A stretch of 64,000 nucleotides of DNA from contig NZ_JAHOPH010000002.1 in the NCBI RefSeq assembly GCF_019798055.1, forward strand, positions 124,001 through 188,000, read 5' to 3'. Made by a program: the position numbers and the translations under genes. Position 1 is the stretch's first letter. Each line of letters opens with the position of its first letter. The notes under the pieces were generated by a model. It saw nothing but the letters and a program-made list of their open reading frames with translations. It was not told where the DNA came from and did no database searches. Source of the DNA: Salsipaludibacter albus. Lineage in GTDB: Bacteria > Actinomycetota > Nitriliruptoria > Nitriliruptorales > Nitriliruptoraceae. Shown here piece after piece: positions 1 through 64,000 of this stretch.

Positions 1-272
1 CCATTCCGGTCCTGTCGTTCCGGATGGCCGACGACCAGCCCTTCACGGTGTTCCACGTGTCGGAACGGCTCCGTGCCGGGGGGTGGCAGGTCCCTGCGTA
101 CACGATGCCCCCCGATGCCGAGGAGGTGGCGGTGCTGCGCATCGTGGTCCGGGAAGGGTTGAGCATGGACCTGGCCAACGGGCTGCTCGAGGACCTCGAC
201 GATGCGGTGGCCCACCTGCAGGCCGACCCACCGTCGCACCCACCGGAGCCGGCCCCCTTCAGCCACACGTGA
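1..272 (+). CDS. gadB: glutamate decarboxylase, C-terminal fragment (5' end outside window)
   Basis: Last ~89 codons of a glutamate decarboxylase, the PLP enzyme that turns glutamate into GABA and CO2 and consumes a cytoplasmic proton. The open frame begins at base 3. It carries the conserved C-terminal segments VSERLR, GWQVPAYTMPP and VLRIVVREG, then a proline-rich tail. The PLP lysine and catalytic core lie upstream of the window. The ATG at 24 is in frame, but family-like sequence (PVLSFRMAD) continues in front of it, so it is not taken as the start. A YrhK-like membrane gene follows after 19 bp and may be in the same transcript. Identity rests on the conserved C-terminus only. Confidence 0.88.
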   Translation, partial: IPVLSFRMADDQPFTVFHVSERLRAGGWQVPAYTMPPDAEEVAVLRIVVREGLSMDLANGLLEDLDDAVAHLQADPPSHPPEPAPFSHT

Positions 273-291
273 CGGCCTGGGGGGTGCCGGC

Positions 292-969
292 GTGAGATGG
301 CGTCGACGTCTCGGGTGGGATCCCGGCCGCGGCACCTGGCGGGTCGCCGTGCTGTTCATGGTGGGATCGCTGTTGTTCGCGATCGGGTCCTTCCCCGTCT
401 ACGGAATGCTGGTGTCGGCCTCGACCGTGGGGCTGACCTTCTTCGTGGGGTCGATCGCGTTCACCATGGCCGCTGCTGGTCAGTTCGCCGAGGCGGTCGC
501 CGATCGACGTCGGGTCGGCCCCGAGTCCGGTGGTGGCGGTTCAGGAGGCGCGACAGGCCTGGCCGTGTGGGCGGGCGTCGTCCAGCTCCTCGGCACCTTG
601 CTGTTCAACCTCAGCACCGGGGACGCGCTGCGAGACAACCTGGACGTGGCAGAGGTGAACCGGCTGGTGTGGGCCCCCGACGTGTACGGATCCGTCGCCT
701 TCCTCGTGGCGAGCGCGCTGGCCTGGACGGCGGTCTGCGGTCCACGATGGTGCCGACGTCCCGATGACCCGGACTGGTGGATGGCGGCGCTCAACGCGCT
801 CGGGTCGGTGTTCTTCATGGTGTCCGCGGTGGCGGCGCTGACGCTGCCGACCACGGGGCAGGCGCTCAACCTGGCCCTCGTGAACAGTGCGACCGTCGCC
901 GGGGCGCTGTGCTTCCTGGTGGGGGCCTGGCTGCTGCTGCCCGACGATGACCGGGCCGCACGGACCTGA
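292..969 (+). CDS. YrhK-like multi-pass membrane protein
   Basis: A 225-residue integral membrane protein with about six hydrophobic segments (near residues 15-35, 42-63, 88-106, 125-143, 165-185 and 200-217). The first pair, with GSLLFAIGSFPVY and FFVGSIAFT, resembles the YrhK domain, and the later helices look like a diverged repeat of it. Function is unknown. The GTG at 292 is chosen because the basic stretch MRWRRRLGWD then immediately precedes the first helix; the frame is open further upstream only as an overlap with the glutamate decarboxylase gene. It lies 19 bp behind that gene, so a link to acid stress is possible but unproven. Confidence 0.7.
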   Translation: MRWRRRLGWDPGRGTWRVAVLFMVGSLLFAIGSFPVYGMLVSASTVGLTFFVGSIAFTMAAAGQFAEAVADRRRVGPESGGGGSGGATGLAVWAGVVQLLGTLLFNLSTGDALRDNLDVAEVNRLVWAPDVYGSVAFLVASALAWTAVCGPRWCRRPDDPDWWMAALNALGSVFFMVSAVAALTLPTTGQALNLALVNSATVAGALCFLVGAWLLLPDDDRAART

Positions 970-1122
970 CCGCGGCAGTCGACGCGGGTCACCTCGATGG
1001 TCCTGCACGACGACTCATGCGGACCGGGTGATGACGGTGGTGGCCCGCGGCGGAACCCTGTCGTCACCTGCTGCGAGTTCCCGTGGCGGGCCCGAGGAAC
1101 GATCGAGTACAGGAGCATGCCG

Positions 1123-1608
1123 ATGGCAGCCTTGACCGTGTGGAAGTTCGACGACGCCGACGAGGCGGAGCAGGCGCGTGACCAGGTCCTCGCACTGCAG
1201 AAGCAGGAGCTGATCTCGGTGCACGACGCTGCGGTGGTGACCTGGCCCGAGGGTGCCAAGAAGCCCAAGACGAAGCAGGGCGTGTCCACCACGGGCGCCG
1301 GGGCCGCCGGCGGCGCCTTCTGGGGCCTGCTCTTCGGCCTGATCTTCTTCGTCCCGTTGTTCGGCATGGCCTTCGGGGCGGCGATGGGTGCACTGAGCGG
1401 GTCGCTGACCGACTTCGGCATCGACGACGACTTCATCGACGGCGTCCGCGACAAGGTCACGCCCGGGACGTCGGCCCTGTTCCTGCTGTCGAGCGGTGCC
1501 GTGGTCGACAAGATCCACGAGCAGGTCGACCTGTCGCACGCCGAGCTGCTGAGCACCAACCTCAGCGTGGAGGACGAGCAGGCACTGCGGGAGGCCTTCG
1601 CGGAGTGA
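1123..1608 (+). CDS. DUF1269 family membrane protein
   Basis: A 161-residue protein with the DUF1269 layout. A soluble N-terminal half begins LTVWKFDDADEAEQA. A glycine/alanine-rich membrane hairpin follows (about residues 55-95, including FWGLLFGLIFFVPLFG and FGAAMGALSG), then a charged C-terminal half. Proteins of this family are often called stress-inducible membrane proteins, but no biochemical activity is established. Two in-frame ATGs lie at 1117 and 1123. The AGGAG at 1111-1115 is one base from the first and seven from the second, so 1123 is preferred. It is monocistronic, and the LldD-like gene downstream converges on it. Confidence 0.82.
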   Translation: MAALTVWKFDDADEAEQARDQVLALQKQELISVHDAAVVTWPEGAKKPKTKQGVSTTGAGAAGGAFWGLLFGLIFFVPLFGMAFGAAMGALSGSLTDFGIDDDFIDGVRDKVTPGTSALFLLSSGAVVDKIHEQVDLSHAELLSTNLSVEDEQALREAFAE

Positions 1609-1620
1609 CCCGCCTGGTGG

Positions 1621-2835
1621 TCACGGTGGCCCGGGCAGGCGCACGTGTGCCGGGGTGAGGTCGTCGACGTCGGTGACGCCCATCAGCTGCAGCGTCCGGG
1701 TCATGTCCGTGCGCAGCAGCTCGAGCACCCGGCGGATCCCGGCCTCGCCGCCCGCCATGAGCCCGTAGAGGTAGGCCCGTCCGACCAGGACGGCTCGGGC
1801 GCCGGCCGCGATCGCGGCGACGACGTCCGCGCCGTCGAGCACGCCACCGTCGAGGTAGATTTCCGCCCGGTCGCCGACGGCCGCCGTGACGTCGGTGACC
1901 TGCAGCATGGGTGTCGGCGCCCGATCGAGCTGGCGACCACCGTGGTTGGACAGCACCAGGGCATCGGCGCCCCGCTCGACGACCTCGCGTGCGTCGTCGG
2001 GTGTCTGGATGCCCTTGATGACGAGCGGCCCGTCCCACCGCTCGCGCAGCCAGCTGATCGCGTCGAAGGTCACGGTGGGGTCGAACATCGCGTCGATCAG
2101 CTCGGCGACGGTGCCGTCGAAGCTGGACAGGGTCGCGAACTCCAGTGGCTCCGTCGTCAGCAGGTCGCCCCACCAGCGTGGGTGCAGGGCCATGTTCAGC
2201 AGGCTCGTCGGGGTCAGCCGGGGCGGGATGGTCAGTCCGTTGCGAACGTCCCGCAGACGGGCGCCACCGACGGCCGTGTCGACCGTGAGCATGAGCGCCT
2301 CGTACCCGGCTGTCCGCGCGCGCTCCACCAGTGCCTCGGTCGCGTCGCGGTCCTGCCACACGTACAGCTGGAACCATCGTCGCAGGTCGGGCGCCGCCCG
2401 GGCGACCCCCTCGGGTGTCGTCGTCCCCATCGTCGACAGGGTGTAGACGACGTCGTGGGCCGCGGCGGCGCGGGCGACGGCGGTCTCCCCGGCGGTGTGC
2501 ATCATCCGGGTGAACCCGGTCGGGGCGAGGATGACCGGCATCGACGTCGGCACGCCCAGCACCTGCCGCTCGAGCGAGACGTCGGCGACGTCCCTGAGCA
2601 CGGCGGGCTGGAACTCCACGTCACGGAACGCCCTGCGTGCGCGTCGCAGGCTGGTCTCGGTCTCGGCCGCCCCGTCCACGTAGTCGAACACCGGCCGTGG
2701 CGTCCGGCGCCGGGCGAGCAACCGGAGGTCGCGGATCGAGGCGGCTGCAGCCACCTTCGCCTCGGTCGTCAGCGCGGGCGGTCGCATGCCCGCCAATGGG
2801 CGCACTTCGGACCACCGTGGCAGCCGGCGTTGCAT
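1621..2835 (-). CDS. FMN-dependent alpha-hydroxyacid dehydrogenase (LldD-like)
   Basis: A 404-residue member of the FMN-dependent 2-hydroxyacid dehydrogenase/oxidase family, which oxidises L-lactate or related 2-hydroxyacids to 2-oxoacids. The TIM barrel is complete: FDYVDGAAETE near residue 45, the FMN-binding LAPTGFTRM, WFQLYVWQDR, the catalytic SNHGGRQLD with active-site His and Arg, and IYLDGG with GRAYLYG near the C-terminus. Length is slightly above the usual ~380. The ATG at 2835 is preceded by AGGGG about six bases away; the frame is open 20 codons further but without a good ribosome site. Whether the substrate is L-lactate, mandelate or glycolate cannot be read from sequence. Confidence 0.88.
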   Translation of the reverse strand: MQRRLPRWSEVRPLAGMRPPALTTEAKVAAAASIRDLRLLARRRTPRPVFDYVDGAAETETSLRRARRAFRDVEFQPAVLRDVADVSLERQVLGVPTSMPVILAPTGFTRMMHTAGETAVARAAAAHDVVYTLSTMGTTTPEGVARAAPDLRRWFQLYVWQDRDATEALVERARTAGYEALMLTVDTAVGGARLRDVRNGLTIPPRLTPTSLLNMALHPRWWGDLLTTEPLEFATLSSFDGTVAELIDAMFDPTVTFDAISWLRERWDGPLVIKGIQTPDDAREVVERGADALVLSNHGGRQLDRAPTPMLQVTDVTAAVGDRAEIYLDGGVLDGADVVAAIAAGARAVLVGRAYLYGLMAGGEAGIRRVLELLRTDMTRTLQLMGVTDVDDLTPAHVRLPGPP

Positions 2836-3018
2836 CGTGACCCCTGTCGATCGCCCGTCGTGGGCCCCCACGAGGGTGGGCGAATCGTCCGCCATGGTCG
2901 TCTCGTCACCGGGGGGATTGGTCGCCGACCCTAGGCGTGGACCTGACGTCGCCGCCCGTGGTCCGACGTCCCGCGCTGGCGTGCGGGAGGGCGTCGGCGG
3001 CCTGTGACGGGCGGCGGC

Positions 3019-3453
3019 TCAGACCTGCGCGATGTCCCGGCCGTGGGCCGTCAGTGCCCAGATCACCGCCACCGACGCGGCCAGGAACACCGTCGCCCAC
3101 AGGGGAGACAACGGCATCCAGGTGAAGGCGACCAGGGCGGCGAGGGACGCCATGACCACCCCGACGGTGCGTGCCCAGACGAGGCCGACGAACACCCCGA
3201 GGCCGGCGGCGCCGATCACCGTGCCCAGGACGAGGTGGATCCATCCCCACGTCGTCGGGTCGAACTGGAACAGGTACTCCTGGGTCGCCACGACGGCCTC
3301 GTCGCTGAACAGGGCCACCAGCCCGGACAGGATCCACCACGTGCCCTGGATCACCAACAGGACACCGGCGAACCCCGCCCATCCGACCGCCCACTCGCTC
3401 CAGCCGTCGTCGATGACCCCGTCGTGGTCACCCTGCACGGGAATGTCGCCCAT
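3019..3453 (-). CDS. DUF7144 family membrane protein
   Basis: A 144-residue membrane protein with four hydrophobic segments (about residues 25-45, 70-92, 95-112 and 117-135). The first contains GFAGVLLVIQGTWWILSGL and the second WIHLVLGTVIGAAGLGV, the pattern of the actinobacterial DUF7144 membrane family. Function is unknown. It sits between the LldD-like gene and the GAF-ANTAR gene, all on the minus strand but with gaps of 90 bp or more, so it is probably transcribed on its own. Confidence 0.75.
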   Translation of the reverse strand: MGDIPVQGDHDGVIDDGWSEWAVGWAGFAGVLLVIQGTWWILSGLVALFSDEAVVATQEYLFQFDPTTWGWIHLVLGTVIGAAGLGVFVGLVWARTVGVVMASLAALVAFTWMPLSPLWATVFLAASVAVIWALTAHGRDIAQV

Positions 3454-3543
3454 GTCGCGTCCTCACACTCGTCGACGACGGGATCATGCCCATTGGCGGG
3501 CGACGTGGCGTCACCCCGACCGGATGAAGTCCCCCGGGATGCG

Positions 3544-4254
3544 TCAGGCGGTCGGCCCACGGTCGGCGGTGTCGACGACCTCCTGGCACAGGTCGTGGAG
3601 CCGGACGTTGGTCGAACGCGCCCGGTCCCGGAGCAGCTGGAAGGCCGCTGCCGTGGTCACCCCCCGACGCGCGGCGACGATCCCCTTGGCCTGCTCGATG
3701 ATGACCCGACTGTCGAGGGCGCCCTGGAGCTGGTCGACCAGGGTGCTGGACTGGGCCAGGGCGTCGTGGTTGAGGATGTAGCCCGAGGCCATGTTCGCCA
3801 GCAGTTGCCCGGTGGAGATCTCGTCGTCGGTCCAGTCATGCGGATCGTGCTGGTAGAGGTTGAGGGCGCCGATCCGGCGGACGTGGGTGGGCATCGGCAG
3901 GCCGGCCACGGCCCGGCAGCCCTGGTCCATGGCGGTCTCGCGGTACTCCGGCCATCGACTCTCGTCGGCCAGATCGTGCACGGTCACGGCCTCGCCCGTG
4001 TGGTACGCCTCGTGGCAGGGACCCTCGCCCCCGGACTCCTGCTGGGCCTCGATGACCGCGACGTCGGCGTCGGTGGCCGCGACGAACGACAGGTCCTCGC
4101 CGTCCTGGGCGATCGACACGCCGGCGCCGTCGACCCCCAGGACGTCCACGACCTGGTCGGTCAAACGGTAGAGCACGTCACCGATCTGGTATCGGGTGAG
4201 CAACGCCGAGGCGTAGTCCTCGAACGCACGTCGCAGTGCCTGCTGGTCGATCAT
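3544..4254 (-). CDS. GAF-ANTAR transcription antitermination regulator
   Basis: A 236-residue cytoplasmic regulator. A GAF sensor domain (about residues 15-160) contains GPCHEAYHTG, AGLPM and IGALNLYQ. The C-terminal ANTAR domain (about 165-225) has VIIEQAKGIVAARRGV and AFQLLRDRARSTN. ANTAR domains bind paired RNA hairpins and prevent termination. Small-molecule or light sensing by the GAF domain is a family-level expectation; the ligand is unknown. The ATG at 4254 has GAGG about eight bases upstream. A second ANTAR protein of different architecture lies at 30687-32075. No two-hairpin ANTAR target was recognised nearby. Confidence 0.88.
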   Translation of the reverse strand: MIDQQALRRAFEDYASALLTRYQIGDVLYRLTDQVVDVLGVDGAGVSIAQDGEDLSFVAATDADVAVIEAQQESGGEGPCHEAYHTGEAVTVHDLADESRWPEYRETAMDQGCRAVAGLPMPTHVRRIGALNLYQHDPHDWTDDEISTGQLLANMASGYILNHDALAQSSTLVDQLQGALDSRVIIEQAKGIVAARRGVTTAAAFQLLRDRARSTNVRLHDLCQEVVDTADRGPTA

Positions 4255-4324
4255 GGTTGGAGCCTCGGGTGGTGTGAGCCCGTGTCGGGCCACCTCAACG
4301 CCCGGGGGTCCGGTCATCGACGTG

Positions 4325-4343
4325 GACAGCCAAGTTGGCTGTC
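4325..4343. other. perfect 8-bp inverted repeat
   Basis: Arms of eight bases (GACAGCCA and its complement) flank a 3-base loop. It lies in the gap between the divergent GAF-ANTAR and epimerase genes. There is no T-run, so it is not a convincing terminator. It could be an operator or a leader hairpin of the minus-strand gene. Confidence 0.35.
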
Positions 4344-4454
4344 GAGGCGGGGCCGTTCGGCTTCTTGCGGGTCGGTCCTGCGCCTCGTCCCCACCCTACA
4401 CCTGCGGGGTGGGGCGGGACGGACGGATCTCCCGGATTCTGGGGGTTCGGCAGG

Positions 4455-4480
4455 GTTTGGGCACTGGGCATGTGGGGAAG
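4455..4480 (+). promoter_or_regulatory. SigB/SigF-type promoter, GTTT-N16-GGGAAG
   Basis: GTTT at 4455-4458, 16-base spacer, GGGAAG at 4475-4480. It ends 26 bp before the epimerase ATG, so the leader would be about 20 nt. Confidence 0.65.
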
Positions 4481-4506
4481 GAAGGGAGTCCACCTGACGA
4501 GGATCA

Positions 4507-5571
4507 ATGATGCGGGTCGTGGTGACGGGCGCAACGGGCAACGTGGGCAGTGCGGTCGTGGCGGCGCTGGTCGCGCGTGGCGACGTCGACGTCGTCGGGG
4601 TGGCGCGACGGTGCCCCGACTGGCAACCGGGCGCCGTCGAGTGGCGGCAGGCCGACGTCGCCTCGGACCCACTCGATCCGCTCCTCGCCGGGGCCGACGC
4701 CGTGGTCCACCTGGCGTGGCTGATCCAACCGGTACGCGACGTCCCGGCCCTGCACGCCGCCAACGTCTCCGGCACCAGGCGGGTGGCCGAGTCCGCCGCC
4801 CGGGTCGGGGTCGAGGCGTTCGTCCACGCGTCGTCGGTCGGGGCGTACGCGCCCGGTCCGAAGGACGACCCCGTCGCCGAGGACTGGCCGGCCACCGGCG
4901 TGCCGGGTTCGCTCTACTCGCAGCAGAAGGCCCAGGTCGAGGGCTGGCTCGACCGGTTCGAGCAAGGCCATCCCGCCCTGCGCGTGGTCCGGATCCGCAC
5001 GGGCCTGGTGTTCCAGGAGGGGGCGGCCTCCGAGATCGCGCGGTACTTCCTCGGCCCGCTCCTGCCGTCCCCGCTGGTGGCGAGGATGGTCCCGATCGTG
5101 CCGGCGAACCCCGAGCTGGCCTTCCAGGCGGTGCATGCGTCCGACGCCGCGGACGCCTACGTCCGTGCCGCCCTCGGAACCGCCCGGGGTGCGTTCAACG
5201 TCGCCGCCGACCCGGTGCTCCGTGGAGCCGAGCTGGCCAGGTCCCTGCACGCCACGACCGTCACCGTCCCGCCCGGCGTGCTCCGGGCGGCCGCGGCAGC
5301 CACCTTCCGACTGCACCTGCAGCCGACGTCGCCCGGCTGGGTCGACCTCGCCCAGGCGGTGCCGGTGATGGACTGCGCCAGGGCACGCGTCGAGTTGGGG
5401 TGGCATCCCGCCCGTTCGGCGACCGGGGCGCTCGACGACCTGGTCGCGGGGTTCGCGGACCGCGCCGGGATGGCCACGCCGCCCCTGCGTCCGGGCGGCG
5501 GTGGACGGCTCATGACGCCCGAACCGTGGCCGACCCAGCCGGAGACGGCTCACTCGCCGGGACGCGCATGA
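4507..5571 (+). CDS. NAD-dependent epimerase/dehydratase (extended SDR)
   Basis: A 354-residue extended short-chain dehydrogenase. The N-terminal Rossmann motif is VTGATGNVGSAV. The active-site pair appears as YSQQKAQ (Tyr-x-x-x-Lys), with the usual upstream Ser in HASSVGAY. These enzymes act on nucleotide-sugars or related substrates with NAD(P). The next gene, a family 2 glycosyltransferase, starts inside the stop codon (ATGA, 5568-5571), which argues for a sugar-related role. Two ATGs in a row (4507 and 4510) follow a GAGGA site. A SigB-type promoter sits directly upstream. The exact substrate is unknown; an atypical SDR acting outside sugar metabolism is the alternative. Confidence 0.82.
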   Translation: MMRVVVTGATGNVGSAVVAALVARGDVDVVGVARRCPDWQPGAVEWRQADVASDPLDPLLAGADAVVHLAWLIQPVRDVPALHAANVSGTRRVAESAARVGVEAFVHASSVGAYAPGPKDDPVAEDWPATGVPGSLYSQQKAQVEGWLDRFEQGHPALRVVRIRTGLVFQEGAASEIARYFLGPLLPSPLVARMVPIVPANPELAFQAVHASDAADAYVRAALGTARGAFNVAADPVLRGAELARSLHATTVTVPPGVLRAAAAATFRLHLQPTSPGWVDLAQAVPVMDCARARVELGWHPARSATGALDDLVAGFADRAGMATPPLRPGGGGRLMTPEPWPTQPETAHSPGRA

Positions 5572-6458
5572 CCGCGGACGCGACGATCGACGAGGGGGTC
5601 ACGGTCTGCACCCTCACGCGCGACCGCACGTCGCACCTGGTCAACCAGGTCCACGGGCTCCGCGCGTCCCACCGTGCCCCCGCCGCCCACGTCGTGGCGG
5701 TGATGGGTGGCGAGGATCCCCGTCCACACGTGCCGGCGACGCCGTGGGAGACCCGGTTCGTCCGGGTCCCGACCAGCCGACACGAACTCCCGCTTGCCCG
5801 GGCCCGCAACGTCGCCGCCCGGGCCGCGGACACCGAGGCCCTGGTCATGCTGGACGTGGACTGCATCCCGTCGCCGGGACTGGTCGGCGCCTACGCACGG
5901 GCGCTGGGTCGGTTCGACGGGATCGTGATGGGCGAGGTCCGCTACCTCCCCCCGGGTGACGTCGACGTCGCCGGCCTCCGGGACGACCCGGGGCGCGCCC
6001 ACCCCTCCCGGCCCCGGCCCCCGGCGGCGGACGTGCTGCGGACCACGGACGACTGGCACCTGTTCTGGTCGTTGTCCTTCGGGGTGCGACGCTCGACCCT
6101 CCTGGATCACCTCGACGGGTTCGACGTCGGCTACGTCGGGTACGGGGCCGAGGACACCGACTTCGCCCTGCGGGCCCACCGCGCCGGCGTGCCGTTCGCC
6201 TGGTTGGGCGGCGCTCGTGCGCACCACCAGTACCACCCAACCTTCGACCCGCCGGTCCAGCACCTCGCGTCGATCGTGGTCAACGCCCACCGCTTCCACG
6301 ATCGTTGGGGGCGCTGGCCCATGGAGGGCTGGCTGCGGGCGTTCGCCGCGCGTGGCCTGGTCGACTGGGATCCGCAACGGGGACGACTGCAGGTCGTGCG
6401 TGCGCCCGACGAGGGCGACCTGGCGAGCGCACGTCAGGACACCGCCGTGCCTCGCTGA
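5568..6458 (+). CDS. family 2 glycosyltransferase with galactosyltransferase-like C-terminus
   Basis: A 296-residue GT-A-fold glycosyltransferase. The N-terminal half has RARNVAARAADTEALVMLD leading into the DVD metal-binding motif (VMLDVDCIPSPG). The C-terminal half has GFDVGYVGYGAEDTDFALR, typical of the GT7-like C-terminal domain where the ED pair is catalytic. The ATG at 5568 overlaps the epimerase stop by four bases, so translation is probably coupled. It has no signal peptide or membrane segment. Its last 25 bases overlap, tail to tail, the end of the minus-strand glycosyltransferase gene. Acceptor and donor sugars are unknown. Confidence 0.85.
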   Translation: MTADATIDEGVTVCTLTRDRTSHLVNQVHGLRASHRAPAAHVVAVMGGEDPRPHVPATPWETRFVRVPTSRHELPLARARNVAARAADTEALVMLDVDCIPSPGLVGAYARALGRFDGIVMGEVRYLPPGDVDVAGLRDDPGRAHPSRPRPPAADVLRTTDDWHLFWSLSFGVRRSTLLDHLDGFDVGYVGYGAEDTDFALRAHRAGVPFAWLGGARAHHQYHPTFDPPVQHLASIVVNAHRFHDRWGRWPMEGWLRAFAARGLVDWDPQRGRLQVVRAPDEGDLASARQDTAVPR

Positions 6459-7480
6459 CGAGCATCGTGCACCGCGGCGGCGTAGACCGCGGCGTGGGCC
6501 GCGAGGAAGCCCTCCCGAGCGGCGATCCGCTCGGCGATGGGCACGGCGGGTGCGGGCCCGTCGAGGGCGATCGCGCACAGCACTGCACGGAGACGTTCCG
6601 GGTCGACGCGGCCGTCCCGCACTGGCACGAGCCGGCAGGGCGCCTGGTCGCCGTAGTGGCCGACGTCGGTCGCCACCACCGCCACCCCCAGGTCGGTCGC
6701 CAGTTCCAGCAGGCCCGAGTGCGTTCCCCACGCGTAGGGCAGCACCAGCACGTCGGCCGCCGCGATCCGCCGGCACAGGGCCCGATGGTCCAGGCGGGGA
6801 CCGACGGTCAGGTGGACGTGGTCCCGGTTCGCGGCGCGCTCGACCGCCACCCGGTCCGGGGCCTCGGCGTGCAGGTGCATGTCCAGCCGGACGGGCGGCT
6901 CGTGCGGGTTCCAGGTGCCCACGACCTCCAGCGGGGTGCGCCAGTCCAGGTTGGAGCGCAACGACTTCGCGAGCAGGAACAACCGCAGCGGTCGATCGCC
7001 GTTGGAGGACCGCTCGCGGCGACGTCGCCATCTCGCGATCCGGCCCACCGGGAGGATCGGTGGGTGCGGCACGACCACCGCGACCCGTCCCCACCGCTCC
7101 GCGATCCGGGTCGCCGCCCCCGGGGTCAGGGTGACGACCCGCGTGGCGTGCTGGGCCAGCAGGTCGAGGTGGGCGGCGTCGTGTGCCTCGTCGCGGGTGT
7201 GGGGGTTGCGCAGGTCGTGTGCGGTCCAGACCACCGGCGTGCCGTGGGCGAGGTGAGCCTCGAGCACCCGTTCGAAGGTCCCGGCCGGGTACTGCTCCCA
7301 GCCGAAGTGGAAGTGGGCCAGGTCCCAGTCGTCGGCGTGGCGGTCCAGCCATCCGGGGTCGTGGAAGTGCGGCAGGCGTGGCCACGGCTCGTCACGGTGG
7401 ACGAGCATGGCGACCTCGCCGTGGAGCTGGTCGACGTAGTCGTGGCGCGGGGGATACGACAGGACCCGGGGTCGGCTCAT
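6434..7480 (-). CDS. glycosyltransferase, GT-B fold (paralogue of the 9736-10863 gene)
   Basis: A 348-residue glycosyltransferase. Visible landmarks are HFHFGWEQYPAGTFE, WTAHDLRNPHT, VTLTPGAA and the nucleotide-sugar region LVLPYAWGTHSGLLELATDLG. The same series (HVHFGFEYY, YTCHDLRNPNH, GTHSGLLE) occurs in the gene at 9736-10863, so the two are paralogues within one locus. The ATG at 7480 overlaps the stop of the preceding gene (ATGA, 7477-7480), making it the third gene of a coupled minus-strand run. It lacks the EPFG-type motif of classical GT4 enzymes. Sugar specificity is unknown. Confidence 0.75.
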   Translation of the reverse strand: MSRPRVLSYPPRHDYVDQLHGEVAMLVHRDEPWPRLPHFHDPGWLDRHADDWDLAHFHFGWEQYPAGTFERVLEAHLAHGTPVVWTAHDLRNPHTRDEAHDAAHLDLLAQHATRVVTLTPGAATRIAERWGRVAVVVPHPPILPVGRIARWRRRRERSSNGDRPLRLFLLAKSLRSNLDWRTPLEVVGTWNPHEPPVRLDMHLHAEAPDRVAVERAANRDHVHLTVGPRLDHRALCRRIAAADVLVLPYAWGTHSGLLELATDLGVAVVATDVGHYGDQAPCRLVPVRDGRVDPERLRAVLCAIALDGPAPAVPIAERIAAREGFLAAHAAVYAAAVHDARQRGTAVS

Positions 7481-8571
7481 GGCGTGTACCGGTCCGCGAG
7501 GTCCTCGAGCCACCGCGCCGTGCGGGTCGCGGCCGCCGGGTCGGCCACCGCGGCGAGCCGCGTCGTCGGGCGCCGTCGTGCCCGCTGCACGATCCCCGGC
7601 CAGGCCGCCGGTTCCGGCCAGCCGTCGAGCACCTCGGCCACGTCCAGGTCACGCAGTCGGGCCGCCTTCCGAAACTGTTCGTCGAAGGGGCGCCGCTGGG
7701 GGATGCACACGAACGACCGGGCCACCAGCGACGCCTCCATGATCGTGTTGTGACCTGCGGACCCCACGACGACGTCGGCCGCGTCCAGCCAGGGGAGGGG
7801 GTCGTCGACCCAACCCGTGGTCGACAACAGGGGCGCGGCGCCGGGGAGGTCGCCCACCACGAGCCACCGGTGGTCGGGCGTGGCGCGGGCCGCGGCCTCG
7901 ACGTCGTCGGCGTGTGGCTGGCCCCCGCCTCGCCCGAGCAGCAATGCCACCCCGGTGGTCGCCGCGTCCCAGCCCAGGCGATGACGCGCCGTCGCACGCG
8001 TGGTGCGGGACCGGCGCGATCGGTCGTCCGGGTCCGACGTCCCGGGCAAGGTGCGACCCAGTCCGCCGGCGTACCAGGTCCGGCGCCGGACACGCTCGGG
8101 GACGTCGGGCTCCTCCAACTCCGGCCCGAACGGCGCCAGCAGGGCGACTGCACCGTCGTAGGCCGCGCGGTGGCCGGCGTCCCAACGGGCACCGTGTTGG
8201 CGCACGACCACGGTCGGGACACCCATGAGCCGGGCGAGCTGGGCGACCTCCGAGGACACGTCCACCACCAGCAGTGCCGGCGCGGTGTCCGCGAGGACCT
8301 GCGCGATCCGGGCCATCCTGCGACGCAGTCCCGGCACGCCCGCCGGGGCGTAGTGCACGTGGTCGGGCAGGGGCGGTTGCGCGTCCAGCTCCGATGGGCC
8401 GTCGTCCCGCGGCAGGAACACCAGGTCGGCGTGGCGCGCGAACGTGTCGTGGGCGGAGGCGGCACTGGTGAGCACGGTCACGTCCGCCTCCAGCGCGTCG
8501 AGCACGGCGCGGGTCCGGGCCGAGTGCCCGTGCCCGTGGTGGTGGACGTAGAAGGCCAGGCGTCGGGTCAC
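7477..8571 (-). CDS. MurG/GT28-like glycosyltransferase
   Basis: A 364-residue GT-B glycosyltransferase. The N-terminus FYVHHHGHGHSARTRAVLDAL has the His/Gly loop typical of MurG-like and GT28 enzymes. The C-terminal domain shows GVALLLGRGGGQ, GWVDDPLPWLDAADVVV and SAGHNTIMEASLVARSFV, the usual donor-binding region. The start is a GTG at 8571 that overlaps the upstream stop (GTGA, 8568-8571), and its own stop overlaps the next ATG. It is therefore the middle gene of a three-gene glycosyltransferase operon. Diacylglycerol, lipid-linked and polysaccharide acceptors all remain possible. Confidence 0.8.
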   Translation of the reverse strand: MTRRLAFYVHHHGHGHSARTRAVLDALEADVTVLTSAASAHDTFARHADLVFLPRDDGPSELDAQPPLPDHVHYAPAGVPGLRRRMARIAQVLADTAPALLVVDVSSEVAQLARLMGVPTVVVRQHGARWDAGHRAAYDGAVALLAPFGPELEEPDVPERVRRRTWYAGGLGRTLPGTSDPDDRSRRSRTTRATARHRLGWDAATTGVALLLGRGGGQPHADDVEAAARATPDHRWLVVGDLPGAAPLLSTTGWVDDPLPWLDAADVVVGSAGHNTIMEASLVARSFVCIPQRRPFDEQFRKAARLRDLDVAEVLDGWPEPAAWPGIVQRARRRPTTRLAAVADPAAATRTARWLEDLADRYTP

Positions 8572-9626
8572 GAGAGCATGCCTTCGTACAGGCGCTCGTA
8601 GCCATCCACCATCGCGTCGAGGCTGAAGTGCTCCTCGACGCGACGCCGGCAGTCGACCCGGGCCAGCTCACGGGCCTGGAGGGCGGCACCGGCGAGCGCC
8701 GCCACGTCTCCGGGCGGGGCGAGCCGCCCACACCGCCGTGTCAGGATCTCGCCGGTCGCCCCCCGGTCGAAGGCGGCCACCGGCGTGCCGCAGGCCAGCG
8801 CCTCGGGGACGACCAGTCCGAACGGCTCGTCCCAGCACGGCGTGGCCAGGTGCACGCCCGCGGCCCCGACGACCTCCGCGAGGTCGGCCTGGGGCAGGTG
8901 GCCCAGGTAGGCGTCACCGGGTCGCAGCCGTGGGAGGACGTGGTCGTGCAGGTAGGTCGGGTCCGGGGGCCCGGCCAAGTGGATGCGCAGCCCGGCCGCG
9001 TGGGCCGCGTCGATCGCCAGGTGGGGGCCCTTCTCGGGGACGATCCGCCCGGTCCACGACGCGCAGTCGGGGTCGCCGTCGGGGCGGAACGGCCATGCCG
9101 TCGGGTCGACGCCGTTGCGGATGATCCGGTGGACGGGGACCTGCGTCCAGGCGCGGGCATTGTGCTCCGACACCGAGACGAACGTCACGTTGGACACGTC
9201 CGTCGCGGCGTCGACGGCGCTCTCGATCCAGGGGGTCGGGGGCGTGTGCAGCGTGGTCACGAGCGGTGCCGCCAGCCCGTTGGCCATGGCCACCGGCAGG
9301 TAGTGCAGGGAACTGTTCTGGACCAGGTCGAAGTCGCGCTCGGGGAGACGCAGCATCAGGTGCAGGTAGGCGTGGTGCTCCGCCATGAACCGGTCCGTCA
9401 GCATGGAGGGGTCGATGCTGGCGGCCTCGCTCAGGTCCAGCTGGCTGGCCCGGGGGCACAGGGCCTCGACCCCGAGTGCCGGGTCCGACTCCGCTGCCGC
9501 GAACACGGTGACCTCGTGGCCCCGACCGCGCAGGCCGGTCGCCATGGCGTGGGTGTGCATCTCGAGCCCACCGGCGAAGGGCTCCCGGATGGGATGGCGC
9601 GCAGAGGCGATGATGCCGATGTGCAT
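8568..9626 (-). CDS. family 4 glycosyltransferase
   Basis: A 352-residue retaining GT4 enzyme. The N-terminal acceptor domain has EPFAGGLEMHTHAMATGLRG. The donor domain has GRIVPEKGPHLAIDAA and the hallmark EPFGLVVPEALACGTPVAAF with its E-x7-E catalytic and binding pair. The ATG at 9626 follows GAGGAA by about five bases; frame extension upstream would run into the promoter. It is first in the coupled GT4-GT28-GT run (8568-9626, 7477-8571, 6434-7480). A SigB-type promoter lies 59 bp upstream. Related enzymes transfer sugars in capsule, exopolysaccharide or osmolyte synthesis. Confidence 0.85.
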   Translation of the reverse strand: MHIGIIASARHPIREPFAGGLEMHTHAMATGLRGRGHEVTVFAAAESDPALGVEALCPRASQLDLSEAASIDPSMLTDRFMAEHHAYLHLMLRLPERDFDLVQNSSLHYLPVAMANGLAAPLVTTLHTPPTPWIESAVDAATDVSNVTFVSVSEHNARAWTQVPVHRIIRNGVDPTAWPFRPDGDPDCASWTGRIVPEKGPHLAIDAAHAAGLRIHLAGPPDPTYLHDHVLPRLRPGDAYLGHLPQADLAEVVGAAGVHLATPCWDEPFGLVVPEALACGTPVAAFDRGATGEILTRRCGRLAPPGDVAALAGAALQARELARVDCRRRVEEHFSLDAMVDGYERLYEGMLS

Positions 9627-9684
9627 GCTGGTTCCTCGCGATGAAGCGACCACGGGGCCGGAGACGGCGCCGTGCAGCATGGTG

Positions 9685-9709
9685 ATACCCCCCTCACGGC
9701 GCGCCAAAC
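9685..9709 (-). promoter_or_regulatory. SigB/SigF-type promoter, GTTT-N15-GGGTAT
   Basis: On the minus strand, GTTT at 9709-9706, 15-base spacer, GGGTAT at 9690-9685. It serves the three-gene glycosyltransferase run beginning at 9626, and the -10 is an exact match to the classical SigB/F hexamer. Confidence 0.7.
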
Positions 9710-9735
9710 CGTCCGTGCGCGGGGGCCCCGATGGG

Positions 9736-10863
9736 TCAGTGGTGGCCGAGGGCCGCCCGGTACAGCCGGTGGTGGGCGTCGGCCACCCAGCGCCGCTGTT
9801 CCCGCCGCACCTCGACCGGCACGGGAGCGGGCCGTCCGGCGACCACCGCACGACGGATCGCCGCCGCGAGTCCCCCGACGTCCAGCCCTGCGTCCTCGCT
9901 GGCCGGGAACAGCTGGTGGGCGCCCTGGTCGCGGTAGCCGCCCACGTCGGGGGCGACCACGGCGGTGCCGAGGTCTCGACACGCTTCGAGCAGGCCCGAG
10001 TGGGTCCCGAAGGCGTACGGGAGCACGAACACGTCGACCTGGGCGAGGTAGGCCCACAACTCGTCCTCGCCGAAGTAGTGGTGGACGTGGAGCTCGATCC
10101 GACTGTCGGCTCGCGACACCAGCGCCAGCAACCGCTCGACGAGCGCGGCGTCGTGGTTCTGGCTGGCCGGGTCGAGCACGTCACAGTGGACGTCCACCCG
10201 GCCGCGGATGCCGTCGCCCACCGCTGCGAGGAGTCCGTCCAGGGCCTCGTGCGGTCGCATGTTGGCCCGCAGGCTCTTGAGGTGGAGCCCGACGACGGCG
10301 TCGCGGTGCACGACCCGAGTCCGTCGCGCCATCACTTCCAGTGGCACGACGTGCGGGTGGGGCAGGACCGTGGCCGACCGGGCGTGCAGGTCCAAGATCT
10401 GCTCGGCCGCCCACGGGGTCAGGGTGATGACGGCGGCCGCTCGCCGCAGCAGGGTCTCCAGCCCGGCATCGTGGAGCTCGGGGGTGGGGTGGTTGGGGTT
10501 GCGCAGGTCGTGGCAGGTGTAGACCAGCGGGATCGCCGCGGTGTCGAGGACGTCGCAGACCGCCTCGAGCTGTTCGACCGCGTAGTACTCGAACCCGAAG
10601 TGGACGTGGAGGACGTCGAAGGAACCGGTGTGCTCCCGGAGCCATGCCGGGTCGAGGAACAGCGGTGTGCGGTGGTCGTCGCCGCTGGGGTCGGTCACCT
10701 GGACCACGCCGGGGTGGCGTAGCGCCCGGACGTAGCGATGTGTCGCCGGCACACACGCCACGCGCAGCGGCGGCCGAGTGCCGGCGTGGGCCTGGCCGGT
10801 CGGGGCGTCGTCCACCCTCACCGCGGCGGACCCTCGCTGGGTGTGCATGGGGCGGGCGGTCAC
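9736..10863 (-). CDS. glycosyltransferase, GT-B fold (paralogue of the 6434-7480 gene)
   Basis: A 375-residue glycosyltransferase sharing HVHFGFEYY, YTCHDLRNPNH, VITLTPWAAE and FVLPYAFGTHSGLLEACRDLG with the gene at 6434-7480. The GTG at 10863 is chosen because it overlaps the sulfotransferase stop (GTGA, 10860-10863), like other joints in this locus. An ATG five codons later (10848) is the alternative. The first ~30 residues are variable. It is probably co-translated with the sulfotransferase and could act on the same glycan. Donor and acceptor are unknown. Confidence 0.75.
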   Translation of the reverse strand: MTARPMHTQRGSAAVRVDDAPTGQAHAGTRPPLRVACVPATHRYVRALRHPGVVQVTDPSGDDHRTPLFLDPAWLREHTGSFDVLHVHFGFEYYAVEQLEAVCDVLDTAAIPLVYTCHDLRNPNHPTPELHDAGLETLLRRAAAVITLTPWAAEQILDLHARSATVLPHPHVVPLEVMARRTRVVHRDAVVGLHLKSLRANMRPHEALDGLLAAVGDGIRGRVDVHCDVLDPASQNHDAALVERLLALVSRADSRIELHVHHYFGEDELWAYLAQVDVFVLPYAFGTHSGLLEACRDLGTAVVAPDVGGYRDQGAHQLFPASEDAGLDVGGLAAAIRRAVVAGRPAPVPVEVRREQRRWVADAHHRLYRAALGHH

Positions 10864-11777
10864 GGTGCCACCGCCCCGGACGGGTCCGGGTCCACGCCGA
10901 GGGTCCGCAGGTCGTCGTCGTCCAGCAGCCATCGCCACTCCTCGCAGCGGGCGGGATCCAGCGGCTCCGGCGGCCGGAGTCGCCGGACGGGCAGTCCCAG
11001 CGACCGCTGGAGCATCGAGGTGGTCTCGCCCGGCGCACGGACCAGCCGCTCGTGCTCGACCGTGGCCACCACGGTGCCGGGACGAGCGCGCTCGAACTCG
11101 TCCAGGTGGTCCTCGACCCGACCGTGGAACTCCGCCAGCACCCGCACGTCGCCACCCGGGAACGTCCGGGCGGGGTCGAACTCGTCGGCGCGATCGGCCG
11201 GGACGAAGTCCCAGCACGCGTCGGGCGCCTCCGGCAGGTGGTGGAGGCGGCCGTGGTCGCGCAGTGCCCGATCCCACAGGCGACCCAGGCTCGCAACGGT
11301 GGGCAGCATCCCGCGGCGGGTCCGGACCACCCGGGCGCCGGGCAGCAGCGCGAGCATGAAGGGGAGTCGGTGCCAGAAGTGGGGACTCTTGACGACGACC
11401 AGGTTCCGACGTGGGACGTCGCGGTCCCGCCGCATGCGCGTCAGCCCGGCCCGTGTCCGACGCGCCATCGAGGGGGAGGCCGCCATGGCGTGGAGTGGCG
11501 GACAGGCGACGTCGTCGGCGCCCGGCGCTCCCCAGGGAAGGCCGGTCCACGCCGACCAGTCCTCGGCCAGTTCGAACCCGAGGTAGTCGACCTCGGAGTG
11601 GGAGTCCAGCAGCCTCGCGACGAGGGTGGTGCCCGTCCGCATGGCCCCGACCACCAGGACGACCCCGGCATGGTGGAGCCGGGACGGCCCGTCGGTGGCG
11701 TCCCCGGCCCGATGGTCGGACGACCGGCCGTCCCCGTGGACGGTCTGTGCCCCTGACCGTGGTTGGTCTGTCGCCAA
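10860..11777 (-). CDS. sulfotransferase family protein
   Basis: A 305-residue PAPS-dependent sulfotransferase-like protein. The 5'-phosphosulfate loop is VVGAMRTGTTLVARLLDSH, with the expected Arg-x-Gly-Thr-Thr. VVVKSPHFWHRLPFM and ARVVRTRRGMLPTVASL cover the substrate and 3'-phosphate regions. The frame is open to 11894, but a TTG at 11777 has GAGGA at ideal distance and lies just downstream of a SigB-type promoter (11840-11865), so the TTG is taken as the start. This is unusual but consistent. It is coupled to a glycosyltransferase, which suggests transfer of sulfate to a glycan or glycolipid. Start confidence is moderate. Confidence 0.72.
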   Translation of the reverse strand: MATDQPRSGAQTVHGDGRSSDHRAGDATDGPSRLHHAGVVLVVGAMRTGTTLVARLLDSHSEVDYLGFELAEDWSAWTGLPWGAPGADDVACPPLHAMAASPSMARRTRAGLTRMRRDRDVPRRNLVVVKSPHFWHRLPFMLALLPGARVVRTRRGMLPTVASLGRLWDRALRDHGRLHHLPEAPDACWDFVPADRADEFDPARTFPGGDVRVLAEFHGRVEDHLDEFERARPGTVVATVEHERLVRAPGETTSMLQRSLGLPVRRLRPPEPLDPARCEEWRWLLDDDDLRTLGVDPDPSGAVAP

Positions 11778-11839
11778 TGTCGTTCCTCGCCCGCTGCAGG
11801 TCACCACCACGGTCCGGTTCGTCGTGGCGGGAGCGGGGA

Positions 11840-11865
11840 CTACCCGGCCGCCCGTGGTGCCAAAC
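11840..11865 (-). promoter_or_regulatory. SigB/SigF-type promoter, GTTT-N16-GGGTAG
   Basis: Minus strand: GTTT 11865-11862, 16-base spacer, GGGTAG 11845-11840. It drives the sulfotransferase-glycosyltransferase pair and forms a divergent pair with the site at 11926. Confidence 0.62.
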
Positions 11866-11925
11866 CCCGACCGCCCGTCGGGCCGAACCCCCACCGGTCG
11901 GACGGGGTTCCGGGTTCCCGTCGGG

Positions 11926-11951
11926 GTTTGCGCCCGCCCGGCTGCGGGAAG
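11926..11951 (+). promoter_or_regulatory. SigB/SigF-type promoter, GTTT-N16-GGGAAG
   Basis: GTTT 11926-11929, 16-base spacer, GGGAAG 11946-11951. It lies upstream of the small helical protein gene at 12038, with a predicted leader of about 80 nt. Confidence 0.65.
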
Positions 11952-12037
11952 ACCCGAGCTGACGGTGGGACCGGCGTCGCCGGTCCGCCCCGGACGGCAG
12001 ACCGACTCTGCCCCTCCCCGATGCCGAAGGAGTCATG

Positions 12038-12283
12038 ATGTCGGCCACCGACACCACCGAGCACGGCCAGTCCACCGGGACCAAGGACGCCCACTACGAC
12101 CTGCTGTGGTTCACCCAGGCCTGCCTCGACAACGCGTTGCGCCTGGAGCAGTACGTCGCGGACGCCGAGGACAACGGCGACGAGGAGCTCGCGGACCTGT
12201 TCCGCCGGGCCCGCGCCGACAGCCGCAAGGGCGCCGAGCAGGGCAAGGACCTGCTGCGCCAGCGACTCGGGTCGGGCAGCTGA
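12038..12283 (+). CDS. small charged helical protein, unknown
   Basis: An 81-residue soluble protein, not assigned to a family. The middle (DLLWFTQACLDNALRLEQYVADAEDNGDEELADLFRR, split here as two likely amphipathic helices) is rich in Leu, Ala and acidic residues. The end RKGAEQGKDLLRQRLG is basic. Such helical-hairpin proteins often bind a partner, but nothing here names one. AAGGAG (12027-12032) lies five bases before the ATG at 12038, so this is preferred over the ATG at 12035. A SigB-type promoter upstream and a strong hairpin downstream make it a self-contained, probably stress-induced, transcription unit. Confidence 0.8.
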   Translation: MSATDTTEHGQSTGTKDAHYDLLWFTQACLDNALRLEQYVADAEDNGDEELADLFRRARADSRKGAEQGKDLLRQRLGSGS

Positions 12284-12308
12284 GCCTGCTCCGGCCGAGC
12301 CATGCGGT

Positions 12309-12335
12309 CCGGGTCCCCGAGTCTCGGGGACCCGG
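12309..12335 (+). terminator. strong GC hairpin, probable terminator
   Basis: A perfect 12-bp inverted repeat (arms 12309-12320 and 12324-12335) with a 3-base loop, starting 26 bp after the stop of the 81-residue gene. There is no clear T-run, as is common in high-GC actinobacteria. It may serve both strands, since the ion-channel gene converges on it. Confidence 0.75.
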
Positions 12336-12468
12336 GCCGTTGTCGTCGCCGGCAACGGACACTGCGATGACCTGGGCCAAACCAGGCCCCGCCGGGACAA
12401 CTGGGCCAGGAGCTGTCCGTGCCGATGCAAGTCGAGCAGGCCATCGGCTGACCGACCACGGACGGTGC

Positions 12469-13452
12469 TCAGTCGTCGCCGAGCACGTCCGACTCCCAGT
12501 CCCAGCCGTGCTGGCTCGTGAAGGCGACGAGCAGTGCACGGCGACGTCCGTGCGTGGTGGTGGGATCGCCCCCGGCGTGGTCGTCGCCATGGGTGTCCGT
12601 GGCGGGGCCGGGCATGCGGGGTGGTTCCTCGGCAGGCACGACGAAGGTTCCCTGGAGCGTGCCCAGGAACACGGTCCTGGCGTGGTCCCACCTGGCCCAG
12701 GTCCATGGGTCGGGCCAGTCGGTCGTCTGGCTGCGGAGGAGCTCGATCCCCTCGTCCACCACGGCGAGGCTGGGGGCCAGTGCCGTCCGGCGGTCGCTGC
12801 TGTGGAAGTAGTGCAGGACCGGATAGGCCAGGTGCTGTTGTGCGAGGTGGTGGACGCGTGAACTGGCCTCCTCGAGCACGGTCCGCGCCACGGCCGGCGG
12901 AAGCCCGTCGGCGTTGCGCGCGACGTCGATCGGGGTCGCCCCGAGGGCGTGCAGGTCGGCGGCGAGGCTGCGCTTGTCGACGACCGCGTTCACCACCGAG
13001 ATCACGAAGGAGATCCCGAGGCTGGCCAGGACGAACCCGCTCATCGAGGCGAGCACCTCCGCGATCTTCCATCCGTCGCCGACGGTCTCGAGGTGGCCGA
13101 CACCGAGCGTGGTGATCGTGTAGCCCGCGAAGTACACCGCGTCCCAACCCGAGGCCCGTGCGCCGGTCTCGCTGGAGACCAGCGCGTCGCCCCCGGCGAG
13201 GAACACCAGGGACCACCCGGCCCACACCATCATGATCCACCACAGTGCCAGCAGCGCGAGGAGGATCGGACCGACCAGTGCCAGGGCAGCGTGACGACCT
13301 CGCAGGACGCGTCGTGCTGTCTTCCAGCCCAGTCCCACCAACCGGTTCGACGCCGAACTCCGGCCGACGTCGAATGCCAGCGCCGTCGCGCCGACGTCCA
13401 GCACGGTCACCACCAGCAGCGCCAGTCCCGTCAGGAGGAGGGCGACGTTCAC
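12469..13452 (-). CDS. two-TM potassium-channel family protein
   Basis: A 327-residue membrane protein. It has hydrophobic segments near residues 5-25, 58-84 and 130-155, and a pore region with VYFAGYTITTLGVGHLE. TTLGVG corresponds to the K+ channel filter TxxTxGYG/TLGVG-type variant, with Val in place of the usual Tyr. The long C-terminal cytoplasmic part (about 160-327) is not a recognised RCK domain; it is helical, with HHLAQQHLAYPVLHYFHSSD. The start is a GTG at 13452. A GTTT...GGGCAG site lies upstream. Ion selectivity is inferred from family only. Confidence 0.75.
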   Translation of the reverse strand: MNVALLLTGLALLVVTVLDVGATALAFDVGRSSASNRLVGLGWKTARRVLRGRHAALALVGPILLALLALWWIMMVWAGWSLVFLAGGDALVSSETGARASGWDAVYFAGYTITTLGVGHLETVGDGWKIAEVLASMSGFVLASLGISFVISVVNAVVDKRSLAADLHALGATPIDVARNADGLPPAVARTVLEEASSRVHHLAQQHLAYPVLHYFHSSDRRTALAPSLAVVDEGIELLRSQTTDWPDPWTWARWDHARTVFLGTLQGTFVVPAEEPPRMPGPATDTHGDDHAGGDPTTTHGRRRALLVAFTSQHGWDWESDVLGDD

Positions 13453-13529
13453 GACCTGCGATCCTCACCTCGGCCATCGCGGGGAGGAGCGAGGAGTTCA
13501 CCCACCCCCCGTGGGGTCACACCGACGTC

Positions 13530-13555
13530 CTGCCCCGATCGGCGATGCGACAAAC
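13530..13555 (-). promoter_or_regulatory. SigB/SigF-type promoter (imperfect), GTTT-N16-GGGCAG
   Basis: Minus strand: GTTT 13555-13552, 16-base spacer, GGGCAG 13535-13530. One base departs from GGGWA. It faces the ion-channel gene. Confidence 0.45.
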
Positions 13556-13643
13556 ACCACCGTGTACGTGGGTGGGGATGGTCGTGGCCGACGAGTACCT
13601 GCCGTAGCACGGGCGCTTGGACGCAGGGGGGCGCCGGACGGGC

Positions 13644-14075
13644 TCAGGGGTGGCGGAACCCGACCACCCGCAGGTCGAGGTCGTCCGGCTCGGGACGTGG
13701 GCCCGTGAAGAACAACCCGACGGAGGCCATCGATCCGGCGGACAGGTGGTCGACCTCGGCCCGCGACGGCGGGCCCGGGTCGTCCGTCCGGTGGCCCTCG
13801 ACCAGCACGGCCTCGGCGGGTGCACCCCCCACGTTCGACACGTCCACGCGGACCAGGGACGTGTCGGCGTCCACGACGCTGACCTCGGTGACCCGGAGCT
13901 CGAAGCCCGGGGGCTCCCGGCGGGTGGTCAGCCCGACGACCACCAGCACGGTGACGAGCACGATCGCCAGGAGGGCGCCGACCCCGGCCATGGCCCACTC
14001 GGCCGGCGGCGTCGAGGAGCCGAAGGACACGGGGTCACGGCCCGACTGGTCGTCGCCGTCGAGGTCGTCGCTCAC
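13644..14075 (-). CDS. TIGR02588 family protein
   Basis: A 143-residue protein with one membrane segment (about residues 27-48, GVGALLAIVLVTVLVVVGL). An extracytoplasmic beta-rich domain follows, with FELRVTEVSVVDADTSLVRV and VDVSNVGGAPAEAVLVEG. This matches the TIGR02588 family, which is typically encoded beside TIGR02587, as here. The GTG at 14075 overlaps the stop of the TIGR02587 gene (GTGA, 14072-14075). The pair probably forms one membrane complex. No function has been established for it. Confidence 0.82.
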   Translation of the reverse strand: MSDDLDGDDQSGRDPVSFGSSTPPAEWAMAGVGALLAIVLVTVLVVVGLTTRREPPGFELRVTEVSVVDADTSLVRVDVSNVGGAPAEAVLVEGHRTDDPGPPSRAEVDHLSAGSMASVGLFFTGPRPEPDDLDLRVVGFRHP

Positions 14076-14893
14076 AGGACGAGCCGGGCGGCGCCGGCAC
14101 CGAACGATCCCGGGACCGCGAGGACCACGGCCTCCACCAGGACCAGCCGGACGCCGGCCCCGTCGGTCTGGCCGAAGGTCCACAGCAGCGCGAGGCAGAC
14201 CGCCAGGGTGATCACGTATCCGACGACCGTGTACCCGAGGAAGACCGACCAGAACGGTGCGTCGGAACGATGCTGTCCACGGAAGCCCAGGGAGTAGACG
14301 ATCGCGTGGAGGCCGGCCATGGAGGCGACGGCGACCAGTGCTCCCTGCAGGGCCCCCACCCGTCCGGCCAACAGCACGACCTCGGCCGTGGGCGCCACGC
14401 TGAAGGCCAGGAGCGCACAGCCGACCGCCATCAGGAGCAGTTCGTAGCGGTAGCCACCCAGCTGACGCTGGTCGCCACCGGTTCCCGCCACGAAGTGGCT
14501 GCGTGCGATCGCGGCACCCATGCTGGCCGGAACCGACTGGATCGCGACCAGGCCAGCGAGCTCGCGGACCGTACGGCCACCGTCCAGCACGCCCACCACC
14601 AGCATCGCCGCGAGGGACGTCGCGACGCCGATCCCGAACGCGACCAGCGCGTCCGCGACGTGGTCGGCCAGTCCGAGTCCCTTCCCGTCCCGGAACCCCA
14701 GGTAGCGCACCAGCACCACGAGGACCGGCAGCGACAGCAGGACCAGGCCCGCCAGCCGCAGGGGCGGCAACACGACACCGAGTTCCCACATCTCCATGGT
14801 CATCACCAGGGGGAGCCCCAGCAGCAACGCACCCGCGCCGGCGCGGGCCGCGCCACGCCCCAGTTCGTGCGCCTGCGCCTGGTCCGACCCCAC
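14072..14893 (-). CDS. TIGR02587 family integral membrane protein
   Basis: A 273-residue protein with about seven or eight hydrophobic helices. Landmarks are TMEMWELG near residue 33 (the Glu/Trp motif of TIGR02587), DGKGLGLADHVADALVAFG, IQSVPASMGAAIARSHF and VFLGYTVVGYVITLAVCL. The GTG at 14893 is preceded by a near-perfect AGGAGG (14898-14903), which fixes the start. It is coupled to the TIGR02588 gene. It is divergent from the sigma factor gene across a 251-bp gap. Its biochemical role is unknown. Confidence 0.85.
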   Translation of the reverse strand: MGSDQAQAHELGRGAARAGAGALLLGLPLVMTMEMWELGVVLPPLRLAGLVLLSLPVLVVLVRYLGFRDGKGLGLADHVADALVAFGIGVATSLAAMLVVGVLDGGRTVRELAGLVAIQSVPASMGAAIARSHFVAGTGGDQRQLGGYRYELLLMAVGCALLAFSVAPTAEVVLLAGRVGALQGALVAVASMAGLHAIVYSLGFRGQHRSDAPFWSVFLGYTVVGYVITLAVCLALLWTFGQTDGAGVRLVLVEAVVLAVPGSFGAGAARLVL

Positions 14894-15022
14894 CGGCCCT
14901 CCTGCGGATGCTCGGGTGGGCAAGGCTAACCGGCAACTGCCTGCTGCATCCCTGCCGGTCGCCCCGAGTCCCCGCCCCGAGATCGCGGGCGTCGCGAGGG
15001 GAGGACCCGACCGTTCGGTCCC

Positions 15023-15077
15023 TTGACAGGTTGCACGCCCCTGCGCCATGTTGGTGGGGTTCCTCCCAGACCCCGGG
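15023..15077 (+). promoter_or_regulatory. TTGACA-type promoter plus 18-base leader element, upstream of the sigma gene
   Basis: TTGACA at 15023-15028. Seventeen to eighteen bases on lies a weak -10 (CATGTT, 15047-15052). An 18-base element beginning TTCCTCCCAGACC spans 15060-15077. The same element at the same 37-bp distance from a TTGACA occurs at 42388-42442. The sigma gene lacks the GTTT/GGGWA pattern found elsewhere, so it is probably transcribed by the housekeeping sigma factor. Confidence 0.5.
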
Positions 15078-15144
15078 AACGCCTCCCCGCGGGCCGGTGG
15101 CAGATCCGGTCGCGCGGCCCCCGCGCTCGTCTGGAAGGAACATC

Positions 15145-15942
15145 GTGGTGTCGACCCCCCGCCCCGGTACCCGCACCCCTCACCCGGCTCGTCCGGTGTC
15201 CGATCGCGCCACCGTTGGCGCAACGCGGCTCGAGTCCTCGTCCCTGGACGACCTGGATGCGTTCCGGACGTGGCAGGAGACCCGCGACCCGGCGATCCGG
15301 GACGAACTCGTGATGCGGCACCTGGGCCTCGCCCACGCCATGGCGCACCGCTACGCGTCCCGCGGGATGGATCCCGAGGACCTGCGCCAGGTCGCCGTGG
15401 TGGGGCTCATCAAGGCGATCGACCGCTTCGATCCCGACCACGGCACGGCGTTCTCCTCGTTCGCGGTGCCCACCATCCTCGGCGAGGTCAAGCGCCACTT
15501 CCGGGATCGCGGCTGGACCATCCGGGTGCCGCGCCGCCTCCAGCAACTGCGCCGCGAGGTCGAGCGGTCGCGCCGCAGGCTCGAGCAGGAGCAGGCGTGC
15601 ACGCCACCACCGTCCGAGATCGCGGAGGACATCGACGAGCCTGTTCGTGACGTGATCGAGGCCATGGACCTCGGCAGCTGCTACCAGCCGTCGTCGCTCG
15701 AGGCCCGACGGCGACCGGACGTGCCGGACGGCTCGGTCGCGTCCGCCGAGACTGCCTGCGATCGCGCAGAGGTCGAGCGACTCCTCGGCCAACTGCCCGA
15801 GCGCGAGCGCCGGATCTTCGTGCTCCGCTACTACGCCGGCCTGACCCAGCAGGAGATCGCCGACCGGGTCGGCATCAGCCAGATGCATGTCTCACGGCTC
15901 TTGCGGGCCGGCATCCGGGACCTGCGTGAGTCCGCCGCCTGA
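15145..15942 (+). CDS. SigB/SigF/SigG-family RNA polymerase sigma factor
   Basis: A 265-residue alternative sigma factor. Region 2 is complete: LGLAHAMAHRYASRGMDPED, VGLIKAIDRFDPDHGTAFSS and GEVKRHFRDRGWTIRVPRR. Region 3 follows. Region 4 has LPERERRIFVLRYYAGLTQQ and a helix-turn-helix ending in QMHVSRLL. Members of this family recognise GTTT...GGGWA promoters and govern general stress or sporulation genes. Many sites of that form lie in this window, so they are likely targets. The start is one of two tandem GTGs (15145 or 15148) after GGAAGGA; the first ~25 residues are disordered. A possible degenerate RsbW-like gene follows at 16026. Confidence 0.92.
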   Translation: MVSTPRPGTRTPHPARPVSDRATVGATRLESSSLDDLDAFRTWQETRDPAIRDELVMRHLGLAHAMAHRYASRGMDPEDLRQVAVVGLIKAIDRFDPDHGTAFSSFAVPTILGEVKRHFRDRGWTIRVPRRLQQLRREVERSRRRLEQEQACTPPPSEIAEDIDEPVRDVIEAMDLGSCYQPSSLEARRRPDVPDGSVASAETACDRAEVERLLGQLPERERRIFVLRYYAGLTQQEIADRVGISQMHVSRLLRAGIRDLRESAA

Positions 15943-16025
15943 CCGGGTCCCGCTCCTCGTCGGGATGCCTGACGTCGTCCGACCGCGCAGTGCCTACCCT
16001 GTGCTCCGCCAGCCTGGGAGCAGCG

Positions 16026-16616
16026 ATGAGGACGGAACGGTCCGACCCCGCCCGGGCGTCGGGGAGCAGCTCAGCAGGCCCGACTCCACGTGACCCGTTT
16101 GAGGATCGGCGCCGCGGGAACGCTGGCGGCGACTCGCACCAACCGTCGACCGACCGCCCCGTGCCTCGCCCTCCCGAGCCAGCCGTGCCGCTTCCCGCGC
16201 GTCCCGCCGACCTCACGCTCGACCTGCCTGCCGAGCCCGAACGGGCCGCCCTGGCCGGACGTGCGGCGGCCGTGGCCGTCACCAACACGAGCGATCCGCA
16301 CGTCCATGACGACGTCCGCCTCACGGTCGAGGAGTTCGCCCACGTGCTGGCAGTCGTCGCCGCGCCGCTCGCGCGCCTGCGCCTGCGCGTGTGGGTGGAC
16401 GCCACGACCGTGGTCGTCGAGGGCCGAGTGGCGGTGGCCCGGCCCGGATCCGCGCCGTCCCTGTCCGCGTTGTCATCCATCCTCCTGGACACCTTGACTC
16501 GGGCTCACGTGCTGGAGACGGAAGGCGACGAACTGGTCTTCCGGTTGTCGACCCTGGCGGCGGGCACGGGCCCGCCTGGTGCCCCCGGATCGTCGCCCGT
16601 CACCGGTCCCGACTGA
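16026..16616 (+). CDS. unknown protein, possible degenerate RsbW-like (GHKL) regulator
   Basis: A 196-residue soluble protein next to the sigma gene. The first ~60 residues are low-complexity. From about residue 95 the pattern VRLTVEEFAHVLAVVAAP, then LRLRVWVDATTVVVEGRVA, then FRLS runs parallel to the C-terminal part of the protein at 26459-26905 (LRLVVEEL, VQVRRDPSQVNIEVSVA). Both recall the helix-strand-strand order of anti-sigma kinases such as RsbW, but the ATP-binding Asn and Gly motifs are absent. A role in controlling the neighbouring sigma factor is inference only. The ATG at 16026 has GGGAG upstream. A SigB-type site at 16097-16121 inside the frame raises the possibility of a second start, for example the GTG at 16161. 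Confidence 0.55.
   Translation: MRTERSDPARASGSSSAGPTPRDPFEDRRRGNAGGDSHQPSTDRPVPRPPEPAVPLPARPADLTLDLPAEPERAALAGRAAAVAVTNTSDPHVHDDVRLTVEEFAHVLAVVAAPLARLRLRVWVDATTVVVEGRVAVARPGSAPSLSALSSILLDTLTRAHVLETEGDELVFRLSTLAAGTGPPGAPGSSPVTGPD
16097..16121 (+). promoter_or_regulatory. possible internal SigB/SigF-type promoter, GTTT-N15-GGGAAC
   Basis: GTTT 16097-16100, 15-base spacer, GGGAAC 16116-16121. It lies inside the annotated reading frame of the gene after the sigma factor. If real, it would let that protein, from a later start, be made under control of the sigma factor itself. Confidence 0.4.
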
Positions 16617-16670
16617 CGTCCGACCGCCGGTCCGCGGAGCGGCCGGACGGGCCGGGGTCGGGTGGCCGCG

Positions 16671-17174
16671 TCAGGCGCCGCCGCGGCGGCCGTCGAGGAG
16701 CGCGAGGGCGCCCGCCGCGGCCAGCCCGTAGACCAGGTGGGCGGTGGCGTCCTGCGCCAGGGTCTCGCGGTCGTACTCCCAGATCGGGTCGTAGAGTCCG
16801 AGCGCCCCCAGGACCGCGTAGCTGGCGGCGAACGAGCCCAGTCCGATCACGGTGCCGCGTCCCGGGACCGAGCGGGGGCCGGGCGCTGCTGCGCCGAGCA
16901 GGCCGTACCCGACCGCCGTCGCCCAGTGCACCGCGTTGCTCGCGAGATCCGCCCGCTCGTCCGGCACCTGGGTCCCGACTGACTCGGCCACCATCGCCGC
17001 CAGCTGCGCCGGTGGGCCCGCCTCGTCGACGTCGTCGGGGTCGCCGCCGAACTCGAACTCCCGGAAGCTCGACGTCCCGCCATCGGCGCGGTGGCGGGCA
17101 TACCACAGCATGTCCATCGCCAGGCCCCCGAGCAGCCCTGCGGTAATGCCGTCGATGATCCGTGTCCCTGCCAT
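16671..17174 (-). CDS. conserved membrane protein, DUF1440/YagU-like
   Basis: A 167-residue protein with about four hydrophobic segments. The N-terminal segment IIDGITAGLLGGLAMDMLWY, the middle VHWATAVGYGLLGAA and the C-terminal AHLVYGLAAAGALALLDG follow the arrangement of YagU-like (DUF1440) inner-membrane proteins. The family match is by pattern only. A soluble loop (about residues 30-65) is acidic. The ATG at 17174 has GGGAGA upstream. It lies 28 bp downstream of the katE stop on the same strand and may be read from the same transcript. Confidence 0.6.
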   Translation of the reverse strand: MAGTRIIDGITAGLLGGLAMDMLWYARHRADGGTSSFREFEFGGDPDDVDEAGPPAQLAAMVAESVGTQVPDERADLASNAVHWATAVGYGLLGAAAPGPRSVPGRGTVIGLGSFAASYAVLGALGLYDPIWEYDRETLAQDATAHLVYGLAAAGALALLDGRRGGA

Positions 17175-17202
17175 CGGTTCTCCCGTTCGTGTGGCTCGAG
17201 GT

Positions 17203-19266
<2,064 letters not shown>

Positions 19267-19317
19267 CGTGGCTCCGACGTTCGTGGTGGGGTCGCCGGGG
19301 CGACCGGCCGACCCGGC

Positions 19318-19343
19318 GTTCCCACTGGCGCGTCCGGTCAAAC
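19318..19343 (-). promoter_or_regulatory. SigB/SigF-type promoter, GTTT-N16-GGGAAC
   Basis: Minus strand: GTTT 19343-19340, 16-base spacer, GGGAAC 19323-19318, 52 bp before the katE ATG. It overlaps the last codons of the SDR gene, so katE can be transcribed separately from the genes behind it. Confidence 0.62.
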
Positions 19344-20321
19344 CCGGCGCCGCCGTCGCCACCACCATGCAGCGACCGGGGTCACCGCGACGGTGGCCAG
19401 CCCCGCCGCGGCCACCCGTCGGAGGGTCCGACGCTGGGCGCGGAACCCGCCGTCGACCCGGTTGTGCTCCGGCATCGGTGCGAACACGTTGCCGGTGCTT
19501 TCGGGCGCATCCTCGGATCGCAGCGCGAGCCGTTCCATGGCGATCGGCGCGGCCCACTCGTACAGGGCCGGCGCGAGTCGCTCGCCCACCATGAGCACCC
19601 TGCCCAACAGCCCCACGACCCGTTCCCGGCGCGGGCGTCGTGCCTGGCGCAGGATCGTTCGCACGACGCGTTCGGGTGCCATCGTCGCGGGCAGGGCGGT
19701 CACCTCGCGGCCGGTGTGGTTGGCGGCGTGCCGGTAGATGGGCGTGTCCACGGCCTCGGGGAGCACCTGGCACACGTGCACGTCGGCCAGGTGCCTGATC
19801 TCCTGGCGCAGGCTCCGCGTGAGCCCCACGATGGCGAACTTGCTGCTGACGTACGGGCTGACGAAGGGCGAGGTGATGCGGCCGTAGACCGAGCCGACGT
19901 TGACCACGACGCCGTGACCACGCTCGCGGAAGTGCGCCAGGGCGACCCGGCAACCGTGCAGGTAGCCGAACAGGTTCGTTTCGACGACGCGACGCCACGT
20001 CTCCGTCGGCACGTCCTCGACGGCGCCGTAGGCCATCACCGCCGCGGCGTTGACCCACAGGTCGTAGCCGCCGAACTCGTCCTGGGCGCGGGCGCCGAGC
20101 GCCTCGACGTCCGGTTCGGACGTGACGTCGGTGGGGACCGCGAGTGCGGCGACCCCCCGACGGCGGCAGTCGGCGACCACCTCGTCGAGTGCCTCGGCGT
20201 CGCGCGCCGCCACCACGACGGCGGTTCCGTGGTCGGCCAGGGCAAGGGCCGTCGCGCGGCCCAGTCCGCTGCTCGCACCGGTCACGACCGCGGTCGCGCC
20301 GTCCAGGTCGAGGCCGCTCAC
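19338..20321 (-). CDS. SDR family oxidoreductase with C-terminal membrane anchor
   Basis: A 327-residue classical short-chain dehydrogenase. It has [19 protein letters not shown] (NAD(P) loop), [21 protein letters not shown] (Ser) and [12 protein letters not shown] (Tyr-x-x-x-Lys). After the ~250-residue core, a linker with the [13 protein letters not shown] segment leads to a hydrophobic Trp-rich and Arg-rich tail (about 300-327), probably a membrane anchor. The SDR at 62278-63327 has the same build. The GTG at 20321 overlaps the alcohol dehydrogenase stop (GTGA), so the two are coupled. The substrate is unknown; redox processing of a lipid-derived alcohol or aldehyde is a guess. Confidence 0.85.
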
Positions 20322-21505
20322 GGGTGCAGCACGACCTTCGTGGCTCCCTCGTCCTTGTCCTGGAAGATCTCGTAGCCGCGGGGCGCCTCGTCCAGCGGCA
20401 GGTGGTGCGAGGCCATGTCGGCGGTGCCGAGGTGGTCCTCGTCGTCCCGCAGCACCTCGAGGATGTCGGGGACCCAGCGCTTGACGTGGGCCTGGCCCAT
20501 GCGCATCTGCACCCCCTTGTCGAACAGCTCCATCATGGGCAGGGGATCGGCGGCACCGCCGTACACCCCGATGATCGACAGGGTCCCACCACGTCGGACC
20601 GTGTGGATCGCGTCGGTCAGCGCGGCCAGCCGGTCGACGCCGACCTGCTCGGTGGCGGCCTCGGCGGCCGAGTCGGGCAGCAGCCCGGTGGCCTTCTGGG
20701 CCGCCTGGGCGAACGGCGACCCGTGCGCCTCCATGCCGACGGCGTCGATCACCCCGTCCGGGCCGCGCCCGCCCGTGCGGTCCCGCACCACCGACGCGAT
20801 GTCGTCGTGCTCGGTGGTGTCGAGCACGTCGATGCCGTGCCGGCGGGCCATCTCGAGGCGCTCGGGCACGAGGTCGATCCCGATCACGTTCTCGATGCCG
20901 TGGTGGCGGGCGATGCGGGTGCAGAACTGGCCCACGGGGCCCAGGCCGAACACGGCCACCGAGCCGCCCTTGGGCACGTCGGCGAACTGGAACGCCTGCC
21001 AGGCGGTCGGCAGGATGTCGGACAGGTACAGCCAGCGGTCGTCGTCGTGCTGCTCGGGCACCTTGACCGGCCCGAAGTGCGCCATCGGGACCCGCAGGTA
21101 CTCGGCCTGTCCGCCGGGCACCGACCCGTACAGCTTCGTGTACCCGAACAGGCGTGCGCCCTTGTCCTCGGCGTGGGTCTGGGTGGTCTCGCACTGGGCG
21201 TACAGGCCCCGCTCGCACATCCAGCACTCACCGCACGAGATGTTGAATGGGATGACGACCCGGTCACCGGGCTGGACGTGCTCCGCCGCCCGGTCGCCGA
21301 CCTCCTCCACGATGCCCATGGGCTCGTGGCCGAGGACGTCGCCCTCCTCCAGGAAGGGCCCCAGCACCTCGTACAGGTGGAGGTCGGACCCACAGATGGC
21401 GGTGGAGGTGATCCGGACGATCGCGTCGGTCGGTTCCTGGATCGTCGGATCGGGCACATCCTCGACGCGGACGTCACGGGTGCCGTGCCAGGTCAGGGCC
21501 TTCAT
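20318..21505 (-). CDS. zinc-dependent alcohol dehydrogenase (formaldehyde-dehydrogenase-like)
   Basis: A 395-residue medium-chain dehydrogenase. Catalytic zinc ligands lie in [10 protein letters not shown] and [12 protein letters not shown]. The structural zinc lobe is represented by [15 protein letters not shown]. The NAD fold has [18 protein letters not shown]. The long middle insertion and [15 protein letters not shown] resemble the glutathione-independent formaldehyde dehydrogenase subgroup, but the true substrate is not clear. It is the first gene of an operon with the SDR. Its promoter is the mirror image of that of the divergent P450 gene. Confidence 0.88.
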
Positions 21506-21585
21506 GGGTGCTCCTCGTGGTCGGGTCGTTCACAGGTCGGGTGGACGGTCGGACTGCGGCCAGCGACCGTCCACCCGTCCACGGG

Positions 21586-21611
21586 CTTCCCGTTCGCCCG
21601 CTCTGCGAAAC
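21586..21611 (-). promoter_or_regulatory. SigB/SigF-type promoter, GTTT-N16-GGGAAG
   Basis: Minus strand: GTTT 21611-21608, 16-base spacer, GGGAAG 21591-21586. It drives the alcohol dehydrogenase-SDR operon. It is back to back with the identical plus-strand site only eight bases away. Confidence 0.68.
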
Positions 21612-21619
21612 GCGGCCGC

Positions 21620-21645
21620 GTTTGTCCCGGCGGCACGGGGGGAAG
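21620..21645 (+). promoter_or_regulatory. SigB/SigF-type promoter, GTTT-N16-GGGAAG
   Basis: GTTT 21620-21623, 16-base spacer, GGGAAG 21640-21645. It drives the P450 gene at 21710. It has the same hexamers and spacer as the opposed site at 21586-21611. Confidence 0.68.
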
Positions 21646-21709
21646 CACCAGGCCGTCGCCCCGCATCGGTCGGGGACGAGTCCACGTGCTGCCCACGAGA
21701 GGATCCACG

Positions 21710-22966
21710 GTGACTGCTGCCATCCAGCGATCGACCCCGCCACGACACGGTGGCATCGACGCCCTGCCGAGACTCCTGGCCGAGGGCTACGAGTTCGTGA
21801 CGCGCGGCTGTCGTGCGACGGGGTCGCGCGTCTTCGCCACCCGGCTCGGCGGGATCCCGGTGGTGTGCATGCAGGGCGTGGAGGCGGCCCGGCTTTTCTA
21901 CGACGAGGAACGCTTCCGTCGTGCCGGCGCCGTGCCGCGCCCGGTGCGGTCGGTCCTGTTCGGCATTGGCGGGGTGCAGGGACTCGACGACGCGGAGCAC
22001 CGGCACCGTCGCCAGATGCTGCGGCGACACCTCACGCCAGCGGCCCTCGACGCCCTGCGCGACGACGTCGTCGGAGCGCTGCGCCAGCGACTGGACCGGG
22101 CCACGGGACCCGTCGACCTGCACCGGGAGGCCGGACTGGCGCTGACGGTCGCCGTGCACGACTTCTGTGGCGTGCCGCTGCCCGAGCCAGACGTCGGACA
22201 ACGGTTCCGCGACATGCAGGTCATGGTCACCGGGGCCGCGGCACTGGGACCCGGACGAGTCCGTGCAATGGTGGCGCGGCGGCGAGTGGAGATGCTGCTG
22301 TCCGACTTGGTCGAGCGCACTCGGGCACAGGATGGCGACCGTCTTGACGACCCGCTCACGACCGTCAGCCTCCACCGTGACCTCGACGGCCGGCTCCTCC
22401 CGCCCGACGTCGCGGCCGTCGAGCTGCTCAACCTCATGCGGCCGACGGTGGCCGTGAACTGGTACGTCGGCCTGCTGGCCGTGGCACTGGCACGTCACCC
22501 GCACGTGCTCGACCAGCTCCGTGGCGACCCCGCCTGGCGCCTCCCCGTGGTGCAGGAGGTCCGTCGCCACCTGCCGTTCTTCCCCTTCGTGGCCGCCCGG
22601 ACCCGGATGGAGGTCCCGTTCGGGGACACCACGGTGCCGGACGACACCCGCGTCCTGCTCGACCTGTACGGGACCAACCACGACCCGGACGCCTGGGACG
22701 ACCCCGCGCGCTTCGAGCCGGCCCGCTTCGTCGATCGTCCCGTCGGGGCGAACGAGCTCGTGCCGCAGGGTGGGGGTGACGACGTCGCCGGTCACCGCTG
22801 CGTCGGCGAGCAGCTGACGATCAGGCTGCTGGAGGGTGCGGCCGGCCTGCTCGCCGACGACTTCACCTGGCGCCCCGACTTCGCGCCGGTGCTGCCGCGC
22901 GGCCACCTGCCGACCCTTCCCCCGGGCGGGGTCGTGCTCACCGACGTCCGCGCCCGGACCCCCTGA
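21710..22966 (+). CDS. CYP152-type P450 fatty-acid peroxygenase
   Basis: A 418-residue P450 of the peroxygenase class, which uses hydrogen peroxide directly to hydroxylate or decarboxylate fatty acids and needs no reductase. The heme loop is VPQGGGDDVAGHRCVGEQL, with the Cys ligand near residue 364. The I-helix carries LLNLMRPTVAVNWY, where the Arg-Pro pair (about residue 244) replaces the usual acid-alcohol pair and binds the fatty-acid carboxylate. The remaining motif EVRRHLPFFPFVAARTR fits the family. The GTG at 21710 follows GAGAGGA. It is divergent from an alcohol dehydrogenase/SDR operon and close to katE, so peroxide level and fatty-acid oxidation may be linked. Confidence 0.9.
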   Translation: MTAAIQRSTPPRHGGIDALPRLLAEGYEFVTRGCRATGSRVFATRLGGIPVVCMQGVEAARLFYDEERFRRAGAVPRPVRSVLFGIGGVQGLDDAEHRHRRQMLRRHLTPAALDALRDDVVGALRQRLDRATGPVDLHREAGLALTVAVHDFCGVPLPEPDVGQRFRDMQVMVTGAAALGPGRVRAMVARRRVEMLLSDLVERTRAQDGDRLDDPLTTVSLHRDLDGRLLPPDVAAVELLNLMRPTVAVNWYVGLLAVALARHPHVLDQLRGDPAWRLPVVQEVRRHLPFFPFVAARTRMEVPFGDTTVPDDTRVLLDLYGTNHDPDAWDDPARFEPARFVDRPVGANELVPQGGGDDVAGHRCVGEQLTIRLLEGAAGLLADDFTWRPDFAPVLPRGHLPTLPPGGVVLTDVRARTP

Positions 22967-22981
22967 CCCGAGCCCATCGGC

Positions 22982-25003
22982 TCACACGAAGTCGCGTGGG
23001 ATCCGGGTGTCCCAGGTGCGACAGTGCACCCGGCGGTCGTCCTCCCAGGCGTCCAGGTCGGCCTGGACCCGGAAGCTCGTGGCGTCCGAGGTCATGACGG
23101 TCCGGGTGACCGTCCGCACCCGCCATCCGGGTCGCGTGAGCTCACGCTCGGATCGGGTCTCACCACGGACCGACAGGACGTCGTTGCCACGGTGGCTGTA
23201 CCACTCGCGAGTCTCGCCGCGCATCGTCAGGCCGTGGTCGTCGATCCGGGTGGTGCCCCGGTCGTCGACCACGGTGAGCGTCGAGACGTCGGTCGCGAGG
23301 TTGCGAGACACGAGCCACTCGCGTTCCTCCGGGGCCAGCACGGTGGTGTCCAGTGGTGGCGCGCCCTCGGGCTCGCCGAGGTCGCGCAGCGCCACGTCGT
23401 CGTCACGCGGCGGTCGCTCGGGCAGGACGAGGTGGCTGCCCGACGTGTGGACGGTGAGGCGCACCGGGGCTGGCGGCGTCCACGCCAGGGGCCAGTAGGA
23501 GGTCGACACGGCCACCCGCAGCCGGTGGCCCGCCGGGAACCGTTGGGCGATCTCGTTGAGGCGGACGTCGACCGTGACGACACGTCCCGGCTCGAGGTGC
23601 TGCGGATGTCGACCACCGTCGCGATGCGTGAGGTTGAGCAGGCCGTAGGTCACCCGCGTGGCTGCACCGTCCGGTGCCACGTCCGACAGCCGCACCGCCA
23701 CCATCGCGGTCGGCTGGTCGGCGGCCAGTCGCAGCCGGACCGTCGGCGCGCCCAGGACCTCGACGGGTTCGGCCAGGGGGTCGCTGTCGAACACGAGCGC
23801 ACCACCGTCCTCCTGGCGCTGGTCGTGGGCCAGGTCCGGCGCGGCGCCGTAGCTGCACCACTTGCCGGCGAACGACCCGACGCCCAGGGGTGACTGGATC
23901 GTCAGCGCGACGTCGTCCTCCTCGACCCGGTCCCGGGGTTCGAGCCGGCCGTTGCCCAGCGGTCGTCGGACCATCGTGATCCGGTCCGAGGGCCAGGAAG
24001 GCTCGGCGACCCACCGGCCGGGGCGGTGTCGGTAGCTCGCGGTCGGCGGGACGCTGTCCTGCATCCACGCGCGCAGCATGGGCTCGTCGTCGACGCCGTT
24101 GTCGATGCCCTTGAGCCACCGGTCCCACCAGCGCACGCACTCCTGCAGGAACCCGATGGCCGGTCCGGGGATGCCCATGTGGGGGTACCGGTGGCTCCAT
24201 GGCCCGACCAGCCCGCGGCGGGGGACGTCGAGGTTGGCCAGCATCCGGAACACGGCGTTGGAGTAGCCATCGGCCCAGCCGCTGACCAGCATCACCGGGC
24301 ACTGCACGCTGGCGTAGTCGTCGCTGATCGATCCGTGGCGCCAGTAGGCGTCGCGCCGCTGGTGGCGCAGCCAGGTCGCGAGCCATGGCTCGTTGGCCTC
24401 GAGCCGTTCGAGCCACGTGTCCCGCCAGGAGTCGCCCACCACGCGGGGGTCGGGCGGCAGGCTGTTGTAGGCGAACATGACCGACGCCCAGCTGAGGTTG
24501 TCGCCCAGGAGGCAGCCACCCATGTGGTGCACGTCGTCGGCGTAGCGGTCGTCGGTCGAGGCGACGGACACCACGGCCCGGAGGTGGTCGGGCTGGTGGG
24601 CGGCGATCTGCAGGCCGTTGAACCCGCCCCACGAGATCCCGATCATGCCGATCCGGCCGTCACACCACGGCTGTGCGGCCATCCATGCCAGGACGTCGAG
24701 GCCGTCGAGCTGTTCCTGTGGCAGGTACTCGTCGCGCAGCACGCCCTCGGAGTCCCCGCTGCCCCGCATGTCGACGCGCACGCTGGCGTAGCCATGGCCG
24801 GCGAAGTACGGGTGGTTGCGGGCGTCCCGGGCGGCGGTGAAGTCGCCCCGCCGGTAGGGGATGTACTCGAGGATGGCCGGGACGGGTTCGTGCCCGGCGC
24901 CCTCGGGCAGCCACACCGTGGCGGCCAGGCGGGTCCCGTCGGTCATGGGGATCCAGCAGGGGTCGAGGGTCCGGACGGCGTGTGGGAGGTCGGCGACGTG
25001 CAT
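22982..25003 (-). CDS. CocE/NonD family alpha/beta hydrolase
   Basis: A 673-residue hydrolase of the X-prolyl dipeptidyl peptidase/cocaine-esterase family. DGTRLAATVWLPEG opens the alpha/beta domain. The nucleophile elbow is IGMIGISWGGFNGLQIA (Ser). RVDMRGSGDSEG precedes it, LVSGWADGY supplies the acid, and VGPWSHRYPHMG supplies the His. The C-terminal jelly-roll domain (about residues 340-560) includes FDSDPLAEPVEVLGAPTVRL. The segment beyond 560 is longer than usual. The ATG at 25003 has GAGAGGAAG upstream. It is the third gene after the RsbW-like and ATP-grasp genes. The natural ester or peptide substrate is unknown. Confidence 0.85.
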   Translation of the reverse strand: MHVADLPHAVRTLDPCWIPMTDGTRLAATVWLPEGAGHEPVPAILEYIPYRRGDFTAARDARNHPYFAGHGYASVRVDMRGSGDSEGVLRDEYLPQEQLDGLDVLAWMAAQPWCDGRIGMIGISWGGFNGLQIAAHQPDHLRAVVSVASTDDRYADDVHHMGGCLLGDNLSWASVMFAYNSLPPDPRVVGDSWRDTWLERLEANEPWLATWLRHQRRDAYWRHGSISDDYASVQCPVMLVSGWADGYSNAVFRMLANLDVPRRGLVGPWSHRYPHMGIPGPAIGFLQECVRWWDRWLKGIDNGVDDEPMLRAWMQDSVPPTASYRHRPGRWVAEPSWPSDRITMVRRPLGNGRLEPRDRVEEDDVALTIQSPLGVGSFAGKWCSYGAAPDLAHDQRQEDGGALVFDSDPLAEPVEVLGAPTVRLRLAADQPTAMVAVRLSDVAPDGAATRVTYGLLNLTHRDGGRHPQHLEPGRVVTVDVRLNEIAQRFPAGHRLRVAVSTSYWPLAWTPPAPVRLTVHTSGSHLVLPERPPRDDDVALRDLGEPEGAPPLDTTVLAPEEREWLVSRNLATDVSTLTVVDDRGTTRIDDHGLTMRGETREWYSHRGNDVLSVRGETRSERELTRPGWRVRTVTRTVMTSDATSFRVQADLDAWEDDRRVHCRTWDTRIPRDFV

Positions 25004-25073
25004 CCGTGGCTTCCTCTCGCGGGTGTCGGGCGGCGGTGTCGCCTGGCGCCCGGGGGCACGACCCCGGGGGCGG

Positions 25074-26459
25074 TCACGACTCGTGGGAGATCGGCGCCAG
25101 CTCGATCGGGACCTGCTCGCGGCAGCGCTCGAAGCGCTCGCGGACCTGCTCCGGGTCGTCGCCACCGAGGAACAGGTCGGCCATCCGGTAACTGTAGGAG
25201 TCCTGCATCGGCAGGTCCGACAGTGCCATCCCGGGCTCGACGTGGACGTGCAGGCGCAGTTCCGGGAACTGTTCCTGCACGCGGGAGAGTTCGTCCGGGG
25301 TGGGCGAATGGACGACCCGGGCGTCGCCACCGTGGTGGCGCAGCATGAACTTGCTGGCGAAGGGGAACTCGCCCTCGCCGGACGGGAAGTCGGGGTCCTG
25401 ACCCAGGGCGAGGCGGACGGCGACCTGGTGGTGGGACGCCCCGTCGACGAGCAGGAACAGGGGCGAGTGGGACTTCGAGATCCGCGGGTTGACCTCGAGC
25501 ACGTGCAACGCGTCGGTGTCGGGGTCGTGGAAGAACTCGATGTTGAAGGGCGCGCGGTCGTAGCCCAGCGCCGCCATGGTGCGGTCGGCGATCGCGTGCA
25601 TCCTGCGGGTCGTGGCCTCGTCCAGGGCGGACGGGTAGCCGTACTCGACGAGCGAGGAACCGTGGGCGCCGGCACGACCGGTGTCGATCGTGCCGTAGAT
25701 CGTCGTGGTCCCGCGCCACCGGTACCCCTCCAGTGTGCACTGTCGCGGGGCGGAGATGACGGCCTCCGCGAGGCAGTGGTGGCCGCCGACGTCCGCCACC
25801 TCGGCCGGCAGGTCCGCGTGCTCGAGCACCACGTCGAACGGTCGCGCGACCTCGTGGATCCCGTCTCGCAGCCGCTCGACGGCGTCGGCGAAGTCGCGGT
25901 CGTCGGCGACGTGGAACCCGAGGTACGACGAGTGCGACTTGATCGGCTTCACCCAGAACGGGTAGTCCAGGTCGACCTGGTCACGGGCGTCGTGGTCGAA
26001 CGGGTCGAAGACGGTGAAGTCGGGGACGTGCTCCGGGACCACCCGGGCCTGTTCCAGCCTGCTCCAGTACTTGTGCTCGCACTTCAGCACGGCCTCCAGG
26101 GAGGGCCCGGGGAGGTCGCAGTGATCGCGCAGGATCGGCAGGATGGTGCTGGTCGGGAAGTCCCAGTGCCCGATGATGCCGTCCACCGGCTCGTCGAACC
26201 GGTCGAGCACGTCGTGGGCGCGATCGAGTAGTCCGGCCATGGGCCCACCGGTCCAGTTCGCGATCTCGTCGGCGTCGAACAGGGCGTGGAACGCGATCTC
26301 GTCGGCGCCGCGCATGGTCGCCAGCAGGTCGCGATGGAAGCCGTCGAGCCCGACGACGAAGACGTTGCGGGGACGCTCGGGCAACTCCGGGGACGCCCGA
26401 CGTCCTCGACCGGGCGGGGGGTCTGGCCACGGGCGGGTCGATGACGGGCCCACGGCCAT
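25074..26459 (-). CDS. ATP-grasp domain protein
   Basis: A 461-residue ATP-grasp ligase-like protein. FWVKPIKSHSSYLGFHV supplies the ATP-binding Lys. The metal and ATP residues lie in APFNIEFFHDPDTDALHVLEVNPRI (Glu, Glu-x-Asn-Pro-Arg); this string is quoted with the functional residues in its two halves. The N-terminal NVFVVGLDGFHRDLLATM is a Rossmann-like preATP domain. Such enzymes join a carboxylate to an amine or thiol using ATP. The ATG at 26459 shares one base with the stop of the upstream RsbW-like gene (TGATG). Substrate is unknown. Pairing with a CocE-type hydrolase could mean making and hydrolysing the same amide or ester. Confidence 0.82.
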   Translation of the reverse strand: MAVGPSSTRPWPDPPPGRGRRASPELPERPRNVFVVGLDGFHRDLLATMRGADEIAFHALFDADEIANWTGGPMAGLLDRAHDVLDRFDEPVDGIIGHWDFPTSTILPILRDHCDLPGPSLEAVLKCEHKYWSRLEQARVVPEHVPDFTVFDPFDHDARDQVDLDYPFWVKPIKSHSSYLGFHVADDRDFADAVERLRDGIHEVARPFDVVLEHADLPAEVADVGGHHCLAEAVISAPRQCTLEGYRWRGTTTIYGTIDTGRAGAHGSSLVEYGYPSALDEATTRRMHAIADRTMAALGYDRAPFNIEFFHDPDTDALHVLEVNPRISKSHSPLFLLVDGASHHQVAVRLALGQDPDFPSGEGEFPFASKFMLRHHGGDARVVHSPTPDELSRVQEQFPELRLHVHVEPGMALSDLPMQDSYSYRMADLFLGGDDPEQVRERFERCREQVPIELAPISHES

Positions 26460-26905
26460 CAGGCGGGCTGACTCGACAGGACGAGCTGGGCCGTGACCGT
26501 GCGGGCGGTCTGGGTCACGGCCCAGTCCTGGGCCACGGCCGACACCACCGTGTCGGCGACGTCGGACACGCGGGAGGCGTCCGAGGACCCGTCGTGGGCC
26601 ACCGAGACCTCGATGTTCACCTGCGAGGGGTCCCGTCGCACCTGCACCCCGAGGCGCGCGCCGTCGGCCGCGTGGTCGACCAGCACGCCGGTCAACTCCT
26701 CCACGACCAGCCGGAGGTCGTGGAGGCGGGCGGCGTCGTCGATCGTCGGGGTCGCGGCCGCCGCACACCGGGTCCCGACGACCTCGGGCGCTGCCCTGTC
26801 TGCGGGGACGTGCAGGTGCAGCACCTCGCCCGACCCCCCGGTCCACCCCACCTCGGACTGCTGGTGTGCCACGGAGATGTCGGGTTGCGGGTGTCCCACG
26901 GACAT
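26459..26905 (-). CDS. unknown protein, possible degenerate RsbW-like (GHKL) domain
   Basis: A 148-residue soluble protein. The segment AARLHDLRLVVEELTGVLVD followed by LGVQVRRDPSQVNIEVSVAH, then WAVTQTARTVTAQLVL, has the order and spacing of an anti-sigma-kinase ATPase domain. It lacks the N-box Asn and the glycine-rich lid. It resembles the C-terminal half of the protein at 16026-16616. The ATG at 26905 follows an excellent GGGAGGA. A GTTT...GGGTAT promoter lies 33 bp upstream. It begins an operon with the ATP-grasp and CocE-like genes. A regulatory binding role is plausible; catalysis is unlikely. Confidence 0.55.
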   Translation of the reverse strand: MSVGHPQPDISVAHQQSEVGWTGGSGEVLHLHVPADRAAPEVVGTRCAAAATPTIDDAARLHDLRLVVEELTGVLVDHAADGARLGVQVRRDPSQVNIEVSVAHDGSSDASRVSDVADTVVSAVAQDWAVTQTARTVTAQLVLSSQPA

Positions 26906-26937
26906 TCGTCCTCCCACGACGGCGGCTCCGCACGGGG

Positions 26938-26963
26938 ATACCCCGTCCCGCCGGCGCACAAAC
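26938..26963 (-). promoter_or_regulatory. SigB/SigF-type promoter, GTTT-N16-GGGTAT
   Basis: Minus strand: GTTT 26963-26960, 16-base spacer, GGGTAT 26943-26938. It serves the RsbW-like/ATP-grasp/CocE operon and is divergent from the formate dehydrogenase promoter. Confidence 0.7.
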
Positions 26964-26995
26964 GTGGCGGGAGGATGTCTGGCCCGGAGGAGGAT

Positions 26996-27021
26996 GTTTG
27001 GCCACGGAACGGAGTGGGAAG
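26996..27021 (+). promoter_or_regulatory. SigB/SigF-type promoter, GTTT-N16-GGGAAG
   Basis: GTTT 26996-26999, 16-base spacer, GGGAAG 27016-27021. It lies 38 bp before the chosen GTG of the formate dehydrogenase gene and argues against any start further upstream. Confidence 0.65.
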
Positions 27022-27058
27022 GTCCACGGGGGTCGCTGAAGTCGCCACAGGAGTCGTC

Positions 27059-30000
27059 GTGCCCGCGTCGCCGTTCCGGCCGTTGTCCGAGGATGCTGCC
27101 GCACCCGAACAGGAGCCGGTGGCCGTCAGGGTGGACGGCCACACGCTGTACCTGCCGATGGGCCAGCCACTCGCGACCGCCCTGGCCGCCACCGACCACG
27201 CCGTGCCCGCCGTGTGCCTCGAGCCGTCCCTCGGGCCGATCGAGACGTGTGACACGTGCCTGGTGGAGCGCGACGGCCGCCTCGAGCGCAGCTGTGCCGT
27301 CCCGGTCGAGGCGGGCCTGGAGGTGCAGGTCGACACGGCGCGGGCCCGGGCCGCGCGCGAGGAGGCCGGCCAGCGGCTGATCCGCACCCACGAGCTGTAC
27401 TGCACGATCTGCGACAACAACAACGGGGACTGCGTGCTCAAGCACGGCGTCGAGGGCGCCGGGGTCCGCCGGCAGCGCGACGAGTACGAAGCGACGCCGT
27501 ACGCCGTGGACGACAGCAACCCCTTCTACCAGTACGACCCGGACCAGTGCATCCTGTGTGGCCGGTGCGTGGAGGCCTGCCAGAACGTCCAGGTGACCGA
27601 GACCCTGTCGATCGACTGGGAGGCCGACGAGCCCCGCGTGCTGTGGGACGGCGGCGCCCCGATCGGCGAGTCGTCGTGCGTGTCGTGCGGCCACTGCGTG
27701 ACGGTGTGCCCGTGCAACGCGCTGATGGAGAAGAGCATGGTCGGCCGGGCCGGGCTGTTCACCGGGCTCCCGCAGTCGTTCCGCGAACCCGCCATCGACC
27801 TGGTCAAGGCGGCCGAGTCCGAGACGGGGCTGCTGCCGCTGTTCGAGCTGTCCCGGGCGGAGGCGTCCGCCCGCATGGCCGACACGGAGGTCACCAAGAC
27901 CGTGTGCACCTACTGCGGCGTCGGGTGCTCCTTCGACGTCTACACCCGTGGCCGGGAGATCCTCAAGGTCGAGCCACGTGAGGAGGGGCCCGCCAACGCC
28001 ATCTCCACCTGCGTCAAGGGGAAGTTCGGGTGGGACTTCGTCAACGCCGACGACCGGTTGACGACCCCGCTCATCCGGGACGGCGAGCGGTTCCGCGAGG
28101 CGTCGTGGGAGGAGGCGCTGGACCTGGTGGCGCGTCGGCTCGGCGAGATCGTCGACCAGCACGGCCCGGACGCGACCGCGGTGATCGGGTCGTCCAAGGC
28201 CACCAACGAGGAGTCCTACCTCGCGCAGAAGCTCGCCCGCCAGGTGCTGGGCACGCACAACGTCGACAACTGCTCCCGCTACTGCCAGGCCCCGGCGACC
28301 ATGGGGCTGTGGCGCACCGTCGGCTACGGCGGCGACTCCGGCTCGATCAGTGACATGGAACGGGCCACGCTGGTCATGACGGTGGGCAGCAACACCTCTG
28401 ACAGCCATCCGGTCATCGCGGCTCGCCTGCGCCGGGCGCAGAAGCGCAACGGCCAGACGTTGGTCGTGGCCGACCTGCGCGAGCACGAGCTCGCCCAGCG
28501 GGCCGACGTGTTCCTGCGCCCCGAGCCCGGCACCGACCTCGTGTGGCTGTCGGCCATGGCCCGCGTGATCCTGGACGAGGACCTCGCCGACGACACCTTC
28601 CTGGCCGAGCGGGTCGACGGGCTGGACGACTACCGCGCCTCGCTCGAGCCGTTCACCCCCGAGTACGCCGAGCGACGCACCGGCATCGACGCCGACACCA
28701 TCCGCTCCACCGCCCGGCTGTTCGCGGCGGCCGAGCGCGCCTGCATCCTGTGGGCGATGGGCGTCACCCAGCACCACATGGGGTCGGACACCTCGACCGC
28801 GATGGCCAACCTCCTCCTGCTGACCGGCAACTTCGGACGCCCCGGCACCGGCGCCTACCCGCTGCGCGGGCACAACAACGTCCAGGGCTGCAGCGACTTC
28901 GGCAGCATCAACAGCTTCTACCCCGGCTACCAGGACGTCGACGACGAGCAGGTCGCGGCGAAGTTCGCCGATGCGTGGGATCGCGACGACCTGGCGCGGC
29001 AGAAGGGGCTGGACAACCACGGCATGGTCGAGGCGATCCACGACGGCGACCTGCACGCGCTCTACGTCATCGGCGAGGAGATCGCGCTGGTCGACGCCAA
29101 CGCGCACTACGTGCAGGAGGCGCTGGAGAAGGTCGACTTCCTGGTCGTCCACGAGCTGTTCTTCTCGACCACGGCCGAGTACGCCGACGTCGTGCTGCCC
29201 GCCGCCGCGTCCCTGGAGAAGGACGGGACGTTCACCAACACCGAGCGGCGGATCCAGCGGCTGTACGAGGTGATGCCCCCCGTCGGCGACGCCCGGCCGG
29301 ACTGGTTGATCCTGACCGAACTCGCCGACCGGATGGGCCGCCACTGGGGCTACACCCACCCGTCGCAGGTGATGGACGAGATTGCCGAGCTGACCCCGAT
29401 GTTCGCGGGGGTCTCCTACGACCGCCTCACCGGCTACGACTCCCTGCAGTGGCCGGTCGACGCCGACGGGACCGACCAGCCGTTGCTGTACACCGACGCC
29501 TTCACCCTGGACGGGACCGACCGGGCCCGCCTGTACCCGCTGGACTTCCGTGAGCCGTCCGACCAGCCCGACGACCAGCACGCCCTGCACTGCAACAACG
29601 GTCGGGTCCTCGAGCACTTCCACGAGGGCAACCTGACGATGCGCTCGGCCGGGCTGGCCGACCGCGTGCCCGACACCTACGTCGAGATGAGCCGGCGCAC
29701 CGCGGAGGACCACGGTGGCCTCAGGTCCGGCGACTGGGTGACCCTGTCCAACGAGCGCGGCGAGATCACCACCCGCGTGCTGCTGTCGGAACAGGTGGCC
29801 GACGGCCAGCTGTACGTGCCGGTGACGTCGAACGATGCCCGGGTCAACGACATGACGTCCAACGTGGTCGACCCGGACTCGCAGACGCCTGCCTACAAGG
29901 AGCTGGCGGTGGCGATCCGCCGCGCCGACCACGAGGTCTCACATCCCGCCCCTGGCCGGCACGGGGCCGACCGTGAGCGCCGGGGTGGCCCGCCCGAGGA

Positions 30001-30118
30001 CCCCACCGGCAGCCCGCTGCCGCGTGGCCACCATCGCTACGGCAGTCCCACCCCGCAGGACGGCGTGGAGGTCCGGCGCAAGTGGGCACGCGACGACTAC
30101 ACGTTCCCCGGACGCTGA
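27059..30118 (+). CDS. fdhF: molybdopterin formate dehydrogenase, alpha subunit
   Basis: A 1019-residue molybdenum/tungsten oxidoreductase of the formate dehydrogenase alpha family. Domains in order: a [2Fe-2S] ferredoxin-like N-terminus (CDTCLVE), a NuoG-type Cys motif (HELYCTICDNNNGDCVLKHG), two [4Fe-4S] clusters (CILCGRCVEACQ and CVSCGHCVTVCPCN), the cofactor-proximal cluster CTYCGVGCSFDVY, bis-MGD domains and a molydopterin-binding C-terminal domain (CNNGRVLEHFHEGN). The metal ligand is Cys409 in NCSRYCQAPAT. Usual formate dehydrogenases have Cys-His here, but this one has Cys-Gln. The GTG at 27059 follows CAGGAG. A DUF1641 gene follows. Formate oxidation is the family expectation; the Gln leaves some doubt. 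Confidence 0.88.
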   Translation: MPASPFRPLSEDAAAPEQEPVAVRVDGHTLYLPMGQPLATALAATDHAVPAVCLEPSLGPIETCDTCLVERDGRLERSCAVPVEAGLEVQVDTARARAAREEAGQRLIRTHELYCTICDNNNGDCVLKHGVEGAGVRRQRDEYEATPYAVDDSNPFYQYDPDQCILCGRCVEACQNVQVTETLSIDWEADEPRVLWDGGAPIGESSCVSCGHCVTVCPCNALMEKSMVGRAGLFTGLPQSFREPAIDLVKAAESETGLLPLFELSRAEASARMADTEVTKTVCTYCGVGCSFDVYTRGREILKVEPREEGPANAISTCVKGKFGWDFVNADDRLTTPLIRDGERFREASWEEALDLVARRLGEIVDQHGPDATAVIGSSKATNEESYLAQKLARQVLGTHNVDNCSRYCQAPATMGLWRTVGYGGDSGSISDMERATLVMTVGSNTSDSHPVIAARLRRAQKRNGQTLVVADLREHELAQRADVFLRPEPGTDLVWLSAMARVILDEDLADDTFLAERVDGLDDYRASLEPFTPEYAERRTGIDADTIRSTARLFAAAERACILWAMGVTQHHMGSDTSTAMANLLLLTGNFGRPGTGAYPLRGHNNVQGCSDFGSINSFYPGYQDVDDEQVAAKFADAWDRDDLARQKGLDNHGMVEAIHDGDLHALYVIGEEIALVDANAHYVQEALEKVDFLVVHELFFSTTAEYADVVLPAAASLEKDGTFTNTERRIQRLYEVMPPVGDARPDWLILTELADRMGRHWGYTHPSQVMDEIAELTPMFAGVSYDRLTGYDSLQWPVDADGTDQPLLYTDAFTLDGTDRARLYPLDFREPSDQPDDQHALHCNNGRVLEHFHEGNLTMRSAGLADRVPDTYVEMSRRTAEDHGGLRSGDWVTLSNERGEITTRVLLSEQVADGQLYVPVTSNDARVNDMTSNVVDPDSQTPAYKELAVAIRRADHEVSHPAPGRHGADRERRGGPPEDPTGSPLPRGHHRYGSPTPQDGVEVRRKWARDDYTFPGR

Positions 30119-30128
30119 GAGGCCCCCA

Positions 30129-30545
30129 ATGGCTCGCCCCCTGTCGCACACCCCCGCCCACGTCGACCACCGGACGGCGCAGCGCCAGGTCGACGACTTC
30201 GTCGCAGCGCTGGACGAGTCCGGCCTGTTGCGTGCCCTCACCGGGGCGATCCGGGCCCATCCGGAGCTCGCCGCGCAGGTCACCGGGCGGATCGACCCGG
30301 ACGACGCCACCGCCATGGCGGCCCTGGCGGGCCTGCTGGAGGTCCCCGATCCGGACGCCGCACGTCGACTCGTGCGGGCCACGCGTGCCGGGCGGGCTGC
30401 CGCCGACGACGCCCTCACGACGGCCGAGCCGCCCACCTGGCTGGAGTTGGTCCGACGCCTGCACGACGCGGACGTCCGCCGTGGGGTGGGCGCGGTGCTG
30501 GCCGGACTGCGGGCCTTCGGGAGGGTCATGTCCCGGCCGGCCTGA
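30129..30545 (+). CDS. DUF1641 family protein (formate dehydrogenase companion)
   Basis: A 138-residue, mostly helical soluble protein. DFVAALDESGLLRALTGAI and the end VRRGVGAVLAGLRAFGRVM match DUF1641, whose members are encoded directly behind this type of formate dehydrogenase (as YrhD is beside YrhE in Bacillus subtilis). The ATG at 30129 lies ten bases after the fdhF stop, so the two are almost certainly co-transcribed. The role is unknown; an accessory or assembly subunit is the usual assumption. No strong Shine-Dalgarno is visible, which fits coupling by termination-reinitiation. Confidence 0.78.
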   Translation: MARPLSHTPAHVDHRTAQRQVDDFVAALDESGLLRALTGAIRAHPELAAQVTGRIDPDDATAMAALAGLLEVPDPDAARRLVRATRAGRAAADDALTTAEPPTWLELVRRLHDADVRRGVGAVLAGLRAFGRVMSRPA

Positions 30546-30686
30546 AGGTCGGTCGAGCGGCGACCCGTCGAACGGCGGTGGCCTTCGGGACGTGGGACAC
30601 GGGGTCGTTCCGGGGGTGTCGCGGCAGCGCTCAGCCGACTTTACTGGTGGGTGCAGTCCGTCCGCCGACTTCGCCTGGAGACGATC

Positions 30687-32075
30687 GTGCCCGATGAGAG
30701 GTCCACGGTCGCACGCGGGGGAGGGACGTCACCGCCGCACGACGACGAGGACTGCGCGGACGTCCGGGAGTGGGTCGTCGGCCGCCTGGGCCACCTCGTC
30801 CGCACGCCGCTGAGCATCGCGGCGGCGACGACGCAACTCCTGGACAGCACTGACGACCTGGGTGACGTGGACCGCGAACTGGTCCGAGGCCTGGCCGATG
30901 CGATCGTCGACCTTCGCGACGGGGTCCTGCAGCTGGTCGAGGCCTCTCGATGGCCGGCCGGACCCGCCAGCGAGCCCGTGGCCGTCGACGACGTCGTCGA
31001 GGCAGCGGTGCGCCGGATCGAGGCCGACGCGCGGGATCACCACGACGTCCGGGTCCTGGCGGAGGTGGCGACCGGTGCCGGGGTGCTGATCCACCGAGAG
31101 GTGTTGGAGTGGGCGCTGGCCACACTCGTCCGCCAGGCAGCTCGTCGGGCCGCCCCGGGCGCGCTTGTCCGCCTCGTCGGGCAGTCGACTCCTCGAGGCC
31201 ACGTGGAACTCCGGGTCGTTGCGGGAGCGCTCCGCGAGGACGATGGCCAGGCGCCATCGTCGCCGTGGGTCGACGACCCCACGGCCGAGGTGGCGTCAGA
31301 GCTGCTGGTCAGGAGTGGGGCAGACGTCCGCCAGGTCGTCGCGGGGAAGGAGGCCCCCGCGGTGGAGATCGTCCTCCCGACCGCCCAGGGCGAGATCCCC
31401 CCGCCGGCGGAACGGCCCGCCTCGGTGGTCGACGGTGTCGCGTCGGTCCCCGACCCGGTGGGTCCGGAGTACGGCCTGCTCGTCCTGGTGGTCGAGGACG
31501 ACGATGCCCTGCGCCGCTTCCTCGAGGACACGCTGTCGTCGGAATGGCGCGTGGTGGCCGTGGGCAGCGCCGAGCAGGCGCTCGAGGCCGTTCGCGAGCA
31601 GCGTCCCGACCTGGTCATCTGTGACATCATGCTGCCGGGGGTGAACGGCGAGGCGCTGGTGCACGCCCTGCAGGAACTCGACGGCGTCGATCGGATCCCC
31701 CTGATCGTGCTGACCGGGCGCACCGACGAGCAACTCCGGGTCCGCCTGCTCCAGGATGGCGCCGACGACTACCTGACCAAGCCCTTCGCGCTGGGTGAAC
31801 TCCAGACCCGGATGGCCAACCTGGCCGCCAGTCACGTCGACCTCGATGACCTGCGCACCAAGGCCGAGGAAGCGCAGACGCTCGCCCAGCAACTGCAGAA
31901 CGCACTCACCAGCAGGATCATCATCGAGCAGGCCAAGGCCTACATCGCCTCCGAGCATGGCATTGACGTCGAGGAGGCCTTCGACTTGTTGCGGCGCCAC
32001 GCCCGGGACAACCAGGCGAAGCTCCACGACGTCGCGCACGCGATCGTGGAGTCCCGCCAGCCACCTTCGGCGTGA
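30687..32075 (+). CDS. histidine pseudokinase-REC-ANTAR fusion regulator
   Basis: A 462-residue regulator. Residues ~20-95 look like a HisKA dimerisation helix pair with RLGHLVRTPLSI (His36). The following ATPase-like region (about 100-230) lacks the N-box Asn and the G-boxes, so it should not bind ATP. A normal receiver domain spans ~265-385, with VVEDDDALRRFL, the phospho-acceptor Asp313 in VICDIMLPG, and Lys in YLTKPF. The C-terminus (about 395-455) is an ANTAR RNA-binding domain with IIIEQAKAYIASEHGI. The GTG at 30687 has GGAG upstream; the GTG at 30651 is an alternative without one. It precedes a CheB-CheR-kinase gene and could be a phosphorylation target of it. Confidence 0.82.
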   Translation: MPDERSTVARGGGTSPPHDDEDCADVREWVVGRLGHLVRTPLSIAAATTQLLDSTDDLGDVDRELVRGLADAIVDLRDGVLQLVEASRWPAGPASEPVAVDDVVEAAVRRIEADARDHHDVRVLAEVATGAGVLIHREVLEWALATLVRQAARRAAPGALVRLVGQSTPRGHVELRVVAGALREDDGQAPSSPWVDDPTAEVASELLVRSGADVRQVVAGKEAPAVEIVLPTAQGEIPPPAERPASVVDGVASVPDPVGPEYGLLVLVVEDDDALRRFLEDTLSSEWRVVAVGSAEQALEAVREQRPDLVICDIMLPGVNGEALVHALQELDGVDRIPLIVLTGRTDEQLRVRLLQDGADDYLTKPFALGELQTRMANLAASHVDLDDLRTKAEEAQTLAQQLQNALTSRIIIEQAKAYIASEHGIDVEEAFDLLRRHARDNQAKLHDVAHAIVESRQPPSA

Positions 32076-32153
32076 GGGCTGGGGCGGGCGTGGCCTATCG
32101 TGGGCCCCGGGCCCCGGCAACGGGGCGGTCCAGCCGAGTGGGAGGGCCTGGTC

Positions 32154-35100
32154 GTGGTCGATGACACCGTCGCCCCCGACGCGGAGGCCTCGGCCGGTGG
32201 ACCCGACGGACATGGCGATGACGCACCCCCCGAGCCCGTCACCATCGTGGGGATCGGCGCCTCCGCCGGTGGCCTGGCCGCGCTCCGGTCGTTCTTCGAA
32301 CGAGTCGACGCCGACAGCGGTGTCGCGTGGGTGGTCGTGGTGCACCTGTCGCCCGAACACGAGAGCCGCCTCGCCGAACTGCTCCAGCCCCACGCACCCG
32401 TGCCCTTCGAGCAGGTCTCGGCCACCACGCGGCTGGAGCCCGACCACGCCTACGTCATCCCGCCCAACGCCAACCTCAACAGCATCGACACACACCTGCG
32501 CCTCAGCGAGCTCGAGGAGCAGCGGGCGGAGCGCGCCCCCATCGACCACTTCTTCCGCACCCTGGCGCGCACCCACGACGGGGACGCCATCGGCGTGATC
32601 CTGACCGGGACGGGCTCCGACGGGACACTGGGCCTGCGGGACATCCGGGAGCAGGGTGGCCTGACGATCGTCCAGGATCCGGCCGGGGCCGAATACGGGG
32701 GGATGCCCCAGTCCGCCATCGCCGCGGCGACGGTCGACCTCGTCCTCGAACTGGACGAGATCCCGGGTCGCATCCTCGAGTTCGTACGGACCAGGCCCCG
32801 ACTGCCCGTGCCCCCGGCCGATGCCGAAGACGTCCTCGACTCCCGGGCCGAACACGACCTGCACCGCATCCTCGCGCAGGTTCGTACGGTGACCGACCGG
32901 GACTTCACCCGGTACAGGACGAGCACGATCCTGCGCCGCATCAGGCGCCGCATGCAGATGCGCCGCGCGGACGTGCTGGCCGACTACGTGTCGCTGCTGG
33001 GCGACGAGCCGCACGAGGTGCGCGCGCTGGCCGAGGACCTGCTGGTCACGGTGACGAGCTTCTTCCGCGACGAGACGGTGTTCCGGGTCCTGGAGGACGA
33101 CGCCGTCCCGGGACTGTTCGTCGACAAGGGGCCGGGCGACACTGTGCGTGCCTGGAGCGTCGGGTGCGCGACCGGTGAGGAGGCCTATTCGCTGGCGATC
33201 CTGCTGCTGGAGGCCGCCGGCCGGCTCGAGGCGCCCCCACGGGTCCAGGTGTTCGCCACCGACCTCCACGAGGCCTCGCTCGCGACCGCCCGTGCCGGCT
33301 TCTATCCGGGGAACATCGCCGGCGACACGGGGTCGGGCCGCCTCGCACGGTACTTCGACAAGGAGGACGGGGGGTATCGGATCCGCAAGGCCGTCCGGGA
33401 CGTCGTCGTGTTCTCGCCACACGACCTGCTGACGGACCCCCCGTTCTCGCGGCTGGACCTGGTGTCCTGTCGCAACCTCCTGATCTACCTCGAACGAGGC
33501 ATCCAGCACGACGTCCTCGACCTGTTCCACTACGCCCTCAACCAGGACGGTGTGTTGGTCCTGGGCACCTCCGAGACAATCGAGTCCCAAGAGTTGTTCA
33601 CGACCCTGGACGGGGACTCACGGGTCTACCGTCGACGGGACAGCCCGGCGCCCGAGCCGCGGCTCCCGGTGTTCCCGTTGCTCCCCGGATACGTGCCCGG
33701 CCTCCCCGTCGAAGGCCGCGAGGCTCGCACCTCGCCACCGATCGCGCCGGGTGCGCTCCACCAGCGCGTCGTCGAGCGACATGCGCCACCCAGCCTGCTG
33801 GTGGCCGCTGACGACCGGATCGTGCACCTCTCCGAACGTGCCGGTCGCTACCTGCTGCATCCCGGCGGGAGCCCGACCTCCAACGTGGTGAACCTGGTCC
33901 GCCCCGAGTTGCGCGCCGAATTGCGGTCAGCCCTGCATGATGCTCGTCGCGACACCACGCCTGTCCAGACGCCAGCTCGCCTCGTGGCGTTCAACGGTGA
34001 TTCCGGCTGGGTGCGGCTGGACGTCCGGGCCGCGGTCGAACCGGGGCTGGAAGGTTTCGTGCTGGTGCTGTTCATGGACGTGCCCGGTGCTGACGAGCCG
34101 ACCACCGGCACCACACGCAACGACGGCGAGGACGCCGAGCTGCAGTTGTTGCGCTCCGAGGTCGAGGTCAGCAAGCGGCGGCTGCAGTCCCTGGTCGAGC
34201 AGTACGAGACCAGCCAGCAGGAACTGCGAGCGTCCAACGAGGAGCTGCAGTCGTCCAACGAGGAACTGCGCTCCACCCTCGAGGAGCTGGAGACCGGGCG
34301 TGAGGAGTTGCAGAGCGTCAACGAGGAGTTGCAGACGGTCAACGAGGAGAATCGGCACAAGGTCGAAGAGCTGTCCCAGTTGTCCAGCGACCTGAAGAAC
34401 CTGTTCAGGGCCACCGACATCGCCACCCTGTTCCTGGACCGCAGACTGCGCATCCTCCGGTACACCCCGCGCGTGGCCGACCTGTTCAGCGTCCGGCCCG
34501 CCGACCGGGGCCGGCCGGTGACGGATCTCGCGCACCAACTCGACTATCCGGACCTGAGCGCCGACGCCGAGGCGGTCCTTGGCAGCCTGGTCCCCGTCGA
34601 GCGCGAGATCCCCGACGTCTCCGGTCGCTGGTACCTGACAAGGGTCTCGCCCTACCGCAGCAACGACGACCGGATCGAGGGCGTGGTCGTGACCTTCGTG
34701 GACATCAGTGGCCGAAGGCAGGCGGAGCAGGACCTGCTGGATGCGAAGGCCGACACGGACGCCGTCGCCGAGACCCTCCGCCAGAGCGAGAAGCGCTACC
34801 GGACGCTGTTCGAGACGATGGACGAGGGGTTCTGCGTGCTCGAGGTGGTCGTCGACGACGAGCAGTTCGTCGACCATCGGTTCATCGAGACCAACCCGGC
34901 ATTCGAGGAACAGACCGGGTTCCGGGACGCCGTCGGGTCCAGCCGGGCCGACCTCGACCCGCAGGACGGGCAGGAGTGGCTGGAGCGGTGCTGCCGGGTC
35001 GCGGTGACCCGCCAGCCCGTGCGCTTCGAGGGCAGGGCCGGCCGGTTCCCGGAGCGCTGGTTCGACATCTACGCCTTCCCCACGGCCGAGCACGAGGACC

Positions 35101-35873
35101 TCCGGGTCGCCGTGTTGCTGCGTGACGTGACCGACCGGCGCCGGGCCGAGGAGGACCTGCGTCGACTGACGGAGGAGCTCGAGCGGCGTGTCGCGACCCG
35201 CACCCGGCAGGCACAACTGCTGTCCGAGTCCTTGTCCTCGGCCGAGCAGCAGGAACGCACGCGACTGTCGGGACTGCTGCACGACGACCTCCAGCAACTC
35301 CTGTACGGCATCCAGATGCAGATCACCGTGGCCCGGCAGCAGGCTGCCAGCGGCGATGTCGACGAGACGGCGGTGGAACAGGCGTTGGCGTACCTCGACG
35401 AGGCCATCACGTTGACCCGCCAGCTGACGGTGGACCTCGACCCGCCGGTCCTTCGCGGTGACAGCCTGGTCGACGCCCTCCAGTGGCTCCAGACGCACAT
35501 GCGGGACCTCCACGGCCTCGAGGTCGAGGTCCGTGACGAGCTCGAGGAGGCCGACATCGGTCCCGATGGCGCCGAGGCGGACCGGATGCGCCGGCTGGTG
35601 TTCCAGGTCGTGCGCGAGTTGCTGTTCAACGTGGCGAAGCACGCCCAGGTCGACAGCGCCGTCGTCACCGCCGAGCGCGTCGACGACGAGGTCCAGGTCA
35701 CCGTTGCCGACCACGGGTTGGGTTTCGATCCTGCCAGGCTCGACACCGAGGACGAGGCAGGTTCCGGTCTCCACAGCGCCCGGGAACGGCTCCGCCTGCA
35801 CGGGGGCGAACTGCAACTGCAGGCGGCACCAGGGGAGGGCGTGACGGCAGTGATCAGGCTTCCGGCAGGGTGA
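32154..35873 (+). CDS. CheB-CheR-PAS-histidine kinase fusion
   Basis: A 1239-residue cytoplasmic signalling protein. A CheB methylesterase domain (about 25-215) keeps its triad in GIGASAGGLAAL (Ser), VVVHLSPEHES (His) and LTGTGSDGTLG (Asp). A CheR methyltransferase domain (about 235-495) has SFFRDETVF, WSVGCATGEEAYSLAIL and FSRLDLVSCRNLLIYL. A coiled coil (about 670-745) contains repeated SNEELQSSNEEL. PAS domains span ~750-860 and ~880-1000. The C-terminus is a HisKA_3 kinase with LSGLLHDDLQQLLYG (His1043) and a HATPase with ADHGLGFDP. No chemoreceptor gene is nearby, so methyl-group chemistry here may act in sensing. The likely partner is the convergent receiver gene, which overlaps it by 20 bp. 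The start GTG follows GGGAGGG. Confidence 0.9.
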   Translation: MVDDTVAPDAEASAGGPDGHGDDAPPEPVTIVGIGASAGGLAALRSFFERVDADSGVAWVVVVHLSPEHESRLAELLQPHAPVPFEQVSATTRLEPDHAYVIPPNANLNSIDTHLRLSELEEQRAERAPIDHFFRTLARTHDGDAIGVILTGTGSDGTLGLRDIREQGGLTIVQDPAGAEYGGMPQSAIAAATVDLVLELDEIPGRILEFVRTRPRLPVPPADAEDVLDSRAEHDLHRILAQVRTVTDRDFTRYRTSTILRRIRRRMQMRRADVLADYVSLLGDEPHEVRALAEDLLVTVTSFFRDETVFRVLEDDAVPGLFVDKGPGDTVRAWSVGCATGEEAYSLAILLLEAAGRLEAPPRVQVFATDLHEASLATARAGFYPGNIAGDTGSGRLARYFDKEDGGYRIRKAVRDVVVFSPHDLLTDPPFSRLDLVSCRNLLIYLERGIQHDVLDLFHYALNQDGVLVLGTSETIESQELFTTLDGDSRVYRRRDSPAPEPRLPVFPLLPGYVPGLPVEGREARTSPPIAPGALHQRVVERHAPPSLLVAADDRIVHLSERAGRYLLHPGGSPTSNVVNLVRPELRAELRSALHDARRDTTPVQTPARLVAFNGDSGWVRLDVRAAVEPGLEGFVLVLFMDVPGADEPTTGTTRNDGEDAELQLLRSEVEVSKRRLQSLVEQYETSQQELRASNEELQSSNEELRSTLEELETGREELQSVNEELQTVNEENRHKVEELSQLSSDLKNLFRATDIATLFLDRRLRILRYTPRVADLFSVRPADRGRPVTDLAHQLDYPDLSADAEAVLGSLVPVEREIPDVSGRWYLTRVSPYRSNDDRIEGVVVTFVDISGRRQAEQDLLDAKADTDAVAETLRQSEKRYRTLFETMDEGFCVLEVVVDDEQFVDHRFIETNPAFEEQTGFRDAVGSSRADLDPQDGQEWLERCCRVAVTRQPVRFEGRAGRFPERWFDIYAFPTAEHEDLRVAVLLRDVTDRRRAEEDLRRLTEELERRVATRTRQAQLLSESLSSAEQQERTRLSGLLHDDLQQLLYGIQMQITVARQQAASGDVDETAVEQALAYLDEAITLTRQLTVDLDPPVLRGDSLVDALQWLQTHMRDLHGLEVEVRDELEEADIGPDGAEADRMRRLVFQVVRELLFNVAKHAQVDSAVVTAERVDDEVQVTVADHGLGFDPARLDTEDEAGSGLHSARERLRLHGGELQLQAAPGEGVTAVIRLPAG

Positions 35874-36267
35874 CCATCCCCCGCAGTGACGCGGCGACGT
35901 GGGAGCCGCCGGCCACGACCCGGCGGAGGGCTTCGGGCACCTCCTCGGGCCGACCCTTGAGCACGTAACCCGCTGCTCCCCGGTCCAGCGCGCGCTGGAC
36001 GTAGGACCGTTCCCCGTGTCCGGACAGGACCAGGCAGGGGAGCGGCCAGCGCGATCGGACGTCGTCCACGAGGTCGAGACCGCTCCGGCCGGGCAGGGAG
36101 ACGTCGACCAGCACGACGTCGGGATCGGCGTCCTCGAGTCGCTCCATGGCCTGCTCGGCCGAGGAGGCCGCCCCACACACCACCAGGTCGTCCTGCAGGC
36201 CGAGGTAGTGGCGAAGGGTGGTGCGCATCACGTGGTGGTCCTCGACCACGAAGATCCTGATGGTCAT
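35854..36267 (-). CDS. single-domain response regulator receiver
   Basis: A 137-residue NarL-type receiver with no DNA-binding domain. IFVVEDHHVMRTTLRHYL has the acidic pair, VVLVDVSLPGRSGLDL the phospho-acceptor Asp (about 54), and AAGYVLKGRPEEVPEALRR the conserved Lys. HisKA_3 kinases normally pair with NarL-type regulators, and the convergent neighbour is such a kinase; the two genes overlap tail to tail by 20 bp. It may pass the phosphate on or bind a partner. The ATG at 36267 has only a weak GAGAGA site. Confidence 0.87.
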   Translation of the reverse strand: MTIRIFVVEDHHVMRTTLRHYLGLQDDLVVCGAASSAEQAMERLEDADPDVVLVDVSLPGRSGLDLVDDVRSRWPLPCLVLSGHGERSYVQRALDRGAAGYVLKGRPEEVPEALRRVVAGGSHVAASLRGMVTLPEA

Positions 36268-36385
36268 TGCATGTTCTCTCTGGCCGCTCGTGGCGGCGAG
36301 TCATCGGCCCGCACCACAGCATGGCAGACGGACGCGCTGCCGTCACGACCGAACGTGGGGGTGGCCGCCTCCCCCGAACGGCCGG

Positions 36386-36410
36386 GTTTGGGGAGGCCTC
36401 CCCGGGGTCA
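36386..36410 (+). promoter_or_regulatory. weak SigB/SigF-type promoter, GTTT-N15-GGGTCA
   Basis: GTTT 36386-36389, 15-base spacer, GGGTCA 36405-36410. The -10 differs from GGGWA at one position. It lies 86 bp before the first gene of the holin-like/DUF3618/YihY operon. Confidence 0.38.
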
Positions 36411-36495
36411 GGCTTCGGACGAACCAACCGGTCGGACGACGCAGGACGAACCGTCCGGCAGGGCAGGACCGACAGCCACGACCAAGGAACCCCCC

Positions 36496-37281
36496 ATGAC
36501 CCAGGATCCAGCAGTTCCCCGCAGACCTGGTCCGACCGGTGACCATGGCTCGACCCGCGACCCAGAAACCGGCGACGTCGGTCGCGACCAGGCGTCGCGG
36601 GTCGCCGGCACGGCGTCGTCGGAGGCGTCCCGGCTCGGCGGCCGGGCCTCGGACGGCATGAAGTCGGTGGCAGGCGAGACACGGGCGCAGGTCCGTGGCA
36701 TCGCCGACACGGCCATCGCACAGGTGCGCGAGCGGGCCGACGAGCAGGTCGACCAGGCCGGGCAGGGCCTGCGTCGCAGCAGCGAACAGTTGCAGGCGCT
36801 GGCCCGCGGCAACCCGGACGAGGCGGGCGCGATGGGCGACTACGCCGAGTCCGCGGCCGAGGTGGTCGCCGGTTGGGCCGATCGACTCGACGACCGCGGC
36901 ATCGACGGGCTGCTGGGCGACATGAGCGACTTCGCCCGTCGCAAGCCCGGGCAGTTCCTCGTCGGGGCGTTGTTCGCCGGCGTCGTGGCGGGACGGGTCG
37001 GCCGCAGCGTCCGGGCAGCCGACGTCCACCTTCCCGAGCGTCCCGAGCAGGGAGCACCTGACGCAACTCCTGGTGCGGGGGCGTCTCGTGGACCGCTCCG
37101 GGAGCCCGTGGTCGCCTCCAGCGGGACGCCGCCGACCTCCCGGCACACGGATGGCGAGCGCCGCGCGGGCGGATCACGGGAACCGGACTGGATCGACGGG
37201 CTGGACGGGGACCCATCGCGGAGCACCAAGGAGTCGGGTTCGCAGCAACGCCGGGGCGAGGCGATCGAGGGTCGGCCATGA
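36496..37281 (+). CDS. unknown protein with amphipathic helical core and one membrane segment
   Basis: A 261-residue protein, no named family. The N-terminal ~60 residues are polar and disordered. A helical, Ala/Gln/Arg-rich middle (about 60-125) precedes DFARRKPGQFLVGALFAGVVAGRVGRS, where about residues 155-172 form one membrane helix; this motif is frequent in actinobacterial envelope operons. The C-terminal ~85 residues are again low-complexity. Its stop overlaps the start of the holin-like gene (ATGA, 37278-37281). AAGGA lies eight bases before the ATG. It probably forms a membrane-associated complex with the next two products. Confidence 0.7.
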   Translation: MTQDPAVPRRPGPTGDHGSTRDPETGDVGRDQASRVAGTASSEASRLGGRASDGMKSVAGETRAQVRGIADTAIAQVRERADEQVDQAGQGLRRSSEQLQALARGNPDEAGAMGDYAESAAEVVAGWADRLDDRGIDGLLGDMSDFARRKPGQFLVGALFAGVVAGRVGRSVRAADVHLPERPEQGAPDATPGAGASRGPLREPVVASSGTPPTSRHTDGERRAGGSREPDWIDGLDGDPSRSTKESGSQQRRGEAIEGRP

Positions 37282-37730
37282 GTGCCGATCCGTCGGAGCG
37301 CCCCGCTGGCTCGTCGACCGGGAATGGCCACGCCGTGCGCGGCGAGGGGCTCGGCGTGGCGGACCTGCTCGGCCGGCTCAGCGACCAGTTCTCCACGTTG
37401 TTGCGCCAGGAGCTCGAGCTCGCCAAGGCCGAGGCCAGGCAGGAGGCCCGGACGGCCGCGCGGGCCGGGATGCAGTTCGGAGCGGCCGGACTCGCCGGCG
37501 TGCTCGCCCTGGTGCTGGTGTCGCTGGCCGCAGCCTGGGGCCTGGCCGAGGTCCTGCCGGTCGGGATCGCCTTCGCCATCGTCGGCGTGGTGTGTGCCGC
37601 CGTGGCCGGGGTCCTGTTCGGCCGGGCGAAGAAGGGGGCCGACCAGCTCCATCCGGGCCTGCCGGAGACCACCGCCAGCATCCGCAACGACCTCGACTGG
37701 GCCCGGAACGCCCCGAAGGAGACGCCATGA
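37278..37730 (+). CDS. phage-holin-like (Phage_holin_3_6/DUF1469) membrane protein
   Basis: A 150-residue protein with a polar N-terminus. The amphipathic helix LLRQELELAKAEARQEARTA (about residues 40-60) is the signature of the putative actinobacterial superfamily III holin group. Two membrane helices follow (about 68-90 and 96-115). Despite the name, chromosomal members sit in envelope operons and have no proven holin activity. It is translationally coupled at both ends. No phage genes are nearby. Confidence 0.82.
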   Translation: MSADPSERPAGSSTGNGHAVRGEGLGVADLLGRLSDQFSTLLRQELELAKAEARQEARTAARAGMQFGAAGLAGVLALVLVSLAAAWGLAEVLPVGIAFAIVGVVCAAVAGVLFGRAKKGADQLHPGLPETTASIRNDLDWARNAPKETP

Positions 37731-38437
37731 GCAACGACACGCCCGACCCCTCCACCATCGACCCGAGGCTGGCCAACGAACAGGCGCACCTGGACGAGGA
37801 ACGTCGCGTCCGTGCGGCCGCCCAGGCCGACGACCCCGAACGCATCCGCGAGGAGATCCGCATGACCCGCGGCCGGATGGACGACACCCTCGGCCAGCTG
37901 GAGGACCGCGTGGCGCCGTCCCGGGTCGCCGCGCGTGGCCGTGCCCGCCTGCGCTCGAACTGGCGACGCCTGCGTGGGACGGTGATGGGGACCGTCGACG
38001 ACCGCACCTCCCACGCCGCTGGTTCCTCCCGCAGCCCCGGCGACGTCGCCAGCGGGGCAGCCCACCAGGCGCGCCAGGCACCGGACGCCGCTCGGCGAGC
38101 CACACGTGGCAACCCGTTGGCGGCCGGAATGGTGGCCTTCGGACTCGGGGCCCTGGTCGCGGCTGCGCTCCCGGAGTCCGAGCAGGAGCGCCGGCTGGTC
38201 GAGGACGGCGTCGACCGGGTGGACCTGCAGCGCCTGCGCAACCAGGTCGAGGACGCCGTCGAAGAGGTGCGCGAACCCGTCGAGGCCCAGGCCCGGGAAG
38301 GGCTCGACCAGGTCAAGGACACTGCGTCGTCGGAGGCCGACGGGCTGCGTGACGAGGCCCGCTCGAGCCAGCAGCGCGTCACGGGTGAGGCACGCGGTGC
38401 GGGGGAGACGGCCCGCGACCGGACAGGGGACCCGTGA
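37727..38437 (+). CDS. DUF3618 domain protein
   Basis: A 236-residue protein. PERIREEIRMTRGRMDDTLG followed by QLEDRVAP near residue 40 is the DUF3618 motif. A single hydrophobic helix (about residues 128-147, NPLAAGMVAFGLGALVAAAL) separates it from a C-terminal coiled-coil-like tail rich in Glu, Arg and Gln. It is encoded between the holin-like gene and the YihY gene, all with overlapping stops and starts. DUF3618 proteins are regular companions of holin-like proteins in actinobacteria. Function is unknown. Confidence 0.85.
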   Translation: MSNDTPDPSTIDPRLANEQAHLDEERRVRAAAQADDPERIREEIRMTRGRMDDTLGQLEDRVAPSRVAARGRARLRSNWRRLRGTVMGTVDDRTSHAAGSSRSPGDVASGAAHQARQAPDAARRATRGNPLAAGMVAFGLGALVAAALPESEQERRLVEDGVDRVDLQRLRNQVEDAVEEVREPVEAQAREGLDQVKDTASSEADGLRDEARSSQQRVTGEARGAGETARDRTGDP

Positions 38438-39384
38438 TGGCCGATCGGTCCAACGAGGGCGGCGGACGCCACGCCGACAGCCCCGGCGACGTCCCGTCGT
38501 CGGGGTGGAAGGCCGTTGCGAGTCGGGTCGTGGCCGAGATCAAGGCCGACAACGTCCCGGTGGTCGCGGCAGGCGTGGCGTTCTACGCCTGGCTCGCGCT
38601 CATCCCGACGCTCATCGCGCTGCTGATGGTCTACGGCCTGGTCGCCGACCCGGCCACCGTCACCAGCCAGCTCGACCAGCTGACCTCGCAGCTGTCCAAC
38701 GACGTCGCCTCGGTCATCCAGCGCCCCATCGAGTCCGCCACGCAGGTCAGCGGGCTGTCCCTCGGCCTGGTGGCAGCGCTCGCCGGCGTGCTGTGGAGCG
38801 CCTCGGGAGGGATGGACGGGTTGATCAAGGGCGTGAACATCGCCTACGACGAGGAGCCCCGCAGCTTTCCCAGGCGCCGTGGCCTTGCCATCCTGCTCAC
38901 CCTCGGGGCGATCCTGTTCCTGGTCGTGCTGGTGACCCTGATCGGCGTCGTGCCACCGGTGATCGAGGCGCTCGGACTGGGCACCGTGGGCACCGTGCTG
39001 GCCCAGGTCGCCCGCTGGCTGCTCGTCGTCGTCCTCATGATGGCGGGCGTGGCCGTCGTCTACCGGATCGCGCCACACCGTGAGGACCCGAAGCTCGGCT
39101 GGGTCACCCCCGGCGCGGTCGTGGCCACCGTGCTCTGGGCACTGGGATCGGTCGGATTCTCGCTCTACGTCAGCAACTTCGGCAGCTACAACCAGACCTA
39201 CGGTGCGCTGGCCGGGGTGATCGTGCTCGACCTGTGGCTGTTCCTGTCCGCCTTCTGCGTGCTGCTGGGCGCCGAGATCAACGCCGAACTCGAAGCCCAG
39301 ACGGCGCAGGACACCACCACCGGACCTCCCGAACCGCTCGGCCAGCGCGGCGCAGTCAAGGCCGACACCGTCGCCGCCGACTGA
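38437..39384 (+). CDS. YihY/BrkB family membrane protein
   Basis: A 315-residue integral membrane protein of the YihY/virulence-factor BrkB family. The family core is clear: VPVVAAGVAFYAWLALIPTLIAL, GLVAALAGVLWSASGGMDGL, GAVVATVLWALGSVGFSLYV and SYNQTYGALAGVIVLDLWLF. About six helices are visible. The ATG at 38437 shares one base with the DUF3618 stop; a GTG at 38434 is the alternative. The last residues, GAVKADTVAAD, are encoded by a 28-bp sequence that recurs 330 bp downstream, just after the next small gene. Transport substrate is unknown. Confidence 0.88.
   Translation: MADRSNEGGGRHADSPGDVPSSGWKAVASRVVAEIKADNVPVVAAGVAFYAWLALIPTLIALLMVYGLVADPATVTSQLDQLTSQLSNDVASVIQRPIESATQVSGLSLGLVAALAGVLWSASGGMDGLIKGVNIAYDEEPRSFPRRRGLAILLTLGAILFLVVLVTLIGVVPPVIEALGLGTVGTVLAQVARWLLVVVLMMAGVAVVYRIAPHREDPKLGWVTPGAVVATVLWALGSVGFSLYVSNFGSYNQTYGALAGVIVLDLWLFLSAFCVLLGAEINAELEAQTAQDTTTGPPEPLGQRGAVKADTVAAD
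39348..39375 (+). repeat. 28-bp direct repeat, copy 1 (inside the YihY gene)
   Basis: Encodes GAVKADTVA at the C-terminus of the YihY-family protein. It matches 39678-39705 at 27 of 28 bases. Confidence 0.85.
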
Positions 39385-39456
39385 CACCCGCAGTGTCCTC
39401 ACCACCCGTACCACCCCGGCCGCGCCCGCGACGGGCACCACCCGACAGGAGACCCC

Positions 39457-39663
39457 ATGAAGATCAACAAGGACCAGATCATCGCCCTGCTGCGCAGCCC
39501 CGCCGAGCCGGGCGACTCCAGCAAGGTCGACCAGGCCCAGCAGGAACTGCCGCAACAGGTCGACACCGACAGCCAGCAGCACCAGGACCTGCTCGACAAG
39601 TTCGGCATCAACCCCTCCGACCTGCTCAGTCGGCTCACCGGCGGTGATGGCCTCAGCCTCTGA
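39457..39663 (+). CDS. small acidic/glutamine-rich protein, unknown
   Basis: A 68-residue soluble protein beginning MKINKDQIIALLRSPAEPGD, with a Gln-rich middle (QAQQELPQQVDTDSQQHQDL) and the end INPSDLLSRLTGGDG. It looks like a short two-helix protein, and no family is recognised. AGGAG lies six bases before the ATG, an excellent site. After its TGA stop (39661-39663) the same reading frame continues for 17 codons and ends ...GAVKADTVASAE, a copy of the tail of the YihY protein upstream. The stop may therefore be a recent truncation. Confidence 0.78.
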   Translation: MKINKDQIIALLRSPAEPGDSSKVDQAQQELPQQVDTDSQQHQDLLDKFGINPSDLLSRLTGGDGLSL

Positions 39664-39677
39664 CCCGCCGGGGCACC

Positions 39678-39705
39678 CGGCGCGGTCAAGGCCGACACCG
39701 TCGCC
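39678..39705 (+). repeat. 28-bp direct repeat, copy 2 (in frame behind the 68-residue gene)
   Basis: It matches 39348-39375 with a single mismatch and lies in the same reading frame as the preceding 68-codon gene, beyond its stop. Confidence 0.85.
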
Positions 39706-39868
39706 AGCGCCGAGTGAGGATCCGGGTGGGGCCACCACCCGGACAGCGTGCTCGCACGGCTCGAACCGTAGCCTCGTCGGCGACCATCCCGTGTTCCAGC
39801 GCGGTCACACCAGTCCGGCCCCCGCAGGGACCATCCTCTTCGTGAGCCGGGCTGCTGGGAGAGACGCC

Positions 39869-41386
39869 ATGGATGACCTGTCAAGCACACCGCGATCGCT
39901 GTGGACGGTCGACGCGGACGCCAGTTCCCATCCTCCGCTGGCCGCCGACACGACGGTCGACGTGGCCGTGGTCGGCGGTGGGATCACCGGCACCACGACC
40001 GCGCTCATGTGCAAGGACGCAGGACTGACCGTCGCGCTGCTCGAGGCAGACACCATCGCCTCGGGCACCACCGGTGGCACGACGGGCAAGGTGACGTCCC
40101 AGCACCAGTTGTTCTACGCCAGTGCCGTGGAGGAGATCGGGACGCACGCGGCCCGACTCTACGCAGAGGCGAACCAGGCCAGCATCTCGATGCTCCTGGA
40201 CCTGGCCGACCAGCACGGTGCCCAGGCGTGGCCCTCCCGCCTGCCGAGCTTCGTGTACACCCGCGAGCAGGCACGGGTGCCGGACCTGCAGGCCGAGGTC
40301 GCCGTTGCTGCACGCCTGGGACTGCCAGCATCCTTCGTCGACGACGTCGGACTGCCCTTCGAGGTCGCCGGCGCCGTCCGCTTCGACGACCAACTGCAGG
40401 TGCACCCGACGCGGCTGGTGCATGGCCTTGCCCGGGCGGTCGCGGGTGACGGGTCGAGCGTCCACGAGCACAGCCGGGTCGTGCGAGTCGCCGAGCGGGG
40501 CGACCACGTGGAGGTGCGAACACGTCGGGCCACGGTGCGTGCCCGACACGCCGTCATCGCAACGCTGCTGCCGATCGCGGACCAGGGCTTCGAGTTCGCC
40601 AGGACGCGGCCGACGCGCTCCTACGCGATCGCCGTGCAGTTGGACGAGGAACCCCCGGAGCCCATGTACATCTCCGCAGACTCCCCGACGCGGTCGTTGC
40701 GTCACTACCACGGCAACGACGGCGTCTGGCTCGTGGTCGTCGGACAGGCCCACGAGACCGGACATGGCGCCGACCTGGCGGACAACCACGTGGCCCTGGA
40801 GGAGTTCGCCCGTACGCACTTCGCCGTGCGGTCCGTGACGCACCGGTGGTCCTCCCAGGACTACCTCCCGGTGGACGGGGTTCCCTACGTGGGCCGACTC
40901 AGCTTCACCGACCGCATCCAGGTCGCCACGGGCTTCAAGAAGTGGGGCCTGTCCAACGGCCCGGTCGCGGCCAGGATCATGACGGACGCCATCCTGGAGC
41001 GTGACAATCCCTGGGCCGGCGTGTTCGACGCCAACCGCCTGCCCTCCGCATCGACGATCCCCACCCTCGCCAAGGACAACCTGCACGTGGCACGGCGCTT
41101 CGTCGGCGACAGGCTCGGGGCGGACGACGCCCCAGCTCCCGACGACCTGCCGTCCGGACAGGGCAGGGTGGTCCGAACGCGCGGTCGCCACGTTGCCATG
41201 TGCCGTACCCGCGACGGGGTCCTGCACGTGGTCGACGCGACCTGCACACACCTCGGATGCCTCGTGGCCTGGAACGACGCCGAGACCTCCTGGGACTGTC
41301 CGTGCCACGGCTCCCGCTTCGCCCCGGACGGCCAGGTCATCACCGGCCCCGCGGTGCGCCCACTGCGTGCCCGCACTGCCCCCTGA
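39869..41386 (+). CDS. FAD-dependent oxidoreductase with C-terminal Rieske [2Fe-2S] domain
   Basis: A 505-residue DAO-family flavoprotein. The FAD-binding fold starts VDVAVVGGGITGTTTALMC, and ASGTTGGTTGKVTSQHQL lies in the substrate and FAD region. The region LPVDGVPYVGRLSFTDRIQV and ATGFKKWGLSNGPVAARIM complete the DAO core. From about residue 420 a Rieske domain has CTHLGCLVAWN and CPCHGSRF, the two Cys-His pairs of the cluster. This build is like Bacillus YhfW. It has no signal peptide or twin-arginine motif, so it is cytoplasmic. The substrate is unknown. The ATG at 39869 has GGGAGA upstream. Confidence 0.88.
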   Translation: MDDLSSTPRSLWTVDADASSHPPLAADTTVDVAVVGGGITGTTTALMCKDAGLTVALLEADTIASGTTGGTTGKVTSQHQLFYASAVEEIGTHAARLYAEANQASISMLLDLADQHGAQAWPSRLPSFVYTREQARVPDLQAEVAVAARLGLPASFVDDVGLPFEVAGAVRFDDQLQVHPTRLVHGLARAVAGDGSSVHEHSRVVRVAERGDHVEVRTRRATVRARHAVIATLLPIADQGFEFARTRPTRSYAIAVQLDEEPPEPMYISADSPTRSLRHYHGNDGVWLVVVGQAHETGHGADLADNHVALEEFARTHFAVRSVTHRWSSQDYLPVDGVPYVGRLSFTDRIQVATGFKKWGLSNGPVAARIMTDAILERDNPWAGVFDANRLPSASTIPTLAKDNLHVARRFVGDRLGADDAPAPDDLPSGQGRVVRTRGRHVAMCRTRDGVLHVVDATCTHLGCLVAWNDAETSWDCPCHGSRFAPDGQVITGPAVRPLRARTAP

Positions 41387-41409
41387 GCCAACCGTCGTGG
41401 TGCGGCCGA

Positions 41410-42195
41410 TCAATGCCGGCGTTCGCTCCAGACCTGCGCCGCGTGCGTGAACGTGATCAGGAACAGCCCCCCGACCAGGTTGCCGAGGGCCGCCAGGCCA
41501 ACGTTGATTCCCAGCGCGCCGTAGCCAACGGCGCCGCCCAGCCAAATTCCGAACAGCAGGTGGAGGGCGGACACGATGACGTGGTCGAAGGGGCCGAGTG
41601 CCAGGAAGCTCCCGACCATGAACGCCACGAGGATCCGCGACGCGACGCTGTTGCTCGCCGCGAGCAGGTAGGACAACAGGGTGATCAAGGCCCCCGCGAG
41701 CACCGCCCGGGCCAGGGTGGCCGCCCAGGCCCTGGTGCCGATCTTCTCCGCGATCCGGATCAGCACGTCGGACGGGCCGTGCGGCAGGGCACCGTCCACG
41801 GTCATGACGGCAAGCAGCACGCTGCCACCGACCAGATTGAACACCAGCGTCGTGGACCACAACAGCCCCAACCGCGACGGGCTCCGTTCGCTGTCAGGCT
41901 CCATGGCCGCGGCCACGGGGTCGAAGAAGTTCTCGGTGAACAACTCGGTTCGCCCCACGATGAGGAACACCAGGCCGATCGCGAATGCCACCGCACCCGC
42001 CACGGCACCGACACCCTCGCCCAGTTCCGGAGCGATCAGGCTCTCGACCACGCCCAGGGCGACGATCCCGAACACGATCGTCACGCCGGCGATGAACGCG
42101 GTGGTGACCTGCTCGATGACGGGCATGTCCAGACGCCGGCGCCCCTCGGCGACCGCACGCTGATAGACCTCGTCGGGGCTCGGTGCAACAGCCAT
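41410..42195 (-). CDS. formate/nitrite transporter (FNT) family channel
   Basis: A 261-residue FNT-family membrane protein with about six helices. Family markers are VFGIVALGVVESLI, IGLVFLIVGRTELFTENFFD, ASRILVAFMVGSFLALGPFDHV and NLVGGLFLITFTHAAQVW. FTEN and the GPFDHV/HAA region are typical of YfdC-like members, a subgroup whose cargo is not settled. A formate dehydrogenase is encoded 12 kb away, but no operon link exists. The ATG at 42195 follows GAGGGTGGG; an in-frame GTG a few codons upstream is possible. Confidence 0.85.
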   Translation of the reverse strand: MAVAPSPDEVYQRAVAEGRRRLDMPVIEQVTTAFIAGVTIVFGIVALGVVESLIAPELGEGVGAVAGAVAFAIGLVFLIVGRTELFTENFFDPVAAAMEPDSERSPSRLGLLWSTTLVFNLVGGSVLLAVMTVDGALPHGPSDVLIRIAEKIGTRAWAATLARAVLAGALITLLSYLLAASNSVASRILVAFMVGSFLALGPFDHVIVSALHLLFGIWLGGAVGYGALGINVGLAALGNLVGGLFLITFTHAAQVWSERRH

Positions 42196-42387
42196 CGGAC
42201 CCACCCTCGGAACGACAACACCTGCCTCATTCGGGGAAAAGGCTACCTCCATGACCGTCGGGGATCGGGTCTGTGGGGGGTGGCCGTCCGTGATCCACGC
42301 GGACGGGGCCTCGTGATCCGGGGCGCCCAGACCTCCTGGGTGGGCGGCTGGCGTGCTGCGGCGGGTCGTCGAGGCGCCATGGGGGTC

Positions 42388-42442
42388 TTGACAGGCAATG
42401 CCGCGTCGGAGATCCTTGACGGGCTTCCTCCCAGACCCCGGG
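42388..42442 (+). promoter_or_regulatory. TTGACA-type promoter plus the same 18-base leader element as the sigma gene
   Basis: TTGACA 42388-42393, then the TTCCTCCCAGACC element at 42425-42442, exactly 37 bp from one start to the other as at 15023-15077. It lies in the only gene-free stretch above 300 bp (42196-42526), between the FNT gene and the small-ORF operon. Nothing else was recognised in that stretch. The leader's CCTCCC could pair with the GGGAGG of the downstream ribosome site. Confidence 0.5.
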
Positions 42443-42526
42443 GAATGCCCTCCCGGACCCCGAGGTGCACGCGACCGGCCATGGCAGGCCGAGCCGGTCG
42501 AGTCGTCGCGATCGGGAGGAGCACCA

Positions 42527-42622
42527 ATGGATCGGCAGCAGGGACCGACCCCCACGTGCCCGGTGTCGCCTGGCCATGCCCAGGCAGATGATCTGGCACG
42601 CGGCGCGGAGGAGATGCCATGA
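42527..42622 (+). CDS. 31-codon leader-like small ORF, translationally coupled
   Basis: A short frame, MDRQQGPTPTCPVSPGHAQA and then DDLARGAEEMP. It has a very good ribosome site (GGGAGGA, 42514-42520) and its stop overlaps the ATG of the next gene (ATGA, 42619-42622). The peptide has one Cys and one His and no membrane segment. It could be a real small protein or a leader peptide whose translation controls the gene behind it. It sits downstream of the shared leader element. Confidence 0.5.
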   Translation: MDRQQGPTPTCPVSPGHAQADDLARGAEEMP

Positions 42623-43056
42623 GCATCCTCCCCGGCCTGAGGCAGGCGCTGGTCGAATGGATGCTGGTCCGTCGGGATCGTCCGGCCATGCACGTCGCTG
42701 TCCCATGGCCGGCCTACGACGGCGATGCCGAGTCGTCGGCCGTCGAGTGCTGGTCGGTCGGCGAGGTGTTGTACGCCCTGTGGGACGACCCGCAGCCGGC
42801 ACCGGACAGCGTCACCGCACTGTTGAAGCTGCCGGCAGGCGTCACGATCGGGCAGGTCGCACGACTGCTGTACGCCGTACGGGCGGACCGTCCCTCGTCC
42901 ACCTACGGCGAGGTCGTCGAACGGCTCGCCCGCCTGCCCCGGTCCCAGGTCGCACGGCTGCTCGACGGGGTGGTCGACACCTTCCACGACCGGTGCCAGG
43001 CCACGACGGTCAGCACCCGGACCACGGATTCCACGAACGTCGCGCTCCGGCGATGA
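42619..43056 (+). CDS. unknown soluble protein, middle gene of a three-gene operon
   Basis: A 145-residue protein, family not recognised. It is mainly helical. SVGEVLYALWDDPQPAPDSV and GVTIGQVARLLYAVRADRPS, then STYGEVVERLARLPRSQVAR, may be short tandem helical units. The C-terminus (about 130-145) is polar. There is no signal peptide. Start and stop both overlap neighbours by four bases (ATGA), so the three products are probably made in step. Candidate roles are regulatory or scaffold; nothing in the sequence shows catalysis. Confidence 0.7.
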   Translation: MSILPGLRQALVEWMLVRRDRPAMHVAVPWPAYDGDAESSAVECWSVGEVLYALWDDPQPAPDSVTALLKLPAGVTIGQVARLLYAVRADRPSSTYGEVVERLARLPRSQVARLLDGVVDTFHDRCQATTVSTRTTDSTNVALRR

Positions 43057-43343
43057 GCGACCCCGACCGCTGCACGGTGGCCCTGGCGGTGGCCGAGGCC
43101 CTGTCGTTGGTGTATCGCGAGGTCGATCCCGACGTGGCCCTCGCACGTGTGCGTGACTTCATCGGTGACGAGCCCGAGGTGTTGGCAGCCGCCCGCGACA
43201 GCTGCATCGACCACGACGGCGTCGACCGCCAGGTCGTCGCACGAGCCACCGACCTGCTGGCCACGGCGGCGATGCTTGCCCGTGGCCACGCCGTCACCAC
43301 GGTGTCGCCGACCGACGCGACGAACCCCGACCCGAACCCCTGA
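43053..43343 (+). CDS. unknown small protein, last gene of a three-gene operon
   Basis: A 96-residue, acidic, helical protein with ALSLVYREVDPDVALARVRD and VDRQVVARATDLLATAAMLA. No family is recognised and there is no membrane segment. The ATG at 43053 overlaps the upstream stop. The tail is Thr/Asp/Pro-rich and probably disordered. It ends 26 bp before a SigB-type promoter that serves the next gene. Confidence 0.68.
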   Translation: MSDPDRCTVALAVAEALSLVYREVDPDVALARVRDFIGDEPEVLAAARDSCIDHDGVDRQVVARATDLLATAAMLARGHAVTTVSPTDATNPDPNP

Positions 43344-43369
43344 ATGCCTCGACGTCAGCTCGGCGACGG

Positions 43370-43394
43370 GTTTGCGCGCGGCGGTCATGGGTAT
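43370..43394 (+). promoter_or_regulatory. SigB/SigF-type promoter, GTTT-N15-GGGTAT
   Basis: GTTT 43370-43373, 15-base spacer, GGGTAT 43389-43394. The GTG of the general-stress membrane gene lies 35 bp downstream. Confidence 0.7.
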
Positions 43395-43428
43395 CCCTGA
43401 TGGTGGAACGCTCCTACCCGGAGGCAAC

Positions 43429-43947
43429 GTGGACGTCCCGCCCCATGATCGGCGCGAGCGCCAGTCCGATCCGCGCGGCCGCCGTCACCGACTGACGGCG
43501 CTCGTGGATGATCGGGATGCCGCACGTGAACTGGTGGAACGGCTGTCCCTCGCCGGCATCGACGGCAGCGACATCCTGGTCGACGACCCGGGCCGTGCGC
43601 AGCCACCCTCCCGGGAGCGGGACCGCAGGACCGACGCCCGTGTCATGGCGCGACTGGCCCGACGTGGGGCCGTGGGGGCGTTCGTCGGCCTGGTTGCGGC
43701 CGTGCTCCTGCTCCTGCTCCTGGCCGGGATCGGTGCGAGCGTGTCCTGGTGGTGGGTGACGGGTGGGCTCGGACTGGGTGCGGCCGTGGGACTCGTCTCC
43801 ACCCCGGTCATGGCCCCCGCCTGGGAGGCCGCGAACACGCCGGGCCCGGGCGTCCGGCGCGTGGTGGTCGACGACCTCGATGACCGGTCACTGCAACGGG
43901 TGCGCACGGTCATCGGGGACCTGCCGCGAGAACTCACCGTGGACTGA
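43429..43947 (+). CDS. general-stress-type membrane protein (GSP17M/DUF1269-like)
   Basis: A 172-residue protein. The N-terminal part, LTALVDDRDAARELVERLSL and AGIDGSDILVDD, resembles the ferredoxin-like fold of general stress protein 17M. Two adjacent membrane helices follow (about residues 84-106 and 110-128), then a C-terminal repeat of the same fold (VRRVVVDDLDDRSLQRVRTV). The start is a GTG at 43429 after GGAGG. It has one of the best GTTT...GGGTAT promoters in the window, consistent with a stress-induced gene. Function is unknown. Confidence 0.75.
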   Translation: MDVPPHDRRERQSDPRGRRHRLTALVDDRDAARELVERLSLAGIDGSDILVDDPGRAQPPSRERDRRTDARVMARLARRGAVGAFVGLVAAVLLLLLLAGIGASVSWWWVTGGLGLGAAVGLVSTPVMAPAWEAANTPGPGVRRVVVDDLDDRSLQRVRTVIGDLPRELTVD

Positions 43948-44006
43948 CGACGGTCGCGTGTCGCACGGGCGACGGTTCCTGCACAGGATCCGACGGTGGG
44001 CCGGGG

Positions 44007-44032
44007 GTTTGGCTCCCGCGGGATGCGGGTAT
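44007..44032 (+). promoter_or_regulatory. SigB/SigF-type promoter, GTTT-N16-GGGTAT
   Basis: GTTT 44007-44010, 16-base spacer, GGGTAT 44027-44032. It lies 66 bp before the qcrC GTG, so it may drive the cytochrome bc1 operon. Confidence 0.68.
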
Positions 44033-44098
44033 CCCCCGACGCGTCGCCTGCCGGACGGCGGTCGGTGCGTGCCCGAGACGCGATGCGAGGATCGACCA

Positions 44099-44938
44099 GT
44101 GCGGCAGCCCCACATCCGCGATCGTGGCGGGCGGTGGGCGCGGGCACTGGTGTGCTGGGTGCTCTTCGCCGCGACCGTCGTGGGGGCGTGGGGGATGCTG
44201 GGTCGTCCGGCCGGCGCGCGCCAGGAGGCCGGCACCTCGGCGCGGGCCGGCGAGTTCCTGTGGCAGCGGGACTGTGCGAGTTGCCACGGGGTCGCTGGAC
44301 AGGGGACACGGTGGGCACCGGACCTCACCGGCCAGGGCGCTGCCGGCGTGTCCCTGGCGATCACCAGTGGACGCATGCCCCTGCCGGCCGACGCCGTCGG
44401 CCGTGACGACCCCCCGGCGCGCGAGCGACAGGTCCCCCGTGGCCCGGTCGTGTACACGCCGGAGGAGGTCGATGCCCTGGTGGCGCACGCCGGCCGGATC
44501 CTGTCTGGCCCCGAGGTGCCGCACGTCGACCTCTCGACCGCCGACCGCTCGGCAGGGGCCAGCCTGTTCCAACTGAACTGTGCCGCCTGCCACACCTGGT
44601 CGGGCCGGGGCGGTGCGCTCACCAGTGGCCAGGTGGCGGTCTCGTTGGTCGATGCCACCCCCGTCGAGGTGGTCGAGGCGATGCGGACGGGACCGGGCAC
44701 GATGCCGGTGTTCGACGAGGCGACGCTGGACGAGCGCCAGGCCACGGACGTCACCGCGTACGTCGAGTACCTCGATCGGCCCAGGACTCCCCTCGGCCAC
44801 CCCCTGTGGTTCATCGGGCCGGTCGCGGAAGGGATGGTCGCGTGGGTCGTGGGCCTGGTGGCACTGCTGCTGCTGGTCCGGTGGATCGGGGCGCGCACCC
44901 CAGCCCCGGGCTCTGGATCGGAGGACCACCGTGGCTGA
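44099..44938 (+). CDS. qcrC: cytochrome bc1 complex diheme cytochrome c subunit
   Basis: A 279-residue membrane-anchored diheme cytochrome c. There is an N-terminal membrane/signal helix (about residues 15-35). Two heme-binding motifs, CASCH (about residue 60) and CAACH (about 161), each begin a cytochrome c domain; the distal Met ligands are likely in GRMPL and GTMPV. A C-terminal anchor lies at about 243-264. In actinobacteria this subunit passes electrons from bc1 towards the oxidase. The start is a GTG at 44099 with GAGGA upstream. It overlaps the Rieske gene by eight bases. Confidence 0.92.
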   Translation: MRQPHIRDRGGRWARALVCWVLFAATVVGAWGMLGRPAGARQEAGTSARAGEFLWQRDCASCHGVAGQGTRWAPDLTGQGAAGVSLAITSGRMPLPADAVGRDDPPARERQVPRGPVVYTPEEVDALVAHAGRILSGPEVPHVDLSTADRSAGASLFQLNCAACHTWSGRGGALTSGQVAVSLVDATPVEVVEAMRTGPGTMPVFDEATLDERQATDVTAYVEYLDRPRTPLGHPLWFIGPVAEGMVAWVVGLVALLLLVRWIGARTPAPGSGSEDHRG

Positions 44939-45803
44939 ATCCGGATCCGGAGACGGAGCGGCCGTGCGGAGGGTGCGGAGGACCGTGCTCGTGGCCTTCG
45001 CCGGCGCGACGCTCGGCGGGATCGGGTCCGTGGTGGCCTACGCGCTCGACCTCGGCCAACACTGGGTCGGGCTCGGGCTCGCCGTCGCATTCCTCGGGGT
45101 CGGCGGCGGACTCGTCGCCTGGGGGCACGGACTGATGCCCGGCGGGGGGGACGTCGAGGAGCGACCGCCGGTCGGGCCCCCCGCCGCCGACGAGCGTGCG
45201 GCGGGTGCGAGCCTGCGCGACCGAGGTGCCATGGTCGGCCGTCGAGGCTTGCTCGGTGGCGCCCTGGCGACCGCCCTGTCGGCCACCGGCCTTGCTGCGC
45301 TGGTCCCCACGCTGTCGCTGGGTCCCAGCCCCGGCGATGCCCTGCGCCACACGGCGTGGGCCGGTGCCGGGGCACAGCGGTTGGTCACCCGCGAGGGGCG
45401 GGCGGTGGCCGTCGACGAGCTCCAGGTGGGTGGCCTGCTGACGGTGTTCCCACGCGACCACGTCGGCGACGCCGACGCCCAGGCGGTACTGATCCGGCTC
45501 GCCGACGACGTGACCGTCCGGGCCCCGGCCGAGGTGTCCGCCACCGCCGCCGGTCACGTCGCCTACTCCAAGGTCTGCACGCATGCCGGCTGCCCCGTGG
45601 GGTTGTACGAGGCGATCGAGCAGCAACTGTTCTGCCCGTGCCACCAGTCGTCGTTCGACGTGGTCGAGGGTGCCCGTCCGCTGATGGGGCCGGCGGCCCG
45701 CCCGCTGCCCCAGCTGCCCCTGGGGGTCGACGACGAGGGCTTCCTGGTGGCCACCGGGGACTTCAGTGACGCCGTGGGGCCGGGATGGTGGTCACGGCCG
45801 TGA
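44931..45803 (+). CDS. qcrA: cytochrome bc1 complex Rieske iron-sulfur subunit
   Basis: A 290-residue Rieske protein. Three N-terminal hydrophobic helices (about 18-40, 44-64 and 103-126) match the actinobacterial QcrA type rather than the single-helix type. The cluster motifs are CTHAGCPVG and CPCHQSSFD, with GPAARPLPQLPL after them. It takes electrons from quinol at the outer face of the membrane and passes them to cytochrome c. The GTG at 44931 has GGAGGA upstream. It overlaps qcrC by eight bases and qcrB by 19 bases. Confidence 0.93.
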   Translation: MAESGSGDGAAVRRVRRTVLVAFAGATLGGIGSVVAYALDLGQHWVGLGLAVAFLGVGGGLVAWGHGLMPGGGDVEERPPVGPPAADERAAGASLRDRGAMVGRRGLLGGALATALSATGLAALVPTLSLGPSPGDALRHTAWAGAGAQRLVTREGRAVAVDELQVGGLLTVFPRDHVGDADAQAVLIRLADDVTVRAPAEVSATAAGHVAYSKVCTHAGCPVGLYEAIEQQLFCPCHQSSFDVVEGARPLMGPAARPLPQLPLGVDDEGFLVATGDFSDAVGPGWWSRP

Positions 45804-47143
45804 TCGCGCGACTGGCGAGCTGGCTCGACCAGCGCCTTGGTGCGGCGCGGGCGGCCGAGGCGGGTGCGGGCAAGGTGTTTCCCGAGCACTGGTCGTTCCT
45901 GCTCGGCGAGATCGCCTTCTACGCCTTCGTCGTGCTGGTGGCCAGCGGCACGTTCCTCGCGATGTTCTTCGACAGCTCGCTCGTCCCCATCACCTACGAG
46001 GGCTCGTACGCCCCCTTGCACGGCGCGGAGGTCACGCCCGCCTTCGCGTCGGTGCTCGACATCAGCTTCGACGTGCCGGCCGGCCTGCTCGTGCGCCAGG
46101 TCCACCACTGGGCGGCGCTGGTCTTCGTCGCCGCCATCGTGGTGCACCTCCTGCGGATCTTCTTCACCGGTGCCTTCCGCCGACCCCGCGAGGTCAACTG
46201 GCTGGTCGGCGTGACCCTGCTGGGCCTGGCGATCCTGGAAGGGTTCGCCGGCTACAGCCTCCCCGACGACCTCCTGTCCGGCACCGGACTGCGGGTCGGC
46301 TACAGCATCACCCAGTCGGTCCCCGTGGTCGGGGACCACCTCGCCTTCCTGGTGTGGGGGGGCGAGTACCCCGGCACCGAGATCGCCAGCCGCCTGTTCA
46401 TCGGCCACGTGTGGATCCTCCCGGCTGTCATGGGCGCGCTGATCGCCGGCCACCTGCTGCTGGTCGTCCGCCAGAAGCACACCCAGTTCCCGGGTCCGCG
46501 CCGGACCGAGGACAACGTGGTCGGCGAGCGCCTGTGGCCCACCTACCTGGCGAAGTCGGTCGGGCTGCTCTTCCTGGTCACGGGCGTGATGGTCCTCCTG
46601 GGAACCCTGTTCCAGGTCAACCCGGTGTGGTTGTACGGGCCGTACGACCCCGCGGCGGTCACGACCGGGGCGCAGCCGGACTGGTACATGGGCTGGCTCG
46701 AGGGGGCCCTCCGGCTGACCCCGTCGGTCGCGTTCCGGGGATTCGGCGTCGAGGTCCCCAACGTGTTCCTGCCCGGCGTCCTGCTGCCCGGGCTGACCTT
46801 CGCCGGCCTGTACGCCTACCCGTTCGTCGAGCAGTGGTGGACGGGCGCGGCCGACCGGGAGCACCACCTCCTCCAACGTCCCCGCGACCACCCGCACCGC
46901 ACGGCGTTCGGCGTTGCGGTCGTCACGTTCTACGTGTCCCTGTTCGTCGGCGGGTCCAACGACGTGCTCGTGGCCCAGACCGGCTGGGACATCGCGGTGG
47001 TCATCAACGTGATGCGCGCCATGGTGGTCGTGCTCCCGCTGGTCGCCTGGTGGGTGACGCGTCGCCTCTGTCGACAGTTGCAGGCCGATGACGTGCACGC
47101 CGGGCAGGTCGAGCGCATCCGTGAACGTGTCCCCGACGCGTGA
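45785..47143 (+). CDS. qcrB: cytochrome bc1 complex cytochrome b subunit
   Basis: A 452-residue cytochrome b with eight or more helices. The heme ligands lie in RQVHHWAALVFVAAIVVHLL and in HVWILPAVMGALIAGHLLL. The Qo-site motif is PDWY (in GAQPDWYMGWLEG), the actinobacterial version of PEWY. It oxidises menaquinol in the complex with QcrA and QcrC. The ATG at 45785 lies inside the end of qcrA, implying coupled translation. It is last in the operon; the gene after it converges, 63 bp away. Confidence 0.93.
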   Translation: MVVTAVIARLASWLDQRLGAARAAEAGAGKVFPEHWSFLLGEIAFYAFVVLVASGTFLAMFFDSSLVPITYEGSYAPLHGAEVTPAFASVLDISFDVPAGLLVRQVHHWAALVFVAAIVVHLLRIFFTGAFRRPREVNWLVGVTLLGLAILEGFAGYSLPDDLLSGTGLRVGYSITQSVPVVGDHLAFLVWGGEYPGTEIASRLFIGHVWILPAVMGALIAGHLLLVVRQKHTQFPGPRRTEDNVVGERLWPTYLAKSVGLLFLVTGVMVLLGTLFQVNPVWLYGPYDPAAVTTGAQPDWYMGWLEGALRLTPSVAFRGFGVEVPNVFLPGVLLPGLTFAGLYAYPFVEQWWTGAADREHHLLQRPRDHPHRTAFGVAVVTFYVSLFVGGSNDVLVAQTGWDIAVVINVMRAMVVVLPLVAWWVTRRLCRQLQADDVHAGQVERIRERVPDA

Positions 47144-47206
47144 TGCGGTGGCACGAACGGCTTCGGTGGTCCCGGGCCGGGGACGCGGCGACGTGGCCGG
47201 CAGTCC

Positions 47207-48154
47207 TCATGGTGGGCCGGCGATGCCGGGTGGGTCGGCCGGCGTGGGACCCGGGACCGGTCGAGGCGTCCCGCCCCCCGGGGCGAGCGCGTGACGTCGC
47301 TCGTCGGCCCGGAGCCACCGCACGACCGCGACTGTGCAGGTGGCCAGGTAGGCCATCCCCCCCGGGACCCACAGGATCGCCGCGGCCAACTGCTGGTCCT
47401 GCAGCGGGGTCAGTCCCCACGCGGTGGTCGTCGGCAGGTGCCCGGCGTACCACGCGGTGGGGGCGAAGGTCATGCCGGCCGCGAGGGCGGTCGCGGCCAG
47501 CGCCGCGACGAAGGCCGCCAGCCCGGCCGCGGCGACGGGGGTCGTCCGGCTGGTCCCGACCGCGATCCAGAAGGGGACGGCGGCGACGAGCAGGCTGACG
47601 TGCTCGAGCGCATGCACCGCTCCGGACTGCAGGCTGGCGGCGTAGAGGCCGGGGAGGTGCCACACCAGCATGACGCCCACGTGCAGTCCGAGCGCCAGGA
47701 CCAACCCGAGCGGGGCCACGCGTCGCAGGGTCCGTGCGACGGGGGGCGCCACCCGACGTCGCCACGCCAGCGGTACCAAGTGCAGCGCTACGACATGTGT
47801 CCGTCCTGCCACGAGCAGGGGTGCCGCCAGGAGTGCCAGCAGCAGGTGCTGGACCATGTGGGCGGACAGCAGCGCCGCGCCGAGGGTGTCCAGCGGCGAC
47901 AGCACCGCCACTCCGAGCACCACGATCCCCGCGACGAAGGCGGCGACGCGGGAGGGGGAGATGCCGGCGCCATGCCGGCGCATCCACAGTCGCCGCACCA
48001 CCCGCGCGTACAGCACGACCAGGCCCAGCAACCCGACGGTGATCCCGAGGTCGGGTCGCCACGTCGCGAGCCAGGTGGCAGGGGTGGGGGCGAGGTCGGC
48101 GACTGGCGACGACGCCACTCCCATGGCCATCGAGGCGAGCGAGCCGGTCGTCAT
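47207..48154 (-). CDS. ctaG: cytochrome c oxidase assembly factor, CtaG (caa3) type
   Basis: A 315-residue protein with about seven membrane helices and a proline-rich cytoplasmic tail. The CtaG_caa3 family signs are LLSAHMVQHLLLALLAAPLL, VWHLPGLYAASLQSGAVHAL, LEHVSLLVAAVPFW and PLQDQQLAAAILWVPGGMAY. Members help insert copper into caa3-type oxidases. The ATG at 48154 overlaps the stop of the upstream small membrane gene (ATGA). It is last in the cta operon, which fits an assembly role. Confidence 0.88.
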   Translation of the reverse strand: MTTGSLASMAMGVASSPVADLAPTPATWLATWRPDLGITVGLLGLVVLYARVVRRLWMRRHGAGISPSRVAAFVAGIVVLGVAVLSPLDTLGAALLSAHMVQHLLLALLAAPLLVAGRTHVVALHLVPLAWRRRVAPPVARTLRRVAPLGLVLALGLHVGVMLVWHLPGLYAASLQSGAVHALEHVSLLVAAVPFWIAVGTSRTTPVAAAGLAAFVAALAATALAAGMTFAPTAWYAGHLPTTTAWGLTPLQDQQLAAAILWVPGGMAYLATCTVAVVRWLRADERRHALAPGGGTPRPVPGPTPADPPGIAGPP

Positions 48155-48522
48155 GTCAGCGCCCCGCCCAGGCACGGGTCGATGACCATGACCGGGACCC
48201 ACTCGACCACGATGAGCACCAGGTTGAACACGTTCAGCACGATCGCGAACCACCCGAGGAGGTGGGCGGCACGGACGCGCGCCGACGGATCATCGGCGCG
48301 CACGACCCGCCAACCCGCCCAGAGGGCGTGTGCCGCGAGCGCGAAGGTCACGACGGTCAGGACGTGGAACGGCCACAGTTGGCCGGTGGCGCACGCTCTG
48401 CCCACGCTCCACGCCATCCCGACCAGGTGCACCATCCAGGCGAGGATCCCACCGAACAGGGCATGCGTGAGCCAGGGACCGGACGTCCCGGTCGCCTGAC
48501 GGTCCTCGGCCGTGTCGGACAC
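48151..48522 (-). CDS. small membrane protein of the oxidase operon, unknown
   Basis: A 123-residue protein with three hydrophobic helices (about residues 20-40, 50-70 and 90-115). GPWLTHALFGGILAWMVHLV and LGWFAIVLNVFNLVLIVVEW are typical stretches. It lies between ctaE and ctaG with a 1-bp gap on one side and a 4-bp overlap on the other, in the place where some operons encode a small oxidase subunit or assembly protein. It is too diverged to assign to subunit IV. The GTG start at 48522 follows GAGGGGG. Confidence 0.68.
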   Translation of the reverse strand: MSDTAEDRQATGTSGPWLTHALFGGILAWMVHLVGMAWSVGRACATGQLWPFHVLTVVTFALAAHALWAGWRVVRADDPSARVRAAHLLGWFAIVLNVFNLVLIVVEWVPVMVIDPCLGGALT

Positions 48523-48523
48523 G

Positions 48524-49147
48524 TCACCCCCTCGCGAGCAGGTTCGGCAGCAGGTACAGCGAGGCGTACACGAAGACCCACACCCCATCGACGAAGTGCC
48601 AGTAGATCGACGCGGTCGACACCTCCACGTCGTCGTCGGGTCCGTAGGCACCTCGACCGAGTCGCACCAGCACGTACAACCACACGACCATCCCCACCGC
48701 GACGTGGGCCCCGTGCAGGTTCAGGATGGTCCACCACAGCGAGGCGTAGGCGTTGTCGGACCAGAGGAACTCGTCGGGCGTGACGGCGACGAACTCGTGC
48801 ACGTGCGTGCCGAGGAAGAAGGCTGCTGCTCCCAGGGTCACGAGCAGCCAGGCCCACGTGCGCCGGCGGTCCCCGCGCCGCAGGGCACGCTCGCACGCCC
48901 ACACCGAGGCGCTCGTGGACAGCAGCACCATGCTGCGGACCGCGGAGAAGCCGAGCTCGGGCAGCGCGATCCCCTCGGGTGGCCACTGGGGGGTACGGGC
49001 CCACGTGTAGAACCACGCGAACAGGATCACCGCGAACAGCACCCCCTCGGTCACCGCGAGCAGGATCACGCCCCAGAAGGCCAGGGACCGGCCGCGCGCG
49101 GGCTGGAGCCGGCTCCGCTGGACCACCTCTGCCAGGGCGTCGCCCAT
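48524..49147 (-). CDS. ctaE: cytochrome c oxidase subunit III
   Basis: A 207-residue subunit III with about five helices. FWGVILLAVTEGVLFAVILF, ALRRGDRRRTWAWLLVTLG, FLGTHVHEF and HGAHVAVGMVVWLYVLVRLG are the expected helices. WHFVDGVWVFVYASLYLL is the conserved C-terminal motif. It stabilises the catalytic core. The ATG at 49147 shares one base with the ctaD stop (TGATG). Confidence 0.92.
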   Translation of the reverse strand: MGDALAEVVQRSRLQPARGRSLAFWGVILLAVTEGVLFAVILFAWFYTWARTPQWPPEGIALPELGFSAVRSMVLLSTSASVWACERALRRGDRRRTWAWLLVTLGAAAFFLGTHVHEFVAVTPDEFLWSDNAYASLWWTILNLHGAHVAVGMVVWLYVLVRLGRGAYGPDDDVEVSTASIYWHFVDGVWVFVYASLYLLPNLLARG

Positions 49148-51048
49148 CACGATCCCTCCCGGGGCCAGAACCACGCACCGACGGACACGACCAGGAGCCC
49201 GCACGCGGTGAGCACCAGGTTCGCTGACCGCAACAGCATCGCGATCGACAGGAGGGTCAACACCAGCGCCACCAGCAGCGGGGCGAACGACGGTCCGGGC
49301 ATCGTGCGGACCTGCTGCGGATCGCCCTCGGGACCAGCGGTCAGCGCCACCTCGTGGTGCAGGTCCGGCGGTGCCAGGGCGAGGTCGTCGTCGGTCGCCA
49401 GTGCGAGTGCCCCCGAGTCGTCGGGCGTCGTGCGGCCCGCCCACAGCGGGTACCGGTCCCGCACGATCGGCAGGCGTGCGAAGTCGTGGTCGGGGGGCGG
49501 CGAGCTGGTGGCCCACTCCAGGGTGCCCGCGCCCCACGGGTTCGGGCCGGCCTCCGGTCCGTTGCGCCAGCTCCACAACAGGTCGCCCAGCACCACCAGC
49601 AGGCCGAGGCCGAAGACGTAGGACCCGATCGTGGCGAGCAGGTTGGGCACCTCGAAGCCCAGCCCCGGCTCGTAGGTGGCGATCCGGCGGGTCATCCCCC
49701 ACAGGCCCGCCCAGTGGAGCGGCATGAAGGTGAGGTTCACGCCGACGAAGGTCGTCCAGAACCCGAGTCGGGCGACGCCCCGGTGGGTCCGCCGGCCGGT
49801 CAGCTTGGGGAACCAGTAGTACAGCCCGGCCAACAGCCCGAAGACGACCGCGCCGGCCTGCAGGTAGTGGAAGTGGGCCACCACGAAGTGGGTGTCGTGG
49901 GCGAGCGAGTCGAACGGCACCAGCGCCACCATGACGCCCGTGATCCCCCCGATGAGGAACAGCAGCATCTCGCCCATCGCCCAGAGCATCGGGCTGTCCC
50001 ACCGAGGGCGGCCGAGCCAGATCGTCGCGAGCCAGGCGAAGAACTGGATGCCGCTCGGGACCACGACGACCAGGGACACCGCCGAGAAGAACGACGTGGT
50101 CAGCTGGGGCAGGCCGGCCACGAACATGTGGTGCACCCACAGTCCGAAGCTGATGAACGCCGTGGCGAGCATGGCCGCGACCACCCAGGCGTAGCCCACC
50201 AGCCGGCGGCGGGTGAACACCGGGATGATCGTCGACACGATGGCGGTGGACGGCAACAGCTGGATGTAGACGATCGGGTGGCCCCAGAACCAGAACAGGT
50301 GCTGCCACAGCAGCGGGTCCCCGCCGGCCGACGGGTCGAAGAAGCGCATGTCCAGGGCCCGGGACAGCTCCAGCATCAGGGGTGCCACGGTGAACGACGG
50401 GAACGCGAACAGGATCATGAACGCGATCGCGACGATCCCCCACACGAACACCGGGATCCGGCTGACGGTCATCCCCGGTGCCCGCAGCTTGAACGTCGTC
50501 ACCAGGAAGTTGATGGCGCCCGCCGTGGTCGACAAGCCCAGGAAGATCACGCCGATCGCGTAGAAGTCCATGTCACGGCCGGGGCTGAACTCGTCCAGGA
50601 CGAGTGGGCTGTAGGCGAACCAGCCGCCGTCGGGGACGTCCCCGGTGACGAAGCCCGCGTACATGAACAGGCCGGCGAACAGGAACACCCAGTAGCTGAA
50701 CATGTTGAGCCGGGGGAAGGCCATGTCGCGGGCCCCGATCATCAGCGGCAGGAAGTAGTTCGCGAAGGCCGACTCCGCCGGGACCATGAACAGCAGCATC
50801 ATGGTGGTCCCGTGCATCGTGAACAGCTCGTTGTACTGCTCGGGGCTGAGCACCCCGGCCTCGGGTCCGATGAGCTGCGTGCGCATCAGCAGCGCCTGGA
50901 CCCCACCCAGGAACAGGAACACGGCGGCCGTGACGAGGTAGCGACGCCCCACGCGCTTGTGGTCGACCGAGGACAAGAACCCGAGGATCCCCGGCTGGTC
51001 CCCCCAGGCGGCGGCCAGCCGCTCGGTCGTGGTCGCCGTCGTGGTCAT
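49147..51048 (-). CDS. ctaD: cytochrome c oxidase subunit I (heme-copper oxidase)
   Basis: A 633-residue subunit I with the 12-helix core and a C-terminal extension holding further helices near 575-620. The low-spin heme ligand lies in FTMHGTTMMLLF. The CuB and His-Tyr site is FWGHPIVYIQLLP, with WVHHMFVAGLP after it. The two heme ligands towards the C-terminus are in HFVVAHFHYLQAG. The usual Glu of the type A1 D-channel (HPEVY) is replaced by Ile, and the YS motif of type A2 is not present either. It is coupled to ctaC and ctaE. Oxygen reduction and proton pumping are expected, but the proton route may differ. Confidence 0.93.
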   Translation of the reverse strand: MTTTATTTERLAAAWGDQPGILGFLSSVDHKRVGRRYLVTAAVFLFLGGVQALLMRTQLIGPEAGVLSPEQYNELFTMHGTTMMLLFMVPAESAFANYFLPLMIGARDMAFPRLNMFSYWVFLFAGLFMYAGFVTGDVPDGGWFAYSPLVLDEFSPGRDMDFYAIGVIFLGLSTTAGAINFLVTTFKLRAPGMTVSRIPVFVWGIVAIAFMILFAFPSFTVAPLMLELSRALDMRFFDPSAGGDPLLWQHLFWFWGHPIVYIQLLPSTAIVSTIIPVFTRRRLVGYAWVVAAMLATAFISFGLWVHHMFVAGLPQLTTSFFSAVSLVVVVPSGIQFFAWLATIWLGRPRWDSPMLWAMGEMLLFLIGGITGVMVALVPFDSLAHDTHFVVAHFHYLQAGAVVFGLLAGLYYWFPKLTGRRTHRGVARLGFWTTFVGVNLTFMPLHWAGLWGMTRRIATYEPGLGFEVPNLLATIGSYVFGLGLLVVLGDLLWSWRNGPEAGPNPWGAGTLEWATSSPPPDHDFARLPIVRDRYPLWAGRTTPDDSGALALATDDDLALAPPDLHHEVALTAGPEGDPQQVRTMPGPSFAPLLVALVLTLLSIAMLLRSANLVLTACGLLVVSVGAWFWPREGS

Positions 51049-52055
51049 CCCAGCCCCAACAGGTAGGCGACGAGCGCGTCCAGTTCCTCGTCCGGCAGGT
51101 CCTGGGGTGGCATGCGTGCCCCACCCTTGATGGACTGGGCGTTGTCGATCCAGGCCCGCAGGTTGGACTCGTCGAGCGGCAACGTCCCCGCGGCGATCTC
51201 GTCACGGGTCGCCAGGTGGGTGAGGTCCGGTCCGACGTCGCCCTCCTCTGCCACGCCGCGGATGGTGTGGCATCCCACGCAGCTCCTGGCGAGGAACACC
51301 TCCCGTCCCCGCACCTCCTCGGGTCCCTCGGGCGCCTGGGCGGGGCGGGTCTGGCCGTCGGCCCAGGCGGCGAAGTCGTCCGGCTCCTGGGCGACGATCC
51401 GCATCCGCATGCGGGCGTGCTGCATCCCGCAGAACTCCGCACAGGCCCCCTCGTACACGCCGGGTTGGTCCGCGGACAGCGTCAGGCTGGTCACGCGACC
51501 CGGCACCATGTCGACCTTGCCTGCCAGCTGCGGCACGAAGAAGCTGTGGATCACGTCCTCCGAGCGGAGCCGGAAGTCGACGTCGGTGTCAGTCGGGACA
51601 TGGATCTCGTTGGCCGTCGCGAAGGGCTCGACCCCGGGCACCTGCCGGTAGGTCACCTCCCACCAGAACTGGTGGGCCACGACCTCCACGACCAGGTCGC
51701 CGGTCGGAGGTGGCCGCGACATCGTCCAGACGCCCAGCACGAACAATCCGGTCAGCACCACGCCCGGTAGCACGATCCCGCCGCCCAGCACCAGTCCACG
51801 CTCCACCGGATCGGGGTCGAGCTCGTCCCGGCCGGCGTCGAGGTCGTCCCCACGTCCCGGCCGTCGTACGGCGACGACCCAGGTGGCCACGACCAGCAGC
51901 GCCACGGCGCCACCGGCGATGACCAGGATCTCCGTGACGTCGAGGATCCGCTCCGCCTCGGGGCCCCGCGGCGCGAGCCCGCCCCGGGCACACCCCGCCA
52001 GCACCACTGCCAGTGCCACCGTTCCGACGGCCGCCATGACTGGCCGCTGTCGCAT
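51045..52055 (-). CDS. ctaC: cytochrome c oxidase subunit II fused to cytochrome c (caa3 type)
   Basis: A 336-residue lipoprotein-like subunit II. A lipobox (VVLAGC, Cys22) ends the signal peptide. Two membrane helices follow (about 42-64 and 92-112). The CuA domain has AHQFWWEVTY, EDVIHSFFVPQL and CAEFCGMQHARMRM with all CuA ligands. A heme c domain is fused at the C-terminus: CVGCHT (about residue 251) with Met in GGARMPP. The heme takes electrons before CuA. A diheme QcrC is also encoded nearby, which is unusual together with a heme-bearing subunit II. Confidence 0.93.
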   Translation of the reverse strand: MRQRPVMAAVGTVALAVVLAGCARGGLAPRGPEAERILDVTEILVIAGGAVALLVVATWVVAVRRPGRGDDLDAGRDELDPDPVERGLVLGGGIVLPGVVLTGLFVLGVWTMSRPPPTGDLVVEVVAHQFWWEVTYRQVPGVEPFATANEIHVPTDTDVDFRLRSEDVIHSFFVPQLAGKVDMVPGRVTSLTLSADQPGVYEGACAEFCGMQHARMRMRIVAQEPDDFAAWADGQTRPAQAPEGPEEVRGREVFLARSCVGCHTIRGVAEEGDVGPDLTHLATRDEIAAGTLPLDESNLRAWIDNAQSIKGGARMPPQDLPDEELDALVAYLLGLG

Positions 52056-52126
52056 CCTCGGACCCTTCGTCGCGCACGACGCGACGGCCCCGGCCGTGGC
52101 GCGGGGCGACCGCCACGCACCCGATC

Positions 52127-52152
52127 ATCCCCGGCAGGCGCCCACGGCAAAC
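52127..52152 (-). promoter_or_regulatory. SigB/SigF-type promoter (variant), GTTT-N16-GGGGAT
   Basis: Minus strand: GTTT 52152-52149, 16-base spacer, GGGGAT 52132-52127, 72 bp before ctaC. It is a divergent partner of the site at 52194. Confidence 0.5.
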
Positions 52153-52193
52153 ATGGCGCCTCCGGGGCGGAGACGGACCGGGCGAGCAGCAGC

Positions 52194-52219
52194 GTTTGCC
52201 GTGGCGCCATCGCGGGAAG
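52194..52219 (+). promoter_or_regulatory. SigB/SigF-type promoter, GTTT-N16-GGGAAG
   Basis: GTTT 52194-52197, 16-base spacer, GGGAAG 52214-52219. It lies 34 bp before the antiporter ATG. Confidence 0.65.
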
Positions 52220-52253
52220 CCCGGCCGCACCCGTCGTCGTCCACAGGATCGGC

Positions 52254-53480
52254 ATGTTCGCGACCTGGCTGTTGGCCGTCGCCGGCCTGTCGCTGGTCGT
52301 GGCGTTCGCGGCTCGCCGCCTCGACGAGATCCCGGTGTCCGCGCCATTGGCGGCCGTGGTCCTGGGGGCCGTCCTCGGCCCGGAGGGGCTGACGTTGCTC
52401 GTCGCCCCGGACCACGCGGTCCTGCTGGAATCGACCCGGATCCTGCTGGCGATGACCCTGATGACCGTGGCGCTGCGGCACCCACTCGACGTGATGCGGC
52501 GACGCTCCGGCGGGGTCGCCCTGCTGGTGCTCGTCGTCATGCCGGTGATGATGCTCGTGGCGGCCGGCGTGGCCGCCGTGCTGCTCCCGCTCGGCGCCGG
52601 CCTGTGCCTGCTGCTCGGGGCCTGCCTCGTCCCCACCGATCCGGTCCTGGCCTCCGGCGTCGTGGAGGGGCACCGGGCGGAGGACGACGTCCCCGATCGC
52701 CTGCGGCAACTGCTCGGCCTGGAGTCGGCGGTCAACGACGGCCTCGCGCTGGTGCTGGTCGTGGTCACCGCCGCGGTCGCCGGAGTGGTCTCGTGGGACG
52801 TGGTGCTCACGCGGGGGATCGTGGGCGTACTCGGCGCGCTGGTGGTCGGCGCCGCCCTCGGGTGGGTCGCCGCGCGGGCACTGCGTGCCCTGGTACGCCA
52901 CGAGTACGGCGACGACAGCACGGTGCCGCTGCTCACCCTGGTCTTCTCGCTGTTCGTCCTGGGCCTGGCACAGCTGCTGGGCCTCGACGGCATCCTGGCC
53001 ATCTTCGCGGCCGGCGTGGTCTACAGCGCCGGCATCGGCGAGGGCGAGCGGGTGGCACAGCACCGCGTGGAGGAGGGCGTCGATCGCCTGCTCGCCCTGC
53101 CCGTGTTCGCGTTGTTCGGCGTCATGCTGCCAGTCGACGCCTGGGTCGACCGCCCGGTCGTGGCCGTGCTGGCGCTCGGTGTCCTGGTCCTGCGTCGTCT
53201 GCCGGTCGTGTACCTGTTGCGCCGGCGCCTGGGCATCGATCGCGTCGGGGCGACCTGGCTCGGCTGGTTCGGGCCGATGGGCGTGGCATCGATCTTCTAC
53301 CTGTTGGAGGCCGAGGAGTTCGGCGGTCCGGAGGACCTGTGGGTCCACGGGTCGGCCGTGGTCGCCGCGAGCGTCCTCGTGCACGGCACCACGACGGGCG
53401 TGGGACGACGCCTGCTTCGCGAGCGCACGGGCGACCGGGACGTCCGCGACTCCACGACGACCGGTGCCCGGGGCTCGTGA
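52254..53480 (+). CDS. CPA-type cation/proton antiporter
   Basis: A 408-residue antiporter with about 12 membrane helices. Family markers: VSAPLAAVVLGAVLGPEGL, LGACLVPTDPVLASGVVEGH and LLGLESAVNDGLALVLVVV, where the Asn-Asp pair carries the ion. VYLLRRRLGIDRVGATWLGW near the C-terminus is also typical of CPA1 Na+/H+ exchangers. The short C-terminal tail lacks a regulatory domain. It would exchange Na+ or K+ for protons. A SigB-type promoter lies just upstream and it is divergent from the oxidase operon. Confidence 0.88.
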   Translation: MFATWLLAVAGLSLVVAFAARRLDEIPVSAPLAAVVLGAVLGPEGLTLLVAPDHAVLLESTRILLAMTLMTVALRHPLDVMRRRSGGVALLVLVVMPVMMLVAAGVAAVLLPLGAGLCLLLGACLVPTDPVLASGVVEGHRAEDDVPDRLRQLLGLESAVNDGLALVLVVVTAAVAGVVSWDVVLTRGIVGVLGALVVGAALGWVAARALRALVRHEYGDDSTVPLLTLVFSLFVLGLAQLLGLDGILAIFAAGVVYSAGIGEGERVAQHRVEEGVDRLLALPVFALFGVMLPVDAWVDRPVVAVLALGVLVLRRLPVVYLLRRRLGIDRVGATWLGWFGPMGVASIFYLLEAEEFGGPEDLWVHGSAVVAASVLVHGTTTGVGRRLLRERTGDRDVRDSTTTGARGS

Positions 53481-53549
53481 CGCCGCCGGGACGTGGCGTC
53501 GCTGCACCTTGGTGCTGTCCCGTGGCCAGCGTCCGCCCCGGGAACCGAC

Positions 53550-56500
53550 TCAGTCGGAGGCGCGGCCGGCCAGCCACGTCGCCGTGGCGCCCGCCGCGGC
53601 ACCGATCGCCGCGAGCACTCCGAGGTCCCGGCGGGACAGGCCACGATCGTCGTCGGTGGGCGACGCGTCCTCGGGTCGCGACGTCGTGGGACCGGCCGGA
53701 CCCGTCGTCGAGGCGAGGTCGAGCACCTCGGCGAGGTGGAGGGGACGGCGGGGACGTGGACCGTCCTGCAGGTGGGCGACCTGGGTCCGGCAACTGAAGC
53801 CGTTGGCGACGACCAGGGTGTCGTCGGGGACGGCCCGGACGGCCGGGAGCAGCTTGCGCTCACCGGCCGCCACCGACACCTCGTGGTGCTCACCGGCCTG
53901 GAAGCCGAACGACCCCGCGAGTCCGCAGCACCCCGCGTCCAGTTCCTCCCAGTCCAGCCCGAGGCCGTCGAGTGCGGCTGCCTCGCCGGCCATCTCCAAC
54001 GCCCCCTTGTGGTGGCAGTGCCCGTGCACGATGGCGCGCCGGTCCAGCGACGGCCAGTCGTGGCCCTGCTCGTCGAGGAACTCGCCGAGCATGAAGGTCG
54101 ACTGGGTCAGCCGGCGGGCGTCGTCGTCGTGCGGGAGCATCTTGGGGAGCTCGTCGCGGAAGGTCGCCACGCACGACGGCTCCATGCCGACCACGGGGAT
54201 GCCGGCTGCGACGTCGTCACGGAACTCCGCGACCAGGGCCTCCAACCGTCGACGGGCGAGTCCGAGGAAGCCGTAGTCGTAGAGCGGTCGACCGCAGCAC
54301 AGGCGTCGACGAGGGACCCGGACGTGGTGGCCCGCGCGCTCGAGCACCCGCACGGTGGCGCGGCCGACGTGTGGCTCGAAGCGGTCCACGAAGGTGTCGG
54401 GGAACAGGATCACCGGCGGGCCGTCGGGATTGGCGGGCTCCCGGTCGGCGAACCACGATCGGAAGCTGCGGTGGGCGAAGCGCGGCGCCGGGCGACGCCG
54501 CGTGACCCCTGCCACGCCCTTGGCGAGGTCGCCCAGCAGCGGTGCACCGAGGGCGGCATTCGCCAGCCCGGGTGCCAGGGCACCCACAGCGGCCCACCGG
54601 TCGATCAGCCCCAGGGCGTAGTGCACGCGTGGGTGGAGCCGCCCGGCGTAGTGGTGGTGGAGGAACTCCGCCTTGTAGGTGGCCATGTCCACGTTCACCG
54701 GGCAGTCGGTCTGGCAGCCCTTGCAGGACAGGCACAGGTCCAGCGCCTCGCGCACCGAGTCGTCGCGCCAGCCGTCCAGGTCGCTGTCCGGTTGCAGCAT
54801 CTCGAACAGCAGCCGTGCACGCCCACGCGTCGAGTGCTGCTCCTCGTGGGTGACCATGTAGGACGGGCACATGGTCCCGGCGCCGTCGTCACGTCGGCAG
54901 GTCCCGACGCCGACGCAGCGCAGGGCGGCACGGTGGAAGTCGCCGTCGTCGTCGGGGTAGGCGAACGCGAGGTCGTCGGGGTGCCACGGTCGGTGGTCGG
55001 CGCCCAGGCGAAGGTGTTCGTCGACCCCGTCGGCGTCCACGACCTTGCCGGGGTTCATCCGGTTGTCGGGGTCCCACACGTGCTTGAACGTGTGGAAGGC
55101 CGCCATCAGCTCGTCGTCGAACATCCGGTCGAGCAACTGCGCCCGCTGTTGCCCGTCGCCGTGCTCGCCGGACAGCGAGCCGCCGTGGGCCGCCACCAGG
55201 TCGGCGGCCTCGTCCAGGAACGTGCGGTACTGCGCGACGCCGGCGGCCGAGCGCAGGTCGAAGTCGATCCGGCAGTGCAGGCAGCCGTCCCCGAAGTGGC
55301 CGTAGAACGAGGCGTCGTAGCCGTGCTCGTCCAGCAGGGATCGGAGCTCGCGCGTGTAGGCCCCCAGGTCGTCGGGATGTACCGCCGAGTCCTCCCACCC
55401 GGGCCAGTGGTCGTCACCGCGGAAGTGTGCGGTCACGCCCAGGCCGGCCTCGCGCGCTGCCCAGACGACCTCGATGTCGTCCGGGTCGGTGTACAGGTGC
55501 ATGGACGGGCCGCCGTCGGCGCTGCGGCGCAGGTCCTCGGCGAACGCGCGTGCCTCCTCGGGCGTGTCGGCCGCGAACTCGCACAACAGCCATCCACCGC
55601 CGTCGGGCAGGTAGGGGATGGCCCGGGCGTGCTCGCCCTTGTCGCGCATGTTGTCCACCAGGTGCTGGTCGATCCCCTCCAGGGCGACCAGTCCGTCGGC
55701 ATGGCGGACCTGGGCGACCGCGTCGGCCGCCGCGTGGACGTCGTCGTGGCCCAGGACCAGCATCGTGCGTTCCGCCGGGGCATGGTGGAGGCTGAGCCGG
55801 GCACGCAGGACCGTCGCACAGGTCCCCTCGCTGCCGACCAGCGCCCGGGCCACGTTCGCGTCGCCGTCGACGCCCAGCGCTCCCAGCGAGTAGCCGGAGA
55901 TCGGTCGCGGGATGTCCGGGTAGCCCGTGCGGATCGCGTCGGCATGCCGGTGGCGCAGGTCGTCGAGCTCCCCGTACACCCGGCCCAGGGCGTCGTCCCG
56001 GGCGGCCAGGCGGCGGAAGTCGGCGTCGCTCGTCGGTCCCACCCAGGTCCGCGTCCCGTCGGCCAGCACGACCTCGAGCGCCTCGACGCTGTCCTGGACG
56101 CGGCCGTACCGGAAGGCCTGCGCGCCACACGAGTCGTTGCCGATCATGCCACCGATGGTGCAGCGGTTGTGGGTCGACGGGCGGGGTCCCCACGTCAGGT
56201 CGTGCGGGGCGATCCGGTCGAGCAGGTCGTCCAGCACCACCCCGGGTTGCACGAGCGCCGTGCGGCCCGCGACGTCGACCTCCTCGATGGCGTCGAGATG
56301 GCGAGAGCAGTCCACGACGACGGCGGTGTTGCAGGCCTGTCCGGCAAGGCTGGTGCCGCCACCCCGCATCGTGACGGGCGCGCCGTGGTCGCGGCACACC
56401 TCGTGCACGGCGACGACGTCGTCGAGGCTGCGTGGCGTGATCACGCCGATCGGCACCTGCCGGAAGTTCGAGGCGTCGGTGGCGTACAGGTGGCGACTGC

Positions 56501-56609
56501 CCGGGTCGAAGCGCACCTCGCCCTCGATCGCGCTGCGCAGGGCGAAGGCCAGTGCCTGCTGGTCGTCGTCGTCCAGGGGAAGGGTCGTTCGTGGGTCGAG
56601 GGCGGTCAT
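53550..56609 (-). CDS. FAD/FMN-linked oxidase fused to [4Fe-4S] CCG-domain protein (D-lactate/glycolate dehydrogenase type)
   Basis: A 1019-residue fusion. A VAO-type FAD-binding domain (about 40-280) has VTMRGGGTSLAGQACN and THNRCTIGGMIGNDSCGA. The FAD-oxidase C-terminal domain (about 290-540) has GEHGDGQQRAQLLDRMF. Two [4Fe-4S] motifs appear in CVGVGTCRRDDGAGTMCPSY and CLSCKGCQTDCPVN. CCG domains contain LCCGRPLYDYG and LDAGCCGLAGSFGFQ. A hydrophobic Arg-rich C-terminal helix may anchor it to the membrane. It would oxidise a 2-hydroxyacid and pass electrons to the respiratory chain. The ATG overlaps the stop of the enolase-family gene (ATGA). Confidence 0.88.
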   Translation of the reverse strand: MTALDPRTTLPLDDDDQQALAFALRSAIEGEVRFDPGSRHLYATDASNFRQVPIGVITPRSLDDVVAVHEVCRDHGAPVTMRGGGTSLAGQACNTAVVVDCSRHLDAIEEVDVAGRTALVQPGVVLDDLLDRIAPHDLTWGPRPSTHNRCTIGGMIGNDSCGAQAFRYGRVQDSVEALEVVLADGTRTWVGPTSDADFRRLAARDDALGRVYGELDDLRHRHADAIRTGYPDIPRPISGYSLGALGVDGDANVARALVGSEGTCATVLRARLSLHHAPAERTMLVLGHDDVHAAADAVAQVRHADGLVALEGIDQHLVDNMRDKGEHARAIPYLPDGGGWLLCEFAADTPEEARAFAEDLRRSADGGPSMHLYTDPDDIEVVWAAREAGLGVTAHFRGDDHWPGWEDSAVHPDDLGAYTRELRSLLDEHGYDASFYGHFGDGCLHCRIDFDLRSAAGVAQYRTFLDEAADLVAAHGGSLSGEHGDGQQRAQLLDRMFDDELMAAFHTFKHVWDPDNRMNPGKVVDADGVDEHLRLGADHRPWHPDDLAFAYPDDDGDFHRAALRCVGVGTCRRDDGAGTMCPSYMVTHEEQHSTRGRARLLFEMLQPDSDLDGWRDDSVREALDLCLSCKGCQTDCPVNVDMATYKAEFLHHHYAGRLHPRVHYALGLIDRWAAVGALAPGLANAALGAPLLGDLAKGVAGVTRRRPAPRFAHRSFRSWFADREPANPDGPPVILFPDTFVDRFEPHVGRATVRVLERAGHHVRVPRRRLCCGRPLYDYGFLGLARRRLEALVAEFRDDVAAGIPVVGMEPSCVATFRDELPKMLPHDDDARRLTQSTFMLGEFLDEQGHDWPSLDRRAIVHGHCHHKGALEMAGEAAALDGLGLDWEELDAGCCGLAGSFGFQAGEHHEVSVAAGERKLLPAVRAVPDDTLVVANGFSCRTQVAHLQDGPRPRRPLHLAEVLDLASTTGPAGPTTSRPEDASPTDDDRGLSRRDLGVLAAIGAAAGATATWLAGRASD

Positions 56610-57748
56610 GTTCGCTCCGTGGGATGCGCCGGGGGCGGGGGCCTGCCATTGGCGAGTTGGTCGGCCGCCGACCGGTCCAGCTCGAGGCCGTGCCCGGGGC
56701 GGTCACGGTCGGGGCGCAGTGCGCCGTCGATCGGCTCGAGTCCACCGCGGAGCACCACCGACTCGATTCGGACATGGTCGTGGAACCACTCCAGGTGGCG
56801 GAACCGGCGGGTGGCACAGCCGGCGTGGGCGGCCAGGTTCGGGGCACAGTGGGCCGACAGGTCGAGCTGGTGGGCCCAGGCGAGCCCTGCCGCGTCGAAC
56901 CAGCCCGTGAAGCCGCCGCACCGGGTGACGTCGGCCTGCAGGCAGTCCACGGCGCCGGCCTCGAGCAGGTCCCGGAGGCGGAAGGCGTCCCAGCCGTACT
57001 CGCCGGCCGCGACGTCCATGCCCGCGGGGCTCCGCCGCCGGACGCGTGCCAGTCCGTCGCGGTCGTCCGACGAGACCGGCTCCTCGTGCCAGACGACGCC
57101 GGAGTCGGCGAAGTCCTGCGACGCCCGCACGGCCTGCTGGACCGTGTGGGCGCCGTTGGCGTCCACCATCAGCGCCGGCGTGTCCCCGATGACCTCGCGG
57201 ACGGCGGCCACGCGTGCCGGGTCCCGTCCCGGGTCGCGGCCGACCTTCATCTTCACACGGGGAATCCCCCGGTCGACCCAGCCGGCCAGCTGCCTGGCGA
57301 CGTGGTCCACGTCGTGGTTGGTGAAACCACCCGACCCGTAGACCGGTGCGGCGTCGCGCGCACCACCCCACAGGTCGACCAGCGAGCTGTCGAGCAGCCG
57401 TGCACGCGCGTCCCACAGCGCGACGTCCAGCGCCGACACGGCGAGGGCACCGATCCCGGGACGGCCGGCGTTGCGCAGCGCAGCCACCATGTCGAGCCAG
57501 CGTGCCCGTACGTCCAGTGCGTCCGCGTCGACCAGCACCCCCGCGAGTTCGTCGCGGACGAGGGTGGCCACGGCCGTGGGGCCGTAGGTCCAGCCCAGGC
57601 CGGTGACGTCCCCCGCCGTGACCTCGGCGACCACCATCGTGGTCGAGTCCCAGGTGTGGGTGCCGTCCTGCTCGCGTGTCGTGGTGGTCGGGAACGTCCA
57701 GGGGGCGACGTCGACGTCACGGATCCGTGGCCGGGACGCGACGGGCAC
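56606..57748 (-). CDS. enolase-superfamily (mandelate racemase/muconate lactonizing-type) enzyme
   Basis: A 380-residue enolase-superfamily member. Catalytic elements can be followed: PRVKMKVGRD (Lys-x-Lys), LMVDANGAHT (Asp), VVWHEEPVSSDD (Glu), DVAAGEYGWD (Glu), LQADVTRCGG and LSAHCAPNLAAH (His). It most likely dehydrates or epimerises a sugar acid. The GTG at 57748 lies one base after the stop of the PoxB-like gene. Its neighbours oxidise 2-hydroxyacids and 2-oxoacids, so this operon may form a sugar-acid breakdown route. The actual substrate is unknown. Confidence 0.83.
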   Translation of the reverse strand: MPVASRPRIRDVDVAPWTFPTTTTREQDGTHTWDSTTMVVAEVTAGDVTGLGWTYGPTAVATLVRDELAGVLVDADALDVRARWLDMVAALRNAGRPGIGALAVSALDVALWDARARLLDSSLVDLWGGARDAAPVYGSGGFTNHDVDHVARQLAGWVDRGIPRVKMKVGRDPGRDPARVAAVREVIGDTPALMVDANGAHTVQQAVRASQDFADSGVVWHEEPVSSDDRDGLARVRRRSPAGMDVAAGEYGWDAFRLRDLLEAGAVDCLQADVTRCGGFTGWFDAAGLAWAHQLDLSAHCAPNLAAHAGCATRRFRHLEWFHDHVRIESVVLRGGLEPIDGALRPDRDRPGHGLELDRSAADQLANGRPPPPAHPTERT

Positions 57749-57749
57749 G

Positions 57750-59537
57750 TCAGGACCGCATGCGAACGAGGAAGTCCTGCACCCGTTCGCGTGCGCCCGT
57801 GCTGATGATCCCGGCGGCGTCGCGGTCACCGCCGAGCAGCGCCTTGACCAACGACTCGACCTGGTCGGATTCGACGTGTGGCGGGATCGGCGGGACGTCG
57901 GGGTCGACCCGGGCCTGGACCACGGTCGGGCGGTCGGCCGACAGGGCCCGGTCCCAGGTGGGGCCGACGGCGTCGGGGTCGTCCAGGTGGTGCCCGGCGA
58001 GCCCGAGCGACTCGGCGAAGGCGACGAAGTCGACCCGGGGCACCTCCTGGGTCTCCTCCAACTTGGGGAAGCCGCCCATCGCGCGCATCTCCCAGGTCAC
58101 CTGGTTGAGGTCCTGGTTGTCGAGCACCAGCACGACCAGTCGGGGATCCTCCCACTCCCGCCAGTACTTGGCGATGGTGATCAGGACGTTCATCCCGTTC
58201 ATCTGCATCGCCCCGTCGCCGACCGTGGCGATGACCGGTCGACCGGGATGGGCGAACTTGGCCCCGACCGCGTGGGGCATGGCCGGCCCCATCGTCGCCA
58301 GCGTCCCGGACAGGGAGGCGCGCATGCCCTCGCGCAGCCGCAGGTCGCGGGCGAACCAGTTGGTCCCCGAGCCGGAATCGGCCGTGATGATGACGTCGTC
58401 GGGGAGCCGGGAGGACAACTCCCAGTAGACCCGCTGGGGGTTCAGGGGATCCGCGTCGACCATGGCCCGGCGCTCGACCAGGTCCCACCACTGGGCGACC
58501 TCGCCCTCGAGCTTGTCGCGCCAGGACCGATCGACCTTGCGCTCGATGCGGGGCAGGAGCCGTCGCAGGGTCAGGGCCGCGTCCCCGACGAGGTTGAACT
58601 CGAAGGGGTAGCGCAGGCCGATGTTGTGCGGGTCGATGTCGATGTCGATGGCCCGGGCCTGGTCGAGTCCGGGCAGGAACTGCGTGTAGGGCATGTTCGA
58701 GCCTATGCACAGGAAGGTGTCGCACTCGTCCATCAACGTCCACGAGGGCTTGGATCCCAGCAGGCCGATCGGGCCCGTGACCCAGGGGAGGTCGTCGGGC
58801 AGCACGTCCTTGCCCAGCAGTGCCTTGGCGACGCCGGCGCCCGTCAGCTCGGCCAGTTCACGGACCTCCGCGGCAGCGCCACGTGCACCCTGGCCGACCA
58901 GGACGGCGACCCGTTCCCCCGCGTTGACCAGCTCGGCTGCCGCGTCCAGCGCGTCGTCGGGTGGGCTGATCTCGGGCTCGACGACCCCGCGGCTCGACGG
59001 GACCATCTTGAAGGCGTGGCTCGGGGCCACGTACTCCTGCTCCTGGACGTCGATCGGGACCACGATCGCGGTGACGGTCCGGCGAGTCAGGGCCGTGCGC
59101 ATGGCGCGGTCGACCGCCAGCGGCAGCTGTTGGGGCGAGGTGACCTCGACCAGGAACGCCCCGGCGACGTCCTTGTACAGGTTTGTCAGGTCCACCTCCT
59201 GTTGGTAGGAGCCACCGCGGGCCGTGGTCGCCTGGGCGCCGACGATCGCCAGGACCGGCTGGCGATCGAGCTTGGCGTCGTACAGCCCGTTGAGCAGGTG
59301 GATCGCCCCCGGGCCCGACGTGGCGAGGCACACGCCCACCTGGCCGGTGAACCGGGCATGTCCGGAGGCCATGAAGGCCGCCAACTCCTCGTGCCGAGCC
59401 TGCACGAAGCGCGGTCCGTCCGCCCGCTGCATCGCCGCGTGGATGCCGTTGATCCCGTCGCCGGGATAGCCGAACATCCGATCCACCTCCCACTCACGCA
59501 GGCGCTGGAGCAGGGCATCGGCGACGGTGGTGGTCAT
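57750..59537 (-). CDS. thiamine-pyrophosphate enzyme, pyruvate oxidase (PoxB)-like
   Basis: A 595-residue TPP enzyme. The N-terminal domain has MFGYPGDGINGIHAAM, the catalytic Glu in ARHEELAAFMASGHA and GVCLATSGPGAIHLLNGLYD. The TPP-binding motif is ATVGDGAMQMNGMNVLITIA, ending with DNQDLNQV. The middle domain resembles that of FAD-binding oxidases. It is closest in pattern to pyruvate oxidase-type enzymes rather than acetolactate synthase, since no regulatory subunit gene is nearby. The ATG at 59537 follows AAGGAG. It is first in the operon, with a GTTT...GGGAAG promoter upstream. Reaction is probably oxidative decarboxylation of pyruvate. Confidence 0.87.
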   Translation of the reverse strand: MTTTVADALLQRLREWEVDRMFGYPGDGINGIHAAMQRADGPRFVQARHEELAAFMASGHARFTGQVGVCLATSGPGAIHLLNGLYDAKLDRQPVLAIVGAQATTARGGSYQQEVDLTNLYKDVAGAFLVEVTSPQQLPLAVDRAMRTALTRRTVTAIVVPIDVQEQEYVAPSHAFKMVPSSRGVVEPEISPPDDALDAAAELVNAGERVAVLVGQGARGAAAEVRELAELTGAGVAKALLGKDVLPDDLPWVTGPIGLLGSKPSWTLMDECDTFLCIGSNMPYTQFLPGLDQARAIDIDIDPHNIGLRYPFEFNLVGDAALTLRRLLPRIERKVDRSWRDKLEGEVAQWWDLVERRAMVDADPLNPQRVYWELSSRLPDDVIITADSGSGTNWFARDLRLREGMRASLSGTLATMGPAMPHAVGAKFAHPGRPVIATVGDGAMQMNGMNVLITIAKYWREWEDPRLVVLVLDNQDLNQVTWEMRAMGGFPKLEETQEVPRVDFVAFAESLGLAGHHLDDPDAVGPTWDRALSADRPTVVQARVDPDVPPIPPHVESDQVESLVKALLGGDRDAAGIISTGARERVQDFLVRMRS

Positions 59538-59613
59538 CCGGGACTCCTTGTCGCGGTTCGGTTCGGGCGCTTGGGGCTGGGCCTGCCCGGCGGGTCGACG
59601 GCCCGTTCGGGGG

Positions 59614-59639
59614 CTTCCCGAGCCGATGACACGACAAAC
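59614..59639 (-). promoter_or_regulatory. SigB/SigF-type promoter, GTTT-N16-GGGAAG
   Basis: Minus strand: GTTT 59639-59636, 16-base spacer, GGGAAG 59619-59614. It serves the PoxB-like/enolase-family/FAD-FeS operon. Confidence 0.67.
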
Positions 59640-59750
59640 ATGTCCCGATGACCGCCCCGCCGCGACGACGTGTGGGCCCGGGGCGATCCGGATGTGTAGC
59701 CCGGGGCACGAACGGGCACGGTGAGGTGCGAGCGCTCCGAGGAGGTCCAC

Positions 59751-60299
59751 ATGCACCCGACGGGTTGGTTGACGTTGGCGCTGGACTGGGGCGAGGCCGG
59801 CCTGACCGTCGTCACGGTCGTGGGGCTGTACGCCCTGACCATCCTGGCCAGTCGGTTGCTCGGGCAGCGGCAGTTCTCGTCGCTGTCGAGCTACGACCTG
59901 GCGTTCACGTTCGCCCTGGGGGCGATCATCGGTCGTGGGGTGCTGGTCGTCACCAACCTGTCGGGGGCGGCACTGGCGCTGGTCACGATGTTCGTGTTGC
60001 ACGCCGGCCTGGGGTGGCTGCACCACCACGTCGAGGCGGTCCACCGGTTCACGCAGAACCGGCCGATCCTGGTTGTGGCCGACGGAGAGGTGCTGTCGGC
60101 CGGGCTGCGACGGGCACGGATGAGTCGGACCGAGCTGCGGCAGTGCCTGCGCAGCCACGGCGTCGGCAGCCTGGACGAGGTCCGGGCCGCGATCCTCGAG
60201 CGCAGCGGTGAGGTCAGCGTCGTGCCCGTGGCCTCGCGACTCGACCATGCCCTGCTCACGGAGGTCGTGGGCGCCCGTGAGCTCGCACCATCGGAGTGA
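59751..60299 (+). CDS. DUF421 (YetF-like) membrane protein
   Basis: A 182-residue member of the DUF421 family. Three membrane helices (about 15-35, 48-66 and 70-88) include TILASRLLGQRQFSSLSSYD, LAFTFALGAIIGRG and a following TNLSGAALALVTMFVL. The cytoplasmic domain has NRPILVVADGEVLSAGLRRA and a second fold RMSRTELRQCLRSHGVGSLD. GEV and R-M-S-x-x-E-L are family hallmarks. Function is unknown; related YetF proteins are linked to spore and envelope traits. GAGGAGG lies just upstream of the ATG at 59751. Confidence 0.85.
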   Translation: MHPTGWLTLALDWGEAGLTVVTVVGLYALTILASRLLGQRQFSSLSSYDLAFTFALGAIIGRGVLVVTNLSGAALALVTMFVLHAGLGWLHHHVEAVHRFTQNRPILVVADGEVLSAGLRRARMSRTELRQCLRSHGVGSLDEVRAAILERSGEVSVVPVASRLDHALLTEVVGARELAPSE

Positions 60300-60369
60300 C
60301 GGGGAGGGGCGGACCAGCGCTCGTCCCGCCCGGTCGGGGAGAGGTGTTGCCGTCGACACGGGAACGGAC

Positions 60370-62190
60370 ATGGACGACTACCCGGACATCGCGGAGCTGG
60401 CGCTGGTCGGCGACTGCCACTCGGCTGCCCTGGTCGGGCTCGACGGCGGGGTCGAGTGGTGCTGCTTCCGGCGCTTCGACGCCCCGCCGGTGTTCGCCCC
60501 TCTGCTGGATCGCCGACGAGGTGGACGGTGCCTGGTCACGACCGTGGGGGAGCACACGACCACGCGTGCCTACGAGCCGGACACGAACGTGCTCCGCACG
60601 ACGTTCGAGGCGCCGGACGGCGTGCTGGAGGTCGTCGACGCCTTCGTGGTGGACGACACGCGGGCCAGTGGGTCGACGGGCGAGGTCGAGCCGCACATGC
60701 AGCTGGTGCGCTGGGCACGGTGCGTGGAGGGACGCGTCGAGCTCGAGGTCGACGTGCAGCCTCGCTTCGAGTACGGGCTCACGAGGCCGCGGATCGACCT
60801 TGTGGACGACGGACTGGTCACGGTGACCGGTGGTCCGGACGCACTGGTCGTCACATCGGACTTGCCCTTGGAGTCGGCCGACGCCACCGGCTGCGTGGCC
60901 CGCGAACGCCTCACGACCGGCGACGTGCGCTTCCTGAGCATCGAGTACCAGCGTCCGCACCAGTTGGAGGTGCGGCCACGCTCGCGCGACGAGATCGAGC
61001 AGCGACTCGACGGGACCCGGCGGTTCTGGCGACGCTGGTCGTCGCGGATCGGTTACGACGGTCCCCATCGCGACGCCGTGGTCCGCAGCGCCCTGGTCCT
61101 GAAAGCACTCACCAACGCGCCGACAGGTGCCATCGTGGCCGCCCCGACCACATCGCTGCCGGAAGCACCGTCCGGCGGACGGTCCTGGGACTACCGCTAC
61201 ACGTGGCTGCGCGACACGGCGCTGATCCTGGATGCCCTGTTCGCACTCGGCCTGGTCGACGAGGGCGAGGCGTTCGCGGCCTGGTTGCAACGCACGACGG
61301 CCGGTCGGGCCCACGACCTGCAGCCGTTGTACGGGGTCGGTGGCGAACGGCTCCTGCACGAGTGGGAACTGGACGGCCTGGCCGGCTATCGGTCGGCTCC
61401 CGTCCGGATCGGCAACGCCGCCTCCCAGCAGTTCCAACTGGACGTCCACGGCGAGCTGGTCGACGCGGTGTGGCGCCTGCATCGGCACGGCGGACAGGTG
61501 GACCGTGGGCTGTGGGCGTTCGTCAAGGAGGTCGCGGACGTCATCACCGAACGATGGGACCAGCCCGACCAGGGCATCTGGGAGGTCCGCGGCCGTCCCC
61601 GGCACTTCGTGTCGTCCAAGGTCTTCGCCTGGATCGGCCTCGCCCGTGCCGCCTCCATGGCGACTGACCTGGAACCGGACCTGGACACCACGGAGTGGGA
61701 GGACGCCGCCGCGGCCGTCCGCAACGACGTGGCGGAGCGCGGGGTGGATCCCGACAGCGGGGCGCTGACGCGCTCGTACGACGACGATGCGGCCGACGCG
61801 GCCAACCTGGTCGCGGTGCTCGAGGGCTTCCCGGACGAGGACGGGTCGATCCTGCCCGCGACGGTCGACCGGGTCCTCGAGGAGTTGTCGGCGGCCGAGG
61901 GGTTGGTCCACCGCTACCGGGTCGACGACGGGATCGACCACGATGAGGGGGCCTTCGTGATCTGCTCGTTCTGGCTGGTCTCGGCGCTGGCCGCCGTGGG
62001 CGAGGTCGAGCGGGCCCATGAGCGGTTCACGGCGATCCTGGACCACGCCAACGACGTGGGACTGCTGAGCGAGGAGGTCGATCCCGACGACGGCGCGCTG
62101 CTGGGCAACTTCCCCCAGGCATTCAGCCATGCTGGCCTGGTCCAGGCGGCACTGGACCTCGCCGCTGCGGACGGGCGGGGAGCCGCATGA
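60370..62190 (+). CDS. glycoside hydrolase family 15 (glucoamylase/trehalase-like)
   Basis: A 606-residue GH15 enzyme. The N-terminal beta-sandwich has ALVGDCHSAALVGLDGGVEW and CCFRRFDAPPVFAPLLD. The (alpha/alpha)6 catalytic barrel (about 230-600) has RSWDYRYTWLRDTALIL, the general-acid region GIWEVRGRPRHFVSSKVFAW (Glu) and the base region LLSEEVDPDDGALLGNFPQA (Glu). This build fits bacterial GH15 enzymes acting on trehalose or maltooligosaccharides. It has no signal peptide, so it is cytoplasmic. The ATG at 60370 is chosen at the start of homology (MDDYPDIAELALVG); upstream in-frame codons are possible. Confidence 0.9.
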   Translation: MDDYPDIAELALVGDCHSAALVGLDGGVEWCCFRRFDAPPVFAPLLDRRRGGRCLVTTVGEHTTTRAYEPDTNVLRTTFEAPDGVLEVVDAFVVDDTRASGSTGEVEPHMQLVRWARCVEGRVELEVDVQPRFEYGLTRPRIDLVDDGLVTVTGGPDALVVTSDLPLESADATGCVARERLTTGDVRFLSIEYQRPHQLEVRPRSRDEIEQRLDGTRRFWRRWSSRIGYDGPHRDAVVRSALVLKALTNAPTGAIVAAPTTSLPEAPSGGRSWDYRYTWLRDTALILDALFALGLVDEGEAFAAWLQRTTAGRAHDLQPLYGVGGERLLHEWELDGLAGYRSAPVRIGNAASQQFQLDVHGELVDAVWRLHRHGGQVDRGLWAFVKEVADVITERWDQPDQGIWEVRGRPRHFVSSKVFAWIGLARAASMATDLEPDLDTTEWEDAAAAVRNDVAERGVDPDSGALTRSYDDDAADAANLVAVLEGFPDEDGSILPATVDRVLEELSAAEGLVHRYRVDDGIDHDEGAFVICSFWLVSALAAVGEVERAHERFTAILDHANDVGLLSEEVDPDDGALLGNFPQAFSHAGLVQAALDLAAADGRGAA

Positions 62191-62221
62191 CGACGCCGGA
62201 CCTGGTCGACGCCCGGTGGAT

Positions 62222-62248
62222 GTTTCCGGAGCGTCCGGGGCGGGGTAC
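62222..62248 (+). promoter_or_regulatory. SigB/SigF-type promoter, GTTT-N17-GGGTAC
   Basis: GTTT 62222-62225, 17-base spacer, GGGTAC 62243-62248. It lies 29 bp before the SDR ATG. Confidence 0.6.
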
Positions 62249-62277
62249 CCCCCGGGTGGTCGAGAGGGAGAGATGCC

Positions 62278-63327
62278 ATGCACGAACACGAGACCGTCGT
62301 CGTGACCGGTGCCTCGGCAGGGGTGGGGCGTGCGGTCGCCGTCCGCTTCGCCCGCGACGGGTGCCGGGTGGGCCTGCTCGCACGTGGACGGGCCGGCCTG
62401 GAGGGTGCCTCCCGCGAGGTCCGCGACGCCGGGGGGCAGGCCCACCCCGTGGTCACCGACGTCGCGGACCCCGCGGCGGTCGAGGCAGCCGCCGACGAGG
62501 TCACGGACCGGTTCGGTGACATCGACGTGTGGGTCAACAACGCCATGGTCACGGTCTACGGCCGGTTCTGGGACCTGTCGCCGGAGGAGTTCCAACGGGT
62601 GGTCGAGGTCACGTTCCTCGGGTCAGCCTGGGGCCTGCAGGCGGCCCTCCGCCGGATGCGTCCGCGCGACGAGGGGACGATCGTGCAGGTCGGCTCGGCC
62701 CTCGGATCCAGGGGCATCCCCCTGCAATCGGCCTACTGCGCGTCCAAGCACGCACTCAACGGGATGCTGGACTCGGTGCGCACGGAGCTGGCCAGCAGCG
62801 GCAGTGCGGTCCACCTCGGGATCGTGCAGTTGCCTGCACTCGACACGCCCCAGTTCACCTGGGGACGCAGCAAGCTCGACGCCCATCCCCAGCCAGTCCC
62901 ACCGATCTTCCGGCCCGAGGTCGCGGCAGACGCGATCCACCACGTCGCGCGCACCCGTCGTCGCGAGGCCTGGGTCGGGTCGTCGACGGTGCAGACCATC
63001 CTCGGCAGTCGCCTGTCCACCGCCGCCATGGACACCTACCTCGCGCGGACGGGCGTGGATGCCCAGCGGGCGGACCACCTCGACGACACGGGCCGGGCCG
63101 ACAACCTGTTCGCGCCGGCGGACGACCACGAGGACGCAGGCACCGCCGGGCCCTTCGGTGACCGGTCGCGTGACCACAGCGCCCAGTGGTCGCTCGACCG
63201 CCACCGGGCGGGGATCCTGGCGTCACTCGCGGTCGCCGTGTCGGGGGCACTCGCGGCATGGGGCTTGGCACGGCCGGGTCGACCGGCGCGCTCGCCGCGT
63301 GCGGACCGGTCCGGCGTCCTGGCATGA
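62278..63327 (+). CDS. SDR family oxidoreductase with C-terminal membrane anchor
   Basis: A 349-residue short-chain dehydrogenase. VVTGASAGVGRAVAVRFARD is the NAD(P) loop, DVWVNNAMVTVYG the adenine-ring/Asn motif, VQVGSALGSRGIPLQSAYCA the Ser and Tyr region, with Lys in SKHAL. Beyond the ~250-residue core it has a polar linker and a hydrophobic segment (about 318-338) likely to anchor it. The SDR at 19338-20321 is built the same way, so the two are paralogues. GAGAGAG lies six bases before the ATG. A SigB-type promoter lies upstream. The substrate is unknown. Confidence 0.85.
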   Translation: MHEHETVVVTGASAGVGRAVAVRFARDGCRVGLLARGRAGLEGASREVRDAGGQAHPVVTDVADPAAVEAAADEVTDRFGDIDVWVNNAMVTVYGRFWDLSPEEFQRVVEVTFLGSAWGLQAALRRMRPRDEGTIVQVGSALGSRGIPLQSAYCASKHALNGMLDSVRTELASSGSAVHLGIVQLPALDTPQFTWGRSKLDAHPQPVPPIFRPEVAADAIHHVARTRRREAWVGSSTVQTILGSRLSTAAMDTYLARTGVDAQRADHLDDTGRADNLFAPADDHEDAGTAGPFGDRSRDHSAQWSLDRHRAGILASLAVAVSGALAAWGLARPGRPARSPRADRSGVLA

Positions 63328-63370
63328 CGAGCCGTTGCGGGCGGGCACGGACCCGAGCGCCGACGTCGGC

Positions 63371-63589
63371 TCAGCCCCCGGCGTCCTCGTCGTCCCGATC
63401 GCGTGCCTCGGCCAGGGACGACGGTGCGTCCACGTATTCGGCGTGGGCACCGTCGTCGCGTTCGGCCAGCGTGGCCTTGTCGGACGGTGTCGGCTGGTCG
63501 GGCCGGGCGGCGGGGTCGTGCTTGTCCCGGGTCACGGGGGGATCCTCCTCGGCCTCGTCGTCCGGACGGCGGTCACGATCGTTGGTCAC
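63371..63589 (-). CDS. small acidic disordered protein, unknown
   Basis: A 72-residue, highly charged protein (MTNDRDRRPDDEAEEDPPVT and onwards) with almost no hydrophobic residues until DAPSSLAEARDR. It is probably intrinsically disordered. No family is recognised. The start is a GTG at 63589 with AGGAG eight bases upstream, which is the main support for the gene being real. Similar short acidic proteins are common in GC-rich actinobacteria, and some are stress-induced. Confidence 0.55.
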   Translation of the reverse strand: MTNDRDRRPDDEAEEDPPVTRDKHDPAARPDQPTPSDKATLAERDDGAHAEYVDAPSSLAEARDRDDEDAGG

Positions 63590-63677
63590 GGGGCTGCTCC
63601 TGGTCGCTGGCCATGGTGGCCCGGCGTGGTGCGAGACGACCCGGCCGGACGGGCGGGTCGGGTGGGGGACTCGCCGG

Positions 63678-64000
63678 TCACTCGCCCGGCGTCCGGAGGT
63701 CGGGGACCGGGTCCTCGACCTCGTCGAACTCCCGGCCGACCAGCCGGTTGCCCAGCCAGGCGTGCAGGATCACGAGCTCCGCGATGACCACGCCCAGCGT
63801 GGCCAGCCGCAGGTCGGACTCGGACACCCCCGCGAGCCCCGTCGTGAAGGACAACGCGAGCGCCACCCCCGATGCCAGGGCGAGCAGGGCGGCGAGGTCC
63901 ATCCAGCGACCGCTGCGGCGTGGCGGCAGGGCCACCAGGGCCACGCCCAGCCCGACGGCGGCCAACGCGCTCAGCACGAACGCCAGGCGCAGCCAGGCCG
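63678..64000 (-). CDS. small membrane protein, 5' end outside window
   Basis: At least 107 residues visible. Hydrophobic helices (AWLRLAFVLSALAAVGLGVA, DLAALLALASGVALALSFTT, ATLGVVIAELVILHAWLG) are followed by a polar C-terminus (NRLVGREFDEVEDPVPDL). The frame stays open, with membrane-like codons, through the right edge, so the GTG at 63977 is probably not the true start. No family is recognised. Confidence 0.6.
   Translation of the reverse strand, partial: AWLRLAFVLSALAAVGLGVALVALPPRRSGRWMDLAALLALASGVALALSFTTGLAGVSESDLRLATLGVVIAELVILHAWLGNRLVGREFDEVEDPVPDLRTPGE

What the first reader, a model, noticed from the sequence alone, without database searches (positions are those of the whole stretch)
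4455..62248. A dense general-stress promoter network: 18 GTTT-N15/17-GGG(W)A sites in one 64 kb window
Reading both strands by eye I find GTTT followed 15-17 bases later by GGGAAG (7 sites), GGGTAT (4) or a near variant (GGGTAG, GGGCAG, GGGAAC x2, GGGTCA, GGGGAT, GGGTAC). Sixteen of 18 extend to GTTTG. All but one lie outside genes or at a gene end, correctly oriented and 26-86 bp from a start codon. GTTT is rare in DNA this GC-rich. SigB/SigF-family sigma factors are known to use GTTT...GGGWA, and one is encoded at 15145-15942. Inferred targets include katE, a P450, formate dehydrogenase, glycosyltransferases, bc1/caa3 and an antiporter. The frequent GGGAAG hexamer may be a lineage-specific preference.
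Basis: partly seen in the sequence, partly recalled or inferred. Interest (0 to 1): 0.8.

Follow-up and report, generated by a model that had tools for sequence, protein, structure and literature searches.

The report
Self-contained SigF stress-promoter island
Nearly all the stress-type promoter sites in this actinobacterial genome are packed into one 70-kb stretch together with the one sigma factor likely to read them and two likely brakes on it, so the switch and the genes it controls appear to sit side by side, whereas better-studied relatives scatter most of these genes around the chromosome.

Summary
All 18 sites exist as described. The strict core (GTTT-N15-17-GGGWA) occurs 15 times in the window against 0.16 expected in shuffles. 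All 18 are intergenic, point at a gene, and end 29-86 nt before its start codon. The wider context changes the reading. The 4.25-Mb genome holds only 20 strict sites, 17 of them in one 70-kb cluster (window 4455 to about 10 kb past its end). That cluster also holds the genome's only strong SigB/SigF/SigG-type sigma gene and two proteins of the UsfX/RsbW anti-SigF type, each with its own site. So this is a local, nearly complete SigF regulon ("island"), not a genome-wide network. It covers katE, P450, formate dehydrogenase, an antiporter, hemerythrin, glycosyltransferases and extra bc1 and caa3 copies. Most genomes of the same family lack the sigma gene, and their homologues of four target genes have no site. 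A genome of another family in the class has its own 84-kb cluster, sharing several targets. Promoter type and targets match mycobacterial SigF. The near-total clustering and bc1/caa3 as direct targets are the new part. No expression data exist; activity is inferred.

The parts
4455..4480 (+). SigF-type promoter site GTTTG-N-GGGAAG; heads epimerase (4510) + glycosyltransferase-2 like (5568)
   Evidence: PWM 22.3; 29 nt to start; Pfam
9685..9709 (-). site (GTTT-N15-GGGTAT); heads glycosyltransferase operon 9626->6434
   Evidence: PWM 20.4; 58 nt to start; Pfam
11840..11865 (-). site (GGGTAG); heads sulfotransferase 11777->10860
   Evidence: PWM 20.0; 62 nt
11926..11951 (+). site (GGGAAG), divergent from 11865; heads 81-aa protein 12038
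   Evidence: PWM 21.0; 86 nt
13530..13555 (-). site (GGGCAG); heads ion-channel-like protein 13452->12469
   Evidence: PWM 18.9; 77 nt; Ion_trans_2 4e-5
15145..15942 (+). SigB/SigF/SigG-family sigma factor, regions 2, 3 and 4; the only strong member in the genome; no recognisable site of its own upstream
16097..16121 (+). site (GTTT-N15-GGGAAC); heads UsfX/RsbW-like protein 16185
   Evidence: PWM 18.4; 63 nt
16185..16616 (+). UsfX/RsbW-like anti-sigma candidate, 28% identical to 26459-26905
19318..19343 (-). site (GGGAAC); heads large catalase katE 19266->17203 (+ 16671-17174)
   Evidence: PWM 20.3; 51 nt; catalase
21586..21611 (-). site (GTTTC, GGGAAG); heads alcohol dehydrogenase 21505->20318 and SDR 19338
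   Evidence: PWM 19.3; 80 nt; the 63%-identical gene in G042 also has a site
21620..21645 (+). site (GGGAAG), divergent from 21611; heads cytochrome P450 21710-22966
   Evidence: PWM 22.5; 64 nt; p450 1.8e-11
26938..26963 (-). site (GGGTAT); heads UsfX/RsbW-like protein 26905->26459, then 25074 and 22982
   Evidence: PWM 22.5; 32 nt
26459..26905 (-). UsfX/RsbW-like anti-sigma candidate; model matches M. tuberculosis UsfX-RsfB (8ih8) and SigF-anti-sigma (8jzt) structures
26996..27021 (+). site (GGGAAG), divergent from 26963; heads formate-dehydrogenase-like molybdopterin enzyme 27059-30118 and following genes
   Evidence: PWM 22.3; 37 nt
36386..36411 (+). weak site (GGGTCA); heads 36496, Holin-X, DUF3618, BrkB operon
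   Evidence: PWM 12.8, leave-one-out 7.2; Pfam; the Holin-X homologue in G042 has a site
43370..43394 (+). site (GTTT-N15-GGGTAT); heads membrane protein 43429
   Evidence: PWM 19.8; 34 nt
44007..44032 (+). site (GGGTAT); heads bc1-type operon cytochrome c - Rieske - cytochrome b 44099-47143
   Evidence: PWM 22.3; 66 nt
52127..52152 (-). site (GGGGAT); heads caa3 oxidase operon 52055->47207
   Evidence: PWM 18.0; 71 nt
52194..52219 (+). site (GGGAAG), divergent from 52152; heads Na+/H+ exchanger 52254
   Evidence: PWM 21.8; 34 nt
59614..59639 (-). site (GGGAAG); heads TPP enzyme 59537->57750, MR/MLE enzyme, FAD/Fe-S oxidase
   Evidence: PWM 22.5; 76 nt; 62%-identical G038 gene also has a site
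62222..62248 (+). weaker site (GTTTC, N17, GGGTAC); heads SDR 62278
   Evidence: PWM 13.2, leave-one-out 9.7; 50%-identical G038 gene also has a site
30651..36267 (.). RR-ANTAR protein (30651-32075 +), CheB-CheR-PAS-histidine kinase (32154-35873 +), single-domain response regulator (35854-36267 -): possible signal input to the sigma
   Evidence: role inferred

Best explanation
The sites are promoters of the SigF/SigB class, read by RNA polymerase carrying the sigma factor encoded at 15145-15942. Sigma, two UsfX/RsbW-like partner proteins under its own promoters, a histidine-kinase/response-regulator set, and about two thirds of the surrounding transcription units form one 70-kb regulon island (window 4455 to about 74862). 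In normal growth the sigma is presumably held by an anti-sigma factor. On a signal (stationary phase, oxidative or respiratory stress; inferred) it is released and switches on, as one block, protection (catalase, hemerythrin, antiporter), redox enzymes (P450, formate dehydrogenase, alcohol and short-chain dehydrogenases, TPP enzyme), surface glycosylation, and an extra bc1-caa3 respiratory branch. The two anti-sigma-like genes, being targets themselves, give feedback. Shown by sequence: site reality, position, clustering, sigma family, predicted fold of one anti-sigma candidate, and absence of sites at homologues in genomes lacking the sigma. Inferred: that this sigma reads them, the signal, the sign of the feedback, and induction.
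For: 15 strict sites vs 0.16 expected; 17 of 20 strict sites of the genome inside 70 kb (p 6e-28); PWM >=14: 19 in the island vs 4 in 404 kb elsewhere. 21/21 intergenic and correctly oriented, 29-159 nt from a start. Sigma best matches SigBFG (227.8 bits), next best in the genome 128.7 bits. Motif and targets equal the published M. smegmatis SigF regulon: katA GTTT-N16-GGGAA, NhaA, hemerythrin, P450, RsbW3. Anti-sigma candidate is predicted to fold like UsfX in UsfX-RsfB and SigF complexes. Sigma not found in same-genus G001 or most of the family; catalase, ADH, epimerase and glycosyltransferase homologues there (53-73% identity) have no site at the gene. Second cluster in G038: 11 of 18 loose sites in 84 kb of 4.64 Mb (p 2e-15), with TPP enzyme, SDR, DUF2254 under sites in both genomes and caa3 in an operon under a site. 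G042 ADH and Holin-X homologues carry sites.
Against: No transcription start or expression data. About a third of the units in the island, sigF included, have no recognisable site. Class genomes G048 and G044 have the sigma but no site at their ADH homologue (G044 contig short), and G048 has none >=13 at its glycosyltransferase region. In G038 the sigma gene lies 1 Mb away from the cluster. The sigma scores slightly below NCBI's curated SigBFG cut-off (227.8 vs 234.35). The two anti-sigma candidates match no Pfam anti-sigma model and lack the usual N-box asparagine (read from sequence).
Confidence: 0.85

Rival explanations
1. The motif is a transcription-factor operator or other repeated element rather than a sigma-factor promoter.
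For: Near-perfect GTTTG is more conserved than in many SigB regulons (S. coelicolor SigB -35 is GNNT); the two halves could be bound by a regulator.
Against: Both halves, the 15-16-nt spacing, orientation and distance to the start codon all match published SigF promoters, and a SigF-family sigma lies inside the cluster. Spacing of 15/16/17 and asymmetric halves fit -35/-10 boxes better than an operator.
Confidence: 0.05
2. The promoters are SigF-class but read by another sigma factor of the genome (for example the two C14 genes), the sigma at 15145 having drifted to another role.
For: The island sigma is on a long branch and no relative above 49% identity was found.
Against: The C14 genes score 100 bits lower on SigBFG; the island sigma lies amid the sites; genomes of the family without it have no comparable site enrichment.
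Confidence: 0.06
3. On origin (compatible with the best explanation): the cluster was imported as one block by horizontal transfer, sigma and promoters together, which is why the rest of the genome lacks the sites.
For: Sigma not found in same-genus G001 and most of the family; G000's sigma falls outside the class's own SigF clade; flank and island give few or no DNA matches in G001.
Against: The best DNA matches of island genes are mostly in the same family (catalase 78%, ADH 76%, GT operon 71%); GC3 matches the flanks; no tRNA in or next to the island; the tree position has long-branch warnings; G038 suggests an older clustered regulon.
Confidence: 0.25
4. Chance enrichment from base composition, with promoter-like matches carrying no function.
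For: High-GC DNA is rich in GGG; 2 of the 18 sites are weak.
Against: Shuffles 0.16 vs 15; genome-wide reversed-pattern control 4 vs 20; all intergenic.
Confidence: 0.01

Closest known systems
SigF regulon of Mycobacterium smegmatis (PMC4694148; PMC7693655)
   Same: GTTT-N15/16-GGGWA promoters; targets include catalase, Na+/H+ antiporter, hemerythrin, P450, dehydrogenases, glycosyltransferase; an RsbW (MSMEG_1787) is itself a SigF target; part of the regulon lies near sigF (28 of the 137 genes lowered in both phases are MSMEG_1758-1804, my count from Table 1)
   Different: There about 80% of the regulon is scattered; here 17 of 20 strict sites are in one 70-kb block. There the anti-sigma rsbW1 is co-transcribed with sigF and loss of the aa3 oxidase induces the regulon; here bc1 and caa3 genes carry the promoters, and no anti-sigma gene lies upstream of sigF in an operon with it.
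SigB homologues of Streptomyces coelicolor (PMC8346170)
   Same: -10 with almost invariant GGG and A at position 5, GTTT-type -35 in several groups
   Different: Nine paralogous sigmas with overlapping promoters; here one sigma of the type.
OsdR/DevR dormancy cluster of S. coelicolor SCO0167-SCO0219 (PMC5069765)
   Same: A stress/dormancy regulon concentrated around its regulator gene, with respiratory genes (nitrate reductase)
   Different: Controlled by a two-component response regulator with palindromic operators, not by a sigma factor.
Listeria stress survival islet SSI-1 (PMC5541211)
   Same: A contiguous set of stress-tolerance genes
   Different: 8.7 kb, five genes, no sigma factor or partner proteins inside.

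Membership tests
SigB/SigF/SigG-family sigma factor (TIGR02980) | Sigma-70 regions 2, 3 and 4, best match to SigBFG among sigma models | tested here: met
   Pfam Sigma70_r2/r3/r4; best NCBIfam SigBFG 227.8 bits
SigB/SigF/SigG-family sigma factor (TIGR02980) | Score above NCBI curated cut-off 234.35 | tested here: not met
   227.8 bits, just below, so the formal family call is narrowly missed; of the 14 control genomes only 1 passes the cut-off
Actinobacterial SigF promoter | GTTT -35, GGGWA -10, 14-17 nt spacer, within about 100 nt of the start, oriented to the gene | tested here: met
   consensus
Actinobacterial SigF promoter | Transcription starts 6-10 nt after the -10 and depends on the sigma | not testable with these tools
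   no RNA data
Actinobacterial SigF promoter | Sites present where the sigma is present and absent where it is not | tested here: inconclusive
   Absent at homologues in seven sigma-less genomes; present in G000, G038, G042; but G048 and G044 have the sigma without the ADH site
UsfX/RsbW anti-sigma factor (26459-26905; 16185-16616) | SpoIIAB/RsbW fold | tested here: met
   Predicted model of 26459-26905 vs 8ih8 (UsfX-RsfB) E 3e-6 and 8jzt (SigF complex) 4e-6, TM about 0.6, mean pLDDT 76; 16185-16616 only by 28% identity to it
UsfX/RsbW anti-sigma factor (26459-26905; 16185-16616) | Recognised by HATPase_c_2 / intact ATP-binding N-box | tested here: not met
   only HATPase_c at E 0.055; PF13581 genome search lists neither; EELTG / EEFAH in place of E..N
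UsfX/RsbW anti-sigma factor (26459-26905; 16185-16616) | Binds the sigma factor | not testable with these tools
   needs two-hybrid or co-purification

The most novel reading that the evidence does not exclude
A general-stress response organised as a single separable genetic unit: sigma factor, feedback partners, promoters and effectors, including a spare bc1-caa3 branch, in one 70-kb island whose promoter code exists almost nowhere else in the genome. Lineages of this class keep, lose or regain it as a block, and the sigma and its promoter code diverge together (N16 GGGAAG here, N15 GGGCAT/GGGTAG in G038).
Probability: 0.3. Interest if true: 0.75.

Novelty: new variant of a known kind. Interest (0 to 1): 0.6.

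Why it matters
Sigma-factor regulons are usually thought of as trans-acting and scattered. Here target choice can be read from DNA alone in a lineage without expression data, and clustering is extreme enough to ask why a stress regulon would be kept together: co-inheritance, loss as a unit, or chromosomal domain effects. The direct placement of bc1 and caa3 genes under such promoters ties the SigF response to respiration from the output side, where mycobacteria are known to sense respiration on the input side. Genomes of the same family with homologous genes but without the sigma or sites make a natural experiment on how promoters are gained and lost.

Tried and rejected
Chance from composition: rejected by shuffles, the reversed-pattern control and intergenic placement. 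Genome-wide network: rejected, off-island density is at background. A close donor of the sigma: a GTDB genome-contig scan and a 397-genome phylum sample gave nothing above 49% identity. Sigma tree: placement unsure because of long branches. Mobile-element boundary: no tRNA in or next to the cluster, GC3 like the flanks. A site upstream of sigF itself: none scoring >=7. Gene 21530-22906(-) from my caller: rejected for P450 21710-22966(+). Naming the organism: not achieved; Actinomycetota from gene content and relatives, Nitriliruptoria-like only as a guess from genome sizes. G028, a family member with a 43% sigma, has no cluster. Paper searches for a described sigma regulon confined to one island found none, which is not proof of absence.
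Full report
Observation. The strict pattern GTTTN{15,17}GGGWA occurs 15 times in the window; dinucleotide-preserving shuffles give 0.16 on average and never more than 1. Near variants bring the number to exactly the 18 listed. GTTT itself occurs only 30 times on both strands. The GTTT-GGGWA distance peaks sharply at 16. With one gene call corrected (P450 21710-22966 +), all 18 sites, plus three just beyond the window, lie between genes (7.6% of positions do) and point to a start codon 29-159 nt downstream, 29-86 nt within the window. Two sites, 36386 and 62222, would not stand alone.

Wider context. The window is bases 124001-188000 of contig C12 (219 kb) of a 4.25-Mb, 97% complete assembly. 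The whole genome holds 20 strict matches, 17 of them between C12:128455 and 197939; a reversed-pattern control gives 4. One of the three outliers reads as the 16S rRNA 806R segment (from memory). A looser pattern gives 15 of 19 in the same 70 kb. A weight matrix built from 21 sites scores 14 or more 19 times in the island and 4 times in 404 kb of other DNA from the genome; in repeated half-and-half cross-validation 88% of held-out sites score at least 12. The binomial probability of such clustering is about 6e-28, before allowing for choosing the densest stretch, which costs a factor of about 60.

The sigma factor. 15145-15942 has sigma-70 regions 2, 3 and 4 and matches SigBFG best (227.8 bits, cut-off 234.35). 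It is the only strong member in the genome; next are two genes on C14 at about 128 bits. It has no recognisable site of its own.

Partners. Two small proteins downstream of sites, 16185-16616 and 26459-26905, are 28% identical and miss Pfam's anti-sigma models. The model of the second (mean pLDDT 76) matches first the M. tuberculosis UsfX-RsfB and SigF-anti-sigma structures, then B. subtilis RsbW and Bacillus SpoIIAB (E 3e-6 to 6e-4). The N-box asparagine is replaced in both, so kinase activity is doubtful. In M. smegmatis an RsbW (RsbW3) is itself a SigF target and boosts the response. Feedback here is likely; its sign is open. The histidine kinase with CheB/CheR/PAS domains and two response regulators at 30651-36267 are candidates for signal input; in M. 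smegmatis a two-component system monitors respiration for SigF (PMC10950880, title and abstract).

Targets. Sites head: epimerase/glycosyltransferase genes; sulfotransferase; an ion-channel-like protein; katE; alcohol dehydrogenase and SDR; P450; formate-dehydrogenase-like enzyme; a Holin-X/DUF3618/BrkB operon; cytochrome c-Rieske-cytochrome b; caa3 oxidase; Na+/H+ exchanger; a TPP enzyme operon; SDR; and beyond the window DUF2254 and hemerythrin. The genome has three COX1 and three cytochrome b genes, so the island's bc1-caa3 set is an additional one. The list parallels the experimentally defined M. smegmatis SigF regulon, in which katA has GTTT-N16-GGGAA.

Comparative tests. Among 101 relatives the sigma was not found (E<=1e-20) in the same-genus genome or in most of the family (only the best 25 candidates per genome were scored). 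Their homologues of the catalase, ADH, epimerase and glycosyltransferase genes (53-73% protein identity) have no site at the gene: most of these loci have no match scoring 11 or more anywhere, and the few weak matches in the others are not upstream of these genes. Among genomes that do have a sigma of this type, G042 carries a site before its 63%-identical ADH and before a Holin-X homologue, but G048 and G044 do not at ADH. G038, a single-contig genome of another family, has its own cluster: 11 of 18 loose sites in 84 kb of 4.64 Mb (p about 2e-15), mostly 34-117 nt before genes. Of 18 reciprocal best hits between the C12 region and G038:281-401 kb, 12 pair island genes with the G038 cluster and only 2 pair non-island genes with it. 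TPP enzyme (62%), SDR (50%) and DUF2254 (29%) have a site directly upstream in both; caa3 lies in an operon with a site at its head. G038's sigma gene is 1 Mb away, so co-location with the sigma is not universal. Sigma-less G007 and G012 have few, scattered matches. In G100 and G099 of the same phylum, small groups of sites surround the sigma gene.

Origin. Island genes find their best DNA matches mostly in the same family, have ordinary GC3, and there is no tRNA boundary. The sigma falls outside the class's own SigF clade, but on a long branch with warnings, and nothing above 49% identity was found. Retention of an old cluster and reacquisition both remain possible.

Comparison with the known. 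Promoter class, sigma family and target types are those of actinobacterial SigF; that part is known. In M. smegmatis 28 of the 137 genes lowered in both growth phases lie near sigF (MSMEG_1758-1804; my count), so partial clustering has a precedent. Near-total clustering, bc1/caa3 as direct targets, and a second cluster in another family are the new elements. Hence 'new variant of a known kind'.

Limits.

Noticed in passing
window 32154-35873 (+), 30651-32075 (+), 35854-36267 (-): A 1239-aa CheB-CheR-PAS-HisKA_3-HATPase protein next to an RR-ANTAR protein and a single-domain response regulator, inside the island; possible stress-signal input.
   Followed up: partly
window 3544-4254 (-) and L002:9954-10667 (-) (window scale 73954-74667): Two GAF-ANTAR proteins lie near the two ends of the site cluster.
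   Followed up: no
L002:280-8470 (window scale 64280-72470): Complex-I-like membrane module (chain 3, weak NuoB-like, H, J, K, L, M, N homologues) just beyond the window, inside the cluster but without a recognisable site of its own.
   Followed up: partly
L149-L154 (G038 C1:281001-401000): Second cluster of SigF-type sites in another family, strict ones all GTTT-N15-GGG, often GGGCAT.
   Followed up: yes
L161 (G100 C94) and L167 (G099 C10): Small groups of SigF-type sites around the sigma gene; in G100 COX2/COX1 homologues follow the sigma gene.
   Followed up: partly
L156 (G042 C8:84276-86602): A second, divergent SigF-like sigma (about 35% identity) flanked by three sites.
   Followed up: no
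L013 (G000 C6:50001-70000): Stretch with lower GC (0.666) and 29 GTTT, holding one of the few off-island sites (C6:63839-63864); possibly foreign DNA.
   Followed up: no
window 53550-56609 (-): 1019-aa FAD-linked oxidase fused to Fe-S/CCG domains, in an operon with MR/MLE and TPP enzymes under one site; an unassigned redox pathway.
   Followed up: no

Follow-up and report, generated by a model that had tools for sequence, protein, structure and literature searches.

The locus considered here raises the question of why a sigma factor gene and an operon headed by an orphan gene carry the same promoter and leader element at matching spacing, and what kind of control this arrangement could provide. 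Both units lie in the window, i.e., the whole stretch of 64,000 nucleotides that was analysed (C12:124001-188000 of host genome G000; 4.25 Mb, 79 contigs). SigB/F-type sigma factors are usually discussed under anti-sigma partner switching; a leader common to a gene of this type and to other operons would constitute a post-transcriptional arm of sigma control. The promoters and genes concerned are:

15023-15028, + strand: TTGACA, -35 hexamer of the sigma-gene promoter (sequence, spacing table)
15047-15052, + strand: CATGTT, predicted -10 hexamer with an 18-bp spacer; predicted transcription start (+1), G at 15059
15145-15942, + strand: sigma factor gene, SigB/SigF/SigG family (TIGR02980, 8.4e-67, with a score just under the family cut-off; Pfam regions 2, 3 and 4)
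42388-42393, + strand: TTGACA, -35 hexamer of the operon promoter (sequence, spacing table)
42411-42416, + strand: GATCCT, predicted -10 hexamer with a 17-bp spacer; predicted +1, G at 42423
42527-42622, + strand: predicted upstream ORF of 31 aa, its TGA overlapping the next ATG (ATGA)
42619-43056, + strand: orphan gene, 145 aa, heading the operon; with it the genome has three paralogues, each preceded by the leader
43053-43343, + strand: second small gene of the operon, starting in an ATGA overlap

Promoter-leader module and its copies in the host genome

Upstream of both units, TTGACA (15023 and 42388) is followed at a 37-bp offset by TTCCTCCCAGACCCCGGG (15060 and 42425), where 18 shared bases begin that are exact in both window leaders. 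This pairing had been noted in the initial annotation, and its remark that the intervening DNA is unrelated also holds, in that everything beyond the -35 box, the offset and the element differs. The exact 13-mer of the element has two matches in the window, both in the module. TTGACA occurs three times on both strands of the window against 6.4 expected, and two of the three belong to the module. By chance, about 2e-4 pairs would be expected to agree at 26 such positions with a single fixed offset.

A search of the host genome, proposed earlier together with one of its relatives, recovered a third exact element copy on the minus strand of contig C10, again with TTGACA at 37 bp. A fourth, diverged copy was found on contig C11, where TTGACC lies 36 bp 5' of CTCCTTCTGGACCCC (promoter-element string TTGACC-N17-CATGAT, with CTCCTTCTGGACCCCGAGG at 36 bp). 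The offset is 37 bp in three leaders and 36 bp in C11, with unrelated DNA in between. Judged from promoter spacings, the predicted +1 is a G located 1 or 2 nt 5' of the element in 4/4 core leaders, in agreement with the earlier expectation that the element begins at or just after the transcription start. A hairpin at the 5' end of the RNA would explain the fixed offset.

The 16-base core CTCCCRGACCYCGRGG has seven exact matches in the genome, six of which fall inside these leaders; thus, the module is real and is no dispersed repeat lacking promoter association, which had been named as one of two findings that would overturn the proposal. The same count bears on the reading of the shared DNA as a recently copied promoter, or as chance, with no regulatory meaning. 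Although the module is found in this genome only, as this reading would have it, the common parts are restricted to the -35 box, the offset and the element, and the reading is already disfavoured and in our judgement extremely unlikely.

The two further paralogues of the operon's leading gene are likewise preceded by the module. Those behind the C10 and C11 copies are 33% and 48% identical to this gene, and all three members of the orphan family in the genome (3/3) have the module. A shared promoter-leader module that would control the sigma gene and the operon is well supported. The orphan family carries the motif GE-[VL]-L-x-A-L-W-D-D. Its protein has no Pfam or NCBIfam match, its predicted structure (mean pLDDT 77) has no fold match in the PDB, and a profile detected it in none of 396 other genomes of the phylum. 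In the taxonomic family, two weak homologues were found, L015 (G008) and L014 (G019); that of G008, which belongs to another genus, lies directly behind an ANTAR gene and has no leader. The second gene of the operon has no family match above the curated cut-off.

In the window operon and in C11, the stop codon of a short upstream ORF overlaps the start of the orphan gene, and the Shine-Dalgarno (SD) sequence belongs to that ORF. The ATGA overlap suggests translational coupling of the upstream ORF and the orphan gene. The C10 leader has no ordinary start codon at normal spacing after its SD-like site; it contains a 29-aa GTG ORF with the same overlap, the GTG being 15 nt from that site.

Hairpins and complementarity to the Shine-Dalgarno sequence

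The features of the two window leaders are:

15059-15080, + strand: hairpin 1 of the sigma leader, GUUCCU-CCCAGACCCC-GGGAAC, with the putative anti-SD as its 5' half (sequence, folding)
15082-15093, + strand: degenerate second element CCTCCCCGCGGG of the sigma leader, weak and off the loop consensus (sequence)
15129-15141, + strand: GTCTGGAAGGAAC, SD of the sigma gene, complementary at 12 of 13 nt to the transcript 5' end (0/500 shuffles as good)
42425-42445, + strand: hairpin 1 of the operon leader, UUCCUC-CCAGACCCC-GGGGAA (sequence, covariation, folding)
42447-42468 (core 42449-42465), + strand: hairpin 2 of the operon leader, CCUC-CCGGACCCC-GAGG, its 5' half being the stronger anti-SD there
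42514-42521, + strand: GGGAGGAG, SD of the upstream ORF and partner of both anti-SDs (shuffle test, folding)

Each copy of the element can fold into a hairpin whose stem spans 6 bp, or 4 bp in one or two cases, and whose 9-nt loop reads CYRGACCCC. The loop is conserved and the stem sequence is variable, with covarying outer pairs and common G-U pairs. Over eight hairpins, 43 of 48 cells are paired, seven of them by G-U; 9/500 shuffles reach the covariation score, which a shift of the partner by 1-3 columns lowers by at least half. Two of these eight hairpins were picked by a covariance model, so that the set is biased towards the model, and the six chosen before any model search gave weaker covariation (48/500 shuffles). 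The earlier statement that the ends of the element can pair fits the hairpin that each copy can form; the covariation, drawn from eight paralogous hairpins of one genome, is modest.

A second, weaker copy of the element lies 22-24 bp downstream in the operon, C10 and C11 leaders (3/4 core leaders). In the sigma leader, a degenerate second element is placed about 20 bp downstream; it misses the loop consensus and is too degenerate to be counted. On the most plausible reading, the element forms an RNA hairpin at the 5' terminus, in most cases with another of the same kind behind it. An alternative hairpin of 3-4 bp with the hexaloop AAYGCC can also be drawn between hairpins 1 and 2 (about 15075-15086 in the sigma leader and about 42439-42452 in the operon leader); its loop obeys the ANTAR loop rule (A1, G4), and it is absent in C10 and unstable in C11.

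The initial annotation had pointed to CCTCCC as complementary to a Shine-Dalgarno sequence, and this complementarity proved to be specific, covering 12 of 13 nt in the sigma leader (GUUCCUCCCAGAC with GUCUGGAAGGAAC; 0/500 dinucleotide shuffles as good). In 4/4 core leaders, a search from leader nt 43 to the main start codon, with dinucleotide shuffles as controls, placed the best complement of hairpin 1 at an SD-like site, 70-90 nt from +1. Shuffles as good numbered 0 (sigma), 33 (operon), 4 (C10) and 4 (C11) out of 500 each. When the better of both hairpins was allowed, the counts were 25, 120, 9 and 2 out of 1000 each (Fisher combination over the four core leaders, p = 8e-5). Leaders, ORFs and hairpin register were chosen after seeing the sequences, and these counts therefore serve as guidance and should not be taken as strict probabilities. 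Moreover, CCTCC is complementary to any SD, which builds in part of the pairing. The diverged C11 leader carries a matching diverged SD-like site, for which the pairing energies are -19.4 kcal/mol with the C11 element and -6.8 to -7.0 kcal/mol with the other elements. The operon leader is individually weak with hairpin 1 (33/500) or either hairpin (120/1000); its stronger SD partner is hairpin 2, at -19.2 kcal/mol. On these counts, the leader segment is complementary to its own SD above chance, strongly in the sigma, C10 and C11 leaders and weakly in the operon leader.

In the predicted minimum-energy folds, three leaders have the SD paired to the element (mean P 0.84-0.98); in the operon leader, hairpin 2 is the partner of the SD and part of hairpin 1 stays formed. 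Transcripts of 30 nt from the sigma and C11 leaders are predicted to fold hairpin 1, and the full leader favours the anti-SD/SD pairing over hairpin 1 by 12.8, 12.3 and 6.9 kcal/mol in sigma, C10 and C11, respectively. Forcing hairpin 1 in the operon leader costs 0.8 kcal/mol, since hairpin 2 takes the SD there.

A proposed translational switch and competing explanations

The reading preferred here, to which we assign a probability of about 0.58, is that the 5' hairpin or hairpins and the anti-SD form a translational switch of mutually exclusive folds behind a shared promoter. A sigma-A-like promoter (TTGACA, a 17-18 bp spacer and a weak -10) would start transcription 1-2 nt 5' of the element, which would then form the first ~23 nt of the mRNA, at its extreme 5' end. 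The 5' arm and loop of the hairpin would serve as an anti-SD for the first ORF of the same transcript, i.e., the sigma gene or a short upstream ORF that is ATGA-coupled to the orphan gene. Formation of the hairpin would hide the anti-SD, and the two pairings would thus exclude each other. With the hairpins formed, the SD would be free and translation on; with the hairpin opened, the anti-SD would pair with the SD and translation would be blocked. In the sigma and C11 leaders, the short 5' transcript would form hairpin 1 first, and the full leader would prefer the anti-SD/SD pairing. A regulator that grips the paired hairpins would turn the regulon on, and the sigma gene, the operon and at least two related operons would probably be switched on and off together. 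Read from sequence, the leaders have in common the promoter, the position, the motif, complementarity to the SD (in most leaders) and an association with paralogues and ANTAR genes; start sites, switching, direction of control and regulator are what we infer. The module is compact enough for reporter testing.

The neighbourhood of the leaders and the pairing of the hairpins make dimeric ANTAR proteins the first candidate for the regulator. A tentative extension is that the leaders represent a new ANTAR type, in which a dimer would hold two 5'-terminal hairpins with 9-nt loops and free the SDs of the sigma gene and the orphan operons. If true, ANTAR signalling and the sigma control of general stress would be connected in translation. 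The shared leader would also provide a small, directly testable regulon for asking how ANTAR proteins act without terminators.

The initial annotation had left open whether the element acts as leader RNA or as a protein-binding site on DNA. As a DNA operator, a tandem, partly palindromic site from +1 to +45 would allow a repressor or activator to act on transcription, and the fixed offset would reflect geometry with RNA polymerase. Operators typically overlap the start site and keep an invariant offset; in addition, the arms form inverted repeats, and a gene for an FHA-LuxR regulator is present in the C10 operon. However, the central nine bases CYRGACCCC are asymmetric and strand-fixed, the changes in the stem retain G-U pairs, unlike those of a DNA palindrome, and a DNA site does not predict a leader-specific SD complement 70-90 nt downstream. 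The variation of the stem through G-U pairs and the leader-by-leader match of anti-SD and SD thus favour the RNA alternative, and an operator seems rather unlikely. Control by an RNA thermometer, or by a small or antisense RNA with no dedicated protein, would have heat or RNA open the anti-SD/SD pairing. This fits a minimum-energy state that hides the SD; a G-rich sRNA could use the C-rich loops as seeds, and control of the rpoS and rpoH type is already established for stress sigma factors. A conserved 9-nt loop nevertheless exceeds what SD pairing needs and the tandem duplication of the hairpin is unexpected for a thermometer, which leaves such control improbable.

A canonical ANTAR-target RNA acting by the known routes, antitermination or SD occlusion, would account for small hairpins in tandem, for ANTAR genes near 2/4 core leaders and one variant leader, and for the G008 homologue directly behind an ANTAR gene. 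The loops of canonical targets are six bases long, with A first and G fourth (PMC3369931, PMC8164766), whereas the loop here has nine bases with C first. A direct scan detected the canonical dual motif in 1/6 leaders, against a background of 16/1000 stretches, and we regard canonical action as doubtful, about on a par with control by temperature or sRNA.

Related systems, ANTAR genes and searches beyond the genome

ANTAR proteins are numerous in Actinobacteria and have few known targets. The ANTAR-target RNAs of EutV, NasR and AmiR resemble the present leaders in their tandem small 5'-leader hairpins and in the ANTAR genes nearby. Stem-loops in tandem at 22-24 nt occur in 3/4 core leaders, with a linker of about 1-4 nt that lies at the short limit of the ANTAR range (2-25 nt), and the 9-nt loops lack the A1/G4 hexaloop, being CYRGACCCC. 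Furthermore, the hairpins here are placed at +1 and carry the anti-SD, whereas ANTAR-target hairpins contain the SD or compete with a terminator. About 37% of actinobacterial ANTAR targets overlap the ribosome-binding site or start codon (PMC8164766).

Masking of an SD by leader sequence has precedents. The stress sigma factor gene rpoS has an SD masked by its upstream leader, a long leader opened by Hfq sRNAs. The masking is alike here, with the difference that the extreme 5' end acts as the mask and that other operons share it. In Escherichia coli, the leader of the general-stress gene iraD sequesters the SD and contains an upstream ORF of 27 aa that ends in an overlap with the start of the following gene, and iraD is controlled by CsrA at GGA sites (PMC5574718). 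An SD-masking leader with a coupled short upstream ORF is likewise predicted in the window operon and C11; the tandem hairpins, the loop sequence and a leader common to several genes differ from iraD. The 6C RNA of Actinobacteria is similar in its two C-rich stem-loops. It is, however, an sRNA, which owes its name to the six C typically present in each of the two stem-loops (PMC4046766), and a search of Rfam, 6C included, with the window and both leaders returned no match. The module belongs to no known family tested here.

The host genome has ten ANTAR genes. Such genes lie within 2.5 kb of 2/4 core leaders (p about 8e-4), or of 3/5 leaders when a C11 variant is counted (p about 1.6e-5). In C10, the gene next after the paralogue encodes the FHA-LuxR regulator, and two divergent ANTAR-domain genes are present, one of them confirmed as GAF-ANTAR. 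Just 5' of the C11 leader lies an ANTAR gene whose N-terminal half is GAF-like, and the weaker variant leader, also on C11, precedes a kinase-REC-ANTAR gene. This variant is a probable member of the module, and its leader has no special SD pairing (184/500 shuffles as good). By these counts the adjacency of leaders and ANTAR genes is unlikely to arise by chance; part of it may reflect linkage between the orphan gene and ANTAR genes, given the position of the G008 homologue. The window itself encodes two ANTAR proteins, one GAF-ANTAR and one response-regulator-ANTAR, at 3547-4317 (- strand) and 30651-32075 (+ strand), and a covariance-model scan of the window placed no leader at either gene. 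The response-regulator-ANTAR gene is followed by a CheB-CheR-PAS-kinase hybrid at 32100-35873.

The evidence base is one genome with four core leaders, and orthologous leaders were not found. The search of relatives proposed in the initial annotation came out empty, with no module in 66 genomes of the class or in a pattern scan of ~85,000 species. Of the matches that covariance model R2 gave outside the host over the 66 genomes, 29 were read, by sequence context and not by annotation. None of these 29 had a comparable promoter and nearly all were coding-like, on which grounds they were rejected as true elements and taken as chance. The exact pattern gave five unrelated matches among the ~85,000 species, about the number expected by chance, and no plasmid match was found. 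Among 35 sampled genomes of the family, the closest match to the sigma gene was a 43% homologue in G046, in whose upstream DNA no element was seen by eye; this does not amount to the absence upstream of orthologous sigma genes that had been named as the second overturning finding. Within the host genome, a well-paired hairpin with the same loop and a compensated pair lies before an aquaporin-like gene (G000:C17:15007-15029; L027, L091); it was set aside for its poor promoter and missing SD partner, and is either chance or a stray member.

The operon promoter is divergent from a formate/nitrite transporter gene (41413-42240, - strand). Downstream of the operon, on the same strand, genes at 43763-47143 encode a cytochrome c with two haem domains, a Rieske QcrA-like protein and an actinobacterial QcrB, and a formate-dehydrogenase-like molybdopterin protein is encoded at 26441-30118.
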